From Nevskia sp. (GTDB lineage: Bacteria; Pseudomonadota; Gammaproteobacteria; Nevskiales; Nevskiaceae), in the NCBI GenBank assembly GCA_031291075.1, contig JARLJS010000131.1, positions 1 through 50,951 on the forward strand: a DNA stretch of 50,951 bases, written 5' to 3'. The position numbers and the translations under genes are program-made. Every line of letters starts with the position of its first letter. Within the stretch, counting starts at the first letter, position 1. The notes under the pieces are model-generated. The model saw nothing but the letters and a program-made list of their open reading frames with translations, was not told the origin of the DNA and did no database searches. Below are positions 1 through 50,951 of this stretch, in pieces.

Positions 1-106
1 CCCTCTCCCGCTTGCGGGAGAGGGGTAGGGGAGAGGGGCTTTTGGCCCGACGGAAAGCCCCTCTCCCGGCCCTACGGGCCACCCTCTCCCGCACACGGGA
101 GAGGGG
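1..106. repeat. Dispersed GC-rich palindromic repeat (CCCTCTCCCGC type)
   Basis: Successive inverted repeats built on CCCTCTCCCGC / GCGGGAGAGGG occur at both ends of this stretch, with a third CCCTCTCCCGG-type unit in the middle. RNA from either strand could fold into strong hairpins. A shorter copy of the same hairpin lies at 8451-8474. This looks like a dispersed intergenic repeat of the kind common in GC-rich gammaproteobacteria. It sits just past the stop of the protease gene that reads toward it, so it could also end that transcript. The element may extend beyond the left edge of the window. Confidence 0.7.
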
Positions 107-137
107 AAAGAATGTATGCACGTAAAGAGAAAATGCT

Positions 138-2351
138 CTAGCGCCGCGACAGCCTGACCAGCGCCGGCAGTCCCAGCAGCAGCAGGCCGAGCACGCCGAA
201 CGCGCCGGCACCGCTGCTGACGCCGGGGCCGTAGCTGGCGCCGCCCCCGCCCCCGCCGCCGCTGGCGGAGAATCCGCTGCTGCTGCCGCTGCCCCCGCCG
301 CTACTGCTGCCTCCTCCTCCGCTGCTACTGCTGCCCACCGGCTGCGTGTTGGTGAGCAGCGCCAGTGCGTAGTTAGCCTGGATGAAGCCGTGGCCGTTGT
401 CGAAGTTGACCCCTGAGCCCATCACGGAGGCGGTCTGCTGCAGCACCGAAACGATTTCCGTCGGGTTGGCCGCGGGGTGCGCCTGCAGCAGCAGGGCCGC
501 CACCGCACCGGCATGGGGTGCCGCCGCCGAGGTGCCGAAGAAGTTCGGGTAGGAGGGGTTGTTCTGGCACTGCGCGATGTCGGTGTTCAACAGGCCGCCG
601 TCGATCCCGGCCGAGGCGAGGGTGAAGCCGAGAAAAGTGTCGTTGCCGCCATCCGGCGCGACGAAATCGGGCTTCTGCCGCACTTCGCGCGCGGCCAGGC
701 GGTGGCCGCCGGTGTCGAACAGGATCGGGTCGCCGCCGCCGGAGGAGAACGTTTCCAGTATCGCGGCGGAACCGCTGCAGCGCGGCGTATCGAAGAAGAA
801 CGCCGCCCCCACCGCCGCCGCGCCGGCGGCGCCCGGATGCCCCTGGATAGTGGGGCTGCTGGTGGCGAAGCTCTGGATCGAGGCGCCGGCGCCGTCGTCC
901 TGCACGATCAGCTTGACCAGGCCCGGCGGTGCGCCCGTGGCCAGCCCGATGACGATGCCGATGGTCTGCGCCGCGGTGCTGCCCTTGGCGGTGATGGGAT
1001 TGCCGATCGACAGCAGCAGCACCGGGTCGCGGCCGATGCGGTTGCGGCCGCTGCACTGCTGCACATTGCCCCGGGTGTCGGCATAGCACAGGTCGAGCGC
1101 GCTGCTGGCGCCCTTGCTGCCGGGCGCGCCGGTGACGTAGGGCTGGTCCCACTCCACCACGAAGCCGATCGACTCCCCCGGGGCCAGCGCCGGCAGCTTC
1201 ACCGGCAGCACGGTGGCGGTGGTGGCGCCGCTGCTGTCGAAATTCAGCAGCCGTTCGCCGGCGTTCGGGCCGCTGGCCGCGGTGACCGGGAACTTCGGTG
1301 CCGGATTCTCGTAGGAATTGCGCGCGTCGTTGCCGGCGGAGGAGAAATAGGCCACGCCCCTGGCCTGCACCCGGTCCACCGCCTGCGCCAGGATGCCGTC
1401 CTGGAACACCGGCTCGTCGGCATAGCCGACGTCGTCGACGATCACCCTGGCGCCGGCGTTCGCCAGCGCGATGATGCCGTTGGCGAAATCGGCCTCGCTG
1501 GCAAACGCGGTATGGAAGGCCAGGGCCGCGCCCGGGGCCACGTCGTGCACGATCTGCAGCATGGCGCGCCCTTCGTCGGTGAACGGCGGGGGATCAGGCG
1601 GGGCGTAATTGAGACAGTCGCCCTCCTTCAGCACCCGCACGCCGGACGGCAGGTCGCCGCTGGCGACGTCGTCGGGATAGTCCGCGCTGAAGCCGTTGGG
1701 CGCATAGCTGGACGACGCCAGGCCGCGCTGGCGGTATTGCTGAAAGCAGTTGAAGCTGTCCGACAGCACGCCCACGGTGATACCGGCTCCGCTCAGGTTG
1801 GGCACGGCGGGATCGGTGCGCGCCAGGTCGCTGCCCTGGGCGAAATCGCCCTGGCTGGTGACCGCCCCCGCGCGCGTGCGCAGGTGCGCGGCGCGGATGC
1901 CGTTCACCGCACCCAGCGCGCCGGCGTTGGCGATCTGGTCCACCGGCAGCCAGCCACCCACATCGTTGGCGAACACCGAGGCGTTCTTGAGCCCGAGACC
2001 TTCCAGCTCGGCCCGCAGCGCCTGCGGGTCGCCGGCGGCGGTCACGTCGACCAGCACTTCCGGCACCGCCAGCGGCGGGTTGCTGCGCAGGCGTACGGCC
2101 GGGTTGAAGCCCAGCAGGTCCGCGGCCGGCTGTTTCTGTGCCTGCTGCCAGATCTCGATCAGGCTGCTGTCGAGCCGCTCGTAGATGTCCTGCCCGCGTT
2201 CCGCCGGCGTCAGGTCGGGAGCGCCGAACACCCGCAGCGGCGCGGCCGCGGTGCCGGCCTCGGCCGCCGGGCGCAGCGCCGCGTGGAGGGGAAAGGCAAG
2301 GCAAAGGCAAAGAACGGCTGCGTGCAGCCGGGCAAGCGTGCGCGTGGACAA
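138..2351 (-). CDS. Secreted sedolisin-like (S8/S53) serine protease with GlyGly-CTERM-like tail
   Basis: Predicted exported endopeptidase of about 737 residues. I place the start at the TTG at 2351 because GGGGAGA lies six bases upstream and a signal peptide follows at once (hydrophobic AAVLCLCLAFPL). The upstream ATG at 2465 has no ribosome site and would add an Arg/Ala-rich leader. The subtilase fold is seen in VGVLSDSF (Asp198), the oxyanion region FSSAGND and FGTSAAAPHAG (Ser608). The usual HGTH histidine motif is missing. In its place is TDEGRAML with Glu260, which suggests a Glu-Asp-Ser triad like that of S53-like subtilases. A Ser/Gly-rich linker leads to a final hydrophobic helix and RLSRR, as in GlyGly-CTERM (rhombosortase) substrates, so the protein is probably held at the envelope or released after sorting. 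Its substrate is unknown. Confidence 0.85.
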   Translation of the reverse strand: MSTRTLARLHAAVLCLCLAFPLHAALRPAAEAGTAAAPLRVFGAPDLTPAERGQDIYERLDSSLIEIWQQAQKQPAADLLGFNPAVRLRSNPPLAVPEVLVDVTAAGDPQALRAELEGLGLKNASVFANDVGGWLPVDQIANAGALGAVNGIRAAHLRTRAGAVTSQGDFAQGSDLARTDPAVPNLSGAGITVGVLSDSFNCFQQYRQRGLASSSYAPNGFSADYPDDVASGDLPSGVRVLKEGDCLNYAPPDPPPFTDEGRAMLQIVHDVAPGAALAFHTAFASEADFANGIIALANAGARVIVDDVGYADEPVFQDGILAQAVDRVQARGVAYFSSAGNDARNSYENPAPKFPVTAASGPNAGERLLNFDSSGATTATVLPVKLPALAPGESIGFVVEWDQPYVTGAPGSKGASSALDLCYADTRGNVQQCSGRNRIGRDPVLLLSIGNPITAKGSTAAQTIGIVIGLATGAPPGLVKLIVQDDGAGASIQSFATSSPTIQGHPGAAGAAAVGAAFFFDTPRCSGSAAILETFSSGGGDPILFDTGGHRLAAREVRQKPDFVAPDGGNDTFLGFTLASAGIDGGLLNTDIAQCQNNPSYPNFFGTSAAAPHAGAVAALLLQAHPAANPTEIVSVLQQTASVMGSGVNFDNGHGFIQANYALALLTNTQPVGSSSSGGGGSSSGGGSGSSSGFSASGGGGGGGASYGPGVSSGAGAFGVLGLLLLGLPALVRLSRR

Positions 2352-2692
2352 CGTCGGTCTCCCCGATGGCTGGTGGGCCGCGCATCTCCCTGACGTCGCA
2401 GCCGGCTGTGCGGAGCCGCCTGCACCCGCGGCCCCCGCCGCCGCACCGCGCGGTCCCCTCGGCATTTGACAGTGGCTGTGCCGCGCTTGGCAAGGCCCAT
2501 GACCGCCATTCGGGTGACGCCCGTCACAGATGACGTCACTACATTATGAAATAGAAATTAGTCATTTCGGACGAAGCATGCAAAACCCACCCGCTTAGGA
2601 TCGTTCCAACAGGCCGTGCGCGTGGCTCGCCGCGGCCGGACGATCAAAACGAACCGCGCGGCACAGGTTCGGACGAGGAGGAGACAGCCGAC
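2352..2692. other. Divergent intergenic region, about 340 bp
   Basis: This stretch separates the minus-strand protease from the plus-strand DUF1329 gene and should hold promoters for both. It contains a perfect 14-base palindrome and a TGACGTCA box (see 2514-2538), followed by an AT-rich patch at about 2540-2576 that stands out from the GC-rich surroundings. I could not find a convincing -35/-10 pair with correct spacing on either strand. A good Shine-Dalgarno (GGAGGAGA) lies just before the ATG at 2693. Confidence 0.5.
2514..2538. promoter_or_regulatory. Clustered TGACG palindromes, possible regulator site
   Basis: GTGACG-CC-CGTCAC at 2514-2527 is a perfect inverted repeat. It is followed three bases later by the self-complementary octamer TGACGTCA at 2531-2538. 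Four TGACG/CGTCA half-sites thus lie within 25 bases, between two divergent genes and just before an AT-rich patch. This resembles a binding site for a dimeric regulator. No regulator can be named. Confidence 0.35.
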
Positions 2693-4057
2693 ATGAAGTT
2701 GCCATTATTCCTGGCATTTCTCGCCACGGCGGCTACCGCCCTGGCGGTGCCCGATACGCAGGCCAAGGTTTCCGCCGCCGAGGCGGCCGAGCTCGGTGGG
2801 CCGCGGCTCACCTGCAGTGGCGCGGACAAGGCCGGCTCCGCCGACGGGGTGGCGGAGTACACCGGCAAGTACCAGGGCTCGTGGCCGGGCATGAAGGGCA
2901 CGTACGGCTTCGAGCCCGGCCCTTACGCCGCGGAGAAACCGCTGTTCTCGATCACCGCGCAGAACAAGGCGCAATACGCCGACAAGCTCACCGACGGCGA
3001 AAAGGCGCTGTTCGCCAGGTATCCGCAGACCTACCGCATGGACGTGTACCCGAGCCACCGCGACTTCGCGGCGCCGCAGGCGGTTTGCGACAACACCAGG
3101 AAGAACGCGGAGACCTCCGAGATCGTGCACGACGGCAAGGGCGTCACCGGCACGGGCTTCGGTTTCCTGTTCCCGATCCCGAAGAGCGGGCTGGAGGCGA
3201 TCTGGACCATCGCCAACGCCGGCAAGGTGTGGACCGAAAGCTGTATCTGCGACATCGCCGACGTCTACGCCGGCGGCAACGTCGCCTGGGGGCGCGAGAA
3301 GTTCATGGTGCTGACCCTGGCCAGCAGTCCCAAGAACGGCTTTTCCTACCAGGATCGCCTCAACTCGTATTTCTACGACGGCTTCCTGCTGCCGGAGCGG
3401 GAGAAGGGCTTCGTCGCCGTCGGCTACCAGCCCAACGACTACACCAGCGAGGGCACCATGTCCTGGCAGTACCTGCCGGGCACGCGGCGCGTGCGGCAGG
3501 CGCCGGAGATCGGCTTCGACTACCCGGTGCCGCCGGCCGGCTTCCGCACCGTGGACGACGACTACGGCTTCAACGGCTCACCCGAGCGCTACACCTGGAA
3601 GATCGTCGGCAAGAAGGAATACTACGTGCCGTACGACAACTTCCGCGTCAACGACCCGGCGGTGAAGTACAAGGACCTGGTCAAGGACGGCACCGTCAAC
3701 CCCGACTACGTGCGCTACGAGCTGCACCGCGTGTGGGTGGTCGAGGGCACCCTGCGGCCGGGCGTGCGTCACATCTACGCCAAGCGCGTGGTCTACGCCG
3801 ACGAGGATTCCTGGCTGTCGGTGCTGGCGGACAACTACGACAACCACGGCCAGCTCTGGCGCGTGTCGCTGATCACCTACCACTACTCGCAGGAATCCGG
3901 CACCTGGCACCGCGGCGCCTCGGTCTACCACGACCTCAGCGCCGGCACCTACGAGGCCGGCTATCTCACCAACGAGAGTGCGCAGTGGTGGCGCATCAAC
4001 CAGCCGCTGAGCCCCAACCAGTTCTCGCCCACGGCGGCCGCGCAGGGCGGCCACTAA
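2693..4057 (+). CDS. DUF1329 family envelope protein
   Basis: The 454-residue product has an N-terminal signal peptide (LPLFLAFLATAATALA, cleaved near AVPDTQA), so it is exported to the periplasm or outer membrane. The rest matches the DUF1329 family in length and in aromatic-rich motifs such as SWQYLPGTRRVR and VYADEDSW. The family has a LolA/LolB-like fold predicted to handle hydrophobic ligands or lipoproteins, and its genes are often found in clusters for hydrophobic substrates such as steroids, alkanes and polyaromatics. The start is supported by GGAGGAGA upstream. A periplasmic shuttle for a hydrophobic substrate would fit the sterol-type enzymes farther along, but that link is inference. 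Confidence 0.8.
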   Translation: MKLPLFLAFLATAATALAVPDTQAKVSAAEAAELGGPRLTCSGADKAGSADGVAEYTGKYQGSWPGMKGTYGFEPGPYAAEKPLFSITAQNKAQYADKLTDGEKALFARYPQTYRMDVYPSHRDFAAPQAVCDNTRKNAETSEIVHDGKGVTGTGFGFLFPIPKSGLEAIWTIANAGKVWTESCICDIADVYAGGNVAWGREKFMVLTLASSPKNGFSYQDRLNSYFYDGFLLPEREKGFVAVGYQPNDYTSEGTMSWQYLPGTRRVRQAPEIGFDYPVPPAGFRTVDDDYGFNGSPERYTWKIVGKKEYYVPYDNFRVNDPAVKYKDLVKDGTVNPDYVRYELHRVWVVEGTLRPGVRHIYAKRVVYADEDSWLSVLADNYDNHGQLWRVSLITYHYSQESGTWHRGASVYHDLSAGTYEAGYLTNESAQWWRINQPLSPNQFSPTAAAQGGH

Positions 4058-4063
4058 AAGATT

Positions 4064-4175
4064 GTGAGACGTGAGAGGTGAGACGTGAGACGCAAGCAAA
4101 AGCGCAACGGCTATTGCGCAGTTTCAAGCTCTCCCTCATGATTTTCGTCTCACGTCTCACGTCTCACGTCTCACG
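4064..4175. repeat. Long inverted repeat made of short tandem units (GTGAGAC type)
   Basis: The left arm (4064-4092) is four near-tandem copies of GTGAGACG, one of them GTGAGAGG. The right arm (4146-4175) is the complementary run of CGTCTCA units. About 53 bases separate them, so a transcript would form a long hairpin between the DUF1329 gene and the aldehyde dehydrogenase gene. It carries no coding sequence and looks like a dispersed palindromic element. It may lower read-through between the two genes. Confidence 0.75.
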
Positions 4176-4195
4176 CCGCAGCGTAGCGAGGCCGT

Positions 4196-5698
4196 ATGAG
4201 CACCGTCGTCAATATCCACACCCCCCAGCCGGCGGCCCGCGCCGCCTTCGAGCATGCCGCGCGGCTCGCGCCGCAACTGGCGCAGACCGGCGCGGCGCAG
4301 CGCATCGAGCTGATGCAGCGCCTGGTGCGGGCCATGATGGCGCACCGCCAGGACATCTACCAGGCGGTGCGGCAGGAGCGCGGACTGGCGCCGGTCGACG
4401 TCGACGGCGAGCTGCTGATGGTGAAGTTCGAGGCCGACTTCATCGCCGCGCACCTGCACCAATGGATGCAGGACCGTCCGGCGCAGCCCTCGCTGATGAC
4501 GCTGGGCAAGAAGTGTTACGTGCATTACGAGCCCAAGGGCGTGGTGCTGCACCTCGCCACCTGGAACGCTCCTTACGTGATCGGCTTCCTGCCGGTGCTG
4601 GGCGCGCTGGCGGCCGGCAACGCGGTGGTGCTCAAGCCGTCGGAGCTGGCGCCGCAGTCCTCGGCGGTGATCGCGAAGATCGTCGCCGAGGCGTTTCCGC
4701 AGGGCGAGCTGGCGGTGGTGGAGGGCGGCGCGGAAACCGCGCAGCAGCTGCTGGCCTGCCCGTTCAACCACGTGTTCTACGTCGGCAATTCGCAGATCGG
4801 CCGGCTGGTGATGAAGGCGGCGGCGGACCACTGCGCCTCGGTCACCCTGGAGATGGGCGGCAAGAACCCGAGCATCGTCGGCCCCAGCGCCGACCTTGCC
4901 GACACCGCCATGAAGACCGCCTGGGGCCGCATGTGCAACGGTGGCCAGGCCTGCATCTCGCCCGACTATGTGCTGGTGCACGAATCGGTGGCGGCGCCGT
5001 TCACCGAGGCGCTGGTACGTGAGTTCGCCGCCCAGTACAACGCCGACGGCAAGGGCTACGCGCAGAACCCGGACTACCCGGTCATCATCAACGAGCGCCA
5101 TTTCAACCGCGTCCGCGGCCTGATCGAGGACGCGCGGACCAAGGGGGCCAAGGTGGTCTGCGGCGGCCAGTACCTGCCGGAGCGGCGGCTGATCGAGCCG
5201 ACCGTGCTGGCCGAGGTGCGCGACGACATGCGTGTGATGCAGGAGGAGATCTTCGGGCCGGTGATCTGCGTCGTGCCCTACCGCGAACGCGAGGAGGCGG
5301 CGAGCGCCATCGCCGGCCGCGACAAGCCGCTGGCGCTGTACGTGTTCAGCAAGGACCGCGCGGAGATCGACTGGTTCCTCGCCCACACCACCGCCGGCAG
5401 CAGCGTGGTCAACCACAATGTGGTCCAGTCCGGCACCAATCCGCACCTGCCGTTCGGCGGCGTCAACACCAGCGGCATCGGCCGCATGGTGGGTTGGCAC
5501 ACCTTCAACGAGTGCTCCAACGCCCGCTCGGTGGTGGAGGACGGGCCGGCGCTGGGCGACCCGCGCATGTACGTGCCGCCACTCACCGACAAGTACAAGA
5601 AGCAGCTCGCCGGCCTGCTGACCCAGAAGCCGGTGCCGCAGGCGGTGGTGGGGCTGATCCACGGCGTGCTGCGCCTGAAGGCGCGCTTCTCGAAGTAA
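4196..5698 (+). CDS. Aldehyde dehydrogenase family protein
   Basis: This 500-residue protein should oxidise an aldehyde to an acid with NAD(P)+ in the cytoplasm. The family hallmarks are present: ATWNAPY in the cofactor domain, the general-base Glu219 in LEMGGKNP, the nucleophile Cys253 in NGGQACISP, and EEIFGPV. The C-terminal end carries extra basic residues (LKARFSK). It is not closely similar in sequence to the second family member at 20733, so this is not a simple duplication. It follows the DUF1329 gene after a large hairpin repeat, and its own Shine-Dalgarno is weak (GCGAGG). The substrate cannot be read from the sequence. Confidence 0.9.
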   Translation: MSTVVNIHTPQPAARAAFEHAARLAPQLAQTGAAQRIELMQRLVRAMMAHRQDIYQAVRQERGLAPVDVDGELLMVKFEADFIAAHLHQWMQDRPAQPSLMTLGKKCYVHYEPKGVVLHLATWNAPYVIGFLPVLGALAAGNAVVLKPSELAPQSSAVIAKIVAEAFPQGELAVVEGGAETAQQLLACPFNHVFYVGNSQIGRLVMKAAADHCASVTLEMGGKNPSIVGPSADLADTAMKTAWGRMCNGGQACISPDYVLVHESVAAPFTEALVREFAAQYNADGKGYAQNPDYPVIINERHFNRVRGLIEDARTKGAKVVCGGQYLPERRLIEPTVLAEVRDDMRVMQEEIFGPVICVVPYREREEAASAIAGRDKPLALYVFSKDRAEIDWFLAHTTAGSSVVNHNVVQSGTNPHLPFGGVNTSGIGRMVGWHTFNECSNARSVVEDGPALGDPRMYVPPLTDKYKKQLAGLLTQKPVPQAVVGLIHGVLRLKARFSK

Positions 5699-5700
5699 TC

Positions 5701-5737
5701 AGCCGGCGCGGCCGCGGTTGTTGAAACGCGGCCGGCT
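5701..5737 (+). terminator. Hairpin after aldehyde dehydrogenase, possible terminator
   Basis: An inner stem pairs GCCGCG with CGCGGC, and an outer stem pairs AGCCG with CGGCT across a five-base bulge; the loop is GTTGTTGAAA. It begins two bases after the stop codon. No run of T follows, so intrinsic termination is uncertain. Confidence 0.35.
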
Positions 5738-5779
5738 GCAGCACAATGCGGCTCGTGGCGCGTCTTGGGGGCGTGCCGC

Positions 5780-6148
5780 ATGCAAACCCTCCGTCCGCTC
5801 CGAGCCGCCATGACCCGTCGTACCCGCCTGCGCATCGCCCTCGTCATCGCCGCCGTGGCTGTCGTCCTCGGCACCCTGCTGCTGCCGTCTTTGTTCGACT
5901 GGCGCGCCGGCAAGGCCTTCGCGCGCATCCAGAAGGGCGACGCCGCGAGCAAGGTGGCGCTGTTCCTGGGCGTGCCCTCGTCCAGCGGCGGCTGCGGTCC
6001 CGAACTGCGCTGGGACGAGGACCGCCTCGGCGCCAACGATGGCCGCTGCGTGCGGGAGGATCGCTTCAAGGTGCGGCGTGGCACCCAGGTGGTGGGGTAT
6101 TCCGCCGACGGCCACGTCGTTTCCAAGTATCTCGATTCTGCACAATGA
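5780..6148 (+). CDS. Small membrane-anchored protein with BamE/SmpA-like segment
   Basis: The 122-residue product has one N-terminal membrane helix (IALVIAAVAVVLGTLLL) and a small extracytoplasmic domain. The segment FARIQKGDAASKVALFLGVPSS resembles the pattern of SmpA/BamE-like domains (a short repeat ending in LG-P), and two cysteines follow in the domain (GGCGPE, GRCVRE) that could form a disulfide. The start could also be the ATG at 5810, directly before the helix; neither has a strong ribosome site. It lies 14 bases before the receptor gene and is probably co-transcribed with it. The function is unknown. Confidence 0.6.
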   Translation: MQTLRPLRAAMTRRTRLRIALVIAAVAVVLGTLLLPSLFDWRAGKAFARIQKGDAASKVALFLGVPSSSGGCGPELRWDEDRLGANDGRCVREDRFKVRRGTQVVGYSADGHVVSKYLDSAQ

Positions 6149-6162
6149 AATAGGCGGCGGAC

Positions 6163-8274
6163 ATGCGCACACTGCGGCGCCGGCTTCACGCGGGAATCTG
6201 TGGCGCCCTGCCGCTGCTGGCCACTGTGCCGGCGCTGGCGGACGCGCCGGCCACGCTGGACCCGGTGGTGGTCAGCGCCACCCGCACCGAAAAGCCGGCG
6301 TTCGAGGTGCCGGCCCAGGTCGACGCGGCGGCACCGCAGGACGAGCACGCCAGGCTGGGGGTGAACCTGTCCGAATACCTTGGCGCCATCGCCGGCCTGC
6401 TGATACGCGACCGCCAGGACTACGCCCAGGACCAGCAGTTGTCGGTGCGAGGCTTCGGCGCCCGCGCGCAGTTCGGCATCGTCGGCGTGCGCTTGTACCT
6501 GGACGGCATCCCGGCCACCCAGCCGGACGGGCAGAGCCAGGCCTCGCATTTCAACCTCGACTCCGCCGAGCGCATCGAGGTGTTGCGCGGCCCGTTTTCG
6601 ACCTTGTACGGCAACGCCTCCGGCGGCGTGGTGCAGGTGTTCACCGGCGACGGCGAAGGGCCGGCGGCGGTGCAGGTCGGCGCGCTCGGCGGTTCCTACG
6701 GCACCTGGCGCACCAGCCTCAACGCCGCCGGCGCGCAGGGTCCGGTCGGCTACAACTTCGATTACACCCATTTCGCCACCGACGGCTACCGCGCGCACAG
6801 CAGCGCCCTGCGCGATTCCGCCAACGCCAAGCTCAACTTCGGCCTGGGCGGCGGCAACCGGCTGAGCCTGGTCGCCAACGCCTTCTCCAGTCCCGAGTCG
6901 CTGGACCCTATGGGCCTGACCGTGGCCCAGTTCCGGGCCGATCCGCGCCAGGCCGCACCGGCGGCGCTGCAGTTCGACACGCGCAAGAGCCAGGAGCAGG
7001 TGCAGGCCGGGCTGATCGACGAGCAGCGGCTGAACGACGAGCAGAGCCTGCGCCTGGCCGTGTACTACGGCCATCGCATCATCAAGCAGTACCAGTCGAT
7101 CCCGCTGGCCACCCAGGCGCCGGCCACCAGCCCCGGCGGCGTGATCGACCTGCACAACGGCTACGGCGGCACCGACCTGCGCTGGACCGCGCACTGGCGG
7201 CCGCTGGACCGGCCGCTGACCCTGGTCGCCGGCGTCACCTACGACGACCTCGACAGTCACCGCCGCGGTTACCTGAACTTCGTCGGCTCGGTGCTTGGCG
7301 TGCAGGGCGCCCTGCGCCGCGACGAGAACGACATCGTCTACAACCTCGACCAGTACCTGCAGGCGGACTGGAGCCTGTCGCGGCGCTGGTCGGTACAGGC
7401 CGGCGTGCGCCACAGCGCGGTGGATTTCAGGTCGGCGGACCACTACCGCAGCCCCGGCGCGCCCGACACCACCACCGACTACTACGCCACCACCCCGGTG
7501 GCCGGCGTGCTGTACCGCGCCAGCGAAAAGCTGCACCTGTACGCTTCCTACGGCGAGGGCTTCGACACGCCGACCTTCGACAACATCGCCTACCGCCCGG
7601 ACGGCTCCCCCGGCCTCAACCTCGCGCTGCAGCCGGCGCGCACCGGCACCGGCGAGCTCGGCGCCAAGTGGAAGCTGGCGCAGGCCAGCATGGTCCGCGT
7701 GGCGCTGTTCGAATCGCAGACGCGCGACGAGATCGTGGTCGCCAATGCCGCCGGCGGGCGCTCGACTTATGTCAACGCCGGGCACACCCGCCGCCGCGGC
7801 CTGGAGTCCGAGCTTGATGCCGCGCTGGGCGGCGACTGGCACGCGCAGCTCGCCTACAGCTATCTAGACGCCACCTACCGCGCCGACTGCGGACCGACCA
7901 CCTGCGTCGGTTCCAAGTACCCGATCGTGGCCGGCCGTCGCCTCCCGGCCGTGCCGGAATCGACGCTGTACGGCGCGCTGCGCTGGGGCGGGGAACTCGG
8001 CTTCAACGCCGCGCTGGAGGGCAGCTACCTGAGCCCGGTGCCGGTCAACGACGGCAACAGCTCCAACGCTCCGGCCTACGGCCTGCTCGCCTGCAGCGGG
8101 GGCTATACCTGGGAGTCACGGCGCTGGCGCCTGCAGGCTTTTGCACGCGTCGACAACCTGCTCGACACCCGCTACGTCGGTGCGGTGGTGATCAACGATA
8201 CCAACGGACAGTTCTACGAGTCCGGAGCGGGCCGCAGCGCCTACGCCGGGATCCGCATGCGCTGGCGCGATTGA
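6163..8274 (+). CDS. TonB-dependent outer-membrane receptor
   Basis: The 703-residue protein should take up a ligand actively across the outer membrane, driven by TonB-ExbBD. After the signal peptide (ending near VPALADA) comes a TonB-box-like DPVVVSATRTE. A plug domain follows (LSVRGFGARAQFGIVGVRLYLDG and RIEVLRGPFSTLYGNASGGVV), then a 22-strand barrel with TonB_dep_Rec-type segments such as EKLHLYASYGEGFDTPTF. The ligand is not evident: the plug is of the general ferric-chelate/cobalamin style, but such receptors also import hydrophobic carbon sources. Its position beside a DUF1329 protein and near sterol-type enzymes makes substrate uptake a possible role (inference). Confidence 0.93.
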   Translation: MRTLRRRLHAGICGALPLLATVPALADAPATLDPVVVSATRTEKPAFEVPAQVDAAAPQDEHARLGVNLSEYLGAIAGLLIRDRQDYAQDQQLSVRGFGARAQFGIVGVRLYLDGIPATQPDGQSQASHFNLDSAERIEVLRGPFSTLYGNASGGVVQVFTGDGEGPAAVQVGALGGSYGTWRTSLNAAGAQGPVGYNFDYTHFATDGYRAHSSALRDSANAKLNFGLGGGNRLSLVANAFSSPESLDPMGLTVAQFRADPRQAAPAALQFDTRKSQEQVQAGLIDEQRLNDEQSLRLAVYYGHRIIKQYQSIPLATQAPATSPGGVIDLHNGYGGTDLRWTAHWRPLDRPLTLVAGVTYDDLDSHRRGYLNFVGSVLGVQGALRRDENDIVYNLDQYLQADWSLSRRWSVQAGVRHSAVDFRSADHYRSPGAPDTTTDYYATTPVAGVLYRASEKLHLYASYGEGFDTPTFDNIAYRPDGSPGLNLALQPARTGTGELGAKWKLAQASMVRVALFESQTRDEIVVANAAGGRSTYVNAGHTRRRGLESELDAALGGDWHAQLAYSYLDATYRADCGPTTCVGSKYPIVAGRRLPAVPESTLYGALRWGGELGFNAALEGSYLSPVPVNDGNSSNAPAYGLLACSGGYTWESRRWRLQAFARVDNLLDTRYVGAVVINDTNGQFYESGAGRSAYAGIRMRWRD

Positions 8275-8291
8275 GGTTCGCAAGGGAGGGT

Positions 8292-8396
8292 CTGATCAAT
8301 CGTCACCCCGGCGGAAGCCGGGGTCCAGGGCCCGCAGCGCCGCGCTGAATTCCCTGGATTCCGGCTTTCGCCGGAATGACGATTGCGATTGATCAG
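8292..8396. repeat. REP/MITE-like palindromic element
   Basis: Inverted ends CTGATCAATCG / CGATTGATCAG enclose two GC-rich hairpin-forming units (CCCCGGCGGAAGCCGGGG and TTCCGGCTTTCGCCGGAA) in opposite orientation. The core matches the widespread repeat of the type 'GTCATTCCGGCGAAAGCCGGAATCC'-like extragenic palindromes. It lies in the gap between the receptor and the convergent beta-helix gene and encodes nothing. It may act as a bidirectional transcript end. Confidence 0.8.
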
Positions 8397-8450
8397 AACT
8401 TCCTGTGAAGGGCCCCGGCTTTCTCCCCACTTTCTGACTCAGATCGTTCC

Positions 8451-8474
8451 CCCTCTCCCGCGTGCGGGAGAAGG
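8451..8474. repeat. Short copy of the CCCTCTCCCGC hairpin
   Basis: CCTCTCCCGC and GCGGGAGAAGG flank a two-base turn and form a strong hairpin of the same family as 1-106. It sits 30 bases beyond the stop of the minus-strand beta-helix gene and may help end that transcript. Confidence 0.6.
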
Positions 8475-8504
8475 AACTGCACCGACCCCAAAATCGAGGA
8501 AGTC

Positions 8505-10121
8505 CTAGCTGGCAGGCGCCGGGCACCAGGGATTAGCAGGCACCCCCGCGCAAGGATCCGGCAGGCCGGGCTCGTTGGCGGGGATCGGCATGAGCTGGAT
8601 CTGTGTGGCGCGCGGGTAGTTGGCGGCGATGCTGCTGGGGCATTTGAACAGCGCCTGCGTGTTGCACAGCACCTGCAGCGCCAGCGGGCTGACGATCGGA
8701 TCGCCGGAGTTGGGAATGCCGCAGCGGTGATGGGTGAGCTGCAGCAGCGGCGGCGCGCTGGTCACGAAGCCCGTCAGGTCGACGTTGTCGTGCCAGCAGT
8801 TGCCTTCCCTGGCCGGGTTGCTGACCTCGGCGATGTCGCCGTTGGTGACGTTGCCGAAGCTGCCGTTGCCGATGAAGATGTTGCCGGAGATCTCGTTGCC
8901 GAACGCGTTCAGCACGCACTCGAAACCCGGGATGTTGAAGCCGGAGCTGCAGTCAGGCTGCTTGAGCGTGCCCGGCGGCGGCGGCGGTGTGCCGCCGGCC
9001 GCTTCGGGCACGTCGAGGAACAGCGTGACCAGGATGCCCCAGGCGCCGTTGTTGGTGATGATGTTGCCGGTGACGATGTCGTTGCGGCCGCCGGCGATGA
9101 CCAGGCCGGCGCCGACCGGCCCTTCCGCGGTCAGGCCCACCTTGGGCACGTTCGGGTTGTTGTTGTCGTGGATATAGTTGTTGCGGGCCACCCAGCAGTT
9201 ATGCGTGCCGGTGGGGCCCGTGCCGCCGTTGGGGCAGGCGCCGTTCTGCGGAGGCGGCGGGTCGCCCTCGCTCTGCGTGTTGGTGACGATGCCGCTGTTG
9301 TTGTGGTCCCACTCCGAGTTCTGGATGACGAGATTGCCGCCGGAGTTGGTGCCGGAATAGCCCAGCGCGTTGTTCTGGGCGTGGGCGTCGTCGATCAGCG
9401 CGTTGCAATCGGGGCAGGCGCCGATGTAGTAGCCGGAGTCCGCCATGTTGCTGGCGTAGGTGTGCTTGAACCAGCCGGGGCCGTCCGAGGTCGAGGTGAA
9501 CAGGCCGTAGTTGCCGAAGTGGCTGGTGTCGAAATAGCTGCTGGAGGCGGTGATGTAGCTGGCGTACCAGCTATGCAGCACGATCGGCGTGGAGTCCTCC
9601 TTGCCGTCGAACCACACCTGGTTGCCGTTCTCGTCGAGGCTGCCGCCGAGGAAATTGCAGACGGTGAAGTTCTCCACCCACACGCCGCTGGCGCGATAGA
9701 CCCAGATGCCGTTGCGTCCCTGCGGATTGCCCTTGCCGTCCAGCGGGCCGAAGTCCTGGGCGGCGGGGTCGGCGGAGCAGGCGCCGCTGCCGCCCGGCTT
9801 GGTGCCGTCGATGATGGTGGCGTTGCGGTCCATGCCGCGCAGGGTGATGTTCGGCGTGGTGATGTAGACGCCGGCGAGGTCGCCGTTGGCGCTGGGGTGC
9901 CAGTCGCCCGGCGCCACCAGGATGTAGTCGCCTGGCTGCGCCGCGTCCACCGCCGACTGGATGTCGGTGTACTGGCCGGGGATGCCGTTGTAGGTGCCCA
10001 CCAGCCTCGCCTGCGGCGTGCCTTGCGCCGCCGCCGTGATCGGGCAGGCGAGGCCGAGGACCAATTCAAGCGCCAGGAGGGGCACTGCTCCGCGAGCGGG
10101 CCGCGCGACGACATGTTCCAT
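8505..10121 (-). CDS. Secreted right-handed parallel beta-helix protein
   Basis: The 538-residue protein has a signal peptide (AVPLLALELVLGLACPITAAAQ) and then repeated short strands rich in Asn, Gly and Ile (FTVCNFLGGS, NNYIHDNNNPNVP, IVTGNIITNNGAWG, ISGNIFIGNGSFGN). This pattern is typical of pectate-lyase-like and NosD/'right handed beta helix' folds. The early segment DIQSAVDAAQPGDYILVAPGDWH is the usual entry strand. About ten cysteines suggest disulfides. I chose the second ATG (10121) because GGAGGAG ends four bases before it; the ATG at 10133 overlaps that site. Such folds bind or cleave polysaccharides, but I see no defined catalytic motif. It stands alone on the minus strand. Confidence 0.75.
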   Translation of the reverse strand: MEHVVARPARGAVPLLALELVLGLACPITAAAQGTPQARLVGTYNGIPGQYTDIQSAVDAAQPGDYILVAPGDWHPSANGDLAGVYITTPNITLRGMDRNATIIDGTKPGGSGACSADPAAQDFGPLDGKGNPQGRNGIWVYRASGVWVENFTVCNFLGGSLDENGNQVWFDGKEDSTPIVLHSWYASYITASSSYFDTSHFGNYGLFTSTSDGPGWFKHTYASNMADSGYYIGACPDCNALIDDAHAQNNALGYSGTNSGGNLVIQNSEWDHNNSGIVTNTQSEGDPPPPQNGACPNGGTGPTGTHNCWVARNNYIHDNNNPNVPKVGLTAEGPVGAGLVIAGGRNDIVTGNIITNNGAWGILVTLFLDVPEAAGGTPPPPPGTLKQPDCSSGFNIPGFECVLNAFGNEISGNIFIGNGSFGNVTNGDIAEVSNPAREGNCWHDNVDLTGFVTSAPPLLQLTHHRCGIPNSGDPIVSPLALQVLCNTQALFKCPSSIAANYPRATQIQLMPIPANEPGLPDPCAGVPANPWCPAPAS

Positions 10122-10259
10122 GGTCTCCTCCATTTCCGGCCGCGGCCGGGGAACTTGTCCTTCTGTTTATGCGCATGATGTAGCACCGCCGCGGCGGGGA
10201 CGCAAGGACCGGTGGGCGGTCACCACAAGTTCGCCCCGAAGGAATCGGACCCCGCCGGG

Positions 10260-10673
10260 TCACTTGGCCCCGATCAGCTCCGCCGCCCTGGCCACGTCCT
10301 TGGGCCGCACCCAGAAGATGGCGCCGTAGCGGTCGGAGCCGGCGCTGATGGCGTCCACCGCGGTGATGTTGATGCCGGCCTTGCCGAGCGTCTCCGCCAG
10401 CTTGACCAGGGCGCCGGCGCGGTCCTTGCCGTGGGCCAGGAAACCGGTCTTCTTGGACGACAGCTTCCAGCCGTAGCGCTTCGCCATCTCGATGAGCTTC
10501 TCCGGCTCCTCCGGGATCAGCTCGACCTGGGAACCGCCGCCGGTGGGGTAGGCGGTCAGCGCGAGCAGGTTGATCTTGTGTTTCTTGAGCGTCTTGAGGA
10601 GGTGGGCACCCTCGCCCGGCTGGTCGTTGGTGTGCAGGACGTAGTAGTCTACTTTCCGTATGCCCTTGGCCAT
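10260..10673 (-). CDS. ACT-domain protein
   Basis: A 137-residue cytoplasmic protein with two ACT-like halves. The first (KVDYYVLHTNDQPGEGAHLLKTLKKHKINLLALTAYP) and the second (TGFLAHGKDRAGALVKLAETLGKAGINITAVDAI) both show the beta-alpha-beta pattern with the turn glycine and the 'G-L-L-..-GINI' motif seen in small-molecule-sensing ACT domains. It lacks any enzyme domain, so it is probably a stand-alone ligand-binding or regulatory protein. A clear AAGGAG site lies nine bases before the ATG. The ligand is unknown, though amino acids are usual for the family. Confidence 0.75.
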   Translation of the reverse strand: MAKGIRKVDYYVLHTNDQPGEGAHLLKTLKKHKINLLALTAYPTGGGSQVELIPEEPEKLIEMAKRYGWKLSSKKTGFLAHGKDRAGALVKLAETLGKAGINITAVDAISAGSDRYGAIFWVRPKDVARAAELIGAK

Positions 10674-10770
10674 GGGGTCGCTCCTTGTTTTGTAGGATTC
10701 GCGCTCGGCGGGGTTTTTTCAGCATACTCCAGCTGTCCGCTGCCGGGCAGGGTGCCGGTACCGAGCCGTA

Positions 10771-11847
10771 ATGTCGAAGTCCAGGGGAAAATATCAGGCG
10801 GTCACGCCGGAATTCGGGCGCTGCCTGCCCGAGGCCGGCAGGATCCTCGTCGTCGACATCGCCGGCCTCGGCGATCTTGTGCACGCGCTGCCGGCCCTGT
10901 GGTCGATCCGCTGCGCCTTTCCCCGCGCCCAGCTGCATTGCATCGCCAATGCCAACTGGGCGGCGCTGCTGCGCCTGACCCCCTGGATCGACCGCGTCTG
11001 GTCTTATGCCGAGCGGGAAAAGTCGATCCAGGCCAGCGACTTCGCCCAGGCTTGGCGCATCCGCGCCGAGCGGTTCGACGTGTCCATCAACCTGATGGGC
11101 AGCAACCGCTCCTGCATCATCGGCCGGCTCAGCGGCGCCCGCTACCGGCTTGGGCGCAAGCCGTTCGAGGAGCACCGGCCCGGTTGGCGTCTGCTCAACA
11201 CCCACGTGATGGAATCCCCCTATCGCAGCGAGCCGCGCTATCTGCAGAAATGGAAGTGCCTGCAGCAGGCGGGCATCGCCGGCGCCGATCCGGAGTTCGT
11301 GATCGAGCCGGCCCTGGTGGCGCCGCCGGCCGACTTGGTCGGCGGGGTTTCCTATCTGCACGTCAGCCCGTACGCCAGCGCGCCGCAAAAGGAGCTGCCG
11401 CCGGCGCAGATGGCCGAACTGCTGGAGGCGCTGGCGCGCGAGTTCCCGCAGCAGCGGCTGGTGGTGTCGTGCGCGCCGCTGGCGCGCGAGATCGCGGCCC
11501 TGCAGGATCTGCTGGCGCGCCTGCCGTTCAGGCCCTGGCGGGTGTATCCGGGCATCCTCGACGCGGCCGAGTTGTTCCGCGTGATCCAGGGTGCGGCGGC
11601 GCATCTCGGCGGCGACACCGGTTCGCTGCACCTGGCCTGGCTGGCCGGCACGCCGGCGGTGTGCTGGTCCGCGGGAGGACTATGCGAATGGGTGCCGGAG
11701 CAGGCCACGGTGAGTTGCCTGACCACCGCGCTGCCGCGCGTGGACTATCTGCGCGGCATCGAGACCGGGGCGGTGGTGGCCGCCGCGCGGTCGCTGCTGG
11801 AATCGCAGCAGCCGTCCGCCGCGCTCCCTATACGCCTGACAGCATGA
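10771..11847 (+). CDS. Glycosyltransferase family 9 (heptosyltransferase-like)
   Basis: The 358-residue cytoplasmic protein has the GT9 layout: an N-terminal Rossmann half starting RILVVDIAGLGDLVHALPAL (a variant of the WaaC/WaaF motif with GDLVHALP), and a C-terminal half with LHVSPYASAPQKELP and the nucleotide-sugar motif HLGGDTGSLHLAWLAGTPAV. Such enzymes add heptose or a related sugar to the lipid A-core of LPS at the inner membrane. It is not in a visible LPS operon, so the exact acceptor is unknown. Its last 20 bases overlap the end of the convergent TetR gene. Confidence 0.88.
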   Translation: MSKSRGKYQAVTPEFGRCLPEAGRILVVDIAGLGDLVHALPALWSIRCAFPRAQLHCIANANWAALLRLTPWIDRVWSYAEREKSIQASDFAQAWRIRAERFDVSINLMGSNRSCIIGRLSGARYRLGRKPFEEHRPGWRLLNTHVMESPYRSEPRYLQKWKCLQQAGIAGADPEFVIEPALVAPPADLVGGVSYLHVSPYASAPQKELPPAQMAELLEALAREFPQQRLVVSCAPLAREIAALQDLLARLPFRPWRVYPGILDAAELFRVIQGAAAHLGGDTGSLHLAWLAGTPAVCWSAGGLCEWVPEQATVSCLTTALPRVDYLRGIETGAVVAAARSLLESQQPSAALPIRLTA

Positions 11848-12439
11848 TCAGCATCGCCATCTTGATGCGCTGCAGGTGGTTGTCGAGGTTCTTCACCCGC
11901 GATTCGAAGATGCTTTCGATGCGCAGCCCGGTGAGACAGCAGTGGGTGAAGGTCAAGGCCTCGCGGATCCTGGCGTCGGTGAGCCTGGTGTCGAAAAAAA
12001 TCTCGCGCACGATCTTCAGGTGCGCCTTGCCCTGGCGCGCCTCCCAGGCCCGCGCCGGATGGTCGCTGTCCTCGCGCGTGGCGAGCAGGATCTCCAGCGC
12101 CACCAGGTAGAGATTGCTCTGGTAGTGCAGCCACATGCGGTCGACGAACAGTGCGCAGCGGTCGGCCATCGAGCCGACGCGCAGCTCCGCCACCGACATG
12201 GTGGCGATGAATCTCTCATAGGACATCGCCAGGATCGCGTCGAGGATGTCCTCCTTGGAGCCGAAGTGATGCTGTGCCGCGCCCCAGGTCATGCCGGCGC
12301 GCTCGGCGATACGGCTGGAGCTGGCGGCCGCGAAACCGCCCTCCTTGATCAGGGAGACGGTCGCCTCGATCAGCTTCTCCCGGGTGCGCTTGGTTTTGAG
12401 GGCCTGCCGGCCCAGCGGCATTTCTTGTTTGCTGGCCAT
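11828..12439 (-). CDS. TetR family transcriptional regulator
   Basis: A 203-residue one-component regulator. The N-terminal helix-turn-helix is clear: TREKLIEATVSLIKEGG, then SSSRIAERAGMTWGAAQHHFGSKEDIL. The C-terminal half is a helical ligand-binding and dimer domain. I start at the ATG at 12439 (MASKQEMP), since upstream residues in frame run into non-coding sequence. It follows the KstD-like gene by 89 bases on the same strand, so it may be the last gene of the PQQ dehydrogenase-KstD-TetR unit. It may also have its own weak promoter (TATATT at 12471-12466). It is my favoured candidate for the protein that binds the three ACATTT-N6-AAATGT palindromes in this region, but this is inference from position. 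Confidence 0.9.
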   Translation of the reverse strand: MASKQEMPLGRQALKTKRTREKLIEATVSLIKEGGFAAASSSRIAERAGMTWGAAQHHFGSKEDILDAILAMSYERFIATMSVAELRVGSMADRCALFVDRMWLHYQSNLYLVALEILLATREDSDHPARAWEARQGKAHLKIVREIFFDTRLTDARIREALTFTHCCLTGLRIESIFESRVKNLDNHLQRIKMAMLIMLSGV

Positions 12440-12528
12440 TGTGTCGAGCTGATGGTCGAAGCCGGAATATACACTCGACCGGCCCGGCCGGCTCGGATCT
12501 GGCCCTTTCTGCAGCATGGCCCGGCGGA

Positions 12529-14217
12529 TCATGTGCAGGCGTGCTCGGCGGCCAGGAAGCCGAAGGTCATGGCCGGGCCCAGGGTGGCGCCGGCGCCGGG
12601 ATAGTAGCGGCCGGTGACCGAGGCCGAGCAGTTGCCCACCGCGTAGAGCCCGGTGATGGGCTGGCCTTGCGTGTTCAACACCTGGGCGCTGGCGTTGGTG
12701 AGCAGGCCGCCCTTGGTGCCGATGTCGCCGGGGAAGATCTCCACGGCGTAGTAGGGCGGTTCGGCCAGCGGCGCCAGGCATGGATTGGGCTTGATGCGCA
12801 CGTCGCCGTAGATCAGGTCGTACGGGTTCTCGCCGCGGTGGTGGTCAAGGTCCTTGCCTTCCAGCGCGAAGCGGTTGAAGCGCTCGACGGTGGCCTGCAG
12901 GTTGTGCGCGTCCACGCCCAGCTTCTGCGCCAACTGCTCCAGGCTGCGCGCGCTTTGCAGCAGTTCGCGCCGGACGTGGCGCGGCTGCAGCCAGTTCAGG
13001 TGCATGCCGCCGGGCAGCAGCGGGCCGAACGGATACTCGCGCTTGTAGCGCGCGTCGAAGATCAGGTAGGCGGGCAGGTTGCCGGGGCGGTACATGGCCT
13101 GCACGGCGGTGGTGTAGGCCACCGATTCGTTGAAGAAGCGCTGTCCGCCGCGGTTGACCACGATGGTGCCGGGCATGGAGCGCTCGGTGAACAGCATGCG
13201 TGCGCGGTCCTCGCCGGGGATGGCGATGGTCGGCCCCCACCAGGCCTCGTCGAGCAGCGCGGTGGCGGCACCGATGGCGCGGGCGGCGACCAGCATGTCG
13301 CCGGTGTTGTGCGGGTTGGCCGCGGACCAGCGCGCGTCGGTGGGCGCCGGCAGGTAGGCCTGGCGCAACGCCTGGTTGTGCTCGAAGCCACCGCAGGCCA
13401 GGATCACGCCGCGCCGGGCCCGCACCGCCAGCAGGCGGCCTTCGCGCTGCACGCGCGCGCCGAGCACCTCGCCCGAGGCGCTGGTGACCAGCTCCCGCGC
13501 CGGTGTCGACAGCCACAGCGGTACGTTCTTCTCCATCAGCGAGTGGCGCAGCCGGCCGATCAGCGCGTTGCCCATGGTCAGCCGCCGCGAGCGGCGTGAG
13601 CGGAAGCGCCAGGGCAGGTCCAGGAAATACTGCGCCGCCAGCTTCACCATCAGCTTGAACCAGCCGGGACCTTTCGACAGCAGGATGGCGCCCTCGGTGC
13701 TGCTGTAGCCCATCAGGCCCAGCACGCGGGTCTGCCGGTGCGGCTCCTGCAGCCGCAGGAATTCCTGGCCCAGGGACTGGGCCGGATAGGGCAGCGGATC
13801 CACTGAGCGGCCGCCGGGGCGGGAGCCCGCCAGGTCCTGGTAGTAGTCGGCGTAATACGGCATGGCCTGGAACTGCGCATGGGTGTTGGCGGTGAGCCAC
13901 TGCAGCATGCGGGCGGCGTGGGTGACGTAGGCCGCGACGTTGTCCTGTGGCACGTCGTCGCCGGTCAGCGACAGCACGTAGCGCAGCGCGTCCTCCTGCG
14001 AGTCCTCGATGTCGACGCCCGGCATCAAGTGGTTGTGCGGCACCCACACCACGCCGCCGGCAGTGGCGGAGGTGCCGCCGTAGTGGTCGCTTTTCTCGAC
14101 CAGCAGCACGTTGGCGCACGCGTGCGCGGCGCGCAGCGCCGCGGTCATGGCGCCGGCGCCGCTGCCGACCACCAGCACGTCCACGGTTTCGTCCCAGTTT
14201 TGCTCGGCTGTGTTCAT
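12529..14217 (-). CDS. 3-ketosteroid dehydrogenase-like flavoprotein (KstD family)
   Basis: A 562-residue FAD enzyme of the fumarate reductase/KstD superfamily. The N-terminus binds FAD (VDVLVVGSGAGAMTAALRA, then VEKSDHYGGTSATAGG). KstD catalysis uses a Tyr-Gly pair near the C-terminus, and the motif RYYPGAGATLGPAMTFGFLAA carries it here (about Tyr539 and Gly543). A tyrosine-rich segment (PYYADYYQDL) corresponds to the region of the conserved N-terminal active-site Tyr, and FFNESVAYTTA to the middle one. The known reaction is removal of hydrogens from C1-C2 (or C4-C5) of a 3-keto steroid ring A. Length is normal for the family. It is the strongest ring-A steroid signal in the window. Position specificity cannot be read from sequence. 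Confidence 0.85.
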   Translation of the reverse strand: MNTAEQNWDETVDVLVVGSGAGAMTAALRAAHACANVLLVEKSDHYGGTSATAGGVVWVPHNHLMPGVDIEDSQEDALRYVLSLTGDDVPQDNVAAYVTHAARMLQWLTANTHAQFQAMPYYADYYQDLAGSRPGGRSVDPLPYPAQSLGQEFLRLQEPHRQTRVLGLMGYSSTEGAILLSKGPGWFKLMVKLAAQYFLDLPWRFRSRRSRRLTMGNALIGRLRHSLMEKNVPLWLSTPARELVTSASGEVLGARVQREGRLLAVRARRGVILACGGFEHNQALRQAYLPAPTDARWSAANPHNTGDMLVAARAIGAATALLDEAWWGPTIAIPGEDRARMLFTERSMPGTIVVNRGGQRFFNESVAYTTAVQAMYRPGNLPAYLIFDARYKREYPFGPLLPGGMHLNWLQPRHVRRELLQSARSLEQLAQKLGVDAHNLQATVERFNRFALEGKDLDHHRGENPYDLIYGDVRIKPNPCLAPLAEPPYYAVEIFPGDIGTKGGLLTNASAQVLNTQGQPITGLYAVGNCSASVTGRYYPGAGATLGPAMTFGFLAAEHACT

Positions 14218-14248
14218 TGTCCGGGGGCCAATACATCAAGCGCGGTGG

Positions 14249-14343
14249 CAGTCCGCAAATGAACGCAAATGAACGCAAACAAAGGCGGCTCAGGTTCCCG
14301 GCATGTTTTGTATTTGCGTGTATTTGCGTTCATTTGCGGACTG
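14249..14343. repeat. Dispersed inverted repeat, copy A (CGCAAATGAACGCAAAT type)
   Basis: The left arm (14249-14280) is CAGTCCGCAAATGAACGCAA and onward, built from CGCAAAT units. The right arm (14311-14343) is its near-perfect complement, ending CATTTGCGGACTG. The middle 30 bases are unrelated. Copy B at 23357-23437 shares a 33-base right arm that is identical. It lies between the KstD-like gene and the upstream PQQ dehydrogenase gene and could attenuate read-through or be a small non-autonomous mobile element. No target duplication could be confirmed by eye. Confidence 0.85.
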
Positions 14344-14372
14344 ATTATCGGTTTCGTCCAGTTGATCCAGGC

Positions 14373-16313
14373 CTATGGAAGGGTGAAGGCCACGATGGTG
14401 TCGCCCGGCTCGGTGCCCAGCGGCGCGTGCCCGCCCGCCGCGATCACCACGAACTGCTTGCCGCCCGGGTGGACACGATAGCTGATCGGGGTGGCGTTGC
14501 CGGCATAGGGTAGCTCGTAGCGCCATAGCTCCTGTCCGGAGGTGGCGTCGAAGGCGCGCAGATACTTGTCCATGGCGGCGGCGATGAACACCAGCCCGCC
14601 GCCGGTCTGCAGCGAGCCGCCCGAGTTGGGCGTGCCCCAGTCCAGGTAGCCGCCGATCAGCGGCGCCAGCCCGTGCAGGGTGCCGAGCGGCTTTTCCCAC
14701 AGCTTGTCGCCGCTGTCGAGGTCGATCGCTTCCAGCCGGCCCCAGGGCGGGGCCACGCAGGGGGTCTGCCATGGCGACAGGAAGGGGCCGCGCACCACCA
14801 CGTAGGGCGTGTCCTCCTGCGGGCCGTAGCCGACCAGGTCGCTGCCGCCAATGCCGCCGTGGTACTCGGCGCGCGGGATGAGCTTGATGGTGAACGGCGC
14901 CGTCTGCAGGTTCACCACCATGCGGTGGTGCTGCGGGTCGACCGAGGCCGAGCCCCAGTTCACGCCGCCGCCCAGGCCGGGAAACTCCAGTGTGCCCTTG
15001 AGCGAAGGTGGCGTGTAGATACCCTTGTATTCCAGCGCGTCGAACTGCTCCTGGCACTTGCGCCGGTCCAGGGCGGTGAAGCCCCACAGCTCGTCGCGGC
15101 TGATGGCGAGCGGGGCCAGCGGCGCCGGCCGGGTGGCGAAGGGCTGGGTGGGGGAAGCGGTCTCGCCCGGCACGTCCGAGGCCGGCACCGGCCGTTCCTC
15201 CACCGGGAACAGCGGCGTGCCGCGCAGGCGGTCGAGCAGGAACACCTGCCCGGTCTTGGTCGCCTCGATCAGGGCCGGGATGTCCTTGCCGCCGGCGTGA
15301 TGGGTGTACAGCACCGGCTGCGCCGCCACGTCGTAGTCCCACAGGTCGTGGTGCACGGTCTGAAAGTGCCAGCGCACCGCGCCGGTGGCGGCGTCCAGCG
15401 CCACCACCGAGGCGCCGTAATAGTCCATCTGGCCGCGCTCCTTGCCGCCGTAGTGGTCGGGGGAGGGGCTGCCGGTGGGCACGAACACCAGTCCGTCGGC
15501 GGGGTCGGCGGTCATCGGCGCCCACACGTTGGGGGTGCCGCGCGTCAGCGTCGCGCCGTGCTTGACCTCCTCGGCGGTCACCGCGTGCATGCCGGGCGGC
15601 ACCGGGTCCCACACCCAGCGCAGCTCGCCGCTGCGGGCGTCGAAGGCACGTACCGCGCCGCCGGGCGCGTGCAGCCGCTGGCCGTCCTTGACGAAGGCGC
15701 CGGTGGCGACCAGGTCCCCGATCACCACCGGTGCCGAGGTCGGGTAGTACTCGGCCGGGCGCACCTCGCCCAGGCCCTGCAGCAGGTCGACCCGGCCGTC
15801 GCGGCCGAAATCCTTGCAGGCACGCCCGTCGGCCGCGTCCACCGCCCACAACCCGGCGTCCACCGTGTTGGCGAAGATACGTTCGCGGCAGGGCGTGCCG
15901 GCGGCGGCGTGCTCGTCGCGCCAGTACGCCACGCCGCGGCACACCGGGGTGTAGACGCCGTCGAGCTTCGCATGCGGGTCGAAGCTCCACTTCCGGCGGC
16001 CGCTCTCGGCGTGGAGCGCGATGACGCGGTTGTAGGGTGTGCAGAAGTACAGCGTGCCCTCCACCATCAGCGGCGTGACCTGCAGCGCGGTGCCGCCGTG
16101 ATGGTCGTCGCCCTTGGAGAAGTCGCCGCTGCGGTAGGTCCAGGCCGGTTTGAGCTGCGCCACGTTGTCGCCGCGGATGTCGGCCAGCGGCGAATAGCGC
16201 TGGCCGTCGGTGCCGCCGGTGGTGCTCCATGACGCGTCGTCGGCGCGCGGCAGGCCGCAGGCGCAGGCGAGCAGCAGCCCGGCGGCGAGCTTGACGGTGT
16301 TCGGATGGCTCAT
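14373..16313 (-). CDS. Periplasmic PQQ-dependent dehydrogenase (glucose dehydrogenase-like)
   Basis: The 646-residue product has a signal peptide (VKLAAGLLLACACGLPRADD) followed by an eight-bladed quinoprotein propeller. Diagnostic stretches are QTVHHDLWDYDVAAQPVL, DYYGASVVALDAATGAVRWHF and LDWGTPNSGGSL, all typical of the membrane glucose dehydrogenase (Gcd) type. It lacks the five-helix N-terminal membrane domain of Gcd and has no haem c motif, so electrons must pass to another carrier. The ATG at 16313 starts directly at the signal peptide; upstream in-frame codons lie in the promoter. Next to KstD and under the shared operator, it may oxidise an alcohol on the pathway substrate in the periplasm; sugar oxidation is the alternative. 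Confidence 0.85.
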   Translation of the reverse strand: MSHPNTVKLAAGLLLACACGLPRADDASWSTTGGTDGQRYSPLADIRGDNVAQLKPAWTYRSGDFSKGDDHHGGTALQVTPLMVEGTLYFCTPYNRVIALHAESGRRKWSFDPHAKLDGVYTPVCRGVAYWRDEHAAAGTPCRERIFANTVDAGLWAVDAADGRACKDFGRDGRVDLLQGLGEVRPAEYYPTSAPVVIGDLVATGAFVKDGQRLHAPGGAVRAFDARSGELRWVWDPVPPGMHAVTAEEVKHGATLTRGTPNVWAPMTADPADGLVFVPTGSPSPDHYGGKERGQMDYYGASVVALDAATGAVRWHFQTVHHDLWDYDVAAQPVLYTHHAGGKDIPALIEATKTGQVFLLDRLRGTPLFPVEERPVPASDVPGETASPTQPFATRPAPLAPLAISRDELWGFTALDRRKCQEQFDALEYKGIYTPPSLKGTLEFPGLGGGVNWGSASVDPQHHRMVVNLQTAPFTIKLIPRAEYHGGIGGSDLVGYGPQEDTPYVVVRGPFLSPWQTPCVAPPWGRLEAIDLDSGDKLWEKPLGTLHGLAPLIGGYLDWGTPNSGGSLQTGGGLVFIAAAMDKYLRAFDATSGQELWRYELPYAGNATPISYRVHPGGKQFVVIAAGGHAPLGTEPGDTIVAFTLP

Positions 16314-16361
16314 ATCGTTGTCGTCGGGCGCCGTCGCGGCGCGGTCCTCCCCTGGCGCCGG

Positions 16362-16390
16362 ACTGTAGCCGGCAAAACATTTTGACACAA
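16362..16390 (-). promoter_or_regulatory. Sigma70-like promoter for the PQQ dehydrogenase unit
   Basis: Read on the minus strand, TTGTGT (16390-16385) is followed after exactly 17 bases by TACAGT (16367-16362). The -35 half lies inside the palindrome at 16373-16398. It would drive the PQQ dehydrogenase gene and, if transcription continues, the KstD-like and TetR genes. Confidence 0.5.
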
Positions 16391-16398
16391 ATGTTTTG
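16373..16398. promoter_or_regulatory. Palindromic operator, site 1 (ACATTT-N6-AAATGT)
   Basis: Ten-base arms CAAAACATTT and AAATGTTTTG flank TGACAC. The core ACATTT-N6-AAATGT recurs at 20120-20137 and 30211-30228. It sits between divergent units and covers the -35 region of a promoter on each strand, the position expected for a repressor site. The binder is unknown; the nearby TetR protein is the leading candidate. Confidence 0.7.
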
Positions 16399-16410
16399 GC
16401 TGGATAGTAT
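16382..16410 (+). promoter_or_regulatory. Sigma70 promoter for the amine-dehydrogenase-like/EXPERA unit
   Basis: A consensus TTGACA (16382-16387), a 17-base spacer and TAGTAT (16405-16410) form a strong promoter. The -35 box begins at the last T of the operator's left arm. The same register is seen at 30216-30244. Transcription would start near 16417, only about 13 bases before the ATG at 16430. Confidence 0.7.
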
Positions 16411-16429
16411 CCGCCGCAACGGAGGGGGC

Positions 16430-17536
16430 ATGACGACGCAGAAACTGCGCGTGATCCATTGCGGCACCGGCGTCGCCGGCCGCCAGGCGCTGCGCGCGAT
16501 CCTCGACCATCCCGGGCTTGAGCTGGCCGGCCTGCTGGTTCATGGGCGGGACGGCGACGGCAGGAGCGCGGCGGCGCTGGCCGGGCTGCCCGACGGATCG
16601 GGCGGGGCGCCCGGCAGGGTGGCGGCGACTGCCGATTTCGAGCGCATCGTGGCCACCCCGGCCGACGTGGTTTGCTACATGCTGCTGCTGCCCGACGCCG
16701 ACCGCATCGAGGCGCTGCTGGCGTCCGGCAAGAGCGTGGTGACCACCGCCGGCCTGATGTTCCCCCGCTGGCGCGACGCGGCGACGGCGCAGCGGCTGGA
16801 TCGCGCCTGCCGCCGCGGCCGTTCCTCGTTCTATGTCACCGGCATCAATCCCGGCTGGGTCGACGAGGTGCTACCGTTGACCATGTCGGGCCTGTGCCGC
16901 CGCATCGAGCGCATCCACATCCGCGAATACGCCGACTGCGCGCAGTACCCGGCGCCGCACATCCTGAGTGTGATGGGGTTCGGCCGGCCGGAAAGCGAGC
17001 TGCGCGAAGGCCGCCTGCCGGACCTGGCGGTGATGCGGGACTTCTTCACCCAGTCGCTGGCGGCGCTGGCGCACGGCCTGGGGCTGGAGCTGGATCGCAT
17101 CGAGGAGTCGCGCGAAGTGGTGGCGGCGCCCCGCGACTACGACATCAAGGCCGGGCACATCGCCAAGGGCACCATCGGCGGCCAGCGCTGGCGCTGGCAG
17201 GCTTACGCCGGCGGCGCGCCGCGCATCGTGCAGGAGACCTACTGGATCACCGCCTTCGACCTGGGCGAGGGCTGGCCGCGCGCCGGCGAGTACGACAACG
17301 ACACGCAGTGGCGCGTGACGCTGGAGGGCACGCCCTCGCTGCGCTGCACCTTCGAGCCCCGCTACAGCTTTCTCGACGACACCCTGGCGCGGCTGGCGCC
17401 GGACTACAACCCGTCCGGCCTAGCCACCGCCATGGCGGCGGTGAACAGCCTGATCCCCGTCCACCGCGCGCGGCCCGGCCTGCTGTGCAGCGCCGACCTG
17501 CCGCTGCCGCGCTGCCGCCAGCCCGCCCATGCCTGA
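16430..17536 (+). CDS. Amine dehydrogenase-like/DapB-fold NAD(P)-dependent oxidoreductase A
   Basis: A 368-residue cytoplasmic protein. The Rossmann start LRVIHCGTGVAGRQALRAI and the later 'TGINPGWVDEVLPLTMS' match proteins annotated as dihydrodipicolinate-reductase-like or NAD(P)H-dependent amine dehydrogenases, a family that includes 2,4-diaminopentanoate dehydrogenase. It is far longer than true DapB and has no lysine-pathway neighbours. I start at 16430, where GGAGGGGG precedes the ATG. A paralogue follows at 18020, with an EXPERA gene between them. Actinobacterial relatives are often found with lipid or steroid genes, so a ketone/alcohol or ketone/amine conversion on a hydrophobic substrate is possible, but the reaction is not known. 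Confidence 0.75.
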   Translation: MTTQKLRVIHCGTGVAGRQALRAILDHPGLELAGLLVHGRDGDGRSAAALAGLPDGSGGAPGRVAATADFERIVATPADVVCYMLLLPDADRIEALLASGKSVVTTAGLMFPRWRDAATAQRLDRACRRGRSSFYVTGINPGWVDEVLPLTMSGLCRRIERIHIREYADCAQYPAPHILSVMGFGRPESELREGRLPDLAVMRDFFTQSLAALAHGLGLELDRIEESREVVAAPRDYDIKAGHIAKGTIGGQRWRWQAYAGGAPRIVQETYWITAFDLGEGWPRAGEYDNDTQWRVTLEGTPSLRCTFEPRYSFLDDTLARLAPDYNPSGLATAMAAVNSLIPVHRARPGLLCSADLPLPRCRQPAHA

Positions 17537-18023
17537 GCGCAGCGCCTATCGCGGCTGGGACCGCTTCTTCGTCGCCGCCTTCGGCCTGTTTTCGCTGGTG
17601 GCGTTCGTCCACGAGCCGCTGTTCTATCTCTACTGCGGCTGGGATGGGCTGCGCCACGACAGCTGCAGCAACGCCACCGTGGCCGCGATCTGGAAGGGCT
17701 ATGCCAGGCTGGATCCCGTCTACTTCGACATGCCGCTGTGGATGGCGCTGATGATCGGCTTCGACAGTGTCCTGCTCAGCCCGTTCTACCTGTACAGCAT
17801 CTACGTCTTCGCCACCGGCCGCGCCGACACGCCGCTGTACCGCGCCATCGGCTACAGCGTCAGCGGCGCCCTGGTCTACGCCATGGTGTTGTACCTGAGC
17901 TGGGAGAGCCTGACGGCGCGGCAGTACGGCGCCGCGCTCGGCGCGGTGGTGGCCTACAACATCCCCTGGGGGCTGGTGCCCCTGCTGCTGGTGGTGCGCC
18001 TGTACCGCGGGAGCCGGACATGA
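17529..18023 (+). CDS. EXPERA/EBP-like membrane protein A (sterol isomerase-like)
   Basis: A 164-residue protein with four predicted membrane helices. The layout and several short motifs resemble emopamil-binding protein, the eukaryotic sterol delta8-delta7 isomerase: VHEPLFYLYCGW near the first helix (compare the H-x3-E of EBP), IWKGYARLDPVYF after it, SPFYLYSIYVF, VLYLSWESLT and NIPWGLVPLLLV. It shares the signature EP-x-F-x-L-x-CGW-x-GL with the second copy at 20191. EXPERA proteins bind sterol-like ligands in the membrane, some as isomerases. It starts eight bases before the end of the upstream gene and overlaps the next by ATGA, so the three are translationally coupled. Confidence 0.65.
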   Translation: MPERSAYRGWDRFFVAAFGLFSLVAFVHEPLFYLYCGWDGLRHDSCSNATVAAIWKGYARLDPVYFDMPLWMALMIGFDSVLLSPFYLYSIYVFATGRADTPLYRAIGYSVSGALVYAMVLYLSWESLTARQYGAALGAVVAYNIPWGLVPLLLVVRLYRGSRT

Positions 18024-19093
18024 AGTCGAGGTACCGGGTGATCCAGTACGCCACCGGCGGCGTCGGCAAGCACGCCATCGCCGGCATCGCGGAGCATCCG
18101 CGGCTGCAACTCGCCGGCCTGCTGGTTCACAGCAAGGACAAGGTGGGCCGGGACGCGGGGGCGCTCGCCGGCATCGCGCCGCTCGGCGTGCAGGCCACCG
18201 ACCGGGTCGAGGACGTGCTCGCGCTGGGGGCGGACTGCGTGTCCTACATGGCCCTGTGGCCGGACGTGGAGCTGATCTGCCGCTTCCTCGAAGCGGGCCT
18301 CAACGTGGTCACCACCTCCGGCCTGCTGTACCCGAAATTCTTCGGCGCCGAGCTGGTGGAGCGGCTGGAGGCGGCCTGCCGCAGGGGCGGCACGTCGGTG
18401 CACGGCACCGGCATCAACCCCGGCTTCAGCGGCGAGGTGCTGCCGCTCACGATGTCGATGCTCAGTCGCCGCATCGAGCAGATCACGGTGCGTGAGTTCG
18501 CCGACTTCCGCACCTACAACTCGCCGGAGCTCAACCACGCGATGCTCGGCTTCGGCCGCGATCCGGCCGATGTGCGCGCGCACAAGCACCCCAACTTCGA
18601 CCTGATGATGCGTTTCTTCCACCAGTCCATCCACTTGGTGGCGGACGGCCTGGGCGTGGCGCTGGAGCGCATCGAGCAGACCGAAGAGTACGGTCTCACT
18701 CCCGTCGGCGCGACGATGGAGTCCGGCCCGGTGCCGCCGGGGACCATCGGCGGCATCAAGACCCGCTTCGCCGGCGTCGTCGCGGGCCGGCCCATGATCG
18801 TGATCGAGCTCACCTGGGTGGCGGCCTACGATCTCGGCGCGGGCTGGCCCGCCGCCGCCGGGGAGCACACGCACTGGAGCGTCACCATCGAAGGCCAGCC
18901 CTCGTTGCGTTGCAGCTTCGAGCAGGCGCTGAGCTTCGAGCAGGGCCACGCAACCGCGGGCCACACCGCGCCGGCGATGATCTGCACCGCGATGCACGCC
19001 GTCAACGCGATCCCCTACGTCTGCGAGGCGGAGCCGGGAATCCGCACCTTCCTCGACCTGCCGCTGATCGCGGCCAAGGGCGCGTTCCGCTAA
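18020..19093 (+). CDS. Amine dehydrogenase-like/DapB-fold NAD(P)-dependent oxidoreductase B
   Basis: A 357-residue paralogue of the protein at 16430. Shared features include the nucleotide-binding start (VIQYATGGVGKHAIAGI), LAGLLVHSKDKVGRDAG, VVTTSGLLYP, GTGINPGFSGEVLPLTMSMLSRRIE and the C-terminal region around LGAGWP. The glycine-rich loop differs from copy A (GGVG against GVAG), so they may differ in cofactor or substrate. It overlaps the EXPERA gene by four bases (ATGA) and precedes a Rieske oxygenase by 27 bases. Two diverged copies kept in one operon suggest two successive or stereochemically different steps. The reaction is unknown. Confidence 0.75.
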   Translation: MKSRYRVIQYATGGVGKHAIAGIAEHPRLQLAGLLVHSKDKVGRDAGALAGIAPLGVQATDRVEDVLALGADCVSYMALWPDVELICRFLEAGLNVVTTSGLLYPKFFGAELVERLEAACRRGGTSVHGTGINPGFSGEVLPLTMSMLSRRIEQITVREFADFRTYNSPELNHAMLGFGRDPADVRAHKHPNFDLMMRFFHQSIHLVADGLGVALERIEQTEEYGLTPVGATMESGPVPPGTIGGIKTRFAGVVAGRPMIVIELTWVAAYDLGAGWPAAAGEHTHWSVTIEGQPSLRCSFEQALSFEQGHATAGHTAPAMICTAMHAVNAIPYVCEAEPGIRTFLDLPLIAAKGAFR

Positions 19094-19120
19094 GCGACGC
19101 GCTCAGCACAGGAGCTTCCG

Positions 19121-20071
19121 ATGTCGCTGCTTCCCGCCGCCGCCCGCAGCTTCCCGCCCGATCCCCGCCCGGCCTTTCCCAACGGCTGGCTCGGCATCGG
19201 CTTTACCGACGACGTGGCCCTGGGCCAGGTGGTGTCCCGCCACATCCTGGGCCGCGATCTGGTGCTGTTCCGCACCGGCGCGGGCGTCCTCACGGTGGCC
19301 GACGCCTATTGCCCGCACCTGGGCGCCCACCTGGGCGGCGGCGCGGTGGTGGAGGACACGCTGCGCTGTCCTTTTCATCACTGGCAGTTCGGCAGCGACG
19401 GCCGCTGCACCCGTACCCCGGGCGACCGCAAGCTGCCGGAGCGGGCGCGGCTGAGAACCTGGCTGGCGTGCGAGGTCAACGGCTTCATCTTCGTCTGGCA
19501 CCACGCGCAGGACGCCGCGCCGTCCTGGGACATCCCGCCGCACCCCATCGTCGAGGATCGCGACTACTACCTGGTCGAGAAGCGCGAGCACCTGTTTCGT
19601 GCGCATCCGCAGGACATCTCCGAGAACGGCGCCGACTTCGCCCATTTCGAAGCGATCCACGGCTGGTCCGGTGTGCGGCTCAAGTTCGTGCCGGACGGGA
19701 CGAGCTACCGCGTCGGCTACGACACCAGCGAGGTCGACACCGGCTACGGCGACACCGGCAGCGTCGGCGTCGACTCGTTGGCGGTCGGTCCCGGCTACAC
19801 CTACACCCACTACACCGGCGCCGCCGACTGGCTGATGCTGACCTGCTACACCCCGGTCGACCCGGGCACGGTCTACATGCACCAGATCTACTACGCCCAC
19901 CGCGCGGTGCCGCGGCCGCAGGCCAAGGCGCTGGTGGAGGCGGTCGACTGCGAGTGGCGCAAGGACATCGCGATCTGGCAGGCCAAGTGCTATCGAGAGC
20001 AGCCCGCGCTCAACGATGGCGACGGCCCCATCGCCCAGTTCCGCCGCTGGTACGGGCAGTTCTACGGTTGA
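19121..20071 (+). CDS. Rieske non-haem iron oxygenase A (KshA/DAF-36-like)
   Basis: A 316-residue oxygenase subunit. The Rieske [2Fe-2S] site is Cys64-Pro-His66 ... Cys83-x2-His86 with the standard 16-residue gap. The mononuclear iron site follows the rule N-x2-D-x2-H-x4-H (Asn169, Asp172, His175, His180). Size, domain order and the motif CPHLGAHLGGG resemble single-component-alpha Rieske enzymes that act on sterols, such as 3-ketosteroid 9-hydroxylase KshA, DAF-36 7-desaturase and SdmA. It needs a reductase and perhaps a ferredoxin; a ferredoxin is encoded at 22221 but no reductase is in the window. It ends the first unit before operator site 2. Confidence 0.88.
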   Translation: MSLLPAAARSFPPDPRPAFPNGWLGIGFTDDVALGQVVSRHILGRDLVLFRTGAGVLTVADAYCPHLGAHLGGGAVVEDTLRCPFHHWQFGSDGRCTRTPGDRKLPERARLRTWLACEVNGFIFVWHHAQDAAPSWDIPPHPIVEDRDYYLVEKREHLFRAHPQDISENGADFAHFEAIHGWSGVRLKFVPDGTSYRVGYDTSEVDTGYGDTGSVGVDSLAVGPGYTYTHYTGAADWLMLTCYTPVDPGTVYMHQIYYAHRAVPRPQAKALVEAVDCEWRKDIAIWQAKCYREQPALNDGDGPIAQFRRWYGQFYG

Positions 20072-20119
20072 GTGCGCTTCGAGCTTGCGCCCCGCGGGCG
20101 CATCCGCTAACCTTTAAAA

Positions 20120-20137
20120 ACATTTCAATATAAATGT
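20120..20137. promoter_or_regulatory. Palindromic operator, site 2 (ACATTT-N6-AAATGT)
   Basis: ACATTT-CAATAT-AAATGT, with the same arms and spacing as sites 1 and 3 but a different spacer and no longer arms. It lies 53 bases before the EXPERA B gene. Promoter boxes are less clear here than at the other two sites: TATAAA at 20129-20134 could be a -10 but lacks a good -35. A 7-bp hairpin (20147-20164) follows in the leader, just before the Shine-Dalgarno. Confidence 0.6.
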
Positions 20138-20190
20138 AATTTCGGCGCGGACGCGACCGTCCGCCGCCGGCCAGGCAGGAGGAGCCGATC

Positions 20191-20736
20191 ATGGCAGTGC
20201 GTTGGTTGGACCGGGTGTTGATCGTGCTGTTCCTGTTCGCCGCCTTCGTCGGCTTCTACTACGAGCCGGTGTTCTTCCTCCACTGCGGTTGGGCCGGCCT
20301 GCACCAGGGCGCTGGCGGCGCCTGCTCGCAGGACTGGGTCGGGCGGGCCTGGCTGGCCTACTTGAAGGTGGAGCCCTACTACGCCGACGCGCCACTGTTC
20401 CTGCAGCTCGTCAACGAGTTCGACACGCTGCTGTTCGGCTGGCTTTACCTGCTTTCGATCTTCGTGTTTTTCACCGGGCGGCAGACGCGCGGCTGGTACA
20501 AGTCGCTCGCCACCTTCGTCTCCGGCATGATGGCCTACGCGATGACCTACTACCTCACTTGGGAATCGCTTACCTATCACCAGACGGGGGCCAACATCCG
20601 CTCGGTGTTTTTCTACAATGGCCTGTGGCTGCTGATCTTCGCGCTGCTGCTGGCGCGGCTATACCTACTCGCGCCGCGCACCGCGGCCGCCGGGCGGCGG
20701 CAGGCCGCGGCGGGGCTGGCGGGGTACCACGCATGA
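20191..20736 (+). CDS. EXPERA/EBP-like membrane protein B (sterol isomerase-like)
   Basis: A 181-residue paralogue of the protein at 17529 with four predicted membrane helices. Conserved with copy A are YYEPVFFLHCGWAGLH, the aromatic segment before the second helix, FDTLLFGWLYLLSIFVFFTGR and YYLTWESLTYHQTGA. The glutamate in EP and the histidine in LHCGW could correspond to the active-site Glu/His of EBP-type sterol isomerases. The C-terminal tail is longer and basic. A Shine-Dalgarno (GCAGGAGG) precedes the ATG. It overlaps the next gene by ATGA. A role in sterol double-bond migration is inferred from family and context; simple ligand binding is the alternative. Confidence 0.65.
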   Translation: MAVRWLDRVLIVLFLFAAFVGFYYEPVFFLHCGWAGLHQGAGGACSQDWVGRAWLAYLKVEPYYADAPLFLQLVNEFDTLLFGWLYLLSIFVFFTGRQTRGWYKSLATFVSGMMAYAMTYYLTWESLTYHQTGANIRSVFFYNGLWLLIFALLLARLYLLAPRTAAAGRRQAAAGLAGYHA

Positions 20737-22196
20737 GCGCGCAGGGCGAAGCGCGCCTGCTGATCGACGGCAGGCTGGTCGAGGCCCGCTCCGGCCGACG
20801 CTATCCCAACCTCAACCCGGCCACCGAACAGGTCATCGGCGAGGTGGCCGACGCCGGCGTGGAGGATGCCGCCGCGGCGGTGGCGGCCGCGCGGCGGGCT
20901 TTCGACGAGACCGCCTGGTCCACCGACCCGGTGCTGCGCCGCAAATGCCTGACGCAGCTGCGCGACGGCCTGCGCGCCCACGCGGCGGAGTTGTGCGAGC
21001 AGGCGGTGGCGGAAGTGGGTGCGCCGATGGCCATCACCCGCAATGGTCCGCAGGGCGACGGGCCCATCGCCATCCTCGACTACTACCTGGACCTGATGGG
21101 CGGCTACGCCTGGGAGACCCCGCTGCCGGAGGTCAACACCATGGGCGTGCCGAGCCGCCGGCTGGTGTGGAAAGAGGCGGCGGGGGTGGTCGCCGCGATC
21201 TCGCCGTGGAACTTCCCGTTCCAGATCAACATGGCCAAGATCTGCCCGGCGCTGGCCGCGGGCTGCACCGTGGTGCTCAAGTCGGCGCCGGAAACGCCGT
21301 GGACCGCCACCTTCATCGGCAAGGTGGCGGCGGAGCACACCGACCTCCCGCCCGGCGTGCTCAACGTGCTCACCTCCTCCGATCCGGCGGCGGTGGGCGA
21401 GGTGCTCACCGGCGACCCGCGGGTGGACCTGGTCTCGTTCACCGGCTCCACCGCCACCGGGCGGCGCATCATGGCGCGCGCGGCGGACACGGTGAAGCGT
21501 GTATTTCTGGAACTGGGCGGCAAGTCCGCCACCATCATCCTGGACGACGCCGATTTCAACCCGGCCCTGCTCAGCGGCTTCGCCGTGTGCTACCACGCCG
21601 GCCAGGGCTGCGCCATTCCCACCCGCCTGTTGCTGCCGGCTTCGCGCTACGCCGAGGGCGTGGAATTCCTGCGTCACGCCTTCGCCCAGCTGCCCTACGG
21701 CGACCCCTACGGCGAGGGCCAGATCATGGGGCCGCTGATCAGCGCGCGGCAGCGGGCGCGGGTGCTGGACTACATCGAGATCGGCAAGCGCGAAGGCGCC
21801 CGCCTGGTGTGCGGCGGCCGCAAGCCGGAGCGCCTGTCCAGGGGTTACTACGTCGAGCCGACCCTGTTCGCCGACGTGGACAGCCGCATGCGCATCGCGC
21901 AGGAGGAGATCTTCGGCCCGGTGCTGGTGGCGATCCCGTATCGCGACGACGACGACGCGGCGCGCATCGCCAACGACACCATCTACGGCCTGTCCGGCGC
22001 TATCTACGGCAGCCCGGAACGGGCGCTGCGCCTGGCGCGGCGCATCCGCAGCGGCACGCTGAACGTCAACGGCGCCAACTTCTTCGCGCCCGACTCGCCG
22101 TTCGGCGGCTACAAGCAGAGCGGCATCGGCCGCGAGATGGGTGTACAAGGTTTCGAGGAATACCTGCAGACCAAGACGGTGGCGGTGCCGGGCTGA
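20733..22196 (+). CDS. Aldehyde dehydrogenase family protein
   Basis: A 487-residue NAD(P)-dependent dehydrogenase with the full family set: ISPWNFPFQINM, FTGSTATGRRI, the general base Glu260 in LELGGKSA, the nucleophile Cys293 in GQGCAIPTR, EEIFGPVLV, and PFGGYKQSGIGREMG. It is not a close copy of the one at 4196. The ATG overlaps the EXPERA B stop (ATGA), so the two are coupled, and the ferredoxin gene follows after 24 bases. In a sterol-type pathway it could oxidise an aldehyde made by the P450 or a Rieske enzyme to an acid, as in side-chain or C-4 methyl oxidation. That assignment is inference. Confidence 0.92.
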   Translation: MSAQGEARLLIDGRLVEARSGRRYPNLNPATEQVIGEVADAGVEDAAAAVAAARRAFDETAWSTDPVLRRKCLTQLRDGLRAHAAELCEQAVAEVGAPMAITRNGPQGDGPIAILDYYLDLMGGYAWETPLPEVNTMGVPSRRLVWKEAAGVVAAISPWNFPFQINMAKICPALAAGCTVVLKSAPETPWTATFIGKVAAEHTDLPPGVLNVLTSSDPAAVGEVLTGDPRVDLVSFTGSTATGRRIMARAADTVKRVFLELGGKSATIILDDADFNPALLSGFAVCYHAGQGCAIPTRLLLPASRYAEGVEFLRHAFAQLPYGDPYGEGQIMGPLISARQRARVLDYIEIGKREGARLVCGGRKPERLSRGYYVEPTLFADVDSRMRIAQEEIFGPVLVAIPYRDDDDAARIANDTIYGLSGAIYGSPERALRLARRIRSGTLNVNGANFFAPDSPFGGYKQSGIGREMGVQGFEEYLQTKTVAVPG

Positions 22197-22220
22197 CCGG
22201 CGCAGGAGCGAGCGGAAGCA

Positions 22221-22553
22221 ATGGTTGCGATCACCTATATCGAGCACGACGGCACCCGTCACCGGGTGGACGTCGATGCGGACATGACGCTGATGGAAGG
22301 CGCCACCCTCAACATGGTGCCGGGCGTGATCGGCATGTGCGGCGGCATCTGCTCCTGCGCCACCTGCCACTGCTATATCCCGGCGGCCTGGCAGGACAAG
22401 CTGCTGCCGCCCTCGCCCGGCGAGCTGAACATGCTGGACAGCGCCAGCCACCGGCGGCCCAACAGCCGCCTCGGCTGCCAGATCGTGGTGACGGCGGCGC
22501 TGGAGGGGATGGAGGTGGAGCTGCCGGTGGAGCAGGGCGACGACGCGGGCTGA
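22221..22553 (+). CDS. Adrenodoxin-type [2Fe-2S] ferredoxin
   Basis: A 110-residue electron carrier. The cluster ligands follow the vertebrate/bacterial adrenodoxin spacing: C-x5-C-x2-C in MCGGICSCATCHCYI, with the fourth cysteine in RLGCQI. The motif GELNMLD and the ending 'LEGMEVELP' are also family marks. Such ferredoxins pass electrons from a flavin reductase to class I P450s, and sometimes to Rieske oxygenases. A P450 gene lies 9 kb downstream under what appears to be the same operator, and no other ferredoxin is present. The reductase must be elsewhere in the genome. Confidence 0.93.
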   Translation: MVAITYIEHDGTRHRVDVDADMTLMEGATLNMVPGVIGMCGGICSCATCHCYIPAAWQDKLLPPSPGELNMLDSASHRRPNSRLGCQIVVTAALEGMEVELPVEQGDDAG

Positions 22554-22583
22554 TCGGAACGGGCAAATCCAGGGGGGCGTGGC

Positions 22584-23327
22584 ATGAGTCTGTCGGGCAA
22601 GGTGGCGGTGATCACGGGGGCGGGGCAGGGCATCGGCGAGGGCTACGCCAAGGGCCTGGCCAGGATCGGCTGCAAGGTGGCGGTGGCGGACATCAACGCC
22701 GAGCAGGGCGGCCGCGTGGCGACCGAGATCCGCAAGGCCGGCGGCGAGGCGGTGTTCGTCCAGGTGGACGTGTCCAGCGAGGAGTCGGCCGGCGCCCTGG
22801 CGCAGCAGGTGAAGGACAAGTACGGCGCGATCCATTACCTGGTCAACAACGCCGCCATGTTCGGTAACCTGGACTTCAATCCGCTGATGAGCGTGGACCT
22901 GGGCTACCTCAACAAGGTGGTGGCCGTGAACATGCTCGGCTCGGTGGTGATGACGCGCGCCTGCGTGCCGCACATGGGGCAGGGCGCGGCCATCGTCAAC
23001 CAGTCCTCCACCGCGGCCTGGATGAACTACGACTACTACTCCTTCACCAAGCTCGCCACCAACGGCATCACCTGCGTGCTGGCGCGCGAGCTGGGCCCGA
23101 AGGGCATCCGCGTCAACGCCATCGCGCCGGGCCCGACCGATACCCAGGCGCTGCGCGCCAAGGTGCCGGAGGAATACCTGAAGGGCATGGTGGCGCAGAT
23201 GCCGCTGGGTCGCCTGGGCACGCCCGACGACCTGCTCAAGGCGCTGGTGTTCCTGCTGTCGGAGGATGCGGGCTGGATCACCGGGCTGATCATGAACGTC
23301 GACGGCGGCCAGTGGATGAGGGCCTAG
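22584..23327 (+). CDS. Short-chain dehydrogenase/reductase A
   Basis: A 247-residue classical SDR. It has the cofactor loop TGAGQGIG, the NNAA motif, the catalytic serine in NQSSTAAW and the YxxxK pair in YSFTK. The C-terminal segment GLIMNVDGGQWM is typical. An aspartate after the second strand (VADIN) favours NAD(H). It should interconvert a hydroxyl and a keto group on the pathway substrate; several steroid hydroxysteroid dehydrogenases belong here, but the position cannot be told. It follows the ferredoxin by 30 bases in the same unit; GGGGGG-type sequence precedes the ATG. A large dispersed repeat lies downstream. Confidence 0.9.
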   Translation: MSLSGKVAVITGAGQGIGEGYAKGLARIGCKVAVADINAEQGGRVATEIRKAGGEAVFVQVDVSSEESAGALAQQVKDKYGAIHYLVNNAAMFGNLDFNPLMSVDLGYLNKVVAVNMLGSVVMTRACVPHMGQGAAIVNQSSTAAWMNYDYYSFTKLATNGITCVLARELGPKGIRVNAIAPGPTDTQALRAKVPEEYLKGMVAQMPLGRLGTPDDLLKALVFLLSEDAGWITGLIMNVDGGQWMRA

Positions 23328-23356
23328 TTCCGTGGTTGGAAATCAAAAGCGAAGGG

Positions 23357-23437
23357 GTCCGCAAATGAACGTAAATACACGCAAATGAAAGCCAAAGGAA
23401 ATTTTATATTTGCGTGTATTTGCGTTCATTTGCGGAC
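23357..23437. repeat. Dispersed inverted repeat, copy B (CGCAAATGAACGCAAAT type)
   Basis: The left arm starts GTCCGCAAATGAACGTAAAT and the right arm ends CGTTCATTTGCGGAC. The last 33 bases of the right side (23407-23439) are identical to 14311-14343 in copy A, while the centre differs. It separates SDR A from SDR B within the plus-strand run, so the hairpin may affect read-through between them. Confidence 0.85.
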
Positions 23438-23466
23438 TGCATTGCTGTTTGTGTGGGAGGGGGCCC

Positions 23467-24273
23467 ATGGATAGGTGGCAGGTGCAGGACCAGGTCATCG
23501 TCATCGCCGGCGCCTCCAAGGGCATCGGGCTCGCCTGCGCCCAGACGCTGCTGCAGCGCGGCGCGCGGGTGGCGCTGCTGGCGCGTGACCGCGGGCGCCT
23601 GGACGAGGCGGTGGCCGGGTTCAAGAGCGAGCGCGCCTGCGGCATCGCCGCCGACGTCTGCGACAAGGCGGCGCTGGAGCAGGCCTTTGCCGCGGTCAAG
23701 GCGAAGTGGGGGCGGATCGACGGCCTGGTCAACAACGTCGGCTTCCAGTTCGCCCGCCGCCTCGAGGTCATGCCGGAGCCGGAAGTGCGCAAGCTGCTGG
23801 AGCTGAACTTCCTGGGCCCGGTGTTCGCCTGCCAGTGCGTCATCCCGCACCTGCGCGCGGCCGGCGGCGGCCGCATCGTCAACGTCTCCTCCGCCAGCGT
23901 GCGCAACGACAACGAGTTCTCCCATCTCGGCCTGTATTCCTCGGCCAAGGCGGCGCTGGAGCATTTCTCCAGGGAGCTGCGTCACGAGCTGAAGGCCGAC
24001 CGCATCATGGTCACCGTGTTCAGCCCGGGTGCGGTCGCCACCGGCAGCGTGGCCAACTTCGATCCCGCCGCGCTGGGCGAGGCGATGCAGGACTGGCTCA
24101 CCAAGGGGCCCAGGTTCGACGGCGCGGCGCAGCCGGAGACGATCGGCGCCGCCATTGCCGGCTGCTTCGAGTTCCCGCCGGGCGTGGCGGTGGAGTTCAT
24201 GGAGGTGCGGCCGAACATTCCCACGCCGAAGATGCTGGAATCGGACTGGAAGCAGGAGCAGGCAGGGTCATGA
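23467..24273 (+). CDS. Short-chain dehydrogenase/reductase B
   Basis: A 268-residue SDR, only distantly like SDR A. It has AGASKGIG in the cofactor loop, NNVG, the catalytic serine in NVSSAS and YSSAK as the YxxxK pair. Basic residues after the second strand (LLARDRGR) favour NADP(H). The C-terminus carries an added segment (EFMEVRPNIPTPKMLE) not found in the minimal fold. The start at 23467 follows GGGAGGGGG closely; upstream in-frame residues come from the repeat. It overlaps the next gene by ATGA. A keto-reduction or dehydrogenation in the pathway is likely, with unknown position. Confidence 0.88.
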   Translation: MDRWQVQDQVIVIAGASKGIGLACAQTLLQRGARVALLARDRGRLDEAVAGFKSERACGIAADVCDKAALEQAFAAVKAKWGRIDGLVNNVGFQFARRLEVMPEPEVRKLLELNFLGPVFACQCVIPHLRAAGGGRIVNVSSASVRNDNEFSHLGLYSSAKAALEHFSRELRHELKADRIMVTVFSPGAVATGSVANFDPAALGEAMQDWLTKGPRFDGAAQPETIGAAIAGCFEFPPGVAVEFMEVRPNIPTPKMLESDWKQEQAGS

Positions 24274-25109
24274 GCGTCGGCTTTATCGGCCTCGGCAACA
24301 TCGGCAAGCCGATGGCGAAGCGGCTGTTGCGCCTGGGCGAGCCGGTGTGGGTCTACGACGTGGCGCAGGCGCCGGTCGATGAGCTGGTGGGGCTGGGGGC
24401 ACGCACCGCCGCGCCGGCGCTGCTGGCGGGCGAATGCCGCGTCGTCGGGCTGTGCGTGCGCGACGATCGCGACGTCGACGCGCTGCTGCAAGGCGAGGAC
24501 GGCCTGCTGCGGCGCATGGCGGCGGACAGCGTCATCGCCGTGCACAGCACCGTCACGCACGAGGGCGCGCTGCGCTGGGCGCGCGAGGGTGCGGCGCGCG
24601 GCATCCATGTGATCGACGCGCCGATCAGCGGCGGCGCCGCCGGCGCCGAAGCCGGCACGCTGGCCTACATGGTGGGCGGCGAGGCCGCGGTGCTCGAGCG
24701 CTGCCGGGCAGTGTTCGCCTGCTCCGGCTCCAGCATCATCCACGCCGGGCCGGTCGGCGCCGGCATCGCGCTCAAGCTGTGCAACAACCTGATGACCTAT
24801 GCCGCCTTCGCCGCCATGCACGAGGCCGATGCGCTGGCCCGCGCCGGCGGGCTGGATCCCAGGCTGCTGATCCAGGTCGGCCGCGCCAATGGCGTGGTGA
24901 CGCCGCAGATGGAGGCCTTCATCGGCAACCGCGCCGCCCTGGAGGCGCAGGGTGCCCAGGCGCTGCAGCAGGGGTTCGCGCCCTTCGCGGCGCTGGCGCG
25001 CAAGGACCTGGCGGCGGCGTTGGCCAGCGCCGCGCAGCTCGGACTGCGGCTGCCGGAGACTGCGCACCTGGCGCAGAACATCGAATCGATCTTCCTGCTC
25101 CGGCCCTGA
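24270..25109 (+). CDS. Beta-hydroxyacid dehydrogenase (3-hydroxyisobutyrate dehydrogenase-like)
   Basis: A 279-residue NAD(P)-dependent dehydrogenase. The Rossmann loop MSVGFIGLGNIGKPMAKRL, the substrate motif DAPISGGAAGAEAGTLAYMVGG and the catalytic lysine in GIALKLCNN define the family, which includes 3-hydroxyisobutyrate, tartronate semialdehyde and glyoxylate reductases. It is translationally coupled to SDR B (ATGA overlap). The acid substrate is unknown; a 3-hydroxy acid or aldehyde acid released during side-chain or ring breakdown is one option. Confidence 0.9.
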   Translation: MSVGFIGLGNIGKPMAKRLLRLGEPVWVYDVAQAPVDELVGLGARTAAPALLAGECRVVGLCVRDDRDVDALLQGEDGLLRRMAADSVIAVHSTVTHEGALRWAREGAARGIHVIDAPISGGAAGAEAGTLAYMVGGEAAVLERCRAVFACSGSSIIHAGPVGAGIALKLCNNLMTYAAFAAMHEADALARAGGLDPRLLIQVGRANGVVTPQMEAFIGNRAALEAQGAQALQQGFAPFAALARKDLAAALASAAQLGLRLPETAHLAQNIESIFLLRP

Positions 25110-25146
25110 GCGGCCGGCGTTCCCCAAACAAGCCCCGCAGCCCGCC

Positions 25147-26604
25147 ATGAACCGCATCCTGAAATACGAAGACGTGACGCAGTTCGACCAGGAAACGGAC
25201 GTGGTGGTGGCCGGCTACGGCGGCGCCGGCGGCTGTGCCGCGCTGGAGGCGCGCCGCGCCGGTTCCGACGTGCTGCTGCTGGAGCGCGCCAGCGGCGGCG
25301 GCGGCTCCACCATGATGTCGGCCTGCGAGATGTACCTGGGGGGCAGCGGCGGCACCCGGCTGCAGCGCGACCTGGGCTTTGCCGACTCCACCGGGAACTT
25401 CCGCAATTATCTCGAAGCCTGCTTCGCCCCCAACGTCGACGCGGAGCGCATGCGCCTGTTCACCGAGGGCGCGGCCGCCCACTTCGACTGGGTCGAGGCG
25501 CTGGGGGTGAAGTACAAGCGCGGCTGTTTCGAGGGCCGCGACGTGGTGGCGCTGACCGGCGATTCGCTGCAGTACACCGGCAACGAGCGGGCCTGGCCGT
25601 TCACGGATGTCGCCACGCCGGTGCCGCGCGGCCACCTGCCGGCGGACGCCGGCCACGAAGGCGGGGTGCGCTTCTTCACCGCCCTCAAGGCGCGGGTGGA
25701 GGAAGCGGGGGTGCGGGTGCAGTGCGACAGCCGCGTCACGCGGCTGATCCAGGATCGCAGCGGGCGTGTGTGCGGAGTGGTGGCGCGCAGCGCCGGGCAG
25801 GACCGCAAGGTGCGTGCGCGCCAGGGCGTGATCCTGTGCTGCGGCGGCTTCATCATGAACGAGGCGATGACGCGCAGGCACATCCCGGAGCTGGACGCCA
25901 TTGCCACCCGCCACGGCAATCCCGGCGACATGGGTGACGGCATCCTGATGGGCGTGGCTGCCGGCGGCCAGGCCATCAACATGGGCGAGGCCTTCGTCGG
26001 CATCGCCCACTACCCGCCGCCGCAGCTCACCTTCGGTATCTTCGTCAACCAGCAGGCGCAGCGCTTCGTCAACGAGGACGTGTACCTGGCGCGGCTGGGC
26101 CACTACGCCGCCCAGCAGCCGGGCGACCGCATCTGCATGTTCATCGACAACCGCCACTTCGACCGCCCGGCCTACCTCAAGGTGGACATGGTGGCGGTGG
26201 ACGACAGCGTGGCGGTGCTGGAGCGCGAGGCCGGTTATCCGCCCGGAGCGCTGCAGCAGACGGTGGATTTCTACAACCGCCACGCCGCGCGCGGCGAGGA
26301 CCCGCTGTTCCACAAGGCGCGCGCATGGCTGTGCCCCCTGGATACGCCGCCCTATGCGCTGGTGAGCTATCGCCTGTCCGAGATCAGGCCGCCGGTGTTC
26401 ACCCTCGGCGGGCTGGATGTGCTGCCCACCGGCGAGGTGGTCGACCCGGAGCGCCAGCCCATCCCCGGGCTCTACGCCGCCGGGCGCACCGTGGCCGGCA
26501 TCCCCCGCAACTCGAAGGGCTACGCCAGTGGCATGTCGGTGGCGGATGTGACCTTCTTCGGCCGCCTGGCCGGGATCCAGGCGGCCAGGCAGCCGCGCTG
26601 CTAG
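25147..26604 (+). CDS. FAD-dependent oxidoreductase, fumarate reductase/KstD superfamily
   Basis: A 485-residue flavoprotein. FAD binding is shown by DVVVAGYGGAGGCAALEARRAG and LLERASGGGGSTMMSA, and by the C-terminal GLYAAGRTVAGIPRNSKGYASG. It lacks the YPG-x-G motif of true KstD and instead has a Ser/Lys/Tyr-containing loop (RNSKGYASG). It may therefore oxidise or reduce a different C-C bond, for example an enoyl-type double bond in a ring. It starts 37 bases after the dehydrogenase and closes the catabolic run. It is only distantly related to the flavoprotein at 12529. Confidence 0.85.
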   Translation: MNRILKYEDVTQFDQETDVVVAGYGGAGGCAALEARRAGSDVLLLERASGGGGSTMMSACEMYLGGSGGTRLQRDLGFADSTGNFRNYLEACFAPNVDAERMRLFTEGAAAHFDWVEALGVKYKRGCFEGRDVVALTGDSLQYTGNERAWPFTDVATPVPRGHLPADAGHEGGVRFFTALKARVEEAGVRVQCDSRVTRLIQDRSGRVCGVVARSAGQDRKVRARQGVILCCGGFIMNEAMTRRHIPELDAIATRHGNPGDMGDGILMGVAAGGQAINMGEAFVGIAHYPPPQLTFGIFVNQQAQRFVNEDVYLARLGHYAAQQPGDRICMFIDNRHFDRPAYLKVDMVAVDDSVAVLEREAGYPPGALQQTVDFYNRHAARGEDPLFHKARAWLCPLDTPPYALVSYRLSEIRPPVFTLGGLDVLPTGEVVDPERQPIPGLYAAGRTVAGIPRNSKGYASGMSVADVTFFGRLAGIQAARQPRC

Positions 26605-26737
26605 TCCGCCGGTAGTCTGCCGGAAAAGGCCGAAAAACCTGCTCCGGCGGCCGTTTTCGGATGACCGGTAGCCGGGGCCGGAGCACCAGCATTAACTCGC
26701 CACCCGATTTCGCCGATAGTCGTAGCAGAGGTGCGAA

Positions 26738-27466
26738 ATGGGGTTTTCAGCCATGCCCGAAAGGGACGGACAAGGAAGGCGTCCAGGGCCGCGGTACCGG
26801 CTCTTCGGGGCGCTGTTCGGGCTGATGCTCTGCTGCGGCTGGCTGCCCGTGCAGGCGGCCGGCCCCGACAACCGGCACCCTTCCGCTGAACCGGTCTATG
26901 CCGCCGCGTGCCTGGATTGCGTCCCCGCCCTGATGACGCCCAGCCCGTATGCCATGCCGGGCGGCACCCTGATTTCCACCAGCAGCCTGTCGCCGCTGCT
27001 GACAAGCGCCTCATCCATCAATGCCAACCTTGGCTACCTGCCTGTCGGCCAGGTCCTGCTGGGCTCCCGTTATCTCGGCGACGACCTGCAGAAGATCAGG
27101 CACGGCCTCGGCGTCGACCTGCTGCTGCCCGCCGTCGGCTACTTCCATCTCAACCTGTACAACGGCCGCGACGGCCTCAACGGCGGCATGCGTTGGCGCC
27201 TCAACCCGCAGGGCGAGCCCGTGGCGGGGGCGGCCGACCGGTTCTGGTCGTTGGGCGGCACCCTGGCGCTGGAGCGTAACGACCCCTGGGGCCACCGCCA
27301 GCTGATGTTCGTGCCACAACTGACGTTCAATGTCGACGCGCTGCTACCGGTGCCGGGCCGGATGCAGGCGGTGCTGAGCTACCACGACTGGCGCAGCACC
27401 TTCGATGACGGCCTGCCGCAGCAGGGCGGGCGGGTGCCGCAGCTGTCGCTGAGATGGTCGTTCTAG
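26738..27466 (+). CDS. Secreted protein of unknown function, possible outer-membrane protein
   Basis: I do not recognise this 242-residue protein. It has a basic N-terminus and a signal peptide (LFGALFGLMLCCGWLPVQAA). Most of the mature part has alternating polar and non-polar residues (GYFHLNLYNGRDG, WSLGGTLALERND, QLMFVPQLTFNVDALL) and it ends in LRWSF, with a terminal phenylalanine as in outer-membrane beta-barrels. A short Cys pair (CLDC) lies near the mature N-terminus. GAGG precedes the ATG. It is 16 bases upstream of the GGDEF gene and probably shares its transcript. Confidence 0.6.
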   Translation: MGFSAMPERDGQGRRPGPRYRLFGALFGLMLCCGWLPVQAAGPDNRHPSAEPVYAAACLDCVPALMTPSPYAMPGGTLISTSSLSPLLTSASSINANLGYLPVGQVLLGSRYLGDDLQKIRHGLGVDLLLPAVGYFHLNLYNGRDGLNGGMRWRLNPQGEPVAGAADRFWSLGGTLALERNDPWGHRQLMFVPQLTFNVDALLPVPGRMQAVLSYHDWRSTFDDGLPQQGGRVPQLSLRWSF

Positions 27467-27482
27467 GAAGGATTCCGATCGC

Positions 27483-28703
27483 ATGGCCACGCAAACGCGG
27501 AGACTGGAGGACCGGCTTCGGCTGGAACTGGAAAAGACCCTGCCGCAGCTCGATTTCGATCCGCAACTGAACCTCCGCTACCGCGAGATGATCCGCGCCG
27601 ACCGGCGCCTGGTGCGAAGCCTGTACTACCTGGTGCCGGCGGTGCTGTTCGGCCTGGTCGCTTATGCCGGCCTGGGCCATCAATCCGGCGTGGCCGACCT
27701 GTCGGCGCTGGTGGGGCGGATGGAGGTGGGGCTGTTCCTGCCGGCGCTGCTGTTCGCGGTGGTGGCGAACTCCGGCCGCCTGCAGCAGGCCGCGTCGAGC
27801 AGCCTGCAGCACACCGCCACCGCGGCCCTGTGGTCGGGCATCCTGGCCCTGCAATGCTTCGCCCAGGTGCGGGGCGCCTACTTCCCGCCCGAGGTGCTGA
27901 GCGCGGCGCTGCTCGGCGGCGCACTCGTGTGCGGCTTCCGCCTGCGTCCGATGCTGATCGGCATCGCGCTGTTCACCGCGTTGGACCTGCTCTGCATCTG
28001 GGGCGGTGGACCATCGACCGAGCGCGCCTTGCTCGACACCCTGACCGTCGCCACCCTCGGCTGCTGCGCCATGGGCGGGGCCTCGCTGGTGGAGGCGTCG
28101 CGCCGCCGCCTGTGGATCGCCGGCCAGGTCGCCGACGTGGCGGCCCGCAATGATCCGCTCACCGGGCTGGCGACGCGCGCCGAGTTCAACCTGCGTTTCC
28201 CGCTGGTGGTGGCGCAGGCGCGCCGCGAACAGAAGCCGGTGACGTTGATGGTGCTGTCGATCGACGGCTTCCGCGCCATCAACGAGAAATTCGACCACCT
28301 CTACGGTGACCTGGTGCTGCGTGCCGTGGCGGCCCAGTTGCAGCAGTATGGCCGCCGCCCGATGGACCTGCGGGCGCGCTTCAGCGGCGGCAAGCTGGCG
28401 GTGGTCTGGTACAACGCCGTGCCGGAAATGGTGGCCGAGTTCGCCCAGGAGCTGCTGAAGGGGGTCCGCGCCGTCGAGCTGGAGCGGCCGCCCTATGGTG
28501 TGGCGCCGCGCCTGAGCCTGAGCATCGGCGCCCTCTGCCTGGTGCCGGACGAGCGTTCCAGCCCTTCGGAGCTGGTCCGGTCCGCCGACTCGCTGATGTA
28601 TCGCGCGCGCAACGACGGCGGCGACCGCCTGTTGTTGCAGCGCAAGGCCGGCGACGCCCCAGGCGAGGTGACGGCCCTCGGCGTGGTCGCCACCTCCCCC
28701 TGA
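27483..28703 (+). CDS. Membrane protein with degenerate GGDEF domain
   Basis: The 406-residue protein has about six N-terminal membrane helices (roughly residues 45-215) and a cytoplasmic diguanylate-cyclase-like domain beginning at NDPLTGLATRAEF. The domain keeps several outer features (INEKFDHLYGDLVLRAVA, RSADSLMYRARNDGGDRL) but the active-site signature GGDEF is replaced by SGGKL in RFSGGKLAVV, with loss of the metal-binding acidic residues. It is therefore unlikely to make cyclic di-GMP and may act as a sensor or scaffold. The membrane part resembles MASE-type sensory domains. It lies just behind the unknown surface protein. Confidence 0.85.
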   Translation: MATQTRRLEDRLRLELEKTLPQLDFDPQLNLRYREMIRADRRLVRSLYYLVPAVLFGLVAYAGLGHQSGVADLSALVGRMEVGLFLPALLFAVVANSGRLQQAASSSLQHTATAALWSGILALQCFAQVRGAYFPPEVLSAALLGGALVCGFRLRPMLIGIALFTALDLLCIWGGGPSTERALLDTLTVATLGCCAMGGASLVEASRRRLWIAGQVADVAARNDPLTGLATRAEFNLRFPLVVAQARREQKPVTLMVLSIDGFRAINEKFDHLYGDLVLRAVAAQLQQYGRRPMDLRARFSGGKLAVVWYNAVPEMVAEFAQELLKGVRAVELERPPYGVAPRLSLSIGALCLVPDERSSPSELVRSADSLMYRARNDGGDRLLLQRKAGDAPGEVTALGVVATSP

Positions 28704-28880
28704 AGTCCATCCCTCGGCCGGCGCATGGCACTGAAATTGCGCTGGAAATGACGGCGGAGCGGATCCCGGCAACAGCCAGAAGCGGGGCGGGTCCGGAACA
28801 ATAGTTGGGAGCGCTCCGGCCAGGGAGGCGCGGCGGCAAAGCCGTCCGCGCCCGGTCTTCTCGCCAGCCGGTGCCATGCC

Positions 28881-30152
28881 ATGAACACGTCCGTCTCCTC
28901 GCCCTGGGGCTTCCGCCGCATGACCGGCCTGGTGCTTACCGCCGGCGGGGCGCGCGGCGCCTACCAGGCCGGGGTGCTGAAGCGGCTGGGCGAGGTGCCG
29001 GCCCTGCGCAACCGGCCTTCGCCGTTCCCCATCATCGCCGGCGCCTCGGCCGGCGCCATCAACGGCGCCGCCATCGCCGCCTTCAGCAGCGACTTCGGCG
29101 AGGGCACGCGCAAGCTGGCGCAGCTCTGGGGGCAGCTCGAAGCCCGACAGGTCTACCGCACCGACTTCCGCGCCCTGGCCCGCAACGGCCTGCGCCTGGC
29201 GCTGGACCTGCTGCTCGGCCCGCTGCTGGGCGCCGGGCGCGTGCAGTCGTTCCTGGACACGGCGCCGCTGCGCGCCTTCCTCACCGCGCACCTGCCGATG
29301 GACGGCATCGCCGCCTCGATCCGCAGCGCCCACCTCTACGCGCTGGCGGTCACCGCCACCGGCTATCACTCCGGCAAGGCCTTCACCTTCATCCAGGGCA
29401 AGCCGGGCCATCCGTTGTGGACCAAGAGCCGGCGCGTGGCGCTGCCGGTGGCGCTGTCGATCGACCACATCTACGCCTCGGCCGCGATCCCGCTGGTGTT
29501 TCCGCCCGCGCCGATCGTGGTGGCCGGGGCCACCGCCTACTTCGGCGACGGCGCCCTGCGCCTGGTCACGCCGCTCAGCCCGGCCATCCGCCTGGGGGCC
29601 GAGCGGGTATTCGCCATCGGCGTGCGCAACCAGGAGTCCGCCGCAGACCTGTTGCGCACCGAGCTGGCCGCCGACGCCGACATCGACGCCGCCGCCGCCC
29701 GCCTGCGCAGCCCGCCGCTGGCGCAGGTCTGCGGTGTGTTCCTCAACGCGATCTTCCTCGACCACCTGGACGCCGACGTCGACCACCTGCGGCGCATGAA
29801 CGACCTGGTGGCGGCGCAGCACGGCGACGTGCAGGTGCAGGGGCGCACCGTCAACGAGCCGATGCGGGTGGTGGAGCCGCTGGTGGTGTCGCCGTCGGAG
29901 GACCTCGCGCTCATCGCCCGTTCGCTGGAACATCGCATCCCGCTGGCGATCCGCTGCCTGATGGATGCGCTGGGCACGCCCGACGCGCAGAGCGCCGATC
30001 TCACCAGCTACCTGCTGTTCGACACCAAGTTTACGCAGGCGCTGATCGACATCGGCTATCGCGACGCCGACCGCCGCATCGACGAGATCGAGCATTTCCT
30101 GGTCGGCGCCGGCAAGGGCGCCGGCGCCGCCGCGCGCTCCCGGAAGAAGTAG
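28881..30152 (+). CDS. Patatin-like phospholipase
   Basis: A 423-residue acyl hydrolase. The oxyanion loop GGARGAYQAGVL, the nucleophile Ser57 in GASAGAI and the second catalytic residue Asp223 in FGDGALR form the patatin Ser-Asp dyad. There is no clear signal peptide, so it probably acts in the cytoplasm or at the inner membrane on phospholipids or lipid esters. The ATG at 28920 is an alternative start. It is separate from the upstream gene (177 bases) and is followed by a hairpin and by operator site 3. A role in releasing acyl groups from steryl esters is possible but unsupported. Confidence 0.88.
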   Translation: MNTSVSSPWGFRRMTGLVLTAGGARGAYQAGVLKRLGEVPALRNRPSPFPIIAGASAGAINGAAIAAFSSDFGEGTRKLAQLWGQLEARQVYRTDFRALARNGLRLALDLLLGPLLGAGRVQSFLDTAPLRAFLTAHLPMDGIAASIRSAHLYALAVTATGYHSGKAFTFIQGKPGHPLWTKSRRVALPVALSIDHIYASAAIPLVFPPAPIVVAGATAYFGDGALRLVTPLSPAIRLGAERVFAIGVRNQESAADLLRTELAADADIDAAAARLRSPPLAQVCGVFLNAIFLDHLDADVDHLRRMNDLVAAQHGDVQVQGRTVNEPMRVVEPLVVSPSEDLALIARSLEHRIPLAIRCLMDALGTPDAQSADLTSYLLFDTKFTQALIDIGYRDADRRIDEIEHFLVGAGKGAGAAARSRKK

Positions 30153-30172
30153 CCGCGCTCCCTGTGCTCCGC

Positions 30173-30189
30173 GCCGCGCTTGGCGCGGC
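30173..30189 (+). terminator. Hairpin after patatin gene, possible terminator
   Basis: GCCGCGC and GCGCGGC form a perfect 7-bp stem around TTG, 21 bases after the patatin stop. No T-run follows; the next bases are AATATCCC. It separates the patatin from the promoter of the Rieske-P450 unit. Confidence 0.4.
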
Positions 30190-30208
30190 AATATCCCCCG
30201 TGCCGAAG

Positions 30209-30230
30209 AAACATTTTGACAGAAATGTTT
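30209..30230. promoter_or_regulatory. Palindromic operator, site 3 (ACATTT-N6-AAATGT)
   Basis: Eight-base arms AAACATTT and AAATGTTT flank TGACAG. The spacer differs from site 1 by one base. It covers the -35 box of the promoter at 30216-30244, in exactly the same register as at site 1. Confidence 0.7.
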
Positions 30231-30244
30231 TTGCGGATTAGCAT
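30216..30244 (+). promoter_or_regulatory. Sigma70 promoter for the Rieske B-P450-CPI unit
   Basis: TTGACA (30216-30221), a 17-base spacer and TAGCAT (30239-30244). The -35 begins at the last T of the operator's left arm. Transcription should begin near 30251, about 37 bases before the ATG, and the leader includes a strong GAGGAGGAAA ribosome site. Confidence 0.65.
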
Positions 30245-30287
30245 TCCGGCCATAATCATGTAAATCCGCGGCAGAGGAGGAAACCAT

Positions 30288-31436
30288 ATGGCCGATGATC
30301 TCAAGAAGAGCAGCGCGGCGACGGTGCAACGCAACCTGCTGACCATCCCCAGGCTGGCCGACGGCTCGCCGCGCTACGCGCGCGGCTGGCACATGGTGGG
30401 CTGGAGCGACGAGTTCGAGGTCGCCAAGCCGGTGGCGCGCGACTACTTCGGCCAGCGCCTGGCGATCTATCGCGGCGAGGACGGCAAGGTGCGCTGCATG
30501 GATGCCTTCTGCCCGCACCTCGGCGCGGACCTCTCCGCCGGCACGGTGAAGGGCAACCTGCTGCAGTGCGCCTTCCACAACTGGACCTACGACGGCAGCG
30601 GCCAGTGCGTGAAGATCCCCTACTGCGACAAGATCCCGCCACGGGCGAAGACGCGCGCCTACCCGGTGATGGAGATCAACGATACCGTGCTGGTCTGGCA
30701 CGACCATGAGCAGGGCGCACCCGAGATGGACATCGCGCCGCTGCAGGAATACAAGGGGGCCGGCTGGACCAAGGGCTGGCAGCGCTTCAAGATCACCATC
30801 AAGACGCACCCGCGCGAGGTGATGGAGAACACCGTCGACAAGGGCCACCTGCTGCCGATCCACGGCTTCGACGTCGACACCTGGCTGCCGGTGTGGAACG
30901 GCAACATGTGCGGCGAGCTGATGTGGGGCAAGCACACCCGCCTCGCCGCCGACGTCAAGGACGACAAGCTCTACGTGCGCTCCATCAGCCACGGCCCGGC
31001 CTACCAGTACACCTGGCAGATCCAGGACAGCGGCCAGTTCGACAGCCTCATCCTCACCGCTTGGTGCCCGGTGGACGAGAACACGCTGGACTACTGGTTC
31101 GGCGTCATCTGCAAGGCCGATCCCGCGCAGTTCACGCCGGAGATGCTGGAGGCGGCGGCGGTGGGCTATTGCAAGGCCTCGTTCGACGCGTTCATGGAAG
31201 ATGTCTACATCTGGGAGCGCAAGCTGTACCGGCCGGAGCCGGTGCTGTGCGCCGGCGACGGGCCGATCGCCAAGCTGCGCCGCTGGTATACGCAGTTCTA
31301 CACCGACCGCGCCCAGGTCGACAATGCGCAGTTCCACAACAACAACCACAACTGGACCATCCAGGATCTGCGTGACCGCATGCCGCAGGTGATGGCCACG
31401 CAGCAGATCCCGGGCGCCGCCACGGTCGCGGCCTAG
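30288..31436 (+). CDS. Rieske non-haem iron oxygenase B
   Basis: A 382-residue oxygenase subunit. Rieske ligands are Cys75, His77, Cys94 and His97 with the normal 16-residue gap; iron ligands fit N-x2-D-x2-H-x4-H (Asn181, Asp184, His187, His192). It is longer than Rieske A and shares its FCPHLGADL motif and the C-terminal pattern of a charged Tyr/Trp-rich end (GPIAKLRRWYTQFYTD), also seen in Rieske A (GPIAQFRRWYGQFYG). The two are therefore sister enzymes of one subfamily, close in style to KshA/DAF-36-type sterol oxygenases. It opens the third unit, before the P450. The site of oxidation is unknown. Confidence 0.9.
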   Translation: MADDLKKSSAATVQRNLLTIPRLADGSPRYARGWHMVGWSDEFEVAKPVARDYFGQRLAIYRGEDGKVRCMDAFCPHLGADLSAGTVKGNLLQCAFHNWTYDGSGQCVKIPYCDKIPPRAKTRAYPVMEINDTVLVWHDHEQGAPEMDIAPLQEYKGAGWTKGWQRFKITIKTHPREVMENTVDKGHLLPIHGFDVDTWLPVWNGNMCGELMWGKHTRLAADVKDDKLYVRSISHGPAYQYTWQIQDSGQFDSLILTAWCPVDENTLDYWFGVICKADPAQFTPEMLEAAAVGYCKASFDAFMEDVYIWERKLYRPEPVLCAGDGPIAKLRRWYTQFYTDRAQVDNAQFHNNNHNWTIQDLRDRMPQVMATQQIPGAATVAA

Positions 31437-31547
31437 GGATTGGCCGGTCCTGGCGCACGCCAGGCGCGGCGCAACACAACACACGATGCGCCGGACCGCC
31501 CGGTCCGGCGCCGCATGATGACAAGTCCTCCTGGAGGGGAAGAGCCC

Positions 31548-32708
31548 ATGGCGTATTTCGATCCGTTCGATCACGCGGTCCACGACAATCCATATCCGGT
31601 TTACCAGGACCTGCGCGACCACGACCCGCTCTACCACAACGACAGGCACGGCTTCTGGATCGTTTCGCGCTACGACGACTGCGTGAAGGTGCTGCGCGAC
31701 TTCGCCACCTTCTGCAACAAGCATGGGCAGACCCTCGAGCCGACCGGCAAGACGGTGCCGCCGATCCTGCTGCTGATGGATCCGCCGCACCACACGCGGC
31801 TGCGCAAGGTGGTGGCGCGGGTGCTCACGCCGGAGCGCATCGGGCACCTGGAGGGCGACATCCGGCGGCTGGCGCAGGAGCTGCTGGCGCCGTTCCACGG
31901 CCAGCATCGCATCGATATCGTGGCCGACTTCTCCGCCTACCTGCCGATGGCGATCATCGCCCGCATGCTCAAGATCCCGCGCGAGCACGAGGACATGATG
32001 CGCGCCTGGACCGACGCCTGCGTCCATCGCGACGACGGCGTCTTCGCCATGCCCGAAGCCGGGCTGAAGGCGACCATGGACATGTGGGTGTACTTCGAGG
32101 ACCTGGTCAAGGAGCGCCGCAAGCATCCGTACGGCGACGACCTGGTGAGCCTGATCCTGCAGTCGGAGGATGCCAAGGAGATGTCGCACGAGGAAGTGAT
32201 CGGTTTCCTCTACATCCTCGCCATCGCCGGCAACGAGACCACCACCAAGCTGATTGGCAACATGAGCTGCCAGCTGTCGCGCCATCCGGAGCAGCTGCGG
32301 CTGCTGCGCGAGCAGCAGGAGCTGCTGCCCTCGGCGGTGGAGGAGACCATGCGCTTCGACGGCCCGACCCAGCTGCAGGCGCGCACCGCCACCCGCGACG
32401 TGGAGATGTACGGCAAGACCATCCGCGAGGGCGACAAGGTCGGCATCCTGTTCATCTCGGCCAACCGCGACGAGCGGCACTACCAGAACGCCGACGTCTA
32501 CGACGTCCGCCGCAACCCGCGCGACCACATCGGCTTCGGCGCCGGCGTGCACGCCTGCCTCGGCGCCGCGCTGGCGCGGCTGGAAGTGCGCATCGCGTTC
32601 GAGGAGATCTTCAAGCTGGCGCCGGAATTCAGCGTCGAGGAATCCGGCCTCAAGCGCATGCACTCGCCCAATGTCCGCGGCTACACCAGCGTGCCGATGA
32701 GCTTCTAG
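31548..32708 (+). CDS. Cytochrome P450
   Basis: A 386-residue soluble bacterial P450. The haem ligand is Cys337 in FGAGVHACLGAALAR; the oxygen-activating I-helix motif is AIAGNETTT; the ERR-triad part is EETMRFDGP and the proximal region includes DPPHHTRLRKVVARVLTP. I start at 31548, where GGAGGGG lies eight bases upstream; the 36 residues before it in frame are intergenic. It probably receives electrons from the adrenodoxin-type ferredoxin at 22221. Bacterial P450s in steroid loci often hydroxylate the side-chain terminus, but the family could not be assigned from sequence alone. Confidence 0.93.
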   Translation: MAYFDPFDHAVHDNPYPVYQDLRDHDPLYHNDRHGFWIVSRYDDCVKVLRDFATFCNKHGQTLEPTGKTVPPILLLMDPPHHTRLRKVVARVLTPERIGHLEGDIRRLAQELLAPFHGQHRIDIVADFSAYLPMAIIARMLKIPREHEDMMRAWTDACVHRDDGVFAMPEAGLKATMDMWVYFEDLVKERRKHPYGDDLVSLILQSEDAKEMSHEEVIGFLYILAIAGNETTTKLIGNMSCQLSRHPEQLRLLREQQELLPSAVEETMRFDGPTQLQARTATRDVEMYGKTIREGDKVGILFISANRDERHYQNADVYDVRRNPRDHIGFGAGVHACLGAALARLEVRIAFEEIFKLAPEFSVEESGLKRMHSPNVRGYTSVPMSF

Positions 32709-32735
32709 AAGCCGCAGCGGAGGAGGAGGACCGCA

Positions 32736-33107
32736 ATGAAGAAGAAATACGACCGCGACAAGGGGCGCGAGCTGTTCGACGAGGTCTACTGCGGCGACCT
32801 CGGCGAGCTGCCGCCGGCCGGTTCCAGCCGCTTCATCGACTACATGCTGGAGACCCTGTTCGGCACCCTGTGGGCCGACGAGACGCTCAGCATCCGCGAC
32901 CGCCGCCTGCTGCTGATCGGCGCCATCGCCGCCCAGGGCGACGAAACCACGCTGGCGATCCAGCTCCGCTCGGCCTTGAAACGCGGCGAGCTGACCCCGG
33001 CGCAGATGGAGGCGCTGGCGATGTTCCTGACCCAGTACGTCGGCTACCCCAAGGGTTCCCGGCTGTTCCGGATCGTCAATGAAACCGTGGCCGGGCAGGG
33101 CAAGTGA
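32736..33107 (+). CDS. Carboxymuconolactone decarboxylase family protein
   Basis: A 123-residue all-helical protein with the CMD pattern: TLFGTLWADETLSIRDRRLLLIGAIAAQGDETTLAIQLRSALKRGELTPAQMEALAMFLTQYVGYP. It lacks the CxxC pair of AhpD-like peroxidatic members, so it is of the CMD type. Family members carry out decarboxylation, lactone reactions or have unknown roles. It lies 27 bases after the P450 (with AGGAGGAGG before the ATG) and overlaps the next gene by GTGA, so it is likely needed with the cycloisomerase-like protein. Confidence 0.82.
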   Translation: MKKKYDRDKGRELFDEVYCGDLGELPPAGSSRFIDYMLETLFGTLWADETLSIRDRRLLLIGAIAAQGDETTLAIQLRSALKRGELTPAQMEALAMFLTQYVGYPKGSRLFRIVNETVAGQGK

Positions 33108-33940
33108 CGCTGCCGGGACACTGGTTCTCGCGCAACCCGGACAAGGCCTGGGCGGAGAAGTTCTTTCTCACCTTCATCCCGGTGTTCTTCGCCTACAACG
33201 CCGTGATCCAGAAGATGGGCTGGCTCGACGTCGGCGATTTCTGGCACGTCGCCCAGAACCTGCTGATGTGGGTGCCGTACTGCCTGCTGCTGCCGTTGCT
33301 GCTGCGCCGCGGCAGCGGCGTGCCCTGGCGGCAGAGCTACTGGTTCAAGTTCAACCTCTACATGTTCGTGTACGTGTTCTTCGCCACGTACTTCCACACC
33401 GAGTATTTCTTCAAGACGCTGGGCATCCGCTACCGCTTTCCCCACGTCACCCTCTACCTCGACTCCGCCCTGCTCGGCCCGGACGAAGCCACCGCGATGC
33501 GGAACTTCGAGAAGGTGCCACTGGGGATGTACTTCAACGCCATCGCCTTCTTCATCGTCTACCACACCGCCTCGGTGATCTGCATGCGGCGGGTGAAGAC
33601 CCTGACGCCGGCCGCCCCGGCGGCTGTGCGGCGGCTGCTGTGGGCGGCGACGGTGGCGGTCACCGCCTACTTCTTCGCCTGGGCGGAAACCTTCATGTAC
33701 GTCAATTCCGCCGCCAGCGCCAACGTCTGGTACATCGACCGGGCGCGGATGCTGAGCCTGGGCTCGGCCTGTTATGCGCTGTACTTCATCGTCAGCTTCC
33801 CCAACGTGTTCCGCCTCGACGAGGAGGCGGAGGGCGAGCGCTGGCCGCTGTCGCGCTGTGTCATCGAGGCTTCGTTCGTCAGCATGGTCGTGTTGTTCCT
33901 GCTGGACCTGTTCACCTGGATCGTCGGTCCGATCGCCTGA
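33104..33940 (+). CDS. Cycloeucalenol cycloisomerase-like membrane protein
   Basis: A 278-residue protein with about seven membrane helices and clear, nearly full-length similarity to plant cycloeucalenol cycloisomerase (CPI). Corresponding segments include SRNPDKAWAEKFFL at the N-terminus, YWFKFNLYMFVY, YFHTEYFFKTLGIRYRFP, FIVYHTASVICMRRVK, YFFAWAETFMYVN, RARMLSLGSACYALYFIVSF and FRLDEE. In plants this enzyme opens the 9,19-cyclopropane ring of cyclopropyl sterols to a delta8 sterol. The start codon is GTG, overlapping the CMD stop (GTGA). Together with two EBP-like proteins it suggests sterol skeleton isomerisation. Enzyme activity of bacterial homologues is an inference here. Confidence 0.82.
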   Translation: MTLPGHWFSRNPDKAWAEKFFLTFIPVFFAYNAVIQKMGWLDVGDFWHVAQNLLMWVPYCLLLPLLLRRGSGVPWRQSYWFKFNLYMFVYVFFATYFHTEYFFKTLGIRYRFPHVTLYLDSALLGPDEATAMRNFEKVPLGMYFNAIAFFIVYHTASVICMRRVKTLTPAAPAAVRRLLWAATVAVTAYFFAWAETFMYVNSAASANVWYIDRARMLSLGSACYALYFIVSFPNVFRLDEEAEGERWPLSRCVIEASFVSMVVLFLLDLFTWIVGPIA

Positions 33941-33959
33941 GTCTTTGCTGGAGGTTGTC

Positions 33960-35117
33960 ATGTCGCCGAGTCTGCACGCAGTGATCGCCCGCCGCGGCGC
34001 CGCTTCCGTCCAGCCCGGCGCCACGCCGCAGGAGCGCTTCTCGGAGCTGCTGCAGCGCATCTACGACGGACCCGGCGAGCGCCAGCCCTGGCTCGGCGCG
34101 CTGCAATGCATCCAGTCCGACCTGCGTGCGTCCTGGGCCGCGCTGCTGCTGCGGCCGGCCACGGCGCAGCTGCCGGCGCACATCGTCGCCGCCGGCGGGC
34201 CGCTGTGGCTGGCGGAGGATTCGCCGTTCACGCCGGGCGGTCGCTTTCCGCCCGGCGCTCCATTCCTCGATCTGCCCTGCGATCGCATGCTGCGGGTGGA
34301 GAACTTCGCCGCCGACCGCCGCGCGCCGCGCCACGCCATCGGCGCCGACATCCTGGTGGGCGGCGCGGTGCGCGTGCGCCTGCGCGTCTGCCGCGGCGAG
34401 AAGGGAGGGCCGTTCGGCGAGGCGGACCTGCGCTACGGCGAGGCGCTGCTGCCCCATTTCCGCCGCGCGTTGGAGATGTATTTTGTGCTGGCCGCGCAGC
34501 AGCGTGAGAATCAACTGCTGGCCGGGGCGGTGGACAGTCTGGGCGTAGGCGTCGTGCTGCTCGATGAGTGCGGCGCGCTGCTCCACAGCAACCGCCTCGC
34601 CGACGAGATCCTGCGCCGCCGCGACGGCCTGCGCCTGGCCAACGCCATGCTGGCCTGCGACACGCCGGCGGAGGACCGCCGCCTGCGCGGCGCCATCCGC
34701 ACCGCCCTGCAGCGCTCGCTGGAGGGCGATGCCGGCGAGGGGATCGCGGTCGCCGCCACCCGTGCCGACGGCAGCACCCGCCTGGGCCTGCTGGTCAAGC
34801 CGCTGCCGCCGGGACCGCTCGACGAGGGGCGCCGCCGGCCGGCGGTGGTGGTGTTTCTGCGCGATCCGCGGCACGGCTGCCAGCCGTCGCAGCGCGCGGT
34901 GAGCCAGCTGTTCGACCTGACCCCGGTGGAGACCCGGCTGACGCTGGAGATGGTGGCCGGCGCCACCCTCGACGAGACCGCGGCGGCGCTGCAGATCCGC
35001 CGCAATACCGCGCGCACCCACCTGCGCTCGATCTTCGCCAAGGTCGGCGTGCAGCGCCAGGCGGAGCTGGTGCGGGTGATCCTCAACAGCGTGGCGGTGA
35101 TGCGCGAAGCGCCGTAG
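33960..35117 (+). CDS. LuxR-type (GerE HTH) transcriptional regulator
   Basis: A 385-residue regulator. The C-terminal helix-turn-helix is clear: LFDLTPVETRLTLEMVAGATLDETAAALQIRRNTARTHLRSIFAKVGVQRQAELVRVI. Upstream is a sensor region with a PAS-like segment (VDSLGVGVVLLDECGALLHSNRLADEIL). There is no autoinducer-binding domain signature or receiver domain. GGAGG lies just before the ATG. It starts 20 bases after the CPI-like gene, so it is probably the last gene of the Rieske-P450 unit and may control this pathway, perhaps sensing a small molecule or redox state. Its target sequence is unknown. Confidence 0.88.
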   Translation: MSPSLHAVIARRGAASVQPGATPQERFSELLQRIYDGPGERQPWLGALQCIQSDLRASWAALLLRPATAQLPAHIVAAGGPLWLAEDSPFTPGGRFPPGAPFLDLPCDRMLRVENFAADRRAPRHAIGADILVGGAVRVRLRVCRGEKGGPFGEADLRYGEALLPHFRRALEMYFVLAAQQRENQLLAGAVDSLGVGVVLLDECGALLHSNRLADEILRRRDGLRLANAMLACDTPAEDRRLRGAIRTALQRSLEGDAGEGIAVAATRADGSTRLGLLVKPLPPGPLDEGRRRPAVVVFLRDPRHGCQPSQRAVSQLFDLTPVETRLTLEMVAGATLDETAAALQIRRNTARTHLRSIFAKVGVQRQAELVRVILNSVAVMREAP

Positions 35118-35161
35118 GCGTAGAATCCGGCCTGTCTGCCCTGCCGGATTTGCCGCCGAAC

Positions 35162-36481
35162 ATGCTCATCGCCAACGCCACCCTGATCAACGAAGGGCGC
35201 CGCTACGAATCCGACCTGCTGATCCGCGGCGAGCGCATCGAGAAGATCGCGCCGCGCATCGCCGCGCCGGCTGGCGTGGAGGTGCTGGACGCCAGGGGGC
35301 GTTTCCTGCTGCCGGGGATGATCGACGACCAGGTGCACTTCCGCGAGCCGGGGCTCACCCACAAGGGCGATCTTGCCAGCGAATCGGCCGCCGCGGTGGC
35401 GGGCGGCACCACCAGCTTCATGGACATGCCCAACGTGATCCCGCAGACGGTGACGCGCGAGGCGCTGGCGGACAAGTACCGCATGGCGCAGGGCCGGGCG
35501 CACGCCAACTACGCTTTCTATCTCGGCGCCACCAACGACAACGTCGAGGAGATCGCGCGCCTGCAGCCGGGCGAGGCCTGCGCGGTGAAGGTGTTCATGG
35601 GCGCATCCACCGGCAACATGCTGGTGGACGACCCCAAGACCCTGGAGGGCATTTTCGCCCGCTCGCCGGCGATCGTGGTGACGCACTGCGAAGACACGCC
35701 CATCATCAAGGCGAACGAGGCCAAGGCACGCGAGCGCTACGGCGAGGAGGTGCCCTTCGCCGAGCATCCGCACATCCGCTCGGCGGAGGCCTGCTACAAA
35801 TCCTCACAGCTGGCGGTGGGGCTGGCACGTCGCCACGGCACCCGCCTGCACGTGCTGCACCTGACCAGCGCCCTCGAGCTGGAGCTGTTCCAGCCCGGGC
35901 CGGTGCAGGGCAAGCAGATCACGGTGGAGGCCTGCGTGCACCACCTGTATTTCGACGAGTCGCGCTATGCCGACCTGGGCAGCCGCCTCAAGTGCAACCC
36001 GGCGGTGAAGAGCGCCGCCGACCGCGCCGCCCTGGTGGCGGCGGTGCGCGAAGGGCGCATCGACATCATCGCCACCGACCACGCGCCGCACACGCGCGAG
36101 GAGAAGGCGCAGAGCTATTTCAAGGCGCCGTCCGGCCTGCCGCTGGTGCAGCATTCGCTGCTGGCGCTGTTCGAGCTGGCGGCGCGCGGCGAGCTGGACC
36201 TGGAGACGGTGGTGCAGCGGGCGATGCACGCGCCGGCCGAGCGCTTCGGCGTGCAGGAGCGCGGCTACCTGCGCGAGGGCGCCTACGCCGACCTGGTGCT
36301 GGTGGACCCCGCCAGGCCGACCGTGGTCACCCCCCAGAGCGTGCTGTACAAGTGCGGCTGGGCGCCGTTCGAGGGTCACACCTTCGGCGCCAGCATCGCC
36401 GCCACCTGGGTCAACGGCGCGCTGGCCTGGGACGGCAGCAAGGTGCTGGCGCCGCGCGGCCAGCGACTGCGGCTGGCCTGA
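35162..36481 (+). CDS. pyrC: Dihydroorotase
   Basis: A 439-residue amidohydrolase that should interconvert carbamoyl-aspartate and dihydroorotate in pyrimidine synthesis. The metal-site region reads DDQVHFREPG; the first histidine of the usual HxH is Gln, as I recall for one bacterial dihydroorotase subgroup. The bridging lysine is in AVKVFMGASTGN, and later metal ligands are in THCEDTP, LHVLHLTS and ATDHAPHTREEK. Position after the regulator is probably incidental; the gap (44 bases) contains no obvious promoter. A hydantoinase-like activity is the main alternative, less likely given the close match to dihydroorotase motifs. Confidence 0.9.
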   Translation: MLIANATLINEGRRYESDLLIRGERIEKIAPRIAAPAGVEVLDARGRFLLPGMIDDQVHFREPGLTHKGDLASESAAAVAGGTTSFMDMPNVIPQTVTREALADKYRMAQGRAHANYAFYLGATNDNVEEIARLQPGEACAVKVFMGASTGNMLVDDPKTLEGIFARSPAIVVTHCEDTPIIKANEAKARERYGEEVPFAEHPHIRSAEACYKSSQLAVGLARRHGTRLHVLHLTSALELELFQPGPVQGKQITVEACVHHLYFDESRYADLGSRLKCNPAVKSAADRAALVAAVREGRIDIIATDHAPHTREEKAQSYFKAPSGLPLVQHSLLALFELAARGELDLETVVQRAMHAPAERFGVQERGYLREGAYADLVLVDPARPTVVTPQSVLYKCGWAPFEGHTFGASIAATWVNGALAWDGSKVLAPRGQRLRLA

Positions 36482-36576
36482 AGCGCGACAATCCTGTCCA
36501 CCGGCTTCGAAGCGGGCTCTGCGGTAACGAAAGAGTCTCCAACTGTTGATAGCCTTCGCGTGTCCCGGGACAGCAT

Positions 36577-39500
36577 ATGCGCGGCCGAAAGAAACCAACA
36601 GCGCGGGCGTGGGTCTTGTTGCTCTGGCTGGCCGGGTGGCAACCCGTTATGGCTGCTGCCGATCCGCCGCCGGTGGACCTCGCGCCTGGTACCGCCGTCC
36701 GCGACAGCGTCGGCGCCGGCCAGGAACGCGGCTACCGCATCGCACTGGCCGCCGGGCAGGCGGCTAGGCTGACGCTGCGGCAGCTCGACGATCACGCCCC
36801 CGAGCTGCTCTGGACCGATGCTCCGGATTTGCCGCCGCTGCGCGTCACGGCCGGGCGCCGGGCGTTTCGCAGCATTACGCTAGTCGCGGCCGCTGCAAGC
36901 GCCTGGCGATTCCGGTTGGCGGCGAAAACCAAGGGCAATCCGGCCAGCTACGAAGTCGTCGCGGGGCCGGCGCACCCGGCCACCGATGCCGACCGCCGCA
37001 TGGCAGCGGCCGAAACGGCGCTGGCACGGGCGGATGATCTGCGCCAGATCTCCGGCAGCTCGGAGAACGGCAGCCGCGGTGGCGACGAGGCCGTCAGCCG
37101 CGCCAGGGCGGCCTACGCCGAGGCCAGCGCCGCCTGGCGGCAGGCCGCGGACGACTGCGGCCTGCGCCGGACCTACTCCGGGCTGGGCCGGCTCCGCTAC
37201 GCGCACGACGATTACCGCGGCGCCATCGATGCGGAACGTAATGCGCTGGCGGCCGGCTGCGACGACAGCGCGGATCCGGGCCTCACGGCGGACACGGCCG
37301 AAGCCTACCGCACTCTGGGCGCGTCGCTCAGCTACCTGGGGGATTTCGCGGACGCCATCGTCGCCAAGGAAAAAGCGCTGTCGCTGTACGAGCAGACCGG
37401 CGACGACCGTTTCCGCGGGGTGGTGCTGGGCAACCTGAGTAGCGATGCCGCCGCCACCGGCCAGTCGGCCAAGGCCCTGGACGCCGCCGAGTCCGCACTG
37501 CGCCTGGCCGAAGCCGCCGGCGACAGGCAGGGTATTGAGTTCAGCCGGGAGCGGGTGGCCGCCATGCTGCTGTCGCGCGGCGAACTCGGTCCTTCGCTGG
37601 AGCTCTACCAGCGCACGCTGGAAGAGCTGCGGCAGGCGCCTTACCCGATGGTCGAGAACATGGCCTGGAACGACCTCGGCCTGCTGTACCGCGAGCTGGG
37701 TGACCCGGCGCAGTCGCGGGCTGCGTATGAAAAGGCGCAGGCCGCGGCGCTGGCCAACGACGACCGCTCGGCGGTGGTGGAGGCGCTGCGTAACCAGGGC
37801 AATGCCGCGCTGGATGCCGCCGAGCTGGATGGCGCCGCGCGTCTGTTCCGGCAATCCCTCGACTTGTCGCGCCAGGGCGGATTCCGCAGTTTCGAAGGCG
37901 CTGCCCTGCTTGGTCTGGGACGCTGTGCCCTGGCATCGGGCGACTGGACCACGGCGGCGCAACGGCTGCACGCGGCCACCGGTCTGGCGCGGCGGAGTGG
38001 GGACGTCCTCACCGGCATGGACGCTCAGCTCGCTCTGGGCGATCTTGACAGCCGCCGCGGTCGCTGGGCCTCGGCCAGGGCGCGTTATGCCGGGGCCTAC
38101 GCCGCAGCTGTGCGCACCCATTCCAGCAACCTGCTGCCGGTGACGCTGGCCAGCTTGGCCCGCAGCGAGAAGTCGCTGGGCGAGCGGGCGAGCGCACGCC
38201 GCCATATCGAGCGGGCGCTGGCGCTGATCGAGGCGCAGCGCCTGCGCATCAACGACCCCAGCCTGCGTACCAGCTATTTCAATTCGCGGCGCGGCTACTA
38301 CGAGCTCTACATCGACATCCTGATGGAGATGCAGCGGCGCAATCCGGCTGGCGAGTTTGCCGCGACGGCGCTCGAAGCCAGCGAACGGGCGCGTGCCAGA
38401 ACGCTGCAGGACATGCTGCTGGAGCGGCGCCTGTCGCTCGAACGCCCGGTCGACGCGCGCCTGCTGGAGGAGGAGCGGGCGGCGGACGACCGCCTGCACC
38501 TGCTGGCATACCAGGCTGCGCGGGAAACCGACGGCGCGGCTCGGGCCCGCCTGCAGAACGAGGTGGACGAGGCGAGCCGCCGGCTGGACGAGCTGCGCGG
38601 GCGTATCCGCGGCGCCAATCCGCGTTACGCTGAGCTGAGCAATCCGCAAGGCATCGCGACCGGCGAGATCCAGCGCCTGCTGGGGCCCGGCACCGCGCTG
38701 CTGGAATACTGGTTGGGCGAGGAGCGGAGCTATCTGTGGCTGGTGACCCGCGACACGCTCGCCAGCTACGTCCTGCCGCCGCGCGGGGTCATCGAAGGTC
38801 CGGCGGAACAACTGCGGATGGAGCTGAGTGCGGGACGGATCGCCTCCGCCGACGTGCCGATCGAAGCGCTGCCGGATCTCGAGGCGGCCAACCTGAAATC
38901 GGTGCAGACCCTCGGCCGCTCGCTCGGCCGCCAACTGCTGGGCCCGGCGGCGGCGCTTGCGCGTTACGGCACGGTGATCGTGGTCGGCGATGGGGCCTTG
39001 CAGCGGCTGCCGTTCAACATGCTGGACCCGGCTTTTCCCGTCCGGCCCACCGGCGCGCAGGAATTCTTCTATCTGCCGTCGATCGCCAGCGCACGCTGGC
39101 TGCGTGGGGACACCACGTTCGAGGCGCCGTCGGCGGTGGCCATCATGGCCGATCCGGTATTCAGCCGCAGCGATCCGCGCATCGGCGCGCAGGCGGTGGC
39201 AGCCGAGCCCGGTGGCCAGCCGGTGCTGCGCGCCGCCGTCGATGCCGGTATTGCCGACCTGCCACGGCTGGCCTACAGCCGGGTGGAAGCGCAGAACATC
39301 GCCGCCCTGCTGCCGGGGAAGTCGACCTGGGTTGTGCTCGATTTCGCCGCCAGCCGCGACAATGCCCTGCGGGCCGCCTGGTCGGATTACCCCGCCGTGC
39401 ACTTCGCTACCCACGCCCTGCTCGATCTCCGTCACCCGGAGTTGTCGGGCATCGTCCTGTCGCTTTACAACCAGGCGGGGCAGCCGCAGGACGGATTCCT

Positions 39501-39837
39501 GCGCATGAACGACATCTACAATCTGCGCATCCCGGCCGAGCTGGTGTTCCTCAGCGCCTGTGAATCGGCGCTGGGCAGGTCCGACGGCGAGGAGGGCGTC
39601 TACAGCCTTTCGCGTGCTTTTTTTTACGCCGGTACCAAGCGCGTGCTGGCCAACCTGTGGCCGGTCGACGACCGCGCCTCGGCAGAATTCGTGGAACGTT
39701 TCTACCGCGCTCTGCTGCTGCGGCATCGAAATCCGGGACAGGCCTTGCGCGCGGCCCAGGACGAAATGTCCAATGACCCGCGCTGGCGCCGCCCGTACTA
39801 TTGGGCGGGTTACGTGTTGCAGGGCGATTGGCGTTGA
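36577..39837 (+). CDS. Secreted TPR-CHAT protease-like protein
   Basis: A 1086-residue protein with a signal peptide (AWVLLLWLAGWQPVMAAADP). Next comes a small beta domain (about 30-130) that resembles bacterial pre-peptidase domains, then tetratricopeptide-type helical repeats over about 190-620 (for example LSYLGDFADAIVAKEKALSLYEQTGD), a charged helical stretch, and a C-terminal CHAT domain. The caspase-like dyad is intact: His946 in FATHALLDL and Cys995 in LSACESALG, with the following GEEGVYSLSRAFFYAGTKRVLANLWPV. It should be a periplasmic or surface cysteine protease activated through its repeats. It opens an apparent four-gene run with a sigma-like factor, a putative anti-sigma protein and a giant S53 protease. 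Confidence 0.88.
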   Translation: MRGRKKPTARAWVLLLWLAGWQPVMAAADPPPVDLAPGTAVRDSVGAGQERGYRIALAAGQAARLTLRQLDDHAPELLWTDAPDLPPLRVTAGRRAFRSITLVAAAASAWRFRLAAKTKGNPASYEVVAGPAHPATDADRRMAAAETALARADDLRQISGSSENGSRGGDEAVSRARAAYAEASAAWRQAADDCGLRRTYSGLGRLRYAHDDYRGAIDAERNALAAGCDDSADPGLTADTAEAYRTLGASLSYLGDFADAIVAKEKALSLYEQTGDDRFRGVVLGNLSSDAAATGQSAKALDAAESALRLAEAAGDRQGIEFSRERVAAMLLSRGELGPSLELYQRTLEELRQAPYPMVENMAWNDLGLLYRELGDPAQSRAAYEKAQAAALANDDRSAVVEALRNQGNAALDAAELDGAARLFRQSLDLSRQGGFRSFEGAALLGLGRCALASGDWTTAAQRLHAATGLARRSGDVLTGMDAQLALGDLDSRRGRWASARARYAGAYAAAVRTHSSNLLPVTLASLARSEKSLGERASARRHIERALALIEAQRLRINDPSLRTSYFNSRRGYYELYIDILMEMQRRNPAGEFAATALEASERARARTLQDMLLERRLSLERPVDARLLEEERAADDRLHLLAYQAARETDGAARARLQNEVDEASRRLDELRGRIRGANPRYAELSNPQGIATGEIQRLLGPGTALLEYWLGEERSYLWLVTRDTLASYVLPPRGVIEGPAEQLRMELSAGRIASADVPIEALPDLEAANLKSVQTLGRSLGRQLLGPAAALARYGTVIVVGDGALQRLPFNMLDPAFPVRPTGAQEFFYLPSIASARWLRGDTTFEAPSAVAIMADPVFSRSDPRIGAQAVAAEPGGQPVLRAAVDAGIADLPRLAYSRVEAQNIAALLPGKSTWVVLDFAASRDNALRAAWSDYPAVHFATHALLDLRHPELSGIVLSLYNQAGQPQDGFLRMNDIYNLRIPAELVFLSACESALGRSDGEEGVYSLSRAFFYAGTKRVLANLWPVDDRASAEFVERFYRALLLRHRNPGQALRAAQDEMSNDPRWRRPYYWAGYVLQGDWR

Positions 39838-39859
39838 TTGGGTAGGGGCGGGAGGCAGC

Positions 39860-40486
39860 ATGGCCGTCGGCGTTGCGGCACCGGAGGTTGCGGAAGACGA
39901 GATGCGGTTGGCGCCGCAGCCGGCCTTGGCCGACCCAGTCTCGTCTTTTGCGGCGCTGCTCAAGCGGCTGGAATCCGAGGGCGTGCCCGCGGCGCTAAGC
40001 TACGAACAGTTGCGGCGCCGCCTCATCGTCTATTTCCGCCTGCATCTGCCCGCCGAAGCGGAGGCCCTGGCCGACGTGACCTTCGACCGCATGGCACGCC
40101 GGCTCGAGGAAGGAGTTCCGGTGCGGGAGATCCGGCACTATGCCCTCGGCGTCGCGCGACTGGTGTGCCTGGAGGCGCGGGCGCGCGAGCAGCGCTCGCG
40201 CGACGCTTTCGCCGACCCCGCCCTGTTGCCCGACAATGTGGCCACAGAGACGGATGCCGAGGTCGATGCCGTGCAGGCCGCCCTGGCGGCCTGCCTGCAG
40301 ACGCTGCCGGCGCGCAATCGCGACTTGATCCTGGCCTATTACTCGGGTGACGGCGCCCAACGGCGGCGCGTCCGGCAAAGCCTGGCGGCGGAGGCCAGGC
40401 TGTCGCTCAACGCCTTGCGCAACAAGGCCTTGCGTATCAGGGAGGCCCTCGAACAGTGCGTGCTGGAGCGGCTCAAATCACCGTGA
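39860..40486 (+). CDS. RNA polymerase sigma-70-like factor
   Basis: A 208-residue protein with a sigma-like helical layout: an N-terminal part with basic helices (SYEQLRRRLIVYFRLHLPAEAEALADVTFDRMARRL) as in region 2, and a C-terminal helix-turn-helix region 4 (LPARNRDLILAYYSGDGAQRRRVRQSLAAEARLSLNALRNKALRIREAL). It looks like a diverged ECF-type factor. GGGAGG precedes the ATG, and it starts 22 bases after the CHAT gene. The protein after it is a probable membrane partner, so the pair may control the protease genes on either side. Confidence 0.7.
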   Translation: MAVGVAAPEVAEDEMRLAPQPALADPVSSFAALLKRLESEGVPAALSYEQLRRRLIVYFRLHLPAEAEALADVTFDRMARRLEEGVPVREIRHYALGVARLVCLEARAREQRSRDAFADPALLPDNVATETDAEVDAVQAALAACLQTLPARNRDLILAYYSGDGAQRRRVRQSLAAEARLSLNALRNKALRIREALEQCVLERLKSP

Positions 40487-40537
40487 ACCGCGGTGCCGCG
40501 GCGAAACGAGCGTGATGAAATTCCGCAAATCCTCACT

Positions 40538-41362
40538 ATGAGCATGCAAGGTATGGATGCCGACCCCGCAGCAACCGGCGGCAGGGCCGCAACACAGTCC
40601 CTGTCCGACGAGGATCTGCGCGCCCTGCTGCTACGCCAACTGCCCGAGATCGTGGCGGACGCGATCGAGCAGCGGTTGATCGTCGATGACGGCCTGGCCG
40701 AGCGCGTGCGGCAGATCGAGTACGAACTCCTCGATGCTTATGCCCGTGACCGTCTGACGCCCGCCGATCGTGCCGCCGTCAGGCAGCACCTGCTGCGTAC
40801 CGCCGACGACCGCAAGCGGGTCCAGATCGCCCGCGCGCTGGCACAGATGGCGCCCCGCGAAAACCGGCGGCGGAGCCTGTTCGCCCGGATATTCGACCGG
40901 CCCGCCGGCCCGCCTTGGGGAGCCCTGCTGGCCGGCGCGGCCGCCTTCGCGACATTGTTGACGCTCTTGCTGCTGCGGCAGCCGTTGGCCCCGGCCGGAG
41001 CGGGTGGCAAGCCCATGCCGGAGTCCACGGCCCCCGCCTACACGGTGAGCCTGCTGGCCGGCGTGACGCGCGGAACGGACCACCTTGAGATACGGGTTCC
41101 CGCAGGCGTGGGGCAGGTGCGCTTGCAGGCCGAGGTCGACGATCCCGTGGCGGACGCGCATTACCGCCTGCAGTTGTCCGATGCCGCGGGAAGCGTTCTG
41201 CTCTCCGTGCCGGACCTGGCACTGCGGTACGCAGGGCGGCATGCCTATGTGGAAGCCCCGGTCGCCCGCCGGATATTCTGCTGCGGGCGGCGGCGCCTGG
41301 TGCTGCGGCCGCAGGCGCCCACCGGCAAGCCGGAAGAATCCTGGACCTTCGACGCAGGCTAG
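40538..41362 (+). CDS. Putative anti-sigma membrane protein
   Basis: A 274-residue protein with an N-terminal cytoplasmic helical part of about 125 residues rich in charged helices (DDGLAERVRQIEYELLDAYARDRLTPADRAAVRQHLLRTADDRKRVQIARALAQM), one membrane helix (ALLAGAAAFATLLTLLLL) and an external beta-rich domain with a Cys pair (FCCGRRR). The layout fits an anti-sigma or sigma-partner protein. It lies 51 bases after the sigma-like gene. The start is uncertain: the ATG at 40538 has no clear ribosome site. No zinc-binding ASD motif is visible, so the role is inferred from layout and position. Confidence 0.6.
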   Translation: MSMQGMDADPAATGGRAATQSLSDEDLRALLLRQLPEIVADAIEQRLIVDDGLAERVRQIEYELLDAYARDRLTPADRAAVRQHLLRTADDRKRVQIARALAQMAPRENRRRSLFARIFDRPAGPPWGALLAGAAAFATLLTLLLLRQPLAPAGAGGKPMPESTAPAYTVSLLAGVTRGTDHLEIRVPAGVGQVRLQAEVDDPVADAHYRLQLSDAAGSVLLSVPDLALRYAGRHAYVEAPVARRIFCCGRRRLVLRPQAPTGKPEESWTFDAG

Positions 41363-41459
41363 CCCTGGGCCAGCCCGCGGCTTCCCGACGAACGGTAGCG
41401 GTTCGCGCGTGATGTATCGCTGCACGCGCTCACTTCCTGTATCAGCGGAATTTTCTCGT

Positions 41460-41500
41460 GCCGGCGCCCCGGGCGCCGGCTGCGGCGAGTGTTCCGCAGC
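41460..41500 (+). promoter_or_regulatory. Two overlapping hairpins in the leader of the giant protease gene
   Basis: A perfect 9-bp stem (GCCGGCGCC / GGCGCCGGC, loop CCG, 41460-41480) shares two bases with a second hairpin (GCTGCGG / CCGCAGC, loop of eight, 41479-41500). The ribosome site AGGGAG follows at 41506-41511 before the ATG at 41518. The structures may end the upstream transcript or modulate expression of the protease. Confidence 0.5.
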
Positions 41501-41517
41501 ATTCCAGGGAGACGCAG

Positions 41518-44500
41518 ATGAAGGCCAACCGCACTGCGGGACCGGTTGCGCGAACGGCGCTGTTGTGCCGCATCGCCGCAGCGGTCCTTTCGGCGCTGAC
41601 CCTGCTCGGCTTGTTCGAGCAGACGGTGTGGGCCAGCGCCTCCATACCAAGCGTCTTGCGGAGCGACACCGCGGACGCGGCGCAGCCGTCCGAGCTGCAG
41701 CGCGCACTGATCAAGGCCGTCGTCGAGGCTCACGTGCGGGCGCTCAGCCACTCCCCTGAAAGCGCTGCGGATCGCGTCGGCGTGACGGCGCCGGCGGATG
41801 CTGCAGCGTCCTCCCCGCTGCAGGCGGCCGTAGCCAGCCCGATCGGGCCTGCGCCGGGCCGCGGTTACGTGCGCCTGCCGGGGCACGTGCTGAAGGCGCT
41901 GGCGCGCGCGACGCTGGCCGTACCCGACGCGGTGGTGCCGTTGTCGCCCGCCGCTTCGGCGGCGCAGCAGGAGTTGACGCTCACGCTGGTGCTGAACCGC
42001 GACGATCAGGCCGGCTTCGACCGCTACATGAAGCAGGTCTACGATCCGGCTTCGAAGCAATACCGGCATTTCCTGAGCCAGGCACAAATCGCCCAGCGCT
42101 TCGGTCCTTCACCGAAGAGTTATCGCGCCGTCGCGGCCTATCTGCGCGCGCACGGATTCAAGCTGGTGGAGGGTTCCGGCAACCGCATGACGCTGACCGT
42201 GCGCGGCACTCGTGCAAAGGTGGAGCGGACATTCGCCGTCGGGATCGACGACTACCGCATCGGCGACACCGATTTCTATGCAAACTACGACGACCCCGCG
42301 CTGCCCACGCTCCTCGCCGCGCATGTTCACGCCATCGCCGGCCTGAACAGCCTGGGACAGCCGCAGAGCGTGACGCAACAGCAGCGGAATTTCCTCAGCA
42401 ACTGCTCCACCGCGGGCTCATTCTTCGGCCTGGTCCCCGTCTACGGAGTGCTGGGTGGCATCGTCGGCGGATTCTGCATCGGCCTGCTGCTGGGCGATGA
42501 TCTAAAAAAGGGGACCCCCGACATTTCCGACATCTGCAACGCTATCGTCGATGTCTACGGCGGCCTCGACGGCTTCGCCTTCGCCCTGGTAGCGCTGTTT
42601 GCCTCGCTGACCTGCAATCTGCTGGGCCTCTCCTCCCCGCCCCCGGCGGGACCGCCGACGCCCCCCGGTGTGCCGCCCTACAACCCGCCGCCGTCGGGCG
42701 GCGGCTCCGGCGGTTCCGGCAGTTCGGGAGGCTCGACCAGTTCCGGTAGTTCCAGCGGCTCAAGTTCCAGCGGCTCGAGCTCCAGCGGCTCAAGTTCCAG
42801 TGGTTCGAGTTCCAGTGGTTCGAGTTCCAGCGGCTCAAGTTCCAGCGGCTCGAGCTCCAGCGGTTCGGGTTCCAGCGGTTCTGCCAGCTCCGGCGGTTCT
42901 GGCAGTTCCGGTGGTTCTGGCAGTTCCGGTGGTTCGGGCAGTTCCGGTGGTTCGGGCAGTTCCGGTGGTTCGGGCAGCAGCTCCGGCAACGAGCAGCCGC
43001 CCTGCCTGTACGGAGTCTCGGCCAAACTGACCGCCAACCCCACCACCACGGCCGCCGGGCGGCCCGTGAACTTCGATGCCTCGGGCTCGACTGTGATCGA
43101 CGCGCCCTGCGGCGACTCCATCTCGAACTACGCCTTCACCTTCGGCGACGGTACGAACACCGTCAACCAAGCCACGCCGCAGATCAGCCACGCGTATAGC
43201 CGGCCCGGCACCTATGTCGCGAGCGTGCGCGTGTTCGATGGCGGTTCCGACTTCACCGCGGTGGCCTCGGTGACCATCACTGTGGGCGGTCTCCCCGGCG
43301 CCGCCGTACGCGTGAATCCCCAGGCGCGGGCGGGCGCCCGCGCCGGCCTAGGGGCGCGCTCTGGTGCGGCGGCGGTGACGGACGCCCGGCAGGCGGCGGC
43401 GCGGGCGGACGGTACCGGGCAGACCATCGGCCTGCTGGAGTTCGATGGCTTCAACATGTCCGACGTGACCGACTTCCTCAACCTGGTCGGCTTCCCGTCC
43501 ACCGCGGCCGGCAACCTGAGCGTGGTGCCCGTCAACGGCGGCGTGGCCAGCCCCGGCGCCAGTGAGGACGAGGTGCTGCTCGATATCGAAGCCGCGATGA
43601 CAGTGGCCCCCGGCGCCAAGGTGGTGGTCTACGAAGCGCCATTCAATCGCGGCGCGGCTAGCTACGAGGCGGCCTTCAACGCCATGATCGACGGCGGCTC
43701 GACCGTCATCAGCAACAGCTATTCGTCCTGCGAGGACCAGGTTTCCCTCGCCGACGCACAGGGCATCGACGCGATCCTGCAGACGGCGGCCGCGTCCGGC
43801 ATCAGCGTGTTCAACGGCGCCGGCGACAGCGGCAGCACCTGCCTCGACGGCAGCGCCAACACCATCGGCGTTCCCGCCGATTCGCCCAATGCCACGGCCG
43901 TGGGCGGCACCTCGCTGCAGATCGGCGCCGGCATGCTCTACGGCTCGGAGACCTACTGGAACGGCGGCAGCGCGATGCCGCCTTCGGGGCAGGGCGGCTT
44001 CGGCACCAGCCGCTATTTTCCGCGCCCGGCCTACCAGAACGGCCTCAACGCCGCCTCGGCGCGCTCCATCCCCGACGTCGCGGTGGAGGCGGATCCGGCA
44101 CACGGATTCATTCTCTGCCAAGCCGACAACGGTGGTTGCCCGAATGGGCAGATCTACGGCGGCACCAGCGCCGCCGCGCCGATCTGGGCGGCCTTTGCCG
44201 CGCTGCTGAACCAGGCGCAGGGCAGAAACCTGGGTTTCCTCAACCCGGTGATCTATCCCTACGCAAGCACTGCCGCATTCCACAACGCCGCGTCGATGGG
44301 CAGCGATTTCGCGCACGTCGGACTGGGCTCGCCGAACCTCGACGCCCTGTACCTGCAGATCAACGGCGCCACCGCCGGCACTCCCGACCCGGCGGCGTCC
44401 AGCGCCTACTTCAGGTCGGTGCTGGCGGCCGGGCAGGAAGGGCTGCCGTTGCTCAACGTGCCGGCCGACGGTTCCACCGCGGCGGAGATTACCGTGGTGC

Positions 44501-47500
44501 TGCGCGACGCCAGGGGTCACACCGTCGGCGGCAAGACGGTCACGCTCGCCGACAACGGCGGTAGCGTCAAGCTGGCGTCGGCCAGCGCGGTGACCTCGAC
44601 CAACAACGGCGCAGCGGTGTTCTCGGCCACCGACCTCAACCCGGAGTTCGTCACCTTCACCGTCACCGATACCAGCGACGGTATCGTGCTGCAGCAGCAG
44701 CCGGTGGTTGTATTCGGCGTGCCCGCGGCGGCCGATGCCGGGCTGACCGCCCTGCCGGCCACCGTAACCGCCGACGGCAGCAGCACGGTGACCATCACGG
44801 TAAAGCTGCAGGATGCGCTGGGGCGCCCCACGCCGGGTAAGCTGATCAGCGTGTCGCAGGGCAGCGGCCATTCCGTCATCTCGGGCACCAACCCGACCGT
44901 GACCGACAGCAACGGCCAGATCCAGCTCACCGCCACCGACGACACCAACGAAACGGTCAGCTATACGGCGATCGACGTGAGCGACAACAATCTGCCGGTG
45001 CCCGGTTCCGGCACGGTGACCTTTGGCAGCGCCGCCACCTCGGATTGCAACAGCAACGCGCCGGCCGGAGCCAACGGCTACGCCGTCACCACGTTTGCGA
45101 CCGGCTTTCCGGCGCAGGACTTCTTCTACGCCGACGTCAACTTCGGCGGCTGTCCGGGGGCGCTCAATCCCGCCTTCGATTCGTCGGGCAATGTCTACAT
45201 CCCGGATTTCCTGACCGGCAACATCTACCGCTTCGGCCTCGACGGCGGCAGCGCCGGCCCGGGCAACATCACCACCAACCCGACGCTGGGGCCCTCGCTC
45301 GGCACGCTGGTGTACAGCGGCGACGGCAAGGTCTACAGCACGCTGATCTCGGGTTCCTTCTTCACCGAGGGTTCCATCGTGCAGGTGGATCCGGCCAGCG
45401 GCACCATCCTGCGCACGGTGGCGACGGGCTACACCTGCCCGGGCGGCCTGGCGATCGATCCGCTCAGCGGCGACCTGTTCTTCGACGATGGATGTTACGG
45501 CGCAGGTTCGGACAACCCTTCGCTGTGGCGGATCACGGATCCCGCCAATACCGATCCCAACAATCCGACCTCGGTGTCGGTCTACGCGACCCTGCCGTAC
45601 ACCTCCAACGGCCAGATCGTGTTCGCCCCCAACGGCACCATGTACGTGATCACCGGCAACCCGGGCCGCTATCCCGGCGGCAACTTCATCGCCGAGGTGA
45701 CGGGGACCGGCGGTCCCCAGCCGGCGACCGTGACGACCCTGTCGGGCATCTACTCCGACAACGGTTCGCTGGCCGTCGGCCAGACCGGCAGCGACGGTGG
45801 CGTCAAGACGCTGGCCGTGCACGAGAGCCCGAGCGGCGGCCCGGCCGGCGGCGCGCTGGAGACCGTCGACATCACCACCGTCACTCCGACGGTGGATCTG
45901 GTGCTGGCCACCGGCGACATCGGCATCGGCGTCATCGGTCCGGACGGCTGCAACTACGTCGGCGACCATCACGTGGTCTACAAGCTCGCCCCCAGCAGCG
46001 GCAGTTGCGGGCTGACGCCGACCAGTACCGCGCCGTCGTTGACGCTGTCCCCGCCCAGCGTGAGCCCGAGCCCGGCGCAGGGCGCCGCGCAGACGTTCAC
46101 CGCCAGCCTGCACAACGTGAGCGCCGCCGCCGGCGTGCCGGTGCTGTTCTCGGTGATCGGCGCCAACCCGCAGCTCAAGCTGGTCGATACCGACGCCGGT
46201 GGCCAGGCCACGTTCAGCTATACGGCGAGGCACAGCGGCAACGACACCATTGTCGCTTCGGCCACCGTCAGCAGCTCCTCCGTCACCACCAATGCGGTCC
46301 GGGCCAGGGCCTATCCGCATGCGGCCCGGCCCAGCCGCGCCGCCGCGGCCGCACCGGTCGCTCCGGTCGCTCCGGTCGCTCCGCTGGAAGACCGCGGCGG
46401 CGGTGTGGCCTACGCTGGCCGGGCGCCGCAATACCCGGGACGCAACTACCCGGCGGTGGTGCGCGGCACGCCAGTGGTGGCGCGCGGCGCCGCCCCTCGC
46501 GCCGCCGTCGCGGCGCCCCAGGCGGCCGGTGCCCAGTCCAGCATTTCGCTGCTTTCCAACAAGGCGCAGGTCGCCTGGTCCGCCGGGCAGGACCTGTCGG
46601 TGCTCAACCTCAACCTGAGCCCCACCGGCGGCATGCCCGGTCAAACCGTCACGCTGATCGGCTCGCTGTCGGATGTTTCGGTCAACCCAGTTGCCGCCGC
46701 AGCGGGGCAGTCCGTCACGTTCAACGTGGGCGGGGCGAGCTGCACTGCCGCCACCGGCGCGAGCGGCATCGCGAGCTGCCAGGTCACCGTGCCGGCAGCG
46801 GGCTCGTATACCCTGACCGCGGCTTTCGCTGGAACATCCCAGCTCGCCGCCGCCAGCGCATCCGTCGCATTCCAGGTGACGGCGGCGCCGGTGTCGCCGC
46901 CGCCGGTGGTGACGATCGCGGTGAACCCGTCGTCCATCACGCTCGGCGAGAGCGCCACGCTGAGCTGGTCGACGGCCAATGCCGCCGGCGCCACCTGCAC
47001 GGCCAGCGGCGGTTGGAGCGGCAGCGAGCCGGCGAGCGGCACGCAGGCCGAGACCCCCTCGGCATCGGGAACCGTGGTGTACACCCTGAGCTGCGCCGGC
47101 CCCGGCGGGACTGGTAGCGCCTCCGCCACGCTGTCCGTGGCGCAGCCGCTGGCGCAGGTGAACGTGAAGTCCGGCGGCGGTCCCTTCGCTTGGCCGATGG
47201 CCCTGCTGTTCGGCCTGCTGGTGCTGCTGCGGCGCAGGCGGGCCGCGCTGCGCCGCCGCTTGGCCATGGGCCTGGTCGCGCTCGGCGCGGTGCCCGGGCT
47301 GGCGCAGGCGGACGAACCTGTGGCGATGACCGACCGTCTCTATGTCGGCCTGCGGGCAGGCGCCATGCAACTCGGCGGCGACACTGGCAGGCTGGAGACG
47401 CGGCTCGGCGCGGCGGGTTTCCCGGCTGTCCAGGCCAAGGTCGACACCACCGCCGCAGCCGGCACGGTCTACTTCGGCTACGAACTCATGCCGCATGCCG

Positions 47501-47910
47501 ACGTCGAGTTCGCCTACTCCTACCGCCAGGGGACGGTGGCCACACTCAGCGGCGCCGTTCCCTCGGCGTCGAGCGCTTCGGCTCTGCTGCAAGCATCGAC
47601 CGGCTTGGTCCGCGGCTACGGCGACATCTATGCCGTTTCGTTCCGCGAGCGGGGGGAACTGCTGCCGCGCCTTACGCTCAACCCGCGTGTCGGCGCGTTC
47701 CTGTGGGACAGCCGGGTCACAGCTGACACCGGCGGCGGCGGCACCAGCACCACCCACAGCGGTGGCGGCATCACGTTGGGCTTGGGCCTGGCCTACCGCG
47801 TCTGGGGAGGTCTGGAGATGGGCGCGGGCGTCGACTACTTCCGCGGCAACCCGGTCAATACCGGCACGCTCTACGCCGGCTCGGCCGAATGGCGCTTCGG
47901 CGGACGCTGA
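41518..47910 (+). CDS. Giant S53 (sedolisin) protease fused to an outer-membrane beta-barrel
   Basis: About 2130 residues; start at the ATG after AGGGAG. In order: signal peptide; pro-kumamolisin propeptide (about 140-290); a hydrophobic, Cys-containing stretch (about 300-380); Ser/Gly repeats (395-490); a PKD-like domain (495-590); the S53 catalytic domain with Glu685, Asp689 and Ser884 (GGTSAAAP); two invasin-like Ig domains; an NHL-like propeller; more Ig-like domains; then a GlyGly-CTERM-like tail (GGGPFAWPMALLFGLLVLLRRRR, about 1886-1910). With no stop codon the frame continues through a second signal-peptide-like segment (LAMGLVALGAVPGLAQADEP) into a barrel of about 200 residues ending SAEWRFGGR. 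The protein may be exported, sorted and cut into a protease and a barrel. It is the fourth gene of the CHAT-sigma run, behind a structured leader. Confidence 0.85.
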   Translation: MKANRTAGPVARTALLCRIAAAVLSALTLLGLFEQTVWASASIPSVLRSDTADAAQPSELQRALIKAVVEAHVRALSHSPESAADRVGVTAPADAAASSPLQAAVASPIGPAPGRGYVRLPGHVLKALARATLAVPDAVVPLSPAASAAQQELTLTLVLNRDDQAGFDRYMKQVYDPASKQYRHFLSQAQIAQRFGPSPKSYRAVAAYLRAHGFKLVEGSGNRMTLTVRGTRAKVERTFAVGIDDYRIGDTDFYANYDDPALPTLLAAHVHAIAGLNSLGQPQSVTQQQRNFLSNCSTAGSFFGLVPVYGVLGGIVGGFCIGLLLGDDLKKGTPDISDICNAIVDVYGGLDGFAFALVALFASLTCNLLGLSSPPPAGPPTPPGVPPYNPPPSGGGSGGSGSSGGSTSSGSSSGSSSSGSSSSGSSSSGSSSSGSSSSGSSSSGSSSSGSGSSGSASSGGSGSSGGSGSSGGSGSSGGSGSSGGSGSSSGNEQPPCLYGVSAKLTANPTTTAAGRPVNFDASGSTVIDAPCGDSISNYAFTFGDGTNTVNQATPQISHAYSRPGTYVASVRVFDGGSDFTAVASVTITVGGLPGAAVRVNPQARAGARAGLGARSGAAAVTDARQAAARADGTGQTIGLLEFDGFNMSDVTDFLNLVGFPSTAAGNLSVVPVNGGVASPGASEDEVLLDIEAAMTVAPGAKVVVYEAPFNRGAASYEAAFNAMIDGGSTVISNSYSSCEDQVSLADAQGIDAILQTAAASGISVFNGAGDSGSTCLDGSANTIGVPADSPNATAVGGTSLQIGAGMLYGSETYWNGGSAMPPSGQGGFGTSRYFPRPAYQNGLNAASARSIPDVAVEADPAHGFILCQADNGGCPNGQIYGGTSAAAPIWAAFAALLNQAQGRNLGFLNPVIYPYASTAAFHNAASMGSDFAHVGLGSPNLDALYLQINGATAGTPDPAASSAYFRSVLAAGQEGLPLLNVPADGSTAAEITVVLRDARGHTVGGKTVTLADNGGSVKLASASAVTSTNNGAAVFSATDLNPEFVTFTVTDTSDGIVLQQQPVVVFGVPAAADAGLTALPATVTADGSSTVTITVKLQDALGRPTPGKLISVSQGSGHSVISGTNPTVTDSNGQIQLTATDDTNETVSYTAIDVSDNNLPVPGSGTVTFGSAATSDCNSNAPAGANGYAVTTFATGFPAQDFFYADVNFGGCPGALNPAFDSSGNVYIPDFLTGNIYRFGLDGGSAGPGNITTNPTLGPSLGTLVYSGDGKVYSTLISGSFFTEGSIVQVDPASGTILRTVATGYTCPGGLAIDPLSGDLFFDDGCYGAGSDNPSLWRITDPANTDPNNPTSVSVYATLPYTSNGQIVFAPNGTMYVITGNPGRYPGGNFIAEVTGTGGPQPATVTTLSGIYSDNGSLAVGQTGSDGGVKTLAVHESPSGGPAGGALETVDITTVTPTVDLVLATGDIGIGVIGPDGCNYVGDHHVVYKLAPSSGSCGLTPTSTAPSLTLSPPSVSPSPAQGAAQTFTASLHNVSAAAGVPVLFSVIGANPQLKLVDTDAGGQATFSYTARHSGNDTIVASATVSSSSVTTNAVRARAYPHAARPSRAAAAAPVAPVAPVAPLEDRGGGVAYAGRAPQYPGRNYPAVVRGTPVVARGAAPRAAVAAPQAAGAQSSISLLSNKAQVAWSAGQDLSVLNLNLSPTGGMPGQTVTLIGSLSDVSVNPVAAAAGQSVTFNVGGASCTAATGASGIASCQVTVPAAGSYTLTAAFAGTSQLAAASASVAFQVTAAPVSPPPVVTIAVNPSSITLGESATLSWSTANAAGATCTASGGWSGSEPASGTQAETPSASGTVVYTLSCAGPGGTGSASATLSVAQPLAQVNVKSGGGPFAWPMALLFGLLVLLRRRRAALRRRLAMGLVALGAVPGLAQADEPVAMTDRLYVGLRAGAMQLGGDTGRLETRLGAAGFPAVQAKVDTTAAAGTVYFGYELMPHADVEFAYSYRQGTVATLSGAVPSASSASALLQASTGLVRGYGDIYAVSFRERGELLPRLTLNPRVGAFLWDSRVTADTGGGGTSTTHSGGGITLGLGLAYRVWGGLEMGAGVDYFRGNPVNTGTLYAGSAEWRFGGR
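42697..42988 (+). repeat. In-frame Ser/Gly tandem repeats
   Basis: About 20 imperfect 15-base units, first of the type AGTTCCAGCGGCTCG and then GGCAGTTCCGGTGGTTC, encode Ser-Ser-Ser-Gly-Ser and Gly-Ser-Ser-Gly-Gly runs. They form a flexible linker between the hydrophobic stretch and the PKD domain of the giant protease. Third-position changes between units show the repeats are old enough to have diverged. Such arrays vary in copy number between strains. Confidence 0.9.
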
Positions 47911-47920
47911 CCGCCATCCC

Positions 47921-48283
47921 TCACTTCAGGCAGACCGCTTCGACGTTATTGCCATCCGGATCGAACAGGAACGCCGCGTAGTAGCTTGGGCTGTAGTCGG
48001 CGCGTAGCCCGGGCCGGCCGTTGTCGCGCCCGCCAGCCTTGAGGCCGCCCTTGTGGAAACCATCCACCGCGGCATGGTTGCCGGCACGGAACGCCAGGTG
48101 CGTGCCCGCTCCCGCTGCGCCCTTGGCCGGGTACAGCCACAGCGCCGGAGCGCCCTTCGGCCCGAAACCGGCGCTGCCTTCGTCGTGGCAGCACAGCACG
48201 TGGCCCAGCGGTGTCAGCGCGGCGGTGTAGAAGCGCACCGCGGCGTCGAGGTCCTTCACTTTCACACCGACATGGTCGTACAT
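47921..48283 (-). CDS. VOC family (glyoxalase/bleomycin-resistance-like) protein
   Basis: A 120-residue one-domain vicinal-oxygen-chelate protein. It opens with MYDHVGVKVKDLDAAVRFYTAALTPLGH and ends with FLFDPDGNNVEAVCLK, the two strands that carry metal ligands (His4, Glu near the end), with THLAFRA between. The metal-dependent reaction is unknown; members include glyoxalases, dioxygenases and resistance proteins. AAGGAG precedes the ATG. It lies 27 bases after the gene at 48311-48847 on the same strand and the two are probably co-transcribed. Confidence 0.88.
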   Translation of the reverse strand: MYDHVGVKVKDLDAAVRFYTAALTPLGHVLCCHDEGSAGFGPKGAPALWLYPAKGAAGAGTHLAFRAGNHAAVDGFHKGGLKAGGRDNGRPGLRADYSPSYYAAFLFDPDGNNVEAVCLK

Positions 48284-48310
48284 GGGAAATCTCCTTGCTT
48301 GGTGGATGAT

Positions 48311-48847
48311 TCAGGCGCGCCGTGCGCGCATTTCCAGCTGCAGGTGCCAGCTCGCGCCGTCGTCGTCCGACACCTCGCCGAGCCAGCGGAAGCTGCGCGG
48401 TGTGATGTCGCGGAAGCTCCAGCGCATCGGTGTGCCCTCCACGGTCTGGCCGAGCTGTACGATGCAGCCGTCGTCCGCGCGCCCGACCTGGGTGACCCAG
48501 AAGCCGAGCGCCGGGTCGATCCAGTTGATGCGCCAGGTCTGCGTCTGCGGCTGGTACATGCGGATGGTGGTGCCGTAGCGCAGCGGGTAGCCCGCCGGCG
48601 GGCCCTGGTTGCGGCGTGGGCCGGGTGGGGCGATCCACACGTCCTGGATCGCGCGACCCTGCAGCACCCAGCCGAAGTGCCATTCACCCTCCGACTGGTC
48701 GATGGCACCGTCCGCGAAGTAGTCGCTGAGCTCGAGGTTCCAGGAGCCGACGAAGCGGCCGTAGAGCTGCAGCGCTTCGGCATGCTGCGGGTCGGGGCCT
48801 GCCGCGTGCAGGGCTTCGAGGAACGGATTGCTGGCTGGAAGTTTCAT
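48311..48847 (-). CDS. Lipocalin-like hypothetical protein (DUF1579-type)
   Basis: A 178-residue cytoplasmic protein without signal peptide. Strand-rich segments with Trp and Gly (FVGSWNLELSDYF, GEWHFGWVLQGRAIQDVWIAPP, YGTTIRMYQPQTQTWRINWIDP, GFWVTQVGRADDG) resemble small lipocalin-like barrels such as DUF1579 proteins that bind hydrophobic ligands. The match is by pattern only. It is first of a two-gene unit with the VOC protein. The ribosome site is weak. Confidence 0.65.
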   Translation of the reverse strand: MKLPASNPFLEALHAAGPDPQHAEALQLYGRFVGSWNLELSDYFADGAIDQSEGEWHFGWVLQGRAIQDVWIAPPGPRRNQGPPAGYPLRYGTTIRMYQPQTQTWRINWIDPALGFWVTQVGRADDGCIVQLGQTVEGTPMRWSFRDITPRSFRWLGEVSDDDGASWHLQLEMRARRA

Positions 48848-49049
48848 GGTGATCGGCGCTTGGCGCGGGGATGCCCGCCTTGCCGACTACCTTAGTGACA
48901 CCCATCCCGTGCGGCTGTCGAAATCCTGCGCGATTCGTCCGGATGTGCGCTTCGTCACAAAACACTGGCGCCGCTTCACCGGTTTGCAACCTTTCCGGCG
49001 CAAGTTGCGGTCACAGTATCGGATTCCGCCACGCGCGCAAGAGGTTGCC

Positions 49050-50570
49050 ATGACCAGCAAATCACAGCCGAAACACCCGGGCGGCAAGGCTCCGGCTCCG
49101 CACACCGTCGGCGACGGTACACCCGCGCCCGCTGGATTGCTGGGCTCGATCGAGCACGTCGTGGTGCTGATGCTGGAGAACCGTTCGTTCGACCACATGC
49201 TGGGCCTGCTCTATGCCGGCAGCGGCAACGTCTCGCCGGCCGGCCAGCCGTTCGAGGGATTGACCGGCGAGGAAACCAATCCCGATGCCAACGGCGCCGC
49301 GGTGCAGGTGTATCCCATCAACTCCAAGACCGCGAACGCCTATTTCATGCCGGGCGCGGACCCGGGTGAGGGCTACTCGGCCACCAACTCGCAGCTATTC
49401 GGCAGCATCACCGCGCCGAACCCGCCGGTGGCCACCAGCCAGGGCTTCGTCACGGACTACGCCTATACCCTGGGCTGGGAGGCGAAGGAGAAATGGTCGA
49501 TCCTGCCCGGTACCGTGGCGTCCGACATCATGGGCGTGTTCACGCCGCAGACGCTGCCGGTGCTGTCCGGCCTGGCCGCCGGTTACGCGGTGTGCGACCA
49601 CTGGTACAGCTCGGTGCCGACCGAGACCATGCCCAATCGCGCCTTCGCCTGCGCCGCCACCTCGCAGGGCCACATGGACGACAAGACCAAGACCTTCACC
49701 TCGCCCAGCATCTTCGGCGCGCTGGGCAATGCGGGCATCGGCTGGTCCATCTACGGCTACGACGCCGACCCGCTGACGCGACACAATTTCCCCGATACCA
49801 CCTCGGCCGACGACAGCCACTTCGGCCAGTTCGCCGACTTCAAGACCGCAGCCGCCGCCGGCACGCTCGCCGCCTTCACCTTCCTGGAGCCGAGCTGGGA
49901 TTCGGCCGGCAACAGCCAGCACCCCAACTACGACGTGGCGCTGGGCGAGCAGCTCATCCACGACGTGTACTACGCCCTGCGCAACGGGCCGGCCTGGAAC
50001 CAGACCCTGCTGATCGTCACCTACGACGAGCACGGCGGCTGCTACGACCACGTGGCGCCGCCGTCCAGCGCGGTGCCGCCGGACGACTCGGCGGGCGAGT
50101 ACGGCTTCGACTTCACCCGCTTCGGCGTGCGCGTGCCGACCGTGCTGGTGTCGCCGCTGATCGCCGCCGGCACTGTCTTCCGCGTGCCCGCCGGCAGCAT
50201 GCCGCTGGACCACACCTCGATCCTCAAGACGGTCGAGCTGCGCTGGAACCTGCCGCCGCTGACCAAGCGCGACGCCGCTGCGCCGGACGTGGGCGCGGTG
50301 CTCACGCTCGCCACCCCGCGCACCGACGATCCGCTGCAAGGCGTGGTGGTGCCGGTGTCGAGCGGCACCAACCCTTCGGCGGAGCAGCCTTCGCACCTGC
50401 AGCAGATCCACGCCGAGCTGCTGGCGCAGCTGCCGGTGCCGGATCACCAGGGCGGCGCGCACCACCTCATGCCGGCGCTGCGCACCAATGCCGACTACAA
50501 GAAATACATCAAGGAGCGTACGGCGGCGTGGAAGGCGTCGCGCAAGGGTTCAGGCGCCAGGCATGCGTGA
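49050..50570 (+). CDS. Phosphoesterase family protein (phospholipase C/AcpA-like)
   Basis: A 506-residue hydrolase of the family that includes bacterial phosphatidylcholine-type phospholipase C and acid phosphatase AcpA. The N-terminal active-site motif is VVVLMLENRSFDHMLG, and TYDEHGGCYDHVAPP holds further metal ligands. Length is right for the compact AcpA-like members. I start at the ATG at 49050, after GAGG; the in-frame stretch upstream looks non-coding. No signal peptide is evident: the first 30 residues are polar and Pro-rich, so export, if any, would need another route. Its last 21 bases overlap the convergent AraC gene. Confidence 0.88.
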   Translation: MTSKSQPKHPGGKAPAPHTVGDGTPAPAGLLGSIEHVVVLMLENRSFDHMLGLLYAGSGNVSPAGQPFEGLTGEETNPDANGAAVQVYPINSKTANAYFMPGADPGEGYSATNSQLFGSITAPNPPVATSQGFVTDYAYTLGWEAKEKWSILPGTVASDIMGVFTPQTLPVLSGLAAGYAVCDHWYSSVPTETMPNRAFACAATSQGHMDDKTKTFTSPSIFGALGNAGIGWSIYGYDADPLTRHNFPDTTSADDSHFGQFADFKTAAAAGTLAAFTFLEPSWDSAGNSQHPNYDVALGEQLIHDVYYALRNGPAWNQTLLIVTYDEHGGCYDHVAPPSSAVPPDDSAGEYGFDFTRFGVRVPTVLVSPLIAAGTVFRVPAGSMPLDHTSILKTVELRWNLPPLTKRDAAAPDVGAVLTLATPRTDDPLQGVVVPVSSGTNPSAEQPSHLQQIHAELLAQLPVPDHQGGAHHLMPALRTNADYKKYIKERTAAWKASRKGSGARHA

Positions 50571-50951
50571 AGCGCCCGCCTGCCGCCGCAGCGCCGTCGG
50601 CGTCAGCCCGTAGGCGGCGCGGAACGCCGCGGTGAAGTGGCTGGGGTTGGCGAAGCCCAGCCGTAGCGCGATCGCGGTCAGCTCCTCGCCCGAGTCGAGC
50701 ACCTCGGCCGCCGCCCGCGCCAGCCGCGCCCGCAGCAGGTACTGATGGATGGAGGCGCCCATCTCGCGCTGGAAGCTGCGCGCGAGATGGAACGGCGAGG
50801 CGTGCACCCGTTGCGCCAGCCGGTCCAGGGTCCAGGGCAGTTCGGGTTGCGCCGCCAGCGTCACGGCGGTGGCGCGGGCCTGGTCGCGCCGGCGCCGCCG
50901 CGCCAACGGCCGCCGGTCCACGCCGCTGGGTGCGCCGGGGCGGGCGCAGGC
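50550..50951 (-). CDS. AraC family transcriptional regulator (partial, cut by window edge)
   Basis: The frame is open to the right edge of the window, so only the C-terminal part is seen. It contains the double helix-turn-helix of AraC/XylS proteins: WTLDRLAQRVHASPFHLARSFQREMG and LTAIALRLGFANPSHFTAAFRAAYGLTPTALRR. A GTG at 50921 could start a short DNA-binding-only protein, but the upstream codons are also open and AraC regulators usually have an N-terminal sensor domain, so I treat it as truncated. Its target is unknown. Confidence 0.85.
   Translation of the reverse strand, partial: ACARPGAPSGVDRRPLARRRRRDQARATAVTLAAQPELPWTLDRLAQRVHASPFHLARSFQREMGASIHQYLLRARLARAAAEVLDSGEELTAIALRLGFANPSHFTAAFRAAYGLTPTALRRQAGASRMPGA

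Follow-up and report, generated by a model that had tools for sequence, protein, structure and literature searches.

The window analysed here comprises positions 1–50,951 of contig JARLJS010000131.1 of Nevskia sp. (genome G000), and the locus under study occupies the stretch 12529–33940, where all genes named in an earlier, sequence-only reading were present as open frames (Table 1). That reading did not name the genes for a TetR regulator, a PQQ dehydrogenase, two DAP_DH_C proteins, a second FAD enzyme and the CMD protein, and also the DUF1329, aldehyde dehydrogenase and TonB genes at 2693–8274. The left edge of the locus probably reaches the DUF1329 and TonB genes (2.7–8.3 kb).

Table 1. Genes of the locus and its flanks, with the matches on which their naming rests
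Feature	Coordinates	Strand	Evidence
DUF1329 envelope protein	2693..4057	+	PF07044 370 bits
Second aldehyde dehydrogenase	4196..5698	+	PF00171 323 bits
TonB-dependent receptor, possible sterol uptake	6163..8274	+	PF00593/PF07715
TetR regulator	11828..12439	-	PF00440 47 bits
KstD-like 3-oxosteroid delta1-dehydrogenase	12529..14217	-	FAD_binding_2 277 bits; PDB 7p18 568 bits
PQQ-dependent dehydrogenase	14373..16313	-	PF01011 752 bits
DapB1, DAP_DH_C oxidoreductase	16430..17536	+	PF19328 45.8 bits
EXP1, EXPERA (TMEM97/EBP-like) membrane protein	17529..18023	+	PF05241 26.2 bits
DapB2, DAP_DH_C oxidoreductase	18020..19093	+	PF19328 54.4 bits
RO1, KshA-type Rieske oxygenase	19121..20071	+	KshA_C 113.5 bits
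EXP2, second EXPERA-like protein	20191..20736	+	43% identity with EXP1
ALDH, Rv0768 family	20733..22196	+	TIGR04284 686 bits, below cut-off 775
Fer2 ferredoxin	22221..22553	+	PF00111 27 bits
SDR1	22584..23327	+	PF13561 201 bits
SDR2	23467..24273	+	PF00106 160 bits
HIBDH-like beta-hydroxyacid dehydrogenase	24270..25109	+	PF03446 139 bits; HIBADH 158 bits, below cut-off 292
Second FAD dehydrogenase, PRK07121 type	25147..26604	+	NF005510 630 bits, above cut-off 481
Patatin-like lipase, membership uncertain	28881..30152	+	PF01734 73 bits
RO2, KshA-type Rieske oxygenase	30288..31436	+	KshA_C 173.3 bits
Cytochrome P450, not CYP51	31548..32708	+	PF00067 81.5 bits
CMD, carboxymuconolactone-decarboxylase-like	32736..33107	+	PF02627 33.5 bits; 4-base overlap with CPI
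CPI, cyclopropyl-sterol isomerase homologue	33104..33940	+	homology to Arabidopsis CPI1
LuxR-type regulator	33960..35117	+	GerE 20.5 bits, below cut-off 23.5

The grouping goes beyond chance, as similar sets of genes are found again close to CPI in named isolates. Relatives of the DUF1329 protein were found in the CPI neighbourhoods of genomes G055, G038 and G024 (61–70%) and in G035, a genome without CPI (63%), and relatives of the second aldehyde dehydrogenase (62–66%) adjoin the DUF1329 gene in G055, G038 and G035. Those of the TonB receptor (43%) lie divergently upstream of RO2 in G042 and G023, and TetR relatives (45–53%) near CPI in loci L058, L061, L066 and L072. Relatives of the KstD-like protein (67–72%) adjoin other genes of the locus in G024, G055 and G006; the PQQ dehydrogenase has relatives (62–80%) in these three genomes and in G007. 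DapB1 relatives occur in the CPI run of G042 (70%) and in L071 (56%), a DapB2 relative in G042 (73%), and CMD relatives (69–76%) near CPI in all 10 Nevskiaceae loci of the scan described below. The patatin-like lipase, which could release sterol esters, has an 81% relative on a short contig shared with CPI in G007, where a 70% relative of the LuxR-type regulator follows CPI.

The enzyme classes proposed for the stretch were supported by profile and PDB searches. The KstD-like protein had the 3-oxosteroid 1-dehydrogenase 7p18 as its best PDB match (residues 10–560); against PRK12844 it scored 588 bits, below the cut-off of 789, and none of the 25 NCBIfam rows among the matches listed reached its cut-off. 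Both proposed sterol-style oxygenases, RO1 and RO2, contain Rieske and KshA_C domains with KshA as best PDB match (131 bits for RO1 against 4qdc). Paralogues in the same genome, on C234 and C124, gave higher KshA_C scores (234 and 209 bits), and RO2 shares 35% identity with the former. The P450, adrenodoxin-type ferredoxin, aldehyde dehydrogenase, SDRs and 3-hydroxyacid dehydrogenase were each recognized by profile matches; YjiB (257 bits) and CYP125MRCA (245 bits) were the best PDB matches of the P450, for which the Fer2 ferredoxin may be the partner. RO1 and RO2 are Rieske oxygenases like those of SdmA/SdmB C-4 demethylation in Methylococcus, but they score far below the SdmA cut-off (NF052579, 47 and 67 bits versus 600), matching over the Rieske part and not over the full length, and their identification as SdmA (4beta-methylsterol monooxygenase) was not supported. 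A full-length SdmA-like gene (162 bits) lies elsewhere in the genome, near dnaA/dnaN/recF.

The protein proposed as a cycloeucalenol cycloisomerase homologue aligned over its full length, at 32% over 276 columns (E 5e-38), with a provisional copy of Arabidopsis CPI1; the plant enzyme is cyclopropylsterol cycloisomerase (EC 5.5.1.9). Pfam and NCBIfam profile searches gave no match, and the predicted structure (pLDDT 90.3) matched no PDB fold at E<=0.001. Among 71 bacterial CPI rows 32 residues are invariant, and this plant sequence has the same residue at 26 of them. Such strong homology suggests that the window CPI would act as a sterol cyclopropane isomerase. We fetched 76 CPI loci with flanks, 35 of group 1 (10 from Nevskiaceae) and 41 of group 2, and group 1 formed a clade separate from group 2 and from the plant protein. 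In plants, CYP51 and a C14 reductase carry out the steps after CPI. Of the 41 clade-2 loci, 33 had CYP51 nearby and 25 a putative 8,14-Bsr; the relatives with a group-2 CPI had these genes in 6/6 and 5/6 cases. For group 1, CYP51 (at least 40%) was inside the fetched flanks of 6/35 loci, among them L060, where it lies about 0.3 kb upstream of CPI.

Two EBP/EXPERA-like proteins had been proposed, and both assignments stood: EXP1 passed the Pfam EBP gathering cut-off narrowly (25.7 bits), and EXP2, for which Pfam gave no match, follows from its identity to EXP1. The best PDB match of the EXP1 model, built from 5 sequences (pLDDT 76), was the cholesterol-bound sigma-2 receptor 7mfi (TM 0.63/0.64, Foldseek probability 1.00, but E 0.086). 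The EBP score and, tentatively, this match liken EXP1 to TMEM97 (the sigma-2 receptor)/EBP; identity in the 7mfi match was 20%. Loci of Solimonas and Hydrocarboniphaga hold EXP2 relatives (55–61%). Since G035 has EXP2 too, but no CPI, EXPERA proteins are not tied to CPI.

We then compared occurrence across 146 genomes, the Nevskia genome included, 58 of them from the same family. Group-1 CPI was present in 12, and orthologues of RO2 and of ALDH in the same 12; EXPERA proteins were found in these and in two more. The co-occurrence that the sequence-only reading had suggested looking for was thus strong for CPI and EXPERA and exact for CPI, RO2 and ALDH, spanning four genera in the latter case and persisting in G042, where the modules are 671 kb apart. 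In the other 11 group-1 genomes the orthologues stood at 73–84% (RO2) and 75–87% (ALDH), and elsewhere, among the matches listed, at no more than 40% and 54%. Within Nevskiaceae, group-1 CPI and RO2 are constant partners.

Genes of the hsa type, which might be expected elsewhere in the genome of a sterol degrader, were found. On C185, FadD3 (716 bits) and a thiolase (695 bits), both above their cut-offs, lie together, and for an HsaC-like gene there HsaC was the best model (286 bits, below the cut-off of 450). CoA-transferase A of this genome matched a generic model only and B no model at E<=1e-10; we take the A/B genes of such clusters to be ipdAB. The genome thus holds HsaC-like, FadD3 and later-stage genes of 9,10-seco steroid degradation, with which the window shares its KstD-like protein and two KshA_C oxygenases. 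The FadD3/HsaC-like/CoA-transferase/thiolase cluster lies elsewhere in the Nevskia genome and on one stretch with CPI in Solimonas terrae (G055), where 80 kb combine a steroid cluster of the FadD3/HsaC type with the larger part of the set, RO1, DapB1/2 and EXP1 being absent. CPI and HsaC-family genes are about 36–43 kb apart in G038, G051, G052 and G055. HsaC-family genes scoring at least 200 bits were present in 42 of the 58 family genomes, with or without CPI, including 11 of the 12 CPI carriers (counted from the listing). To our knowledge, the 9,10-seco pathway does not include CPI, EXPERA or the genes proposed here for methyl stripping.

The search of window genes showed neither a squalene epoxidase nor a cyclase, in line with the earlier claim. 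In the genome, too, no oxidosqualene cyclase was found for which these genes could be the tailoring set: its single SQHop_cyclase_C match carries a DDTA motif, which presumably marks hopene cyclases, and is on that ground of the squalene-hopene type. Its one squalene epoxidase match (PF08491, 33 bits, model positions 119–206) exceeds the cut-off of 20.1. Since 109 of the 146 genomes and the E. coli control also exceed it, this is probably a UbiH-type relative; the sole strong match was in G111 (94 bits). A hopene-type cyclase only and no convincing squalene epoxidase support use of an external sterol rather than synthesis. CYP51 (E<=1e-70) was not found in the Nevskia genome, for which 9 of 22 first-look candidates were scored, or in the other 11 group-1 genomes, and 8,14-Bsr was not found in the Nevskia genome, where the best match reached 29%. 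A full plant-like CPI–CYP51 series was accordingly not found in this genome. Compared with the plant series of CPI, CYP51, C14 reductase and 8,7 isomerase, the window has a homologous CPI and EXPERA proteins that could stand in for EBP, and clade-2 bacterial CPIs have CYP51 nearby. The bacterium differs in that neither an oxidosqualene cyclase nor CYP51 was found, and in that its CPI has KstD and KshA-type oxygenases around it, joined in relatives by genes of the FadD3/HsaC type.

Part of the locus resembles an actinobacterial operon (CYP51–ferredoxin–putative 8,14-Bsr, with the Rv076x gene order) that we read in Nonomuraea gerenzanensis (L248). The window P450 (40%), ALDH (55%), SDR1 (50%), HIBDH (36%) and CMD (37%) have counterparts there, and TetR (PF00440) and the order ALDH–SDR1–HIBDH are common to both. 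The window alone has CPI, EXPERA, RO1/RO2 and KstD, its Fer2 ferredoxin is unmatched in L248, and it lacks CYP51 and 8,14-Bsr. The five genes lie near each other in the window, P450 and CMD starting 6.4 and 7.6 kb after the ALDH–SDR1–HIBDH run; they adjoin CYP51 and a putative Bsr in Nonomuraea, and CYP51, a putative Bsr and CPI in Spongiibacter pelagi (L077). At least two of six genes (these five and the ferredoxin) were within 10 kb of CPI in 1/25 non-Nevskiaceae group-1 loci and 4/41 group-2 loci, many contigs being short. The ALDH family is broad, and further clusters of actinobacteria have a member of it with no annotated P450 close by.

We consider it reasonably probable that the locus serves the catabolism of imported 4-methylated 9beta,19-cyclopropyl sterols (cycloartenol, cycloeucalenol and their kin). 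The catabolic reading proposed earlier gains support from the co-occurrence, the FadD3/HsaC link and the cyclase and epoxidase negatives, and the set is most likely a catabolic kit for 9,19-cyclopropane opening and ring-methyl stripping, followed by 9,10-seco degradation. Uptake would proceed via the TonB receptor and the DUF1329 protein. CPI would protonate the 9,19-cyclopropane and open it, so that the C-19 methyl is restored and a ring-B alkene left; without this opening 9alpha-hydroxylation would be blocked, because C-9 is quaternary. The EXPERA proteins may then shift the alkene, possibly from delta8 to delta7 as the sequence-only reading suggested. Judging from enzyme classes, the P450 with its putative ferredoxin, the beta-hydroxyacid dehydrogenase, ALDH and SDR1 would convert a C-4 methyl to a carboxylate, lost by oxidative decarboxylation of a 3-hydroxy-4-carboxylate. 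KstD (delta1) and the KshA-type RO2/RO1 would open ring B, and the FadD3/HsaC-type cluster could degrade the remainder. Several observations count against this explanation: the searches gave neither CYP51 nor 8,14-Bsr, although a 14-methyl is usual in natural 9,19-cyclopropyl sterols; EXP2 occurs in a CPI-less genome and the HsaC family is common regardless of CPI; the six-gene set is sparse near CPI outside Nevskiaceae and the ALDH family broad; and several profile scores fall below curated cut-offs.

The first alternative, rather unlikely in our judgement, is catabolism of ordinary sterols without a cyclopropane, CPI and EXPERA now being isomerases of other ring-B alkenes (delta7, delta8, delta9(11)). 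The lack of a detected CYP51 in the 12 Nevskiaceae group-1 genomes and of a close 8,14-Bsr, the separate position of the group-1 clade and EXP2 in G035 fit it, but the 26/32 invariant residues kept by the plant CPI sequence and the CYP51 in the flanks of 6/35 group-1 loci, such as L060, argue against it. The same enzyme classes would also suit a substrate that is no membrane sterol but a plant triterpenoid or saponin of the cycloartane or lanostane type; we think this improbable, since the 7p18-like KstD and the link to the FadD3/HsaC-type cluster indicate a sterol nucleus and the scan of 20 locus proteins gave no glycosidase family. Tailoring of a sterol of the cell's own membrane is very improbable. 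Plant CPI, CYP51 and EBP are biosynthetic, and group 2 has CYP51 and a putative 8,14-Bsr, among whose bacterial relatives are sterol producers (PMC13277303); against this stand the hopene-type cyclase, the absence of a convincing squalene epoxidase, the KstD and KshA types, the physical link to degradation genes and the failure of the genome's own SHC to find a match (E<=1e-5) within the 76 fetched loci. That CPI and EXPERA belong to non-sterol lipid metabolism in a coincidental neighbourhood is hardly credible: the CPI model has no solved-fold match and one EXPERA-like protein no Pfam match, but CPI homology, the exact group-1 CPI/RO2/ALDH co-occurrence, CYP51 near clade-2 CPI and the EXP1 fold match (E 0.086) oppose it.

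Returning to catabolism of cyclopropyl sterols, we offer tentatively, as a possibility we doubt more than we trust, that P450–ALDH–SDR–HIBDH–CMD (with ferredoxin) forms a third C-4 demethylation machinery, catabolic and distinct from eukaryotic SMO/NSDHL and from SdmAB. The actinobacterial CYP51 operon would then process imported lanosterol-, cycloartenol- or obtusifoliol-type sterols, and in Nevskiaceae CPI and its constant partner RO2 would have replaced CYP51–8,14-Bsr, making RO2 a candidate sterol 14-demethylase of the Rieske type.

Cycloartenol-type sterols are precursors of plant sterols. The sequence-only reading knew of no described bacterial pathway with such a gene set, and we likewise found no CPI-containing catabolic locus in the open-access literature. 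In 1991 Lee, Young and Wang reported that microbes transform cycloartenol and lanosterol to C19 steroids, a work that PMC13277303 cites in connection with a Mycobacterium fed lanosterol; no gene set behind this transformation was found in the open-access literature. The locus provides a testable gene set for the breakdown of such sterols in named isolates (Solimonas, Hydrocarboniphaga), and CPI homologues occur in many bacteria, in two clades. The locus also hints at a candidate function for the unexplained actinobacterial CYP51 neighbourhood; a third C-4 demethylation machinery, if true, would give this orphan operon a purpose.

The window is located on contig 7 of a 302-contig genome of 5.65 Mb (completeness 97%, contamination 3%). 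Every gene that the sequence-only reading had named was recovered by open frames and domain searches, together with genes for a TetR regulator, a PQQ dehydrogenase, two DAP_DH_C proteins (DapB1/2), a second FAD dehydrogenase (FAD2) and CMD, the last of which overlaps the gene of the cyclopropyl-sterol isomerase homologue (CPI) by four bases. The left side of the window contains DUF1329, aldehyde dehydrogenase and TonB-receptor genes; in related genomes, relatives of these genes are found close to the CPI locus. Gene calls came from a simple composition script, by which some genes were missed or mis-started.

Coordinates of features in the window and on one further contig of the same genome
Sequence	Coordinates	Feature	Details
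Window	12529-33940	CPI locus	probably reaching left to 2.7-8.3 kb
Window	36577-39837	CHAT-domain protein with TPR repeats	followed by small genes with likeness to a sigma factor and an anti-sigma factor, judged by eye
Window	41458-47910	2150-aa protein	pro-kumamolisin activation, PKD, Big_1 and invasin-D3-like repeats
G000:C272 (locus L209)	8509-9591	full-length SdmA-like Rieske oxygenase	162 bits, under the cut-off; near genes of dnaA/dnaN/recF appearance

No Pfam or NCBIfam model matched the window CPI at E ≤ 0.01. Aligned with the presumed sequence of Arabidopsis CPI1, it showed 32% identity over 276 alignment columns (E 5e-38), and 26 of the 32 residues invariant in a 71-row alignment of bacterial CPIs were also found in this plant sequence. 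The AlphaFold model of the window CPI was confident (pLDDT 90.3, pTM 0.89); its search against the PDB gave 72 matches at E ≤ 10 and none at E ≤ 0.001. Fold kinship of CPI to EXPERA or to any solved fold was discarded, no EXPERA protein occurring among the best 50 of these 72 matches.

By pattern search, 76 CPI loci were detected in 84,980 species genomes, and no CPI was matched in the plasmid collection searched. The nearest named relative by CPI was a Nevskia MAG (L045, 88%). A midpoint-rooted tree of 70 of the 76 loci (six were left out), the window and the plant protein was divided in two. Group 1 comprised the window, Solimonas, Hydrocarboniphaga, Halieaceae, Spongiibacteraceae and part of the sphingomonads and 'deltaproteobacteria'. 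The plant protein fell in group 2, together with Zavarzinia, HdN1, Spongiibacter, Myxococcales, Chloroflexi and others. Group 2 counts include a 54-aa match (L120) and a partial one (L118), and one MAG is counted as two loci (L088 and L104). One group-1 CPI (L070, CAMAXE010000001.1) is from a record titled Klebsiella pneumoniae MAG; it clusters with that of an uncultured gammaproteobacterial MAG (L069), and the title looks doubtful.

The two groups differed in their neighbourhoods. CYP51 (≥40% identity) was present within the fetched flanks of 33 of the 41 group-2 loci versus 6 of the 35 group-1 loci, and the putative sterol reductase 8,14-Bsr (>40%) at 25 of 41 versus 1 of 35, the identity in these counts being that of the best aligned piece, some pieces short. 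The CYP51 query, taken from HdN1, was secure, since its top PDB matches were CYP51 chains (659 bits for 6mcw). Our assignment of 8,14-Bsr was made by position and weak SnoaL likeness rather than against the sequence of Lee, Giner and Welander 2026 (PMC13277303), in passages of which 8,14-Bsr is described as co-localised with CYP51 in diverse bacteria; the words cycloisomerase, cyclopropyl and cycloeucalenol are absent from the main text of that paper. Because the putative 8,14-Bsr matched just two PDB chains, named Scone-E and Scone-R, and gave in Pfam either no match or one to SnoaL under the threshold (20 and 24 bits against 27), its name rests on its position beside CYP51. As CYP51 and then the C14 reductase come after CPI in the plant order given in a legend of PMC12667688, the group-2 neighbourhood is as expected of an authentic cyclopropyl-sterol isomerase. 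Neither CYP51 nor the putative 8,14-Bsr was seen in the flanks fetched for two Chloroflexi MAG contigs with CPI (L101, L105). A DapB2-like gene (34%) was located within ~3 kb of CPI at four group-2 loci from myxobacterial/deltaproteobacterial MAGs (L080, L085, L086, L097), and the DAP_DH_C family may therefore be a wider partner of sterol loci.

The co-occurrence across genomes that had been proposed as a check was found in a fixed panel of 146 genomes, our own included. CPI was detected in 18 of these, of which 12 have the group-1 and 6 the group-2 form. Orthologues of the KshA-type Rieske oxygenase RO2 (73-84% besides the window) and of the Rv0768-family aldehyde dehydrogenase ALDH (75-87%) occurred in the identical 12 group-1 genomes, the next best among the matches listed being 40% and 54%, respectively; EXPERA proteins occurred in the same 12 and in two more (G035 and G058). 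All six group-2 genomes and G111 carried CYP51, and the putative 8,14-Bsr was present in five of the six. In the searches for CYP51, RO2 and ALDH relatives, scoring covered in some genomes part of the first-look candidates. For EXPERA the hypergeometric figure was 7e-16, falling to 1e-11 in significance when the family alone was considered (58 genomes, 13 carriers), with shared descent ignored. The 12 group-1 genomes belong to four genera, and the pattern is patchy inside three of them. The association is more than linkage, since in G042 the module of ALDH and the EXPERA gene EXP2 lies 671 kb from CPI. In a same-genus MAG (L018-L020, G006:C144) CPI is split into three pieces, adjoined by RO2 (82%) and CMD (75%) matches.

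The link to steroid degradation was seen in an 80-kb stretch of Solimonas terrae (G055), which carries FadD3, an FAD dehydrogenase, an HsaC-like gene, a CoA-transferase pair, an EchA20-like gene, an acyl-CoA dehydrogenase and a thiolase. These are followed, in order, by DUF1329, P450, LuxR, a second DUF1329, ALDH2, CMD, CPI, an FAD2-like gene (40%), RO2, EXP2, ALDH, Fdx, SDR1, SDR2, HIBDH, PQQ-DH, KstD and TetR; the stretch lacks RO1, EXP1 and both DapB genes. CPI is ~36-43 kb from an HsaC-family gene in this genome and in G038, G051 and G052; in G018, which has a group-2 CPI, the distance is ~39 kb. In our own genome a FadD3/HsaC-type cluster is present on contig C185, where FadD3 and thiolase exceeded the NCBIfam cut-offs and HsaC was the best model yet under its cut-off; one CoA-transferase had a generic match only and the other none at E ≤ 1e-10. 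The names ipdAB, ipdC and echA20 for genes of this cluster are our assumption. Among the matches listed, HsaC-family genes of at least 200 bits were counted in 42 of the family's 58 genomes. Being this common they do not distinguish the CPI carriers, and HsaC was rejected as a carrier-specific marker. Hydrocarboniphaga appears as a predicted steroid degrader in a listing of Bergstrand 2016 (PMC4810484), passages of which report no cholesterol use by the Proteobacteria tested.

Part of the gene set is shared with an actinobacterial CYP51 operon, the comparison resting on the Nonomuraea gerenzanensis record (L248, NZ_LT559118.1; 'plasmid I' of 11.85 Mb in the plasmid collection, probably a chromosome). 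The operon contains TetR, P450 (40% to that of the window), SDR and CYP51 (44% to HdN1) along with a ferredoxin and the putative 8,14-Bsr (58%), and 2.3 kb on has ALDH (55%), SDR1 (50%), HIBDH (36%) and CMD (37%); the Fer2 ferredoxin of the window had no match at this locus. With 686 bits, the window ALDH stayed below the cut-off of 775 for the Rv0768 family model. In Spongiibacter pelagi (L077), ~11 kb contain P450, HIBDH, ALDH, Fdx, SDR1, CMD, CYP51, a putative Bsr and CPI. The six-gene set is not universal near CPI. Among the Nevskiaceae loci, 4 of 10 had two or more of its genes; the figure was 1 of 25 for the rest of group 1 and 4 of 41 for group 2. As controls, 16 stretches (0.29 Mb) were taken from related genomes; a single gene of the set, the P450, was present in one of them, and this stretch adjoins the CPI locus of G038. 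Genes next to ALDH on plasmids of Rhodococcus, Streptomyces and Sphingobium look like other clusters and were dropped as evidence for the CYP51 operon. The mycobacterial gene order around Rv0764c presumably matches the Nonomuraea operon. According to PMC6469627, lanosterol and obtusifoliol are substrates that the mycobacterial CYP51 demethylates, and the role of this enzyme is unclear.

That the locus is the tailoring set of an oxidosqualene cyclase was ruled out for this genome. The sole cyclase match of the genome carries a DDTA motif, which we take to mark a hopene cyclase, and used as a query it gave no match in the fetched flanks of the 76 CPI loci. The only match to the squalene-epoxidase family (33 bits, ~1/3 of the model, over the Pfam cut-off) we read as a UbiH-type relative. 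This family, PF08491, was matched in at least 119 of the 146 genomes, in at least 109 over the cut-off and mostly with 20-40 bits; the matches listed mostly cover the model in part, a few weak ones spanning most of it. We therefore dropped it as a yes/no test, G111 alone standing out among the matches listed. In this class-mate genome one contig (G111:C186, L213) carries a squalene epoxidase (94 bits), a CYP51 (39% to HdN1) and, in addition, an SdmA-like gene whose 396 bits fall short of the cut-off; it is likely a sterol biosynthesis cluster and may show how a sterol-making relative looks. RO1 and RO2 were ruled out as SdmA orthologues.

From the observed presence, homology, co-occurrence and linkage of the genes we infer uptake and a series of reactions. 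The substrate would be taken up by the cell, CPI would open the cyclopropane and the EXPERA proteins would shift the alkene. P450/ferredoxin and ALDH would oxidize C-4, and the beta-hydroxyacid dehydrogenase, of the same class as 3-hydroxyisobutyrate and 6-phosphogluconate dehydrogenases, would act on the 3-hydroxy-4-carboxylate so formed in an oxidative decarboxylation. The series would also include delta1-dehydrogenation and 9alpha-hydroxylation by RO2 or RO1. The main hole in the mechanism is the 14-methyl group, neither CYP51 nor a close 8,14-Bsr having been found in our genome: the group is either absent from the true substrate, or persists into later steps, or is removed by RO2, the constant partner of CPI in the 12 Nevskiaceae group-1 genomes. 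No bacterial CPI locus occurred among the titles and abstracts listed from the open-access literature on CPI, cyclopropyl sterols, EXPERA, bacterial sterol biosynthesis and steroid-degradation genomics, or among those on Solimonas sterols and cycloartenol with Mycobacterium; for lanosterol with steroid degradation no paper was listed. We read the locus as a variant of known steroid catabolism with added upstream steps for cyclopropyl and 4-methyl sterols.
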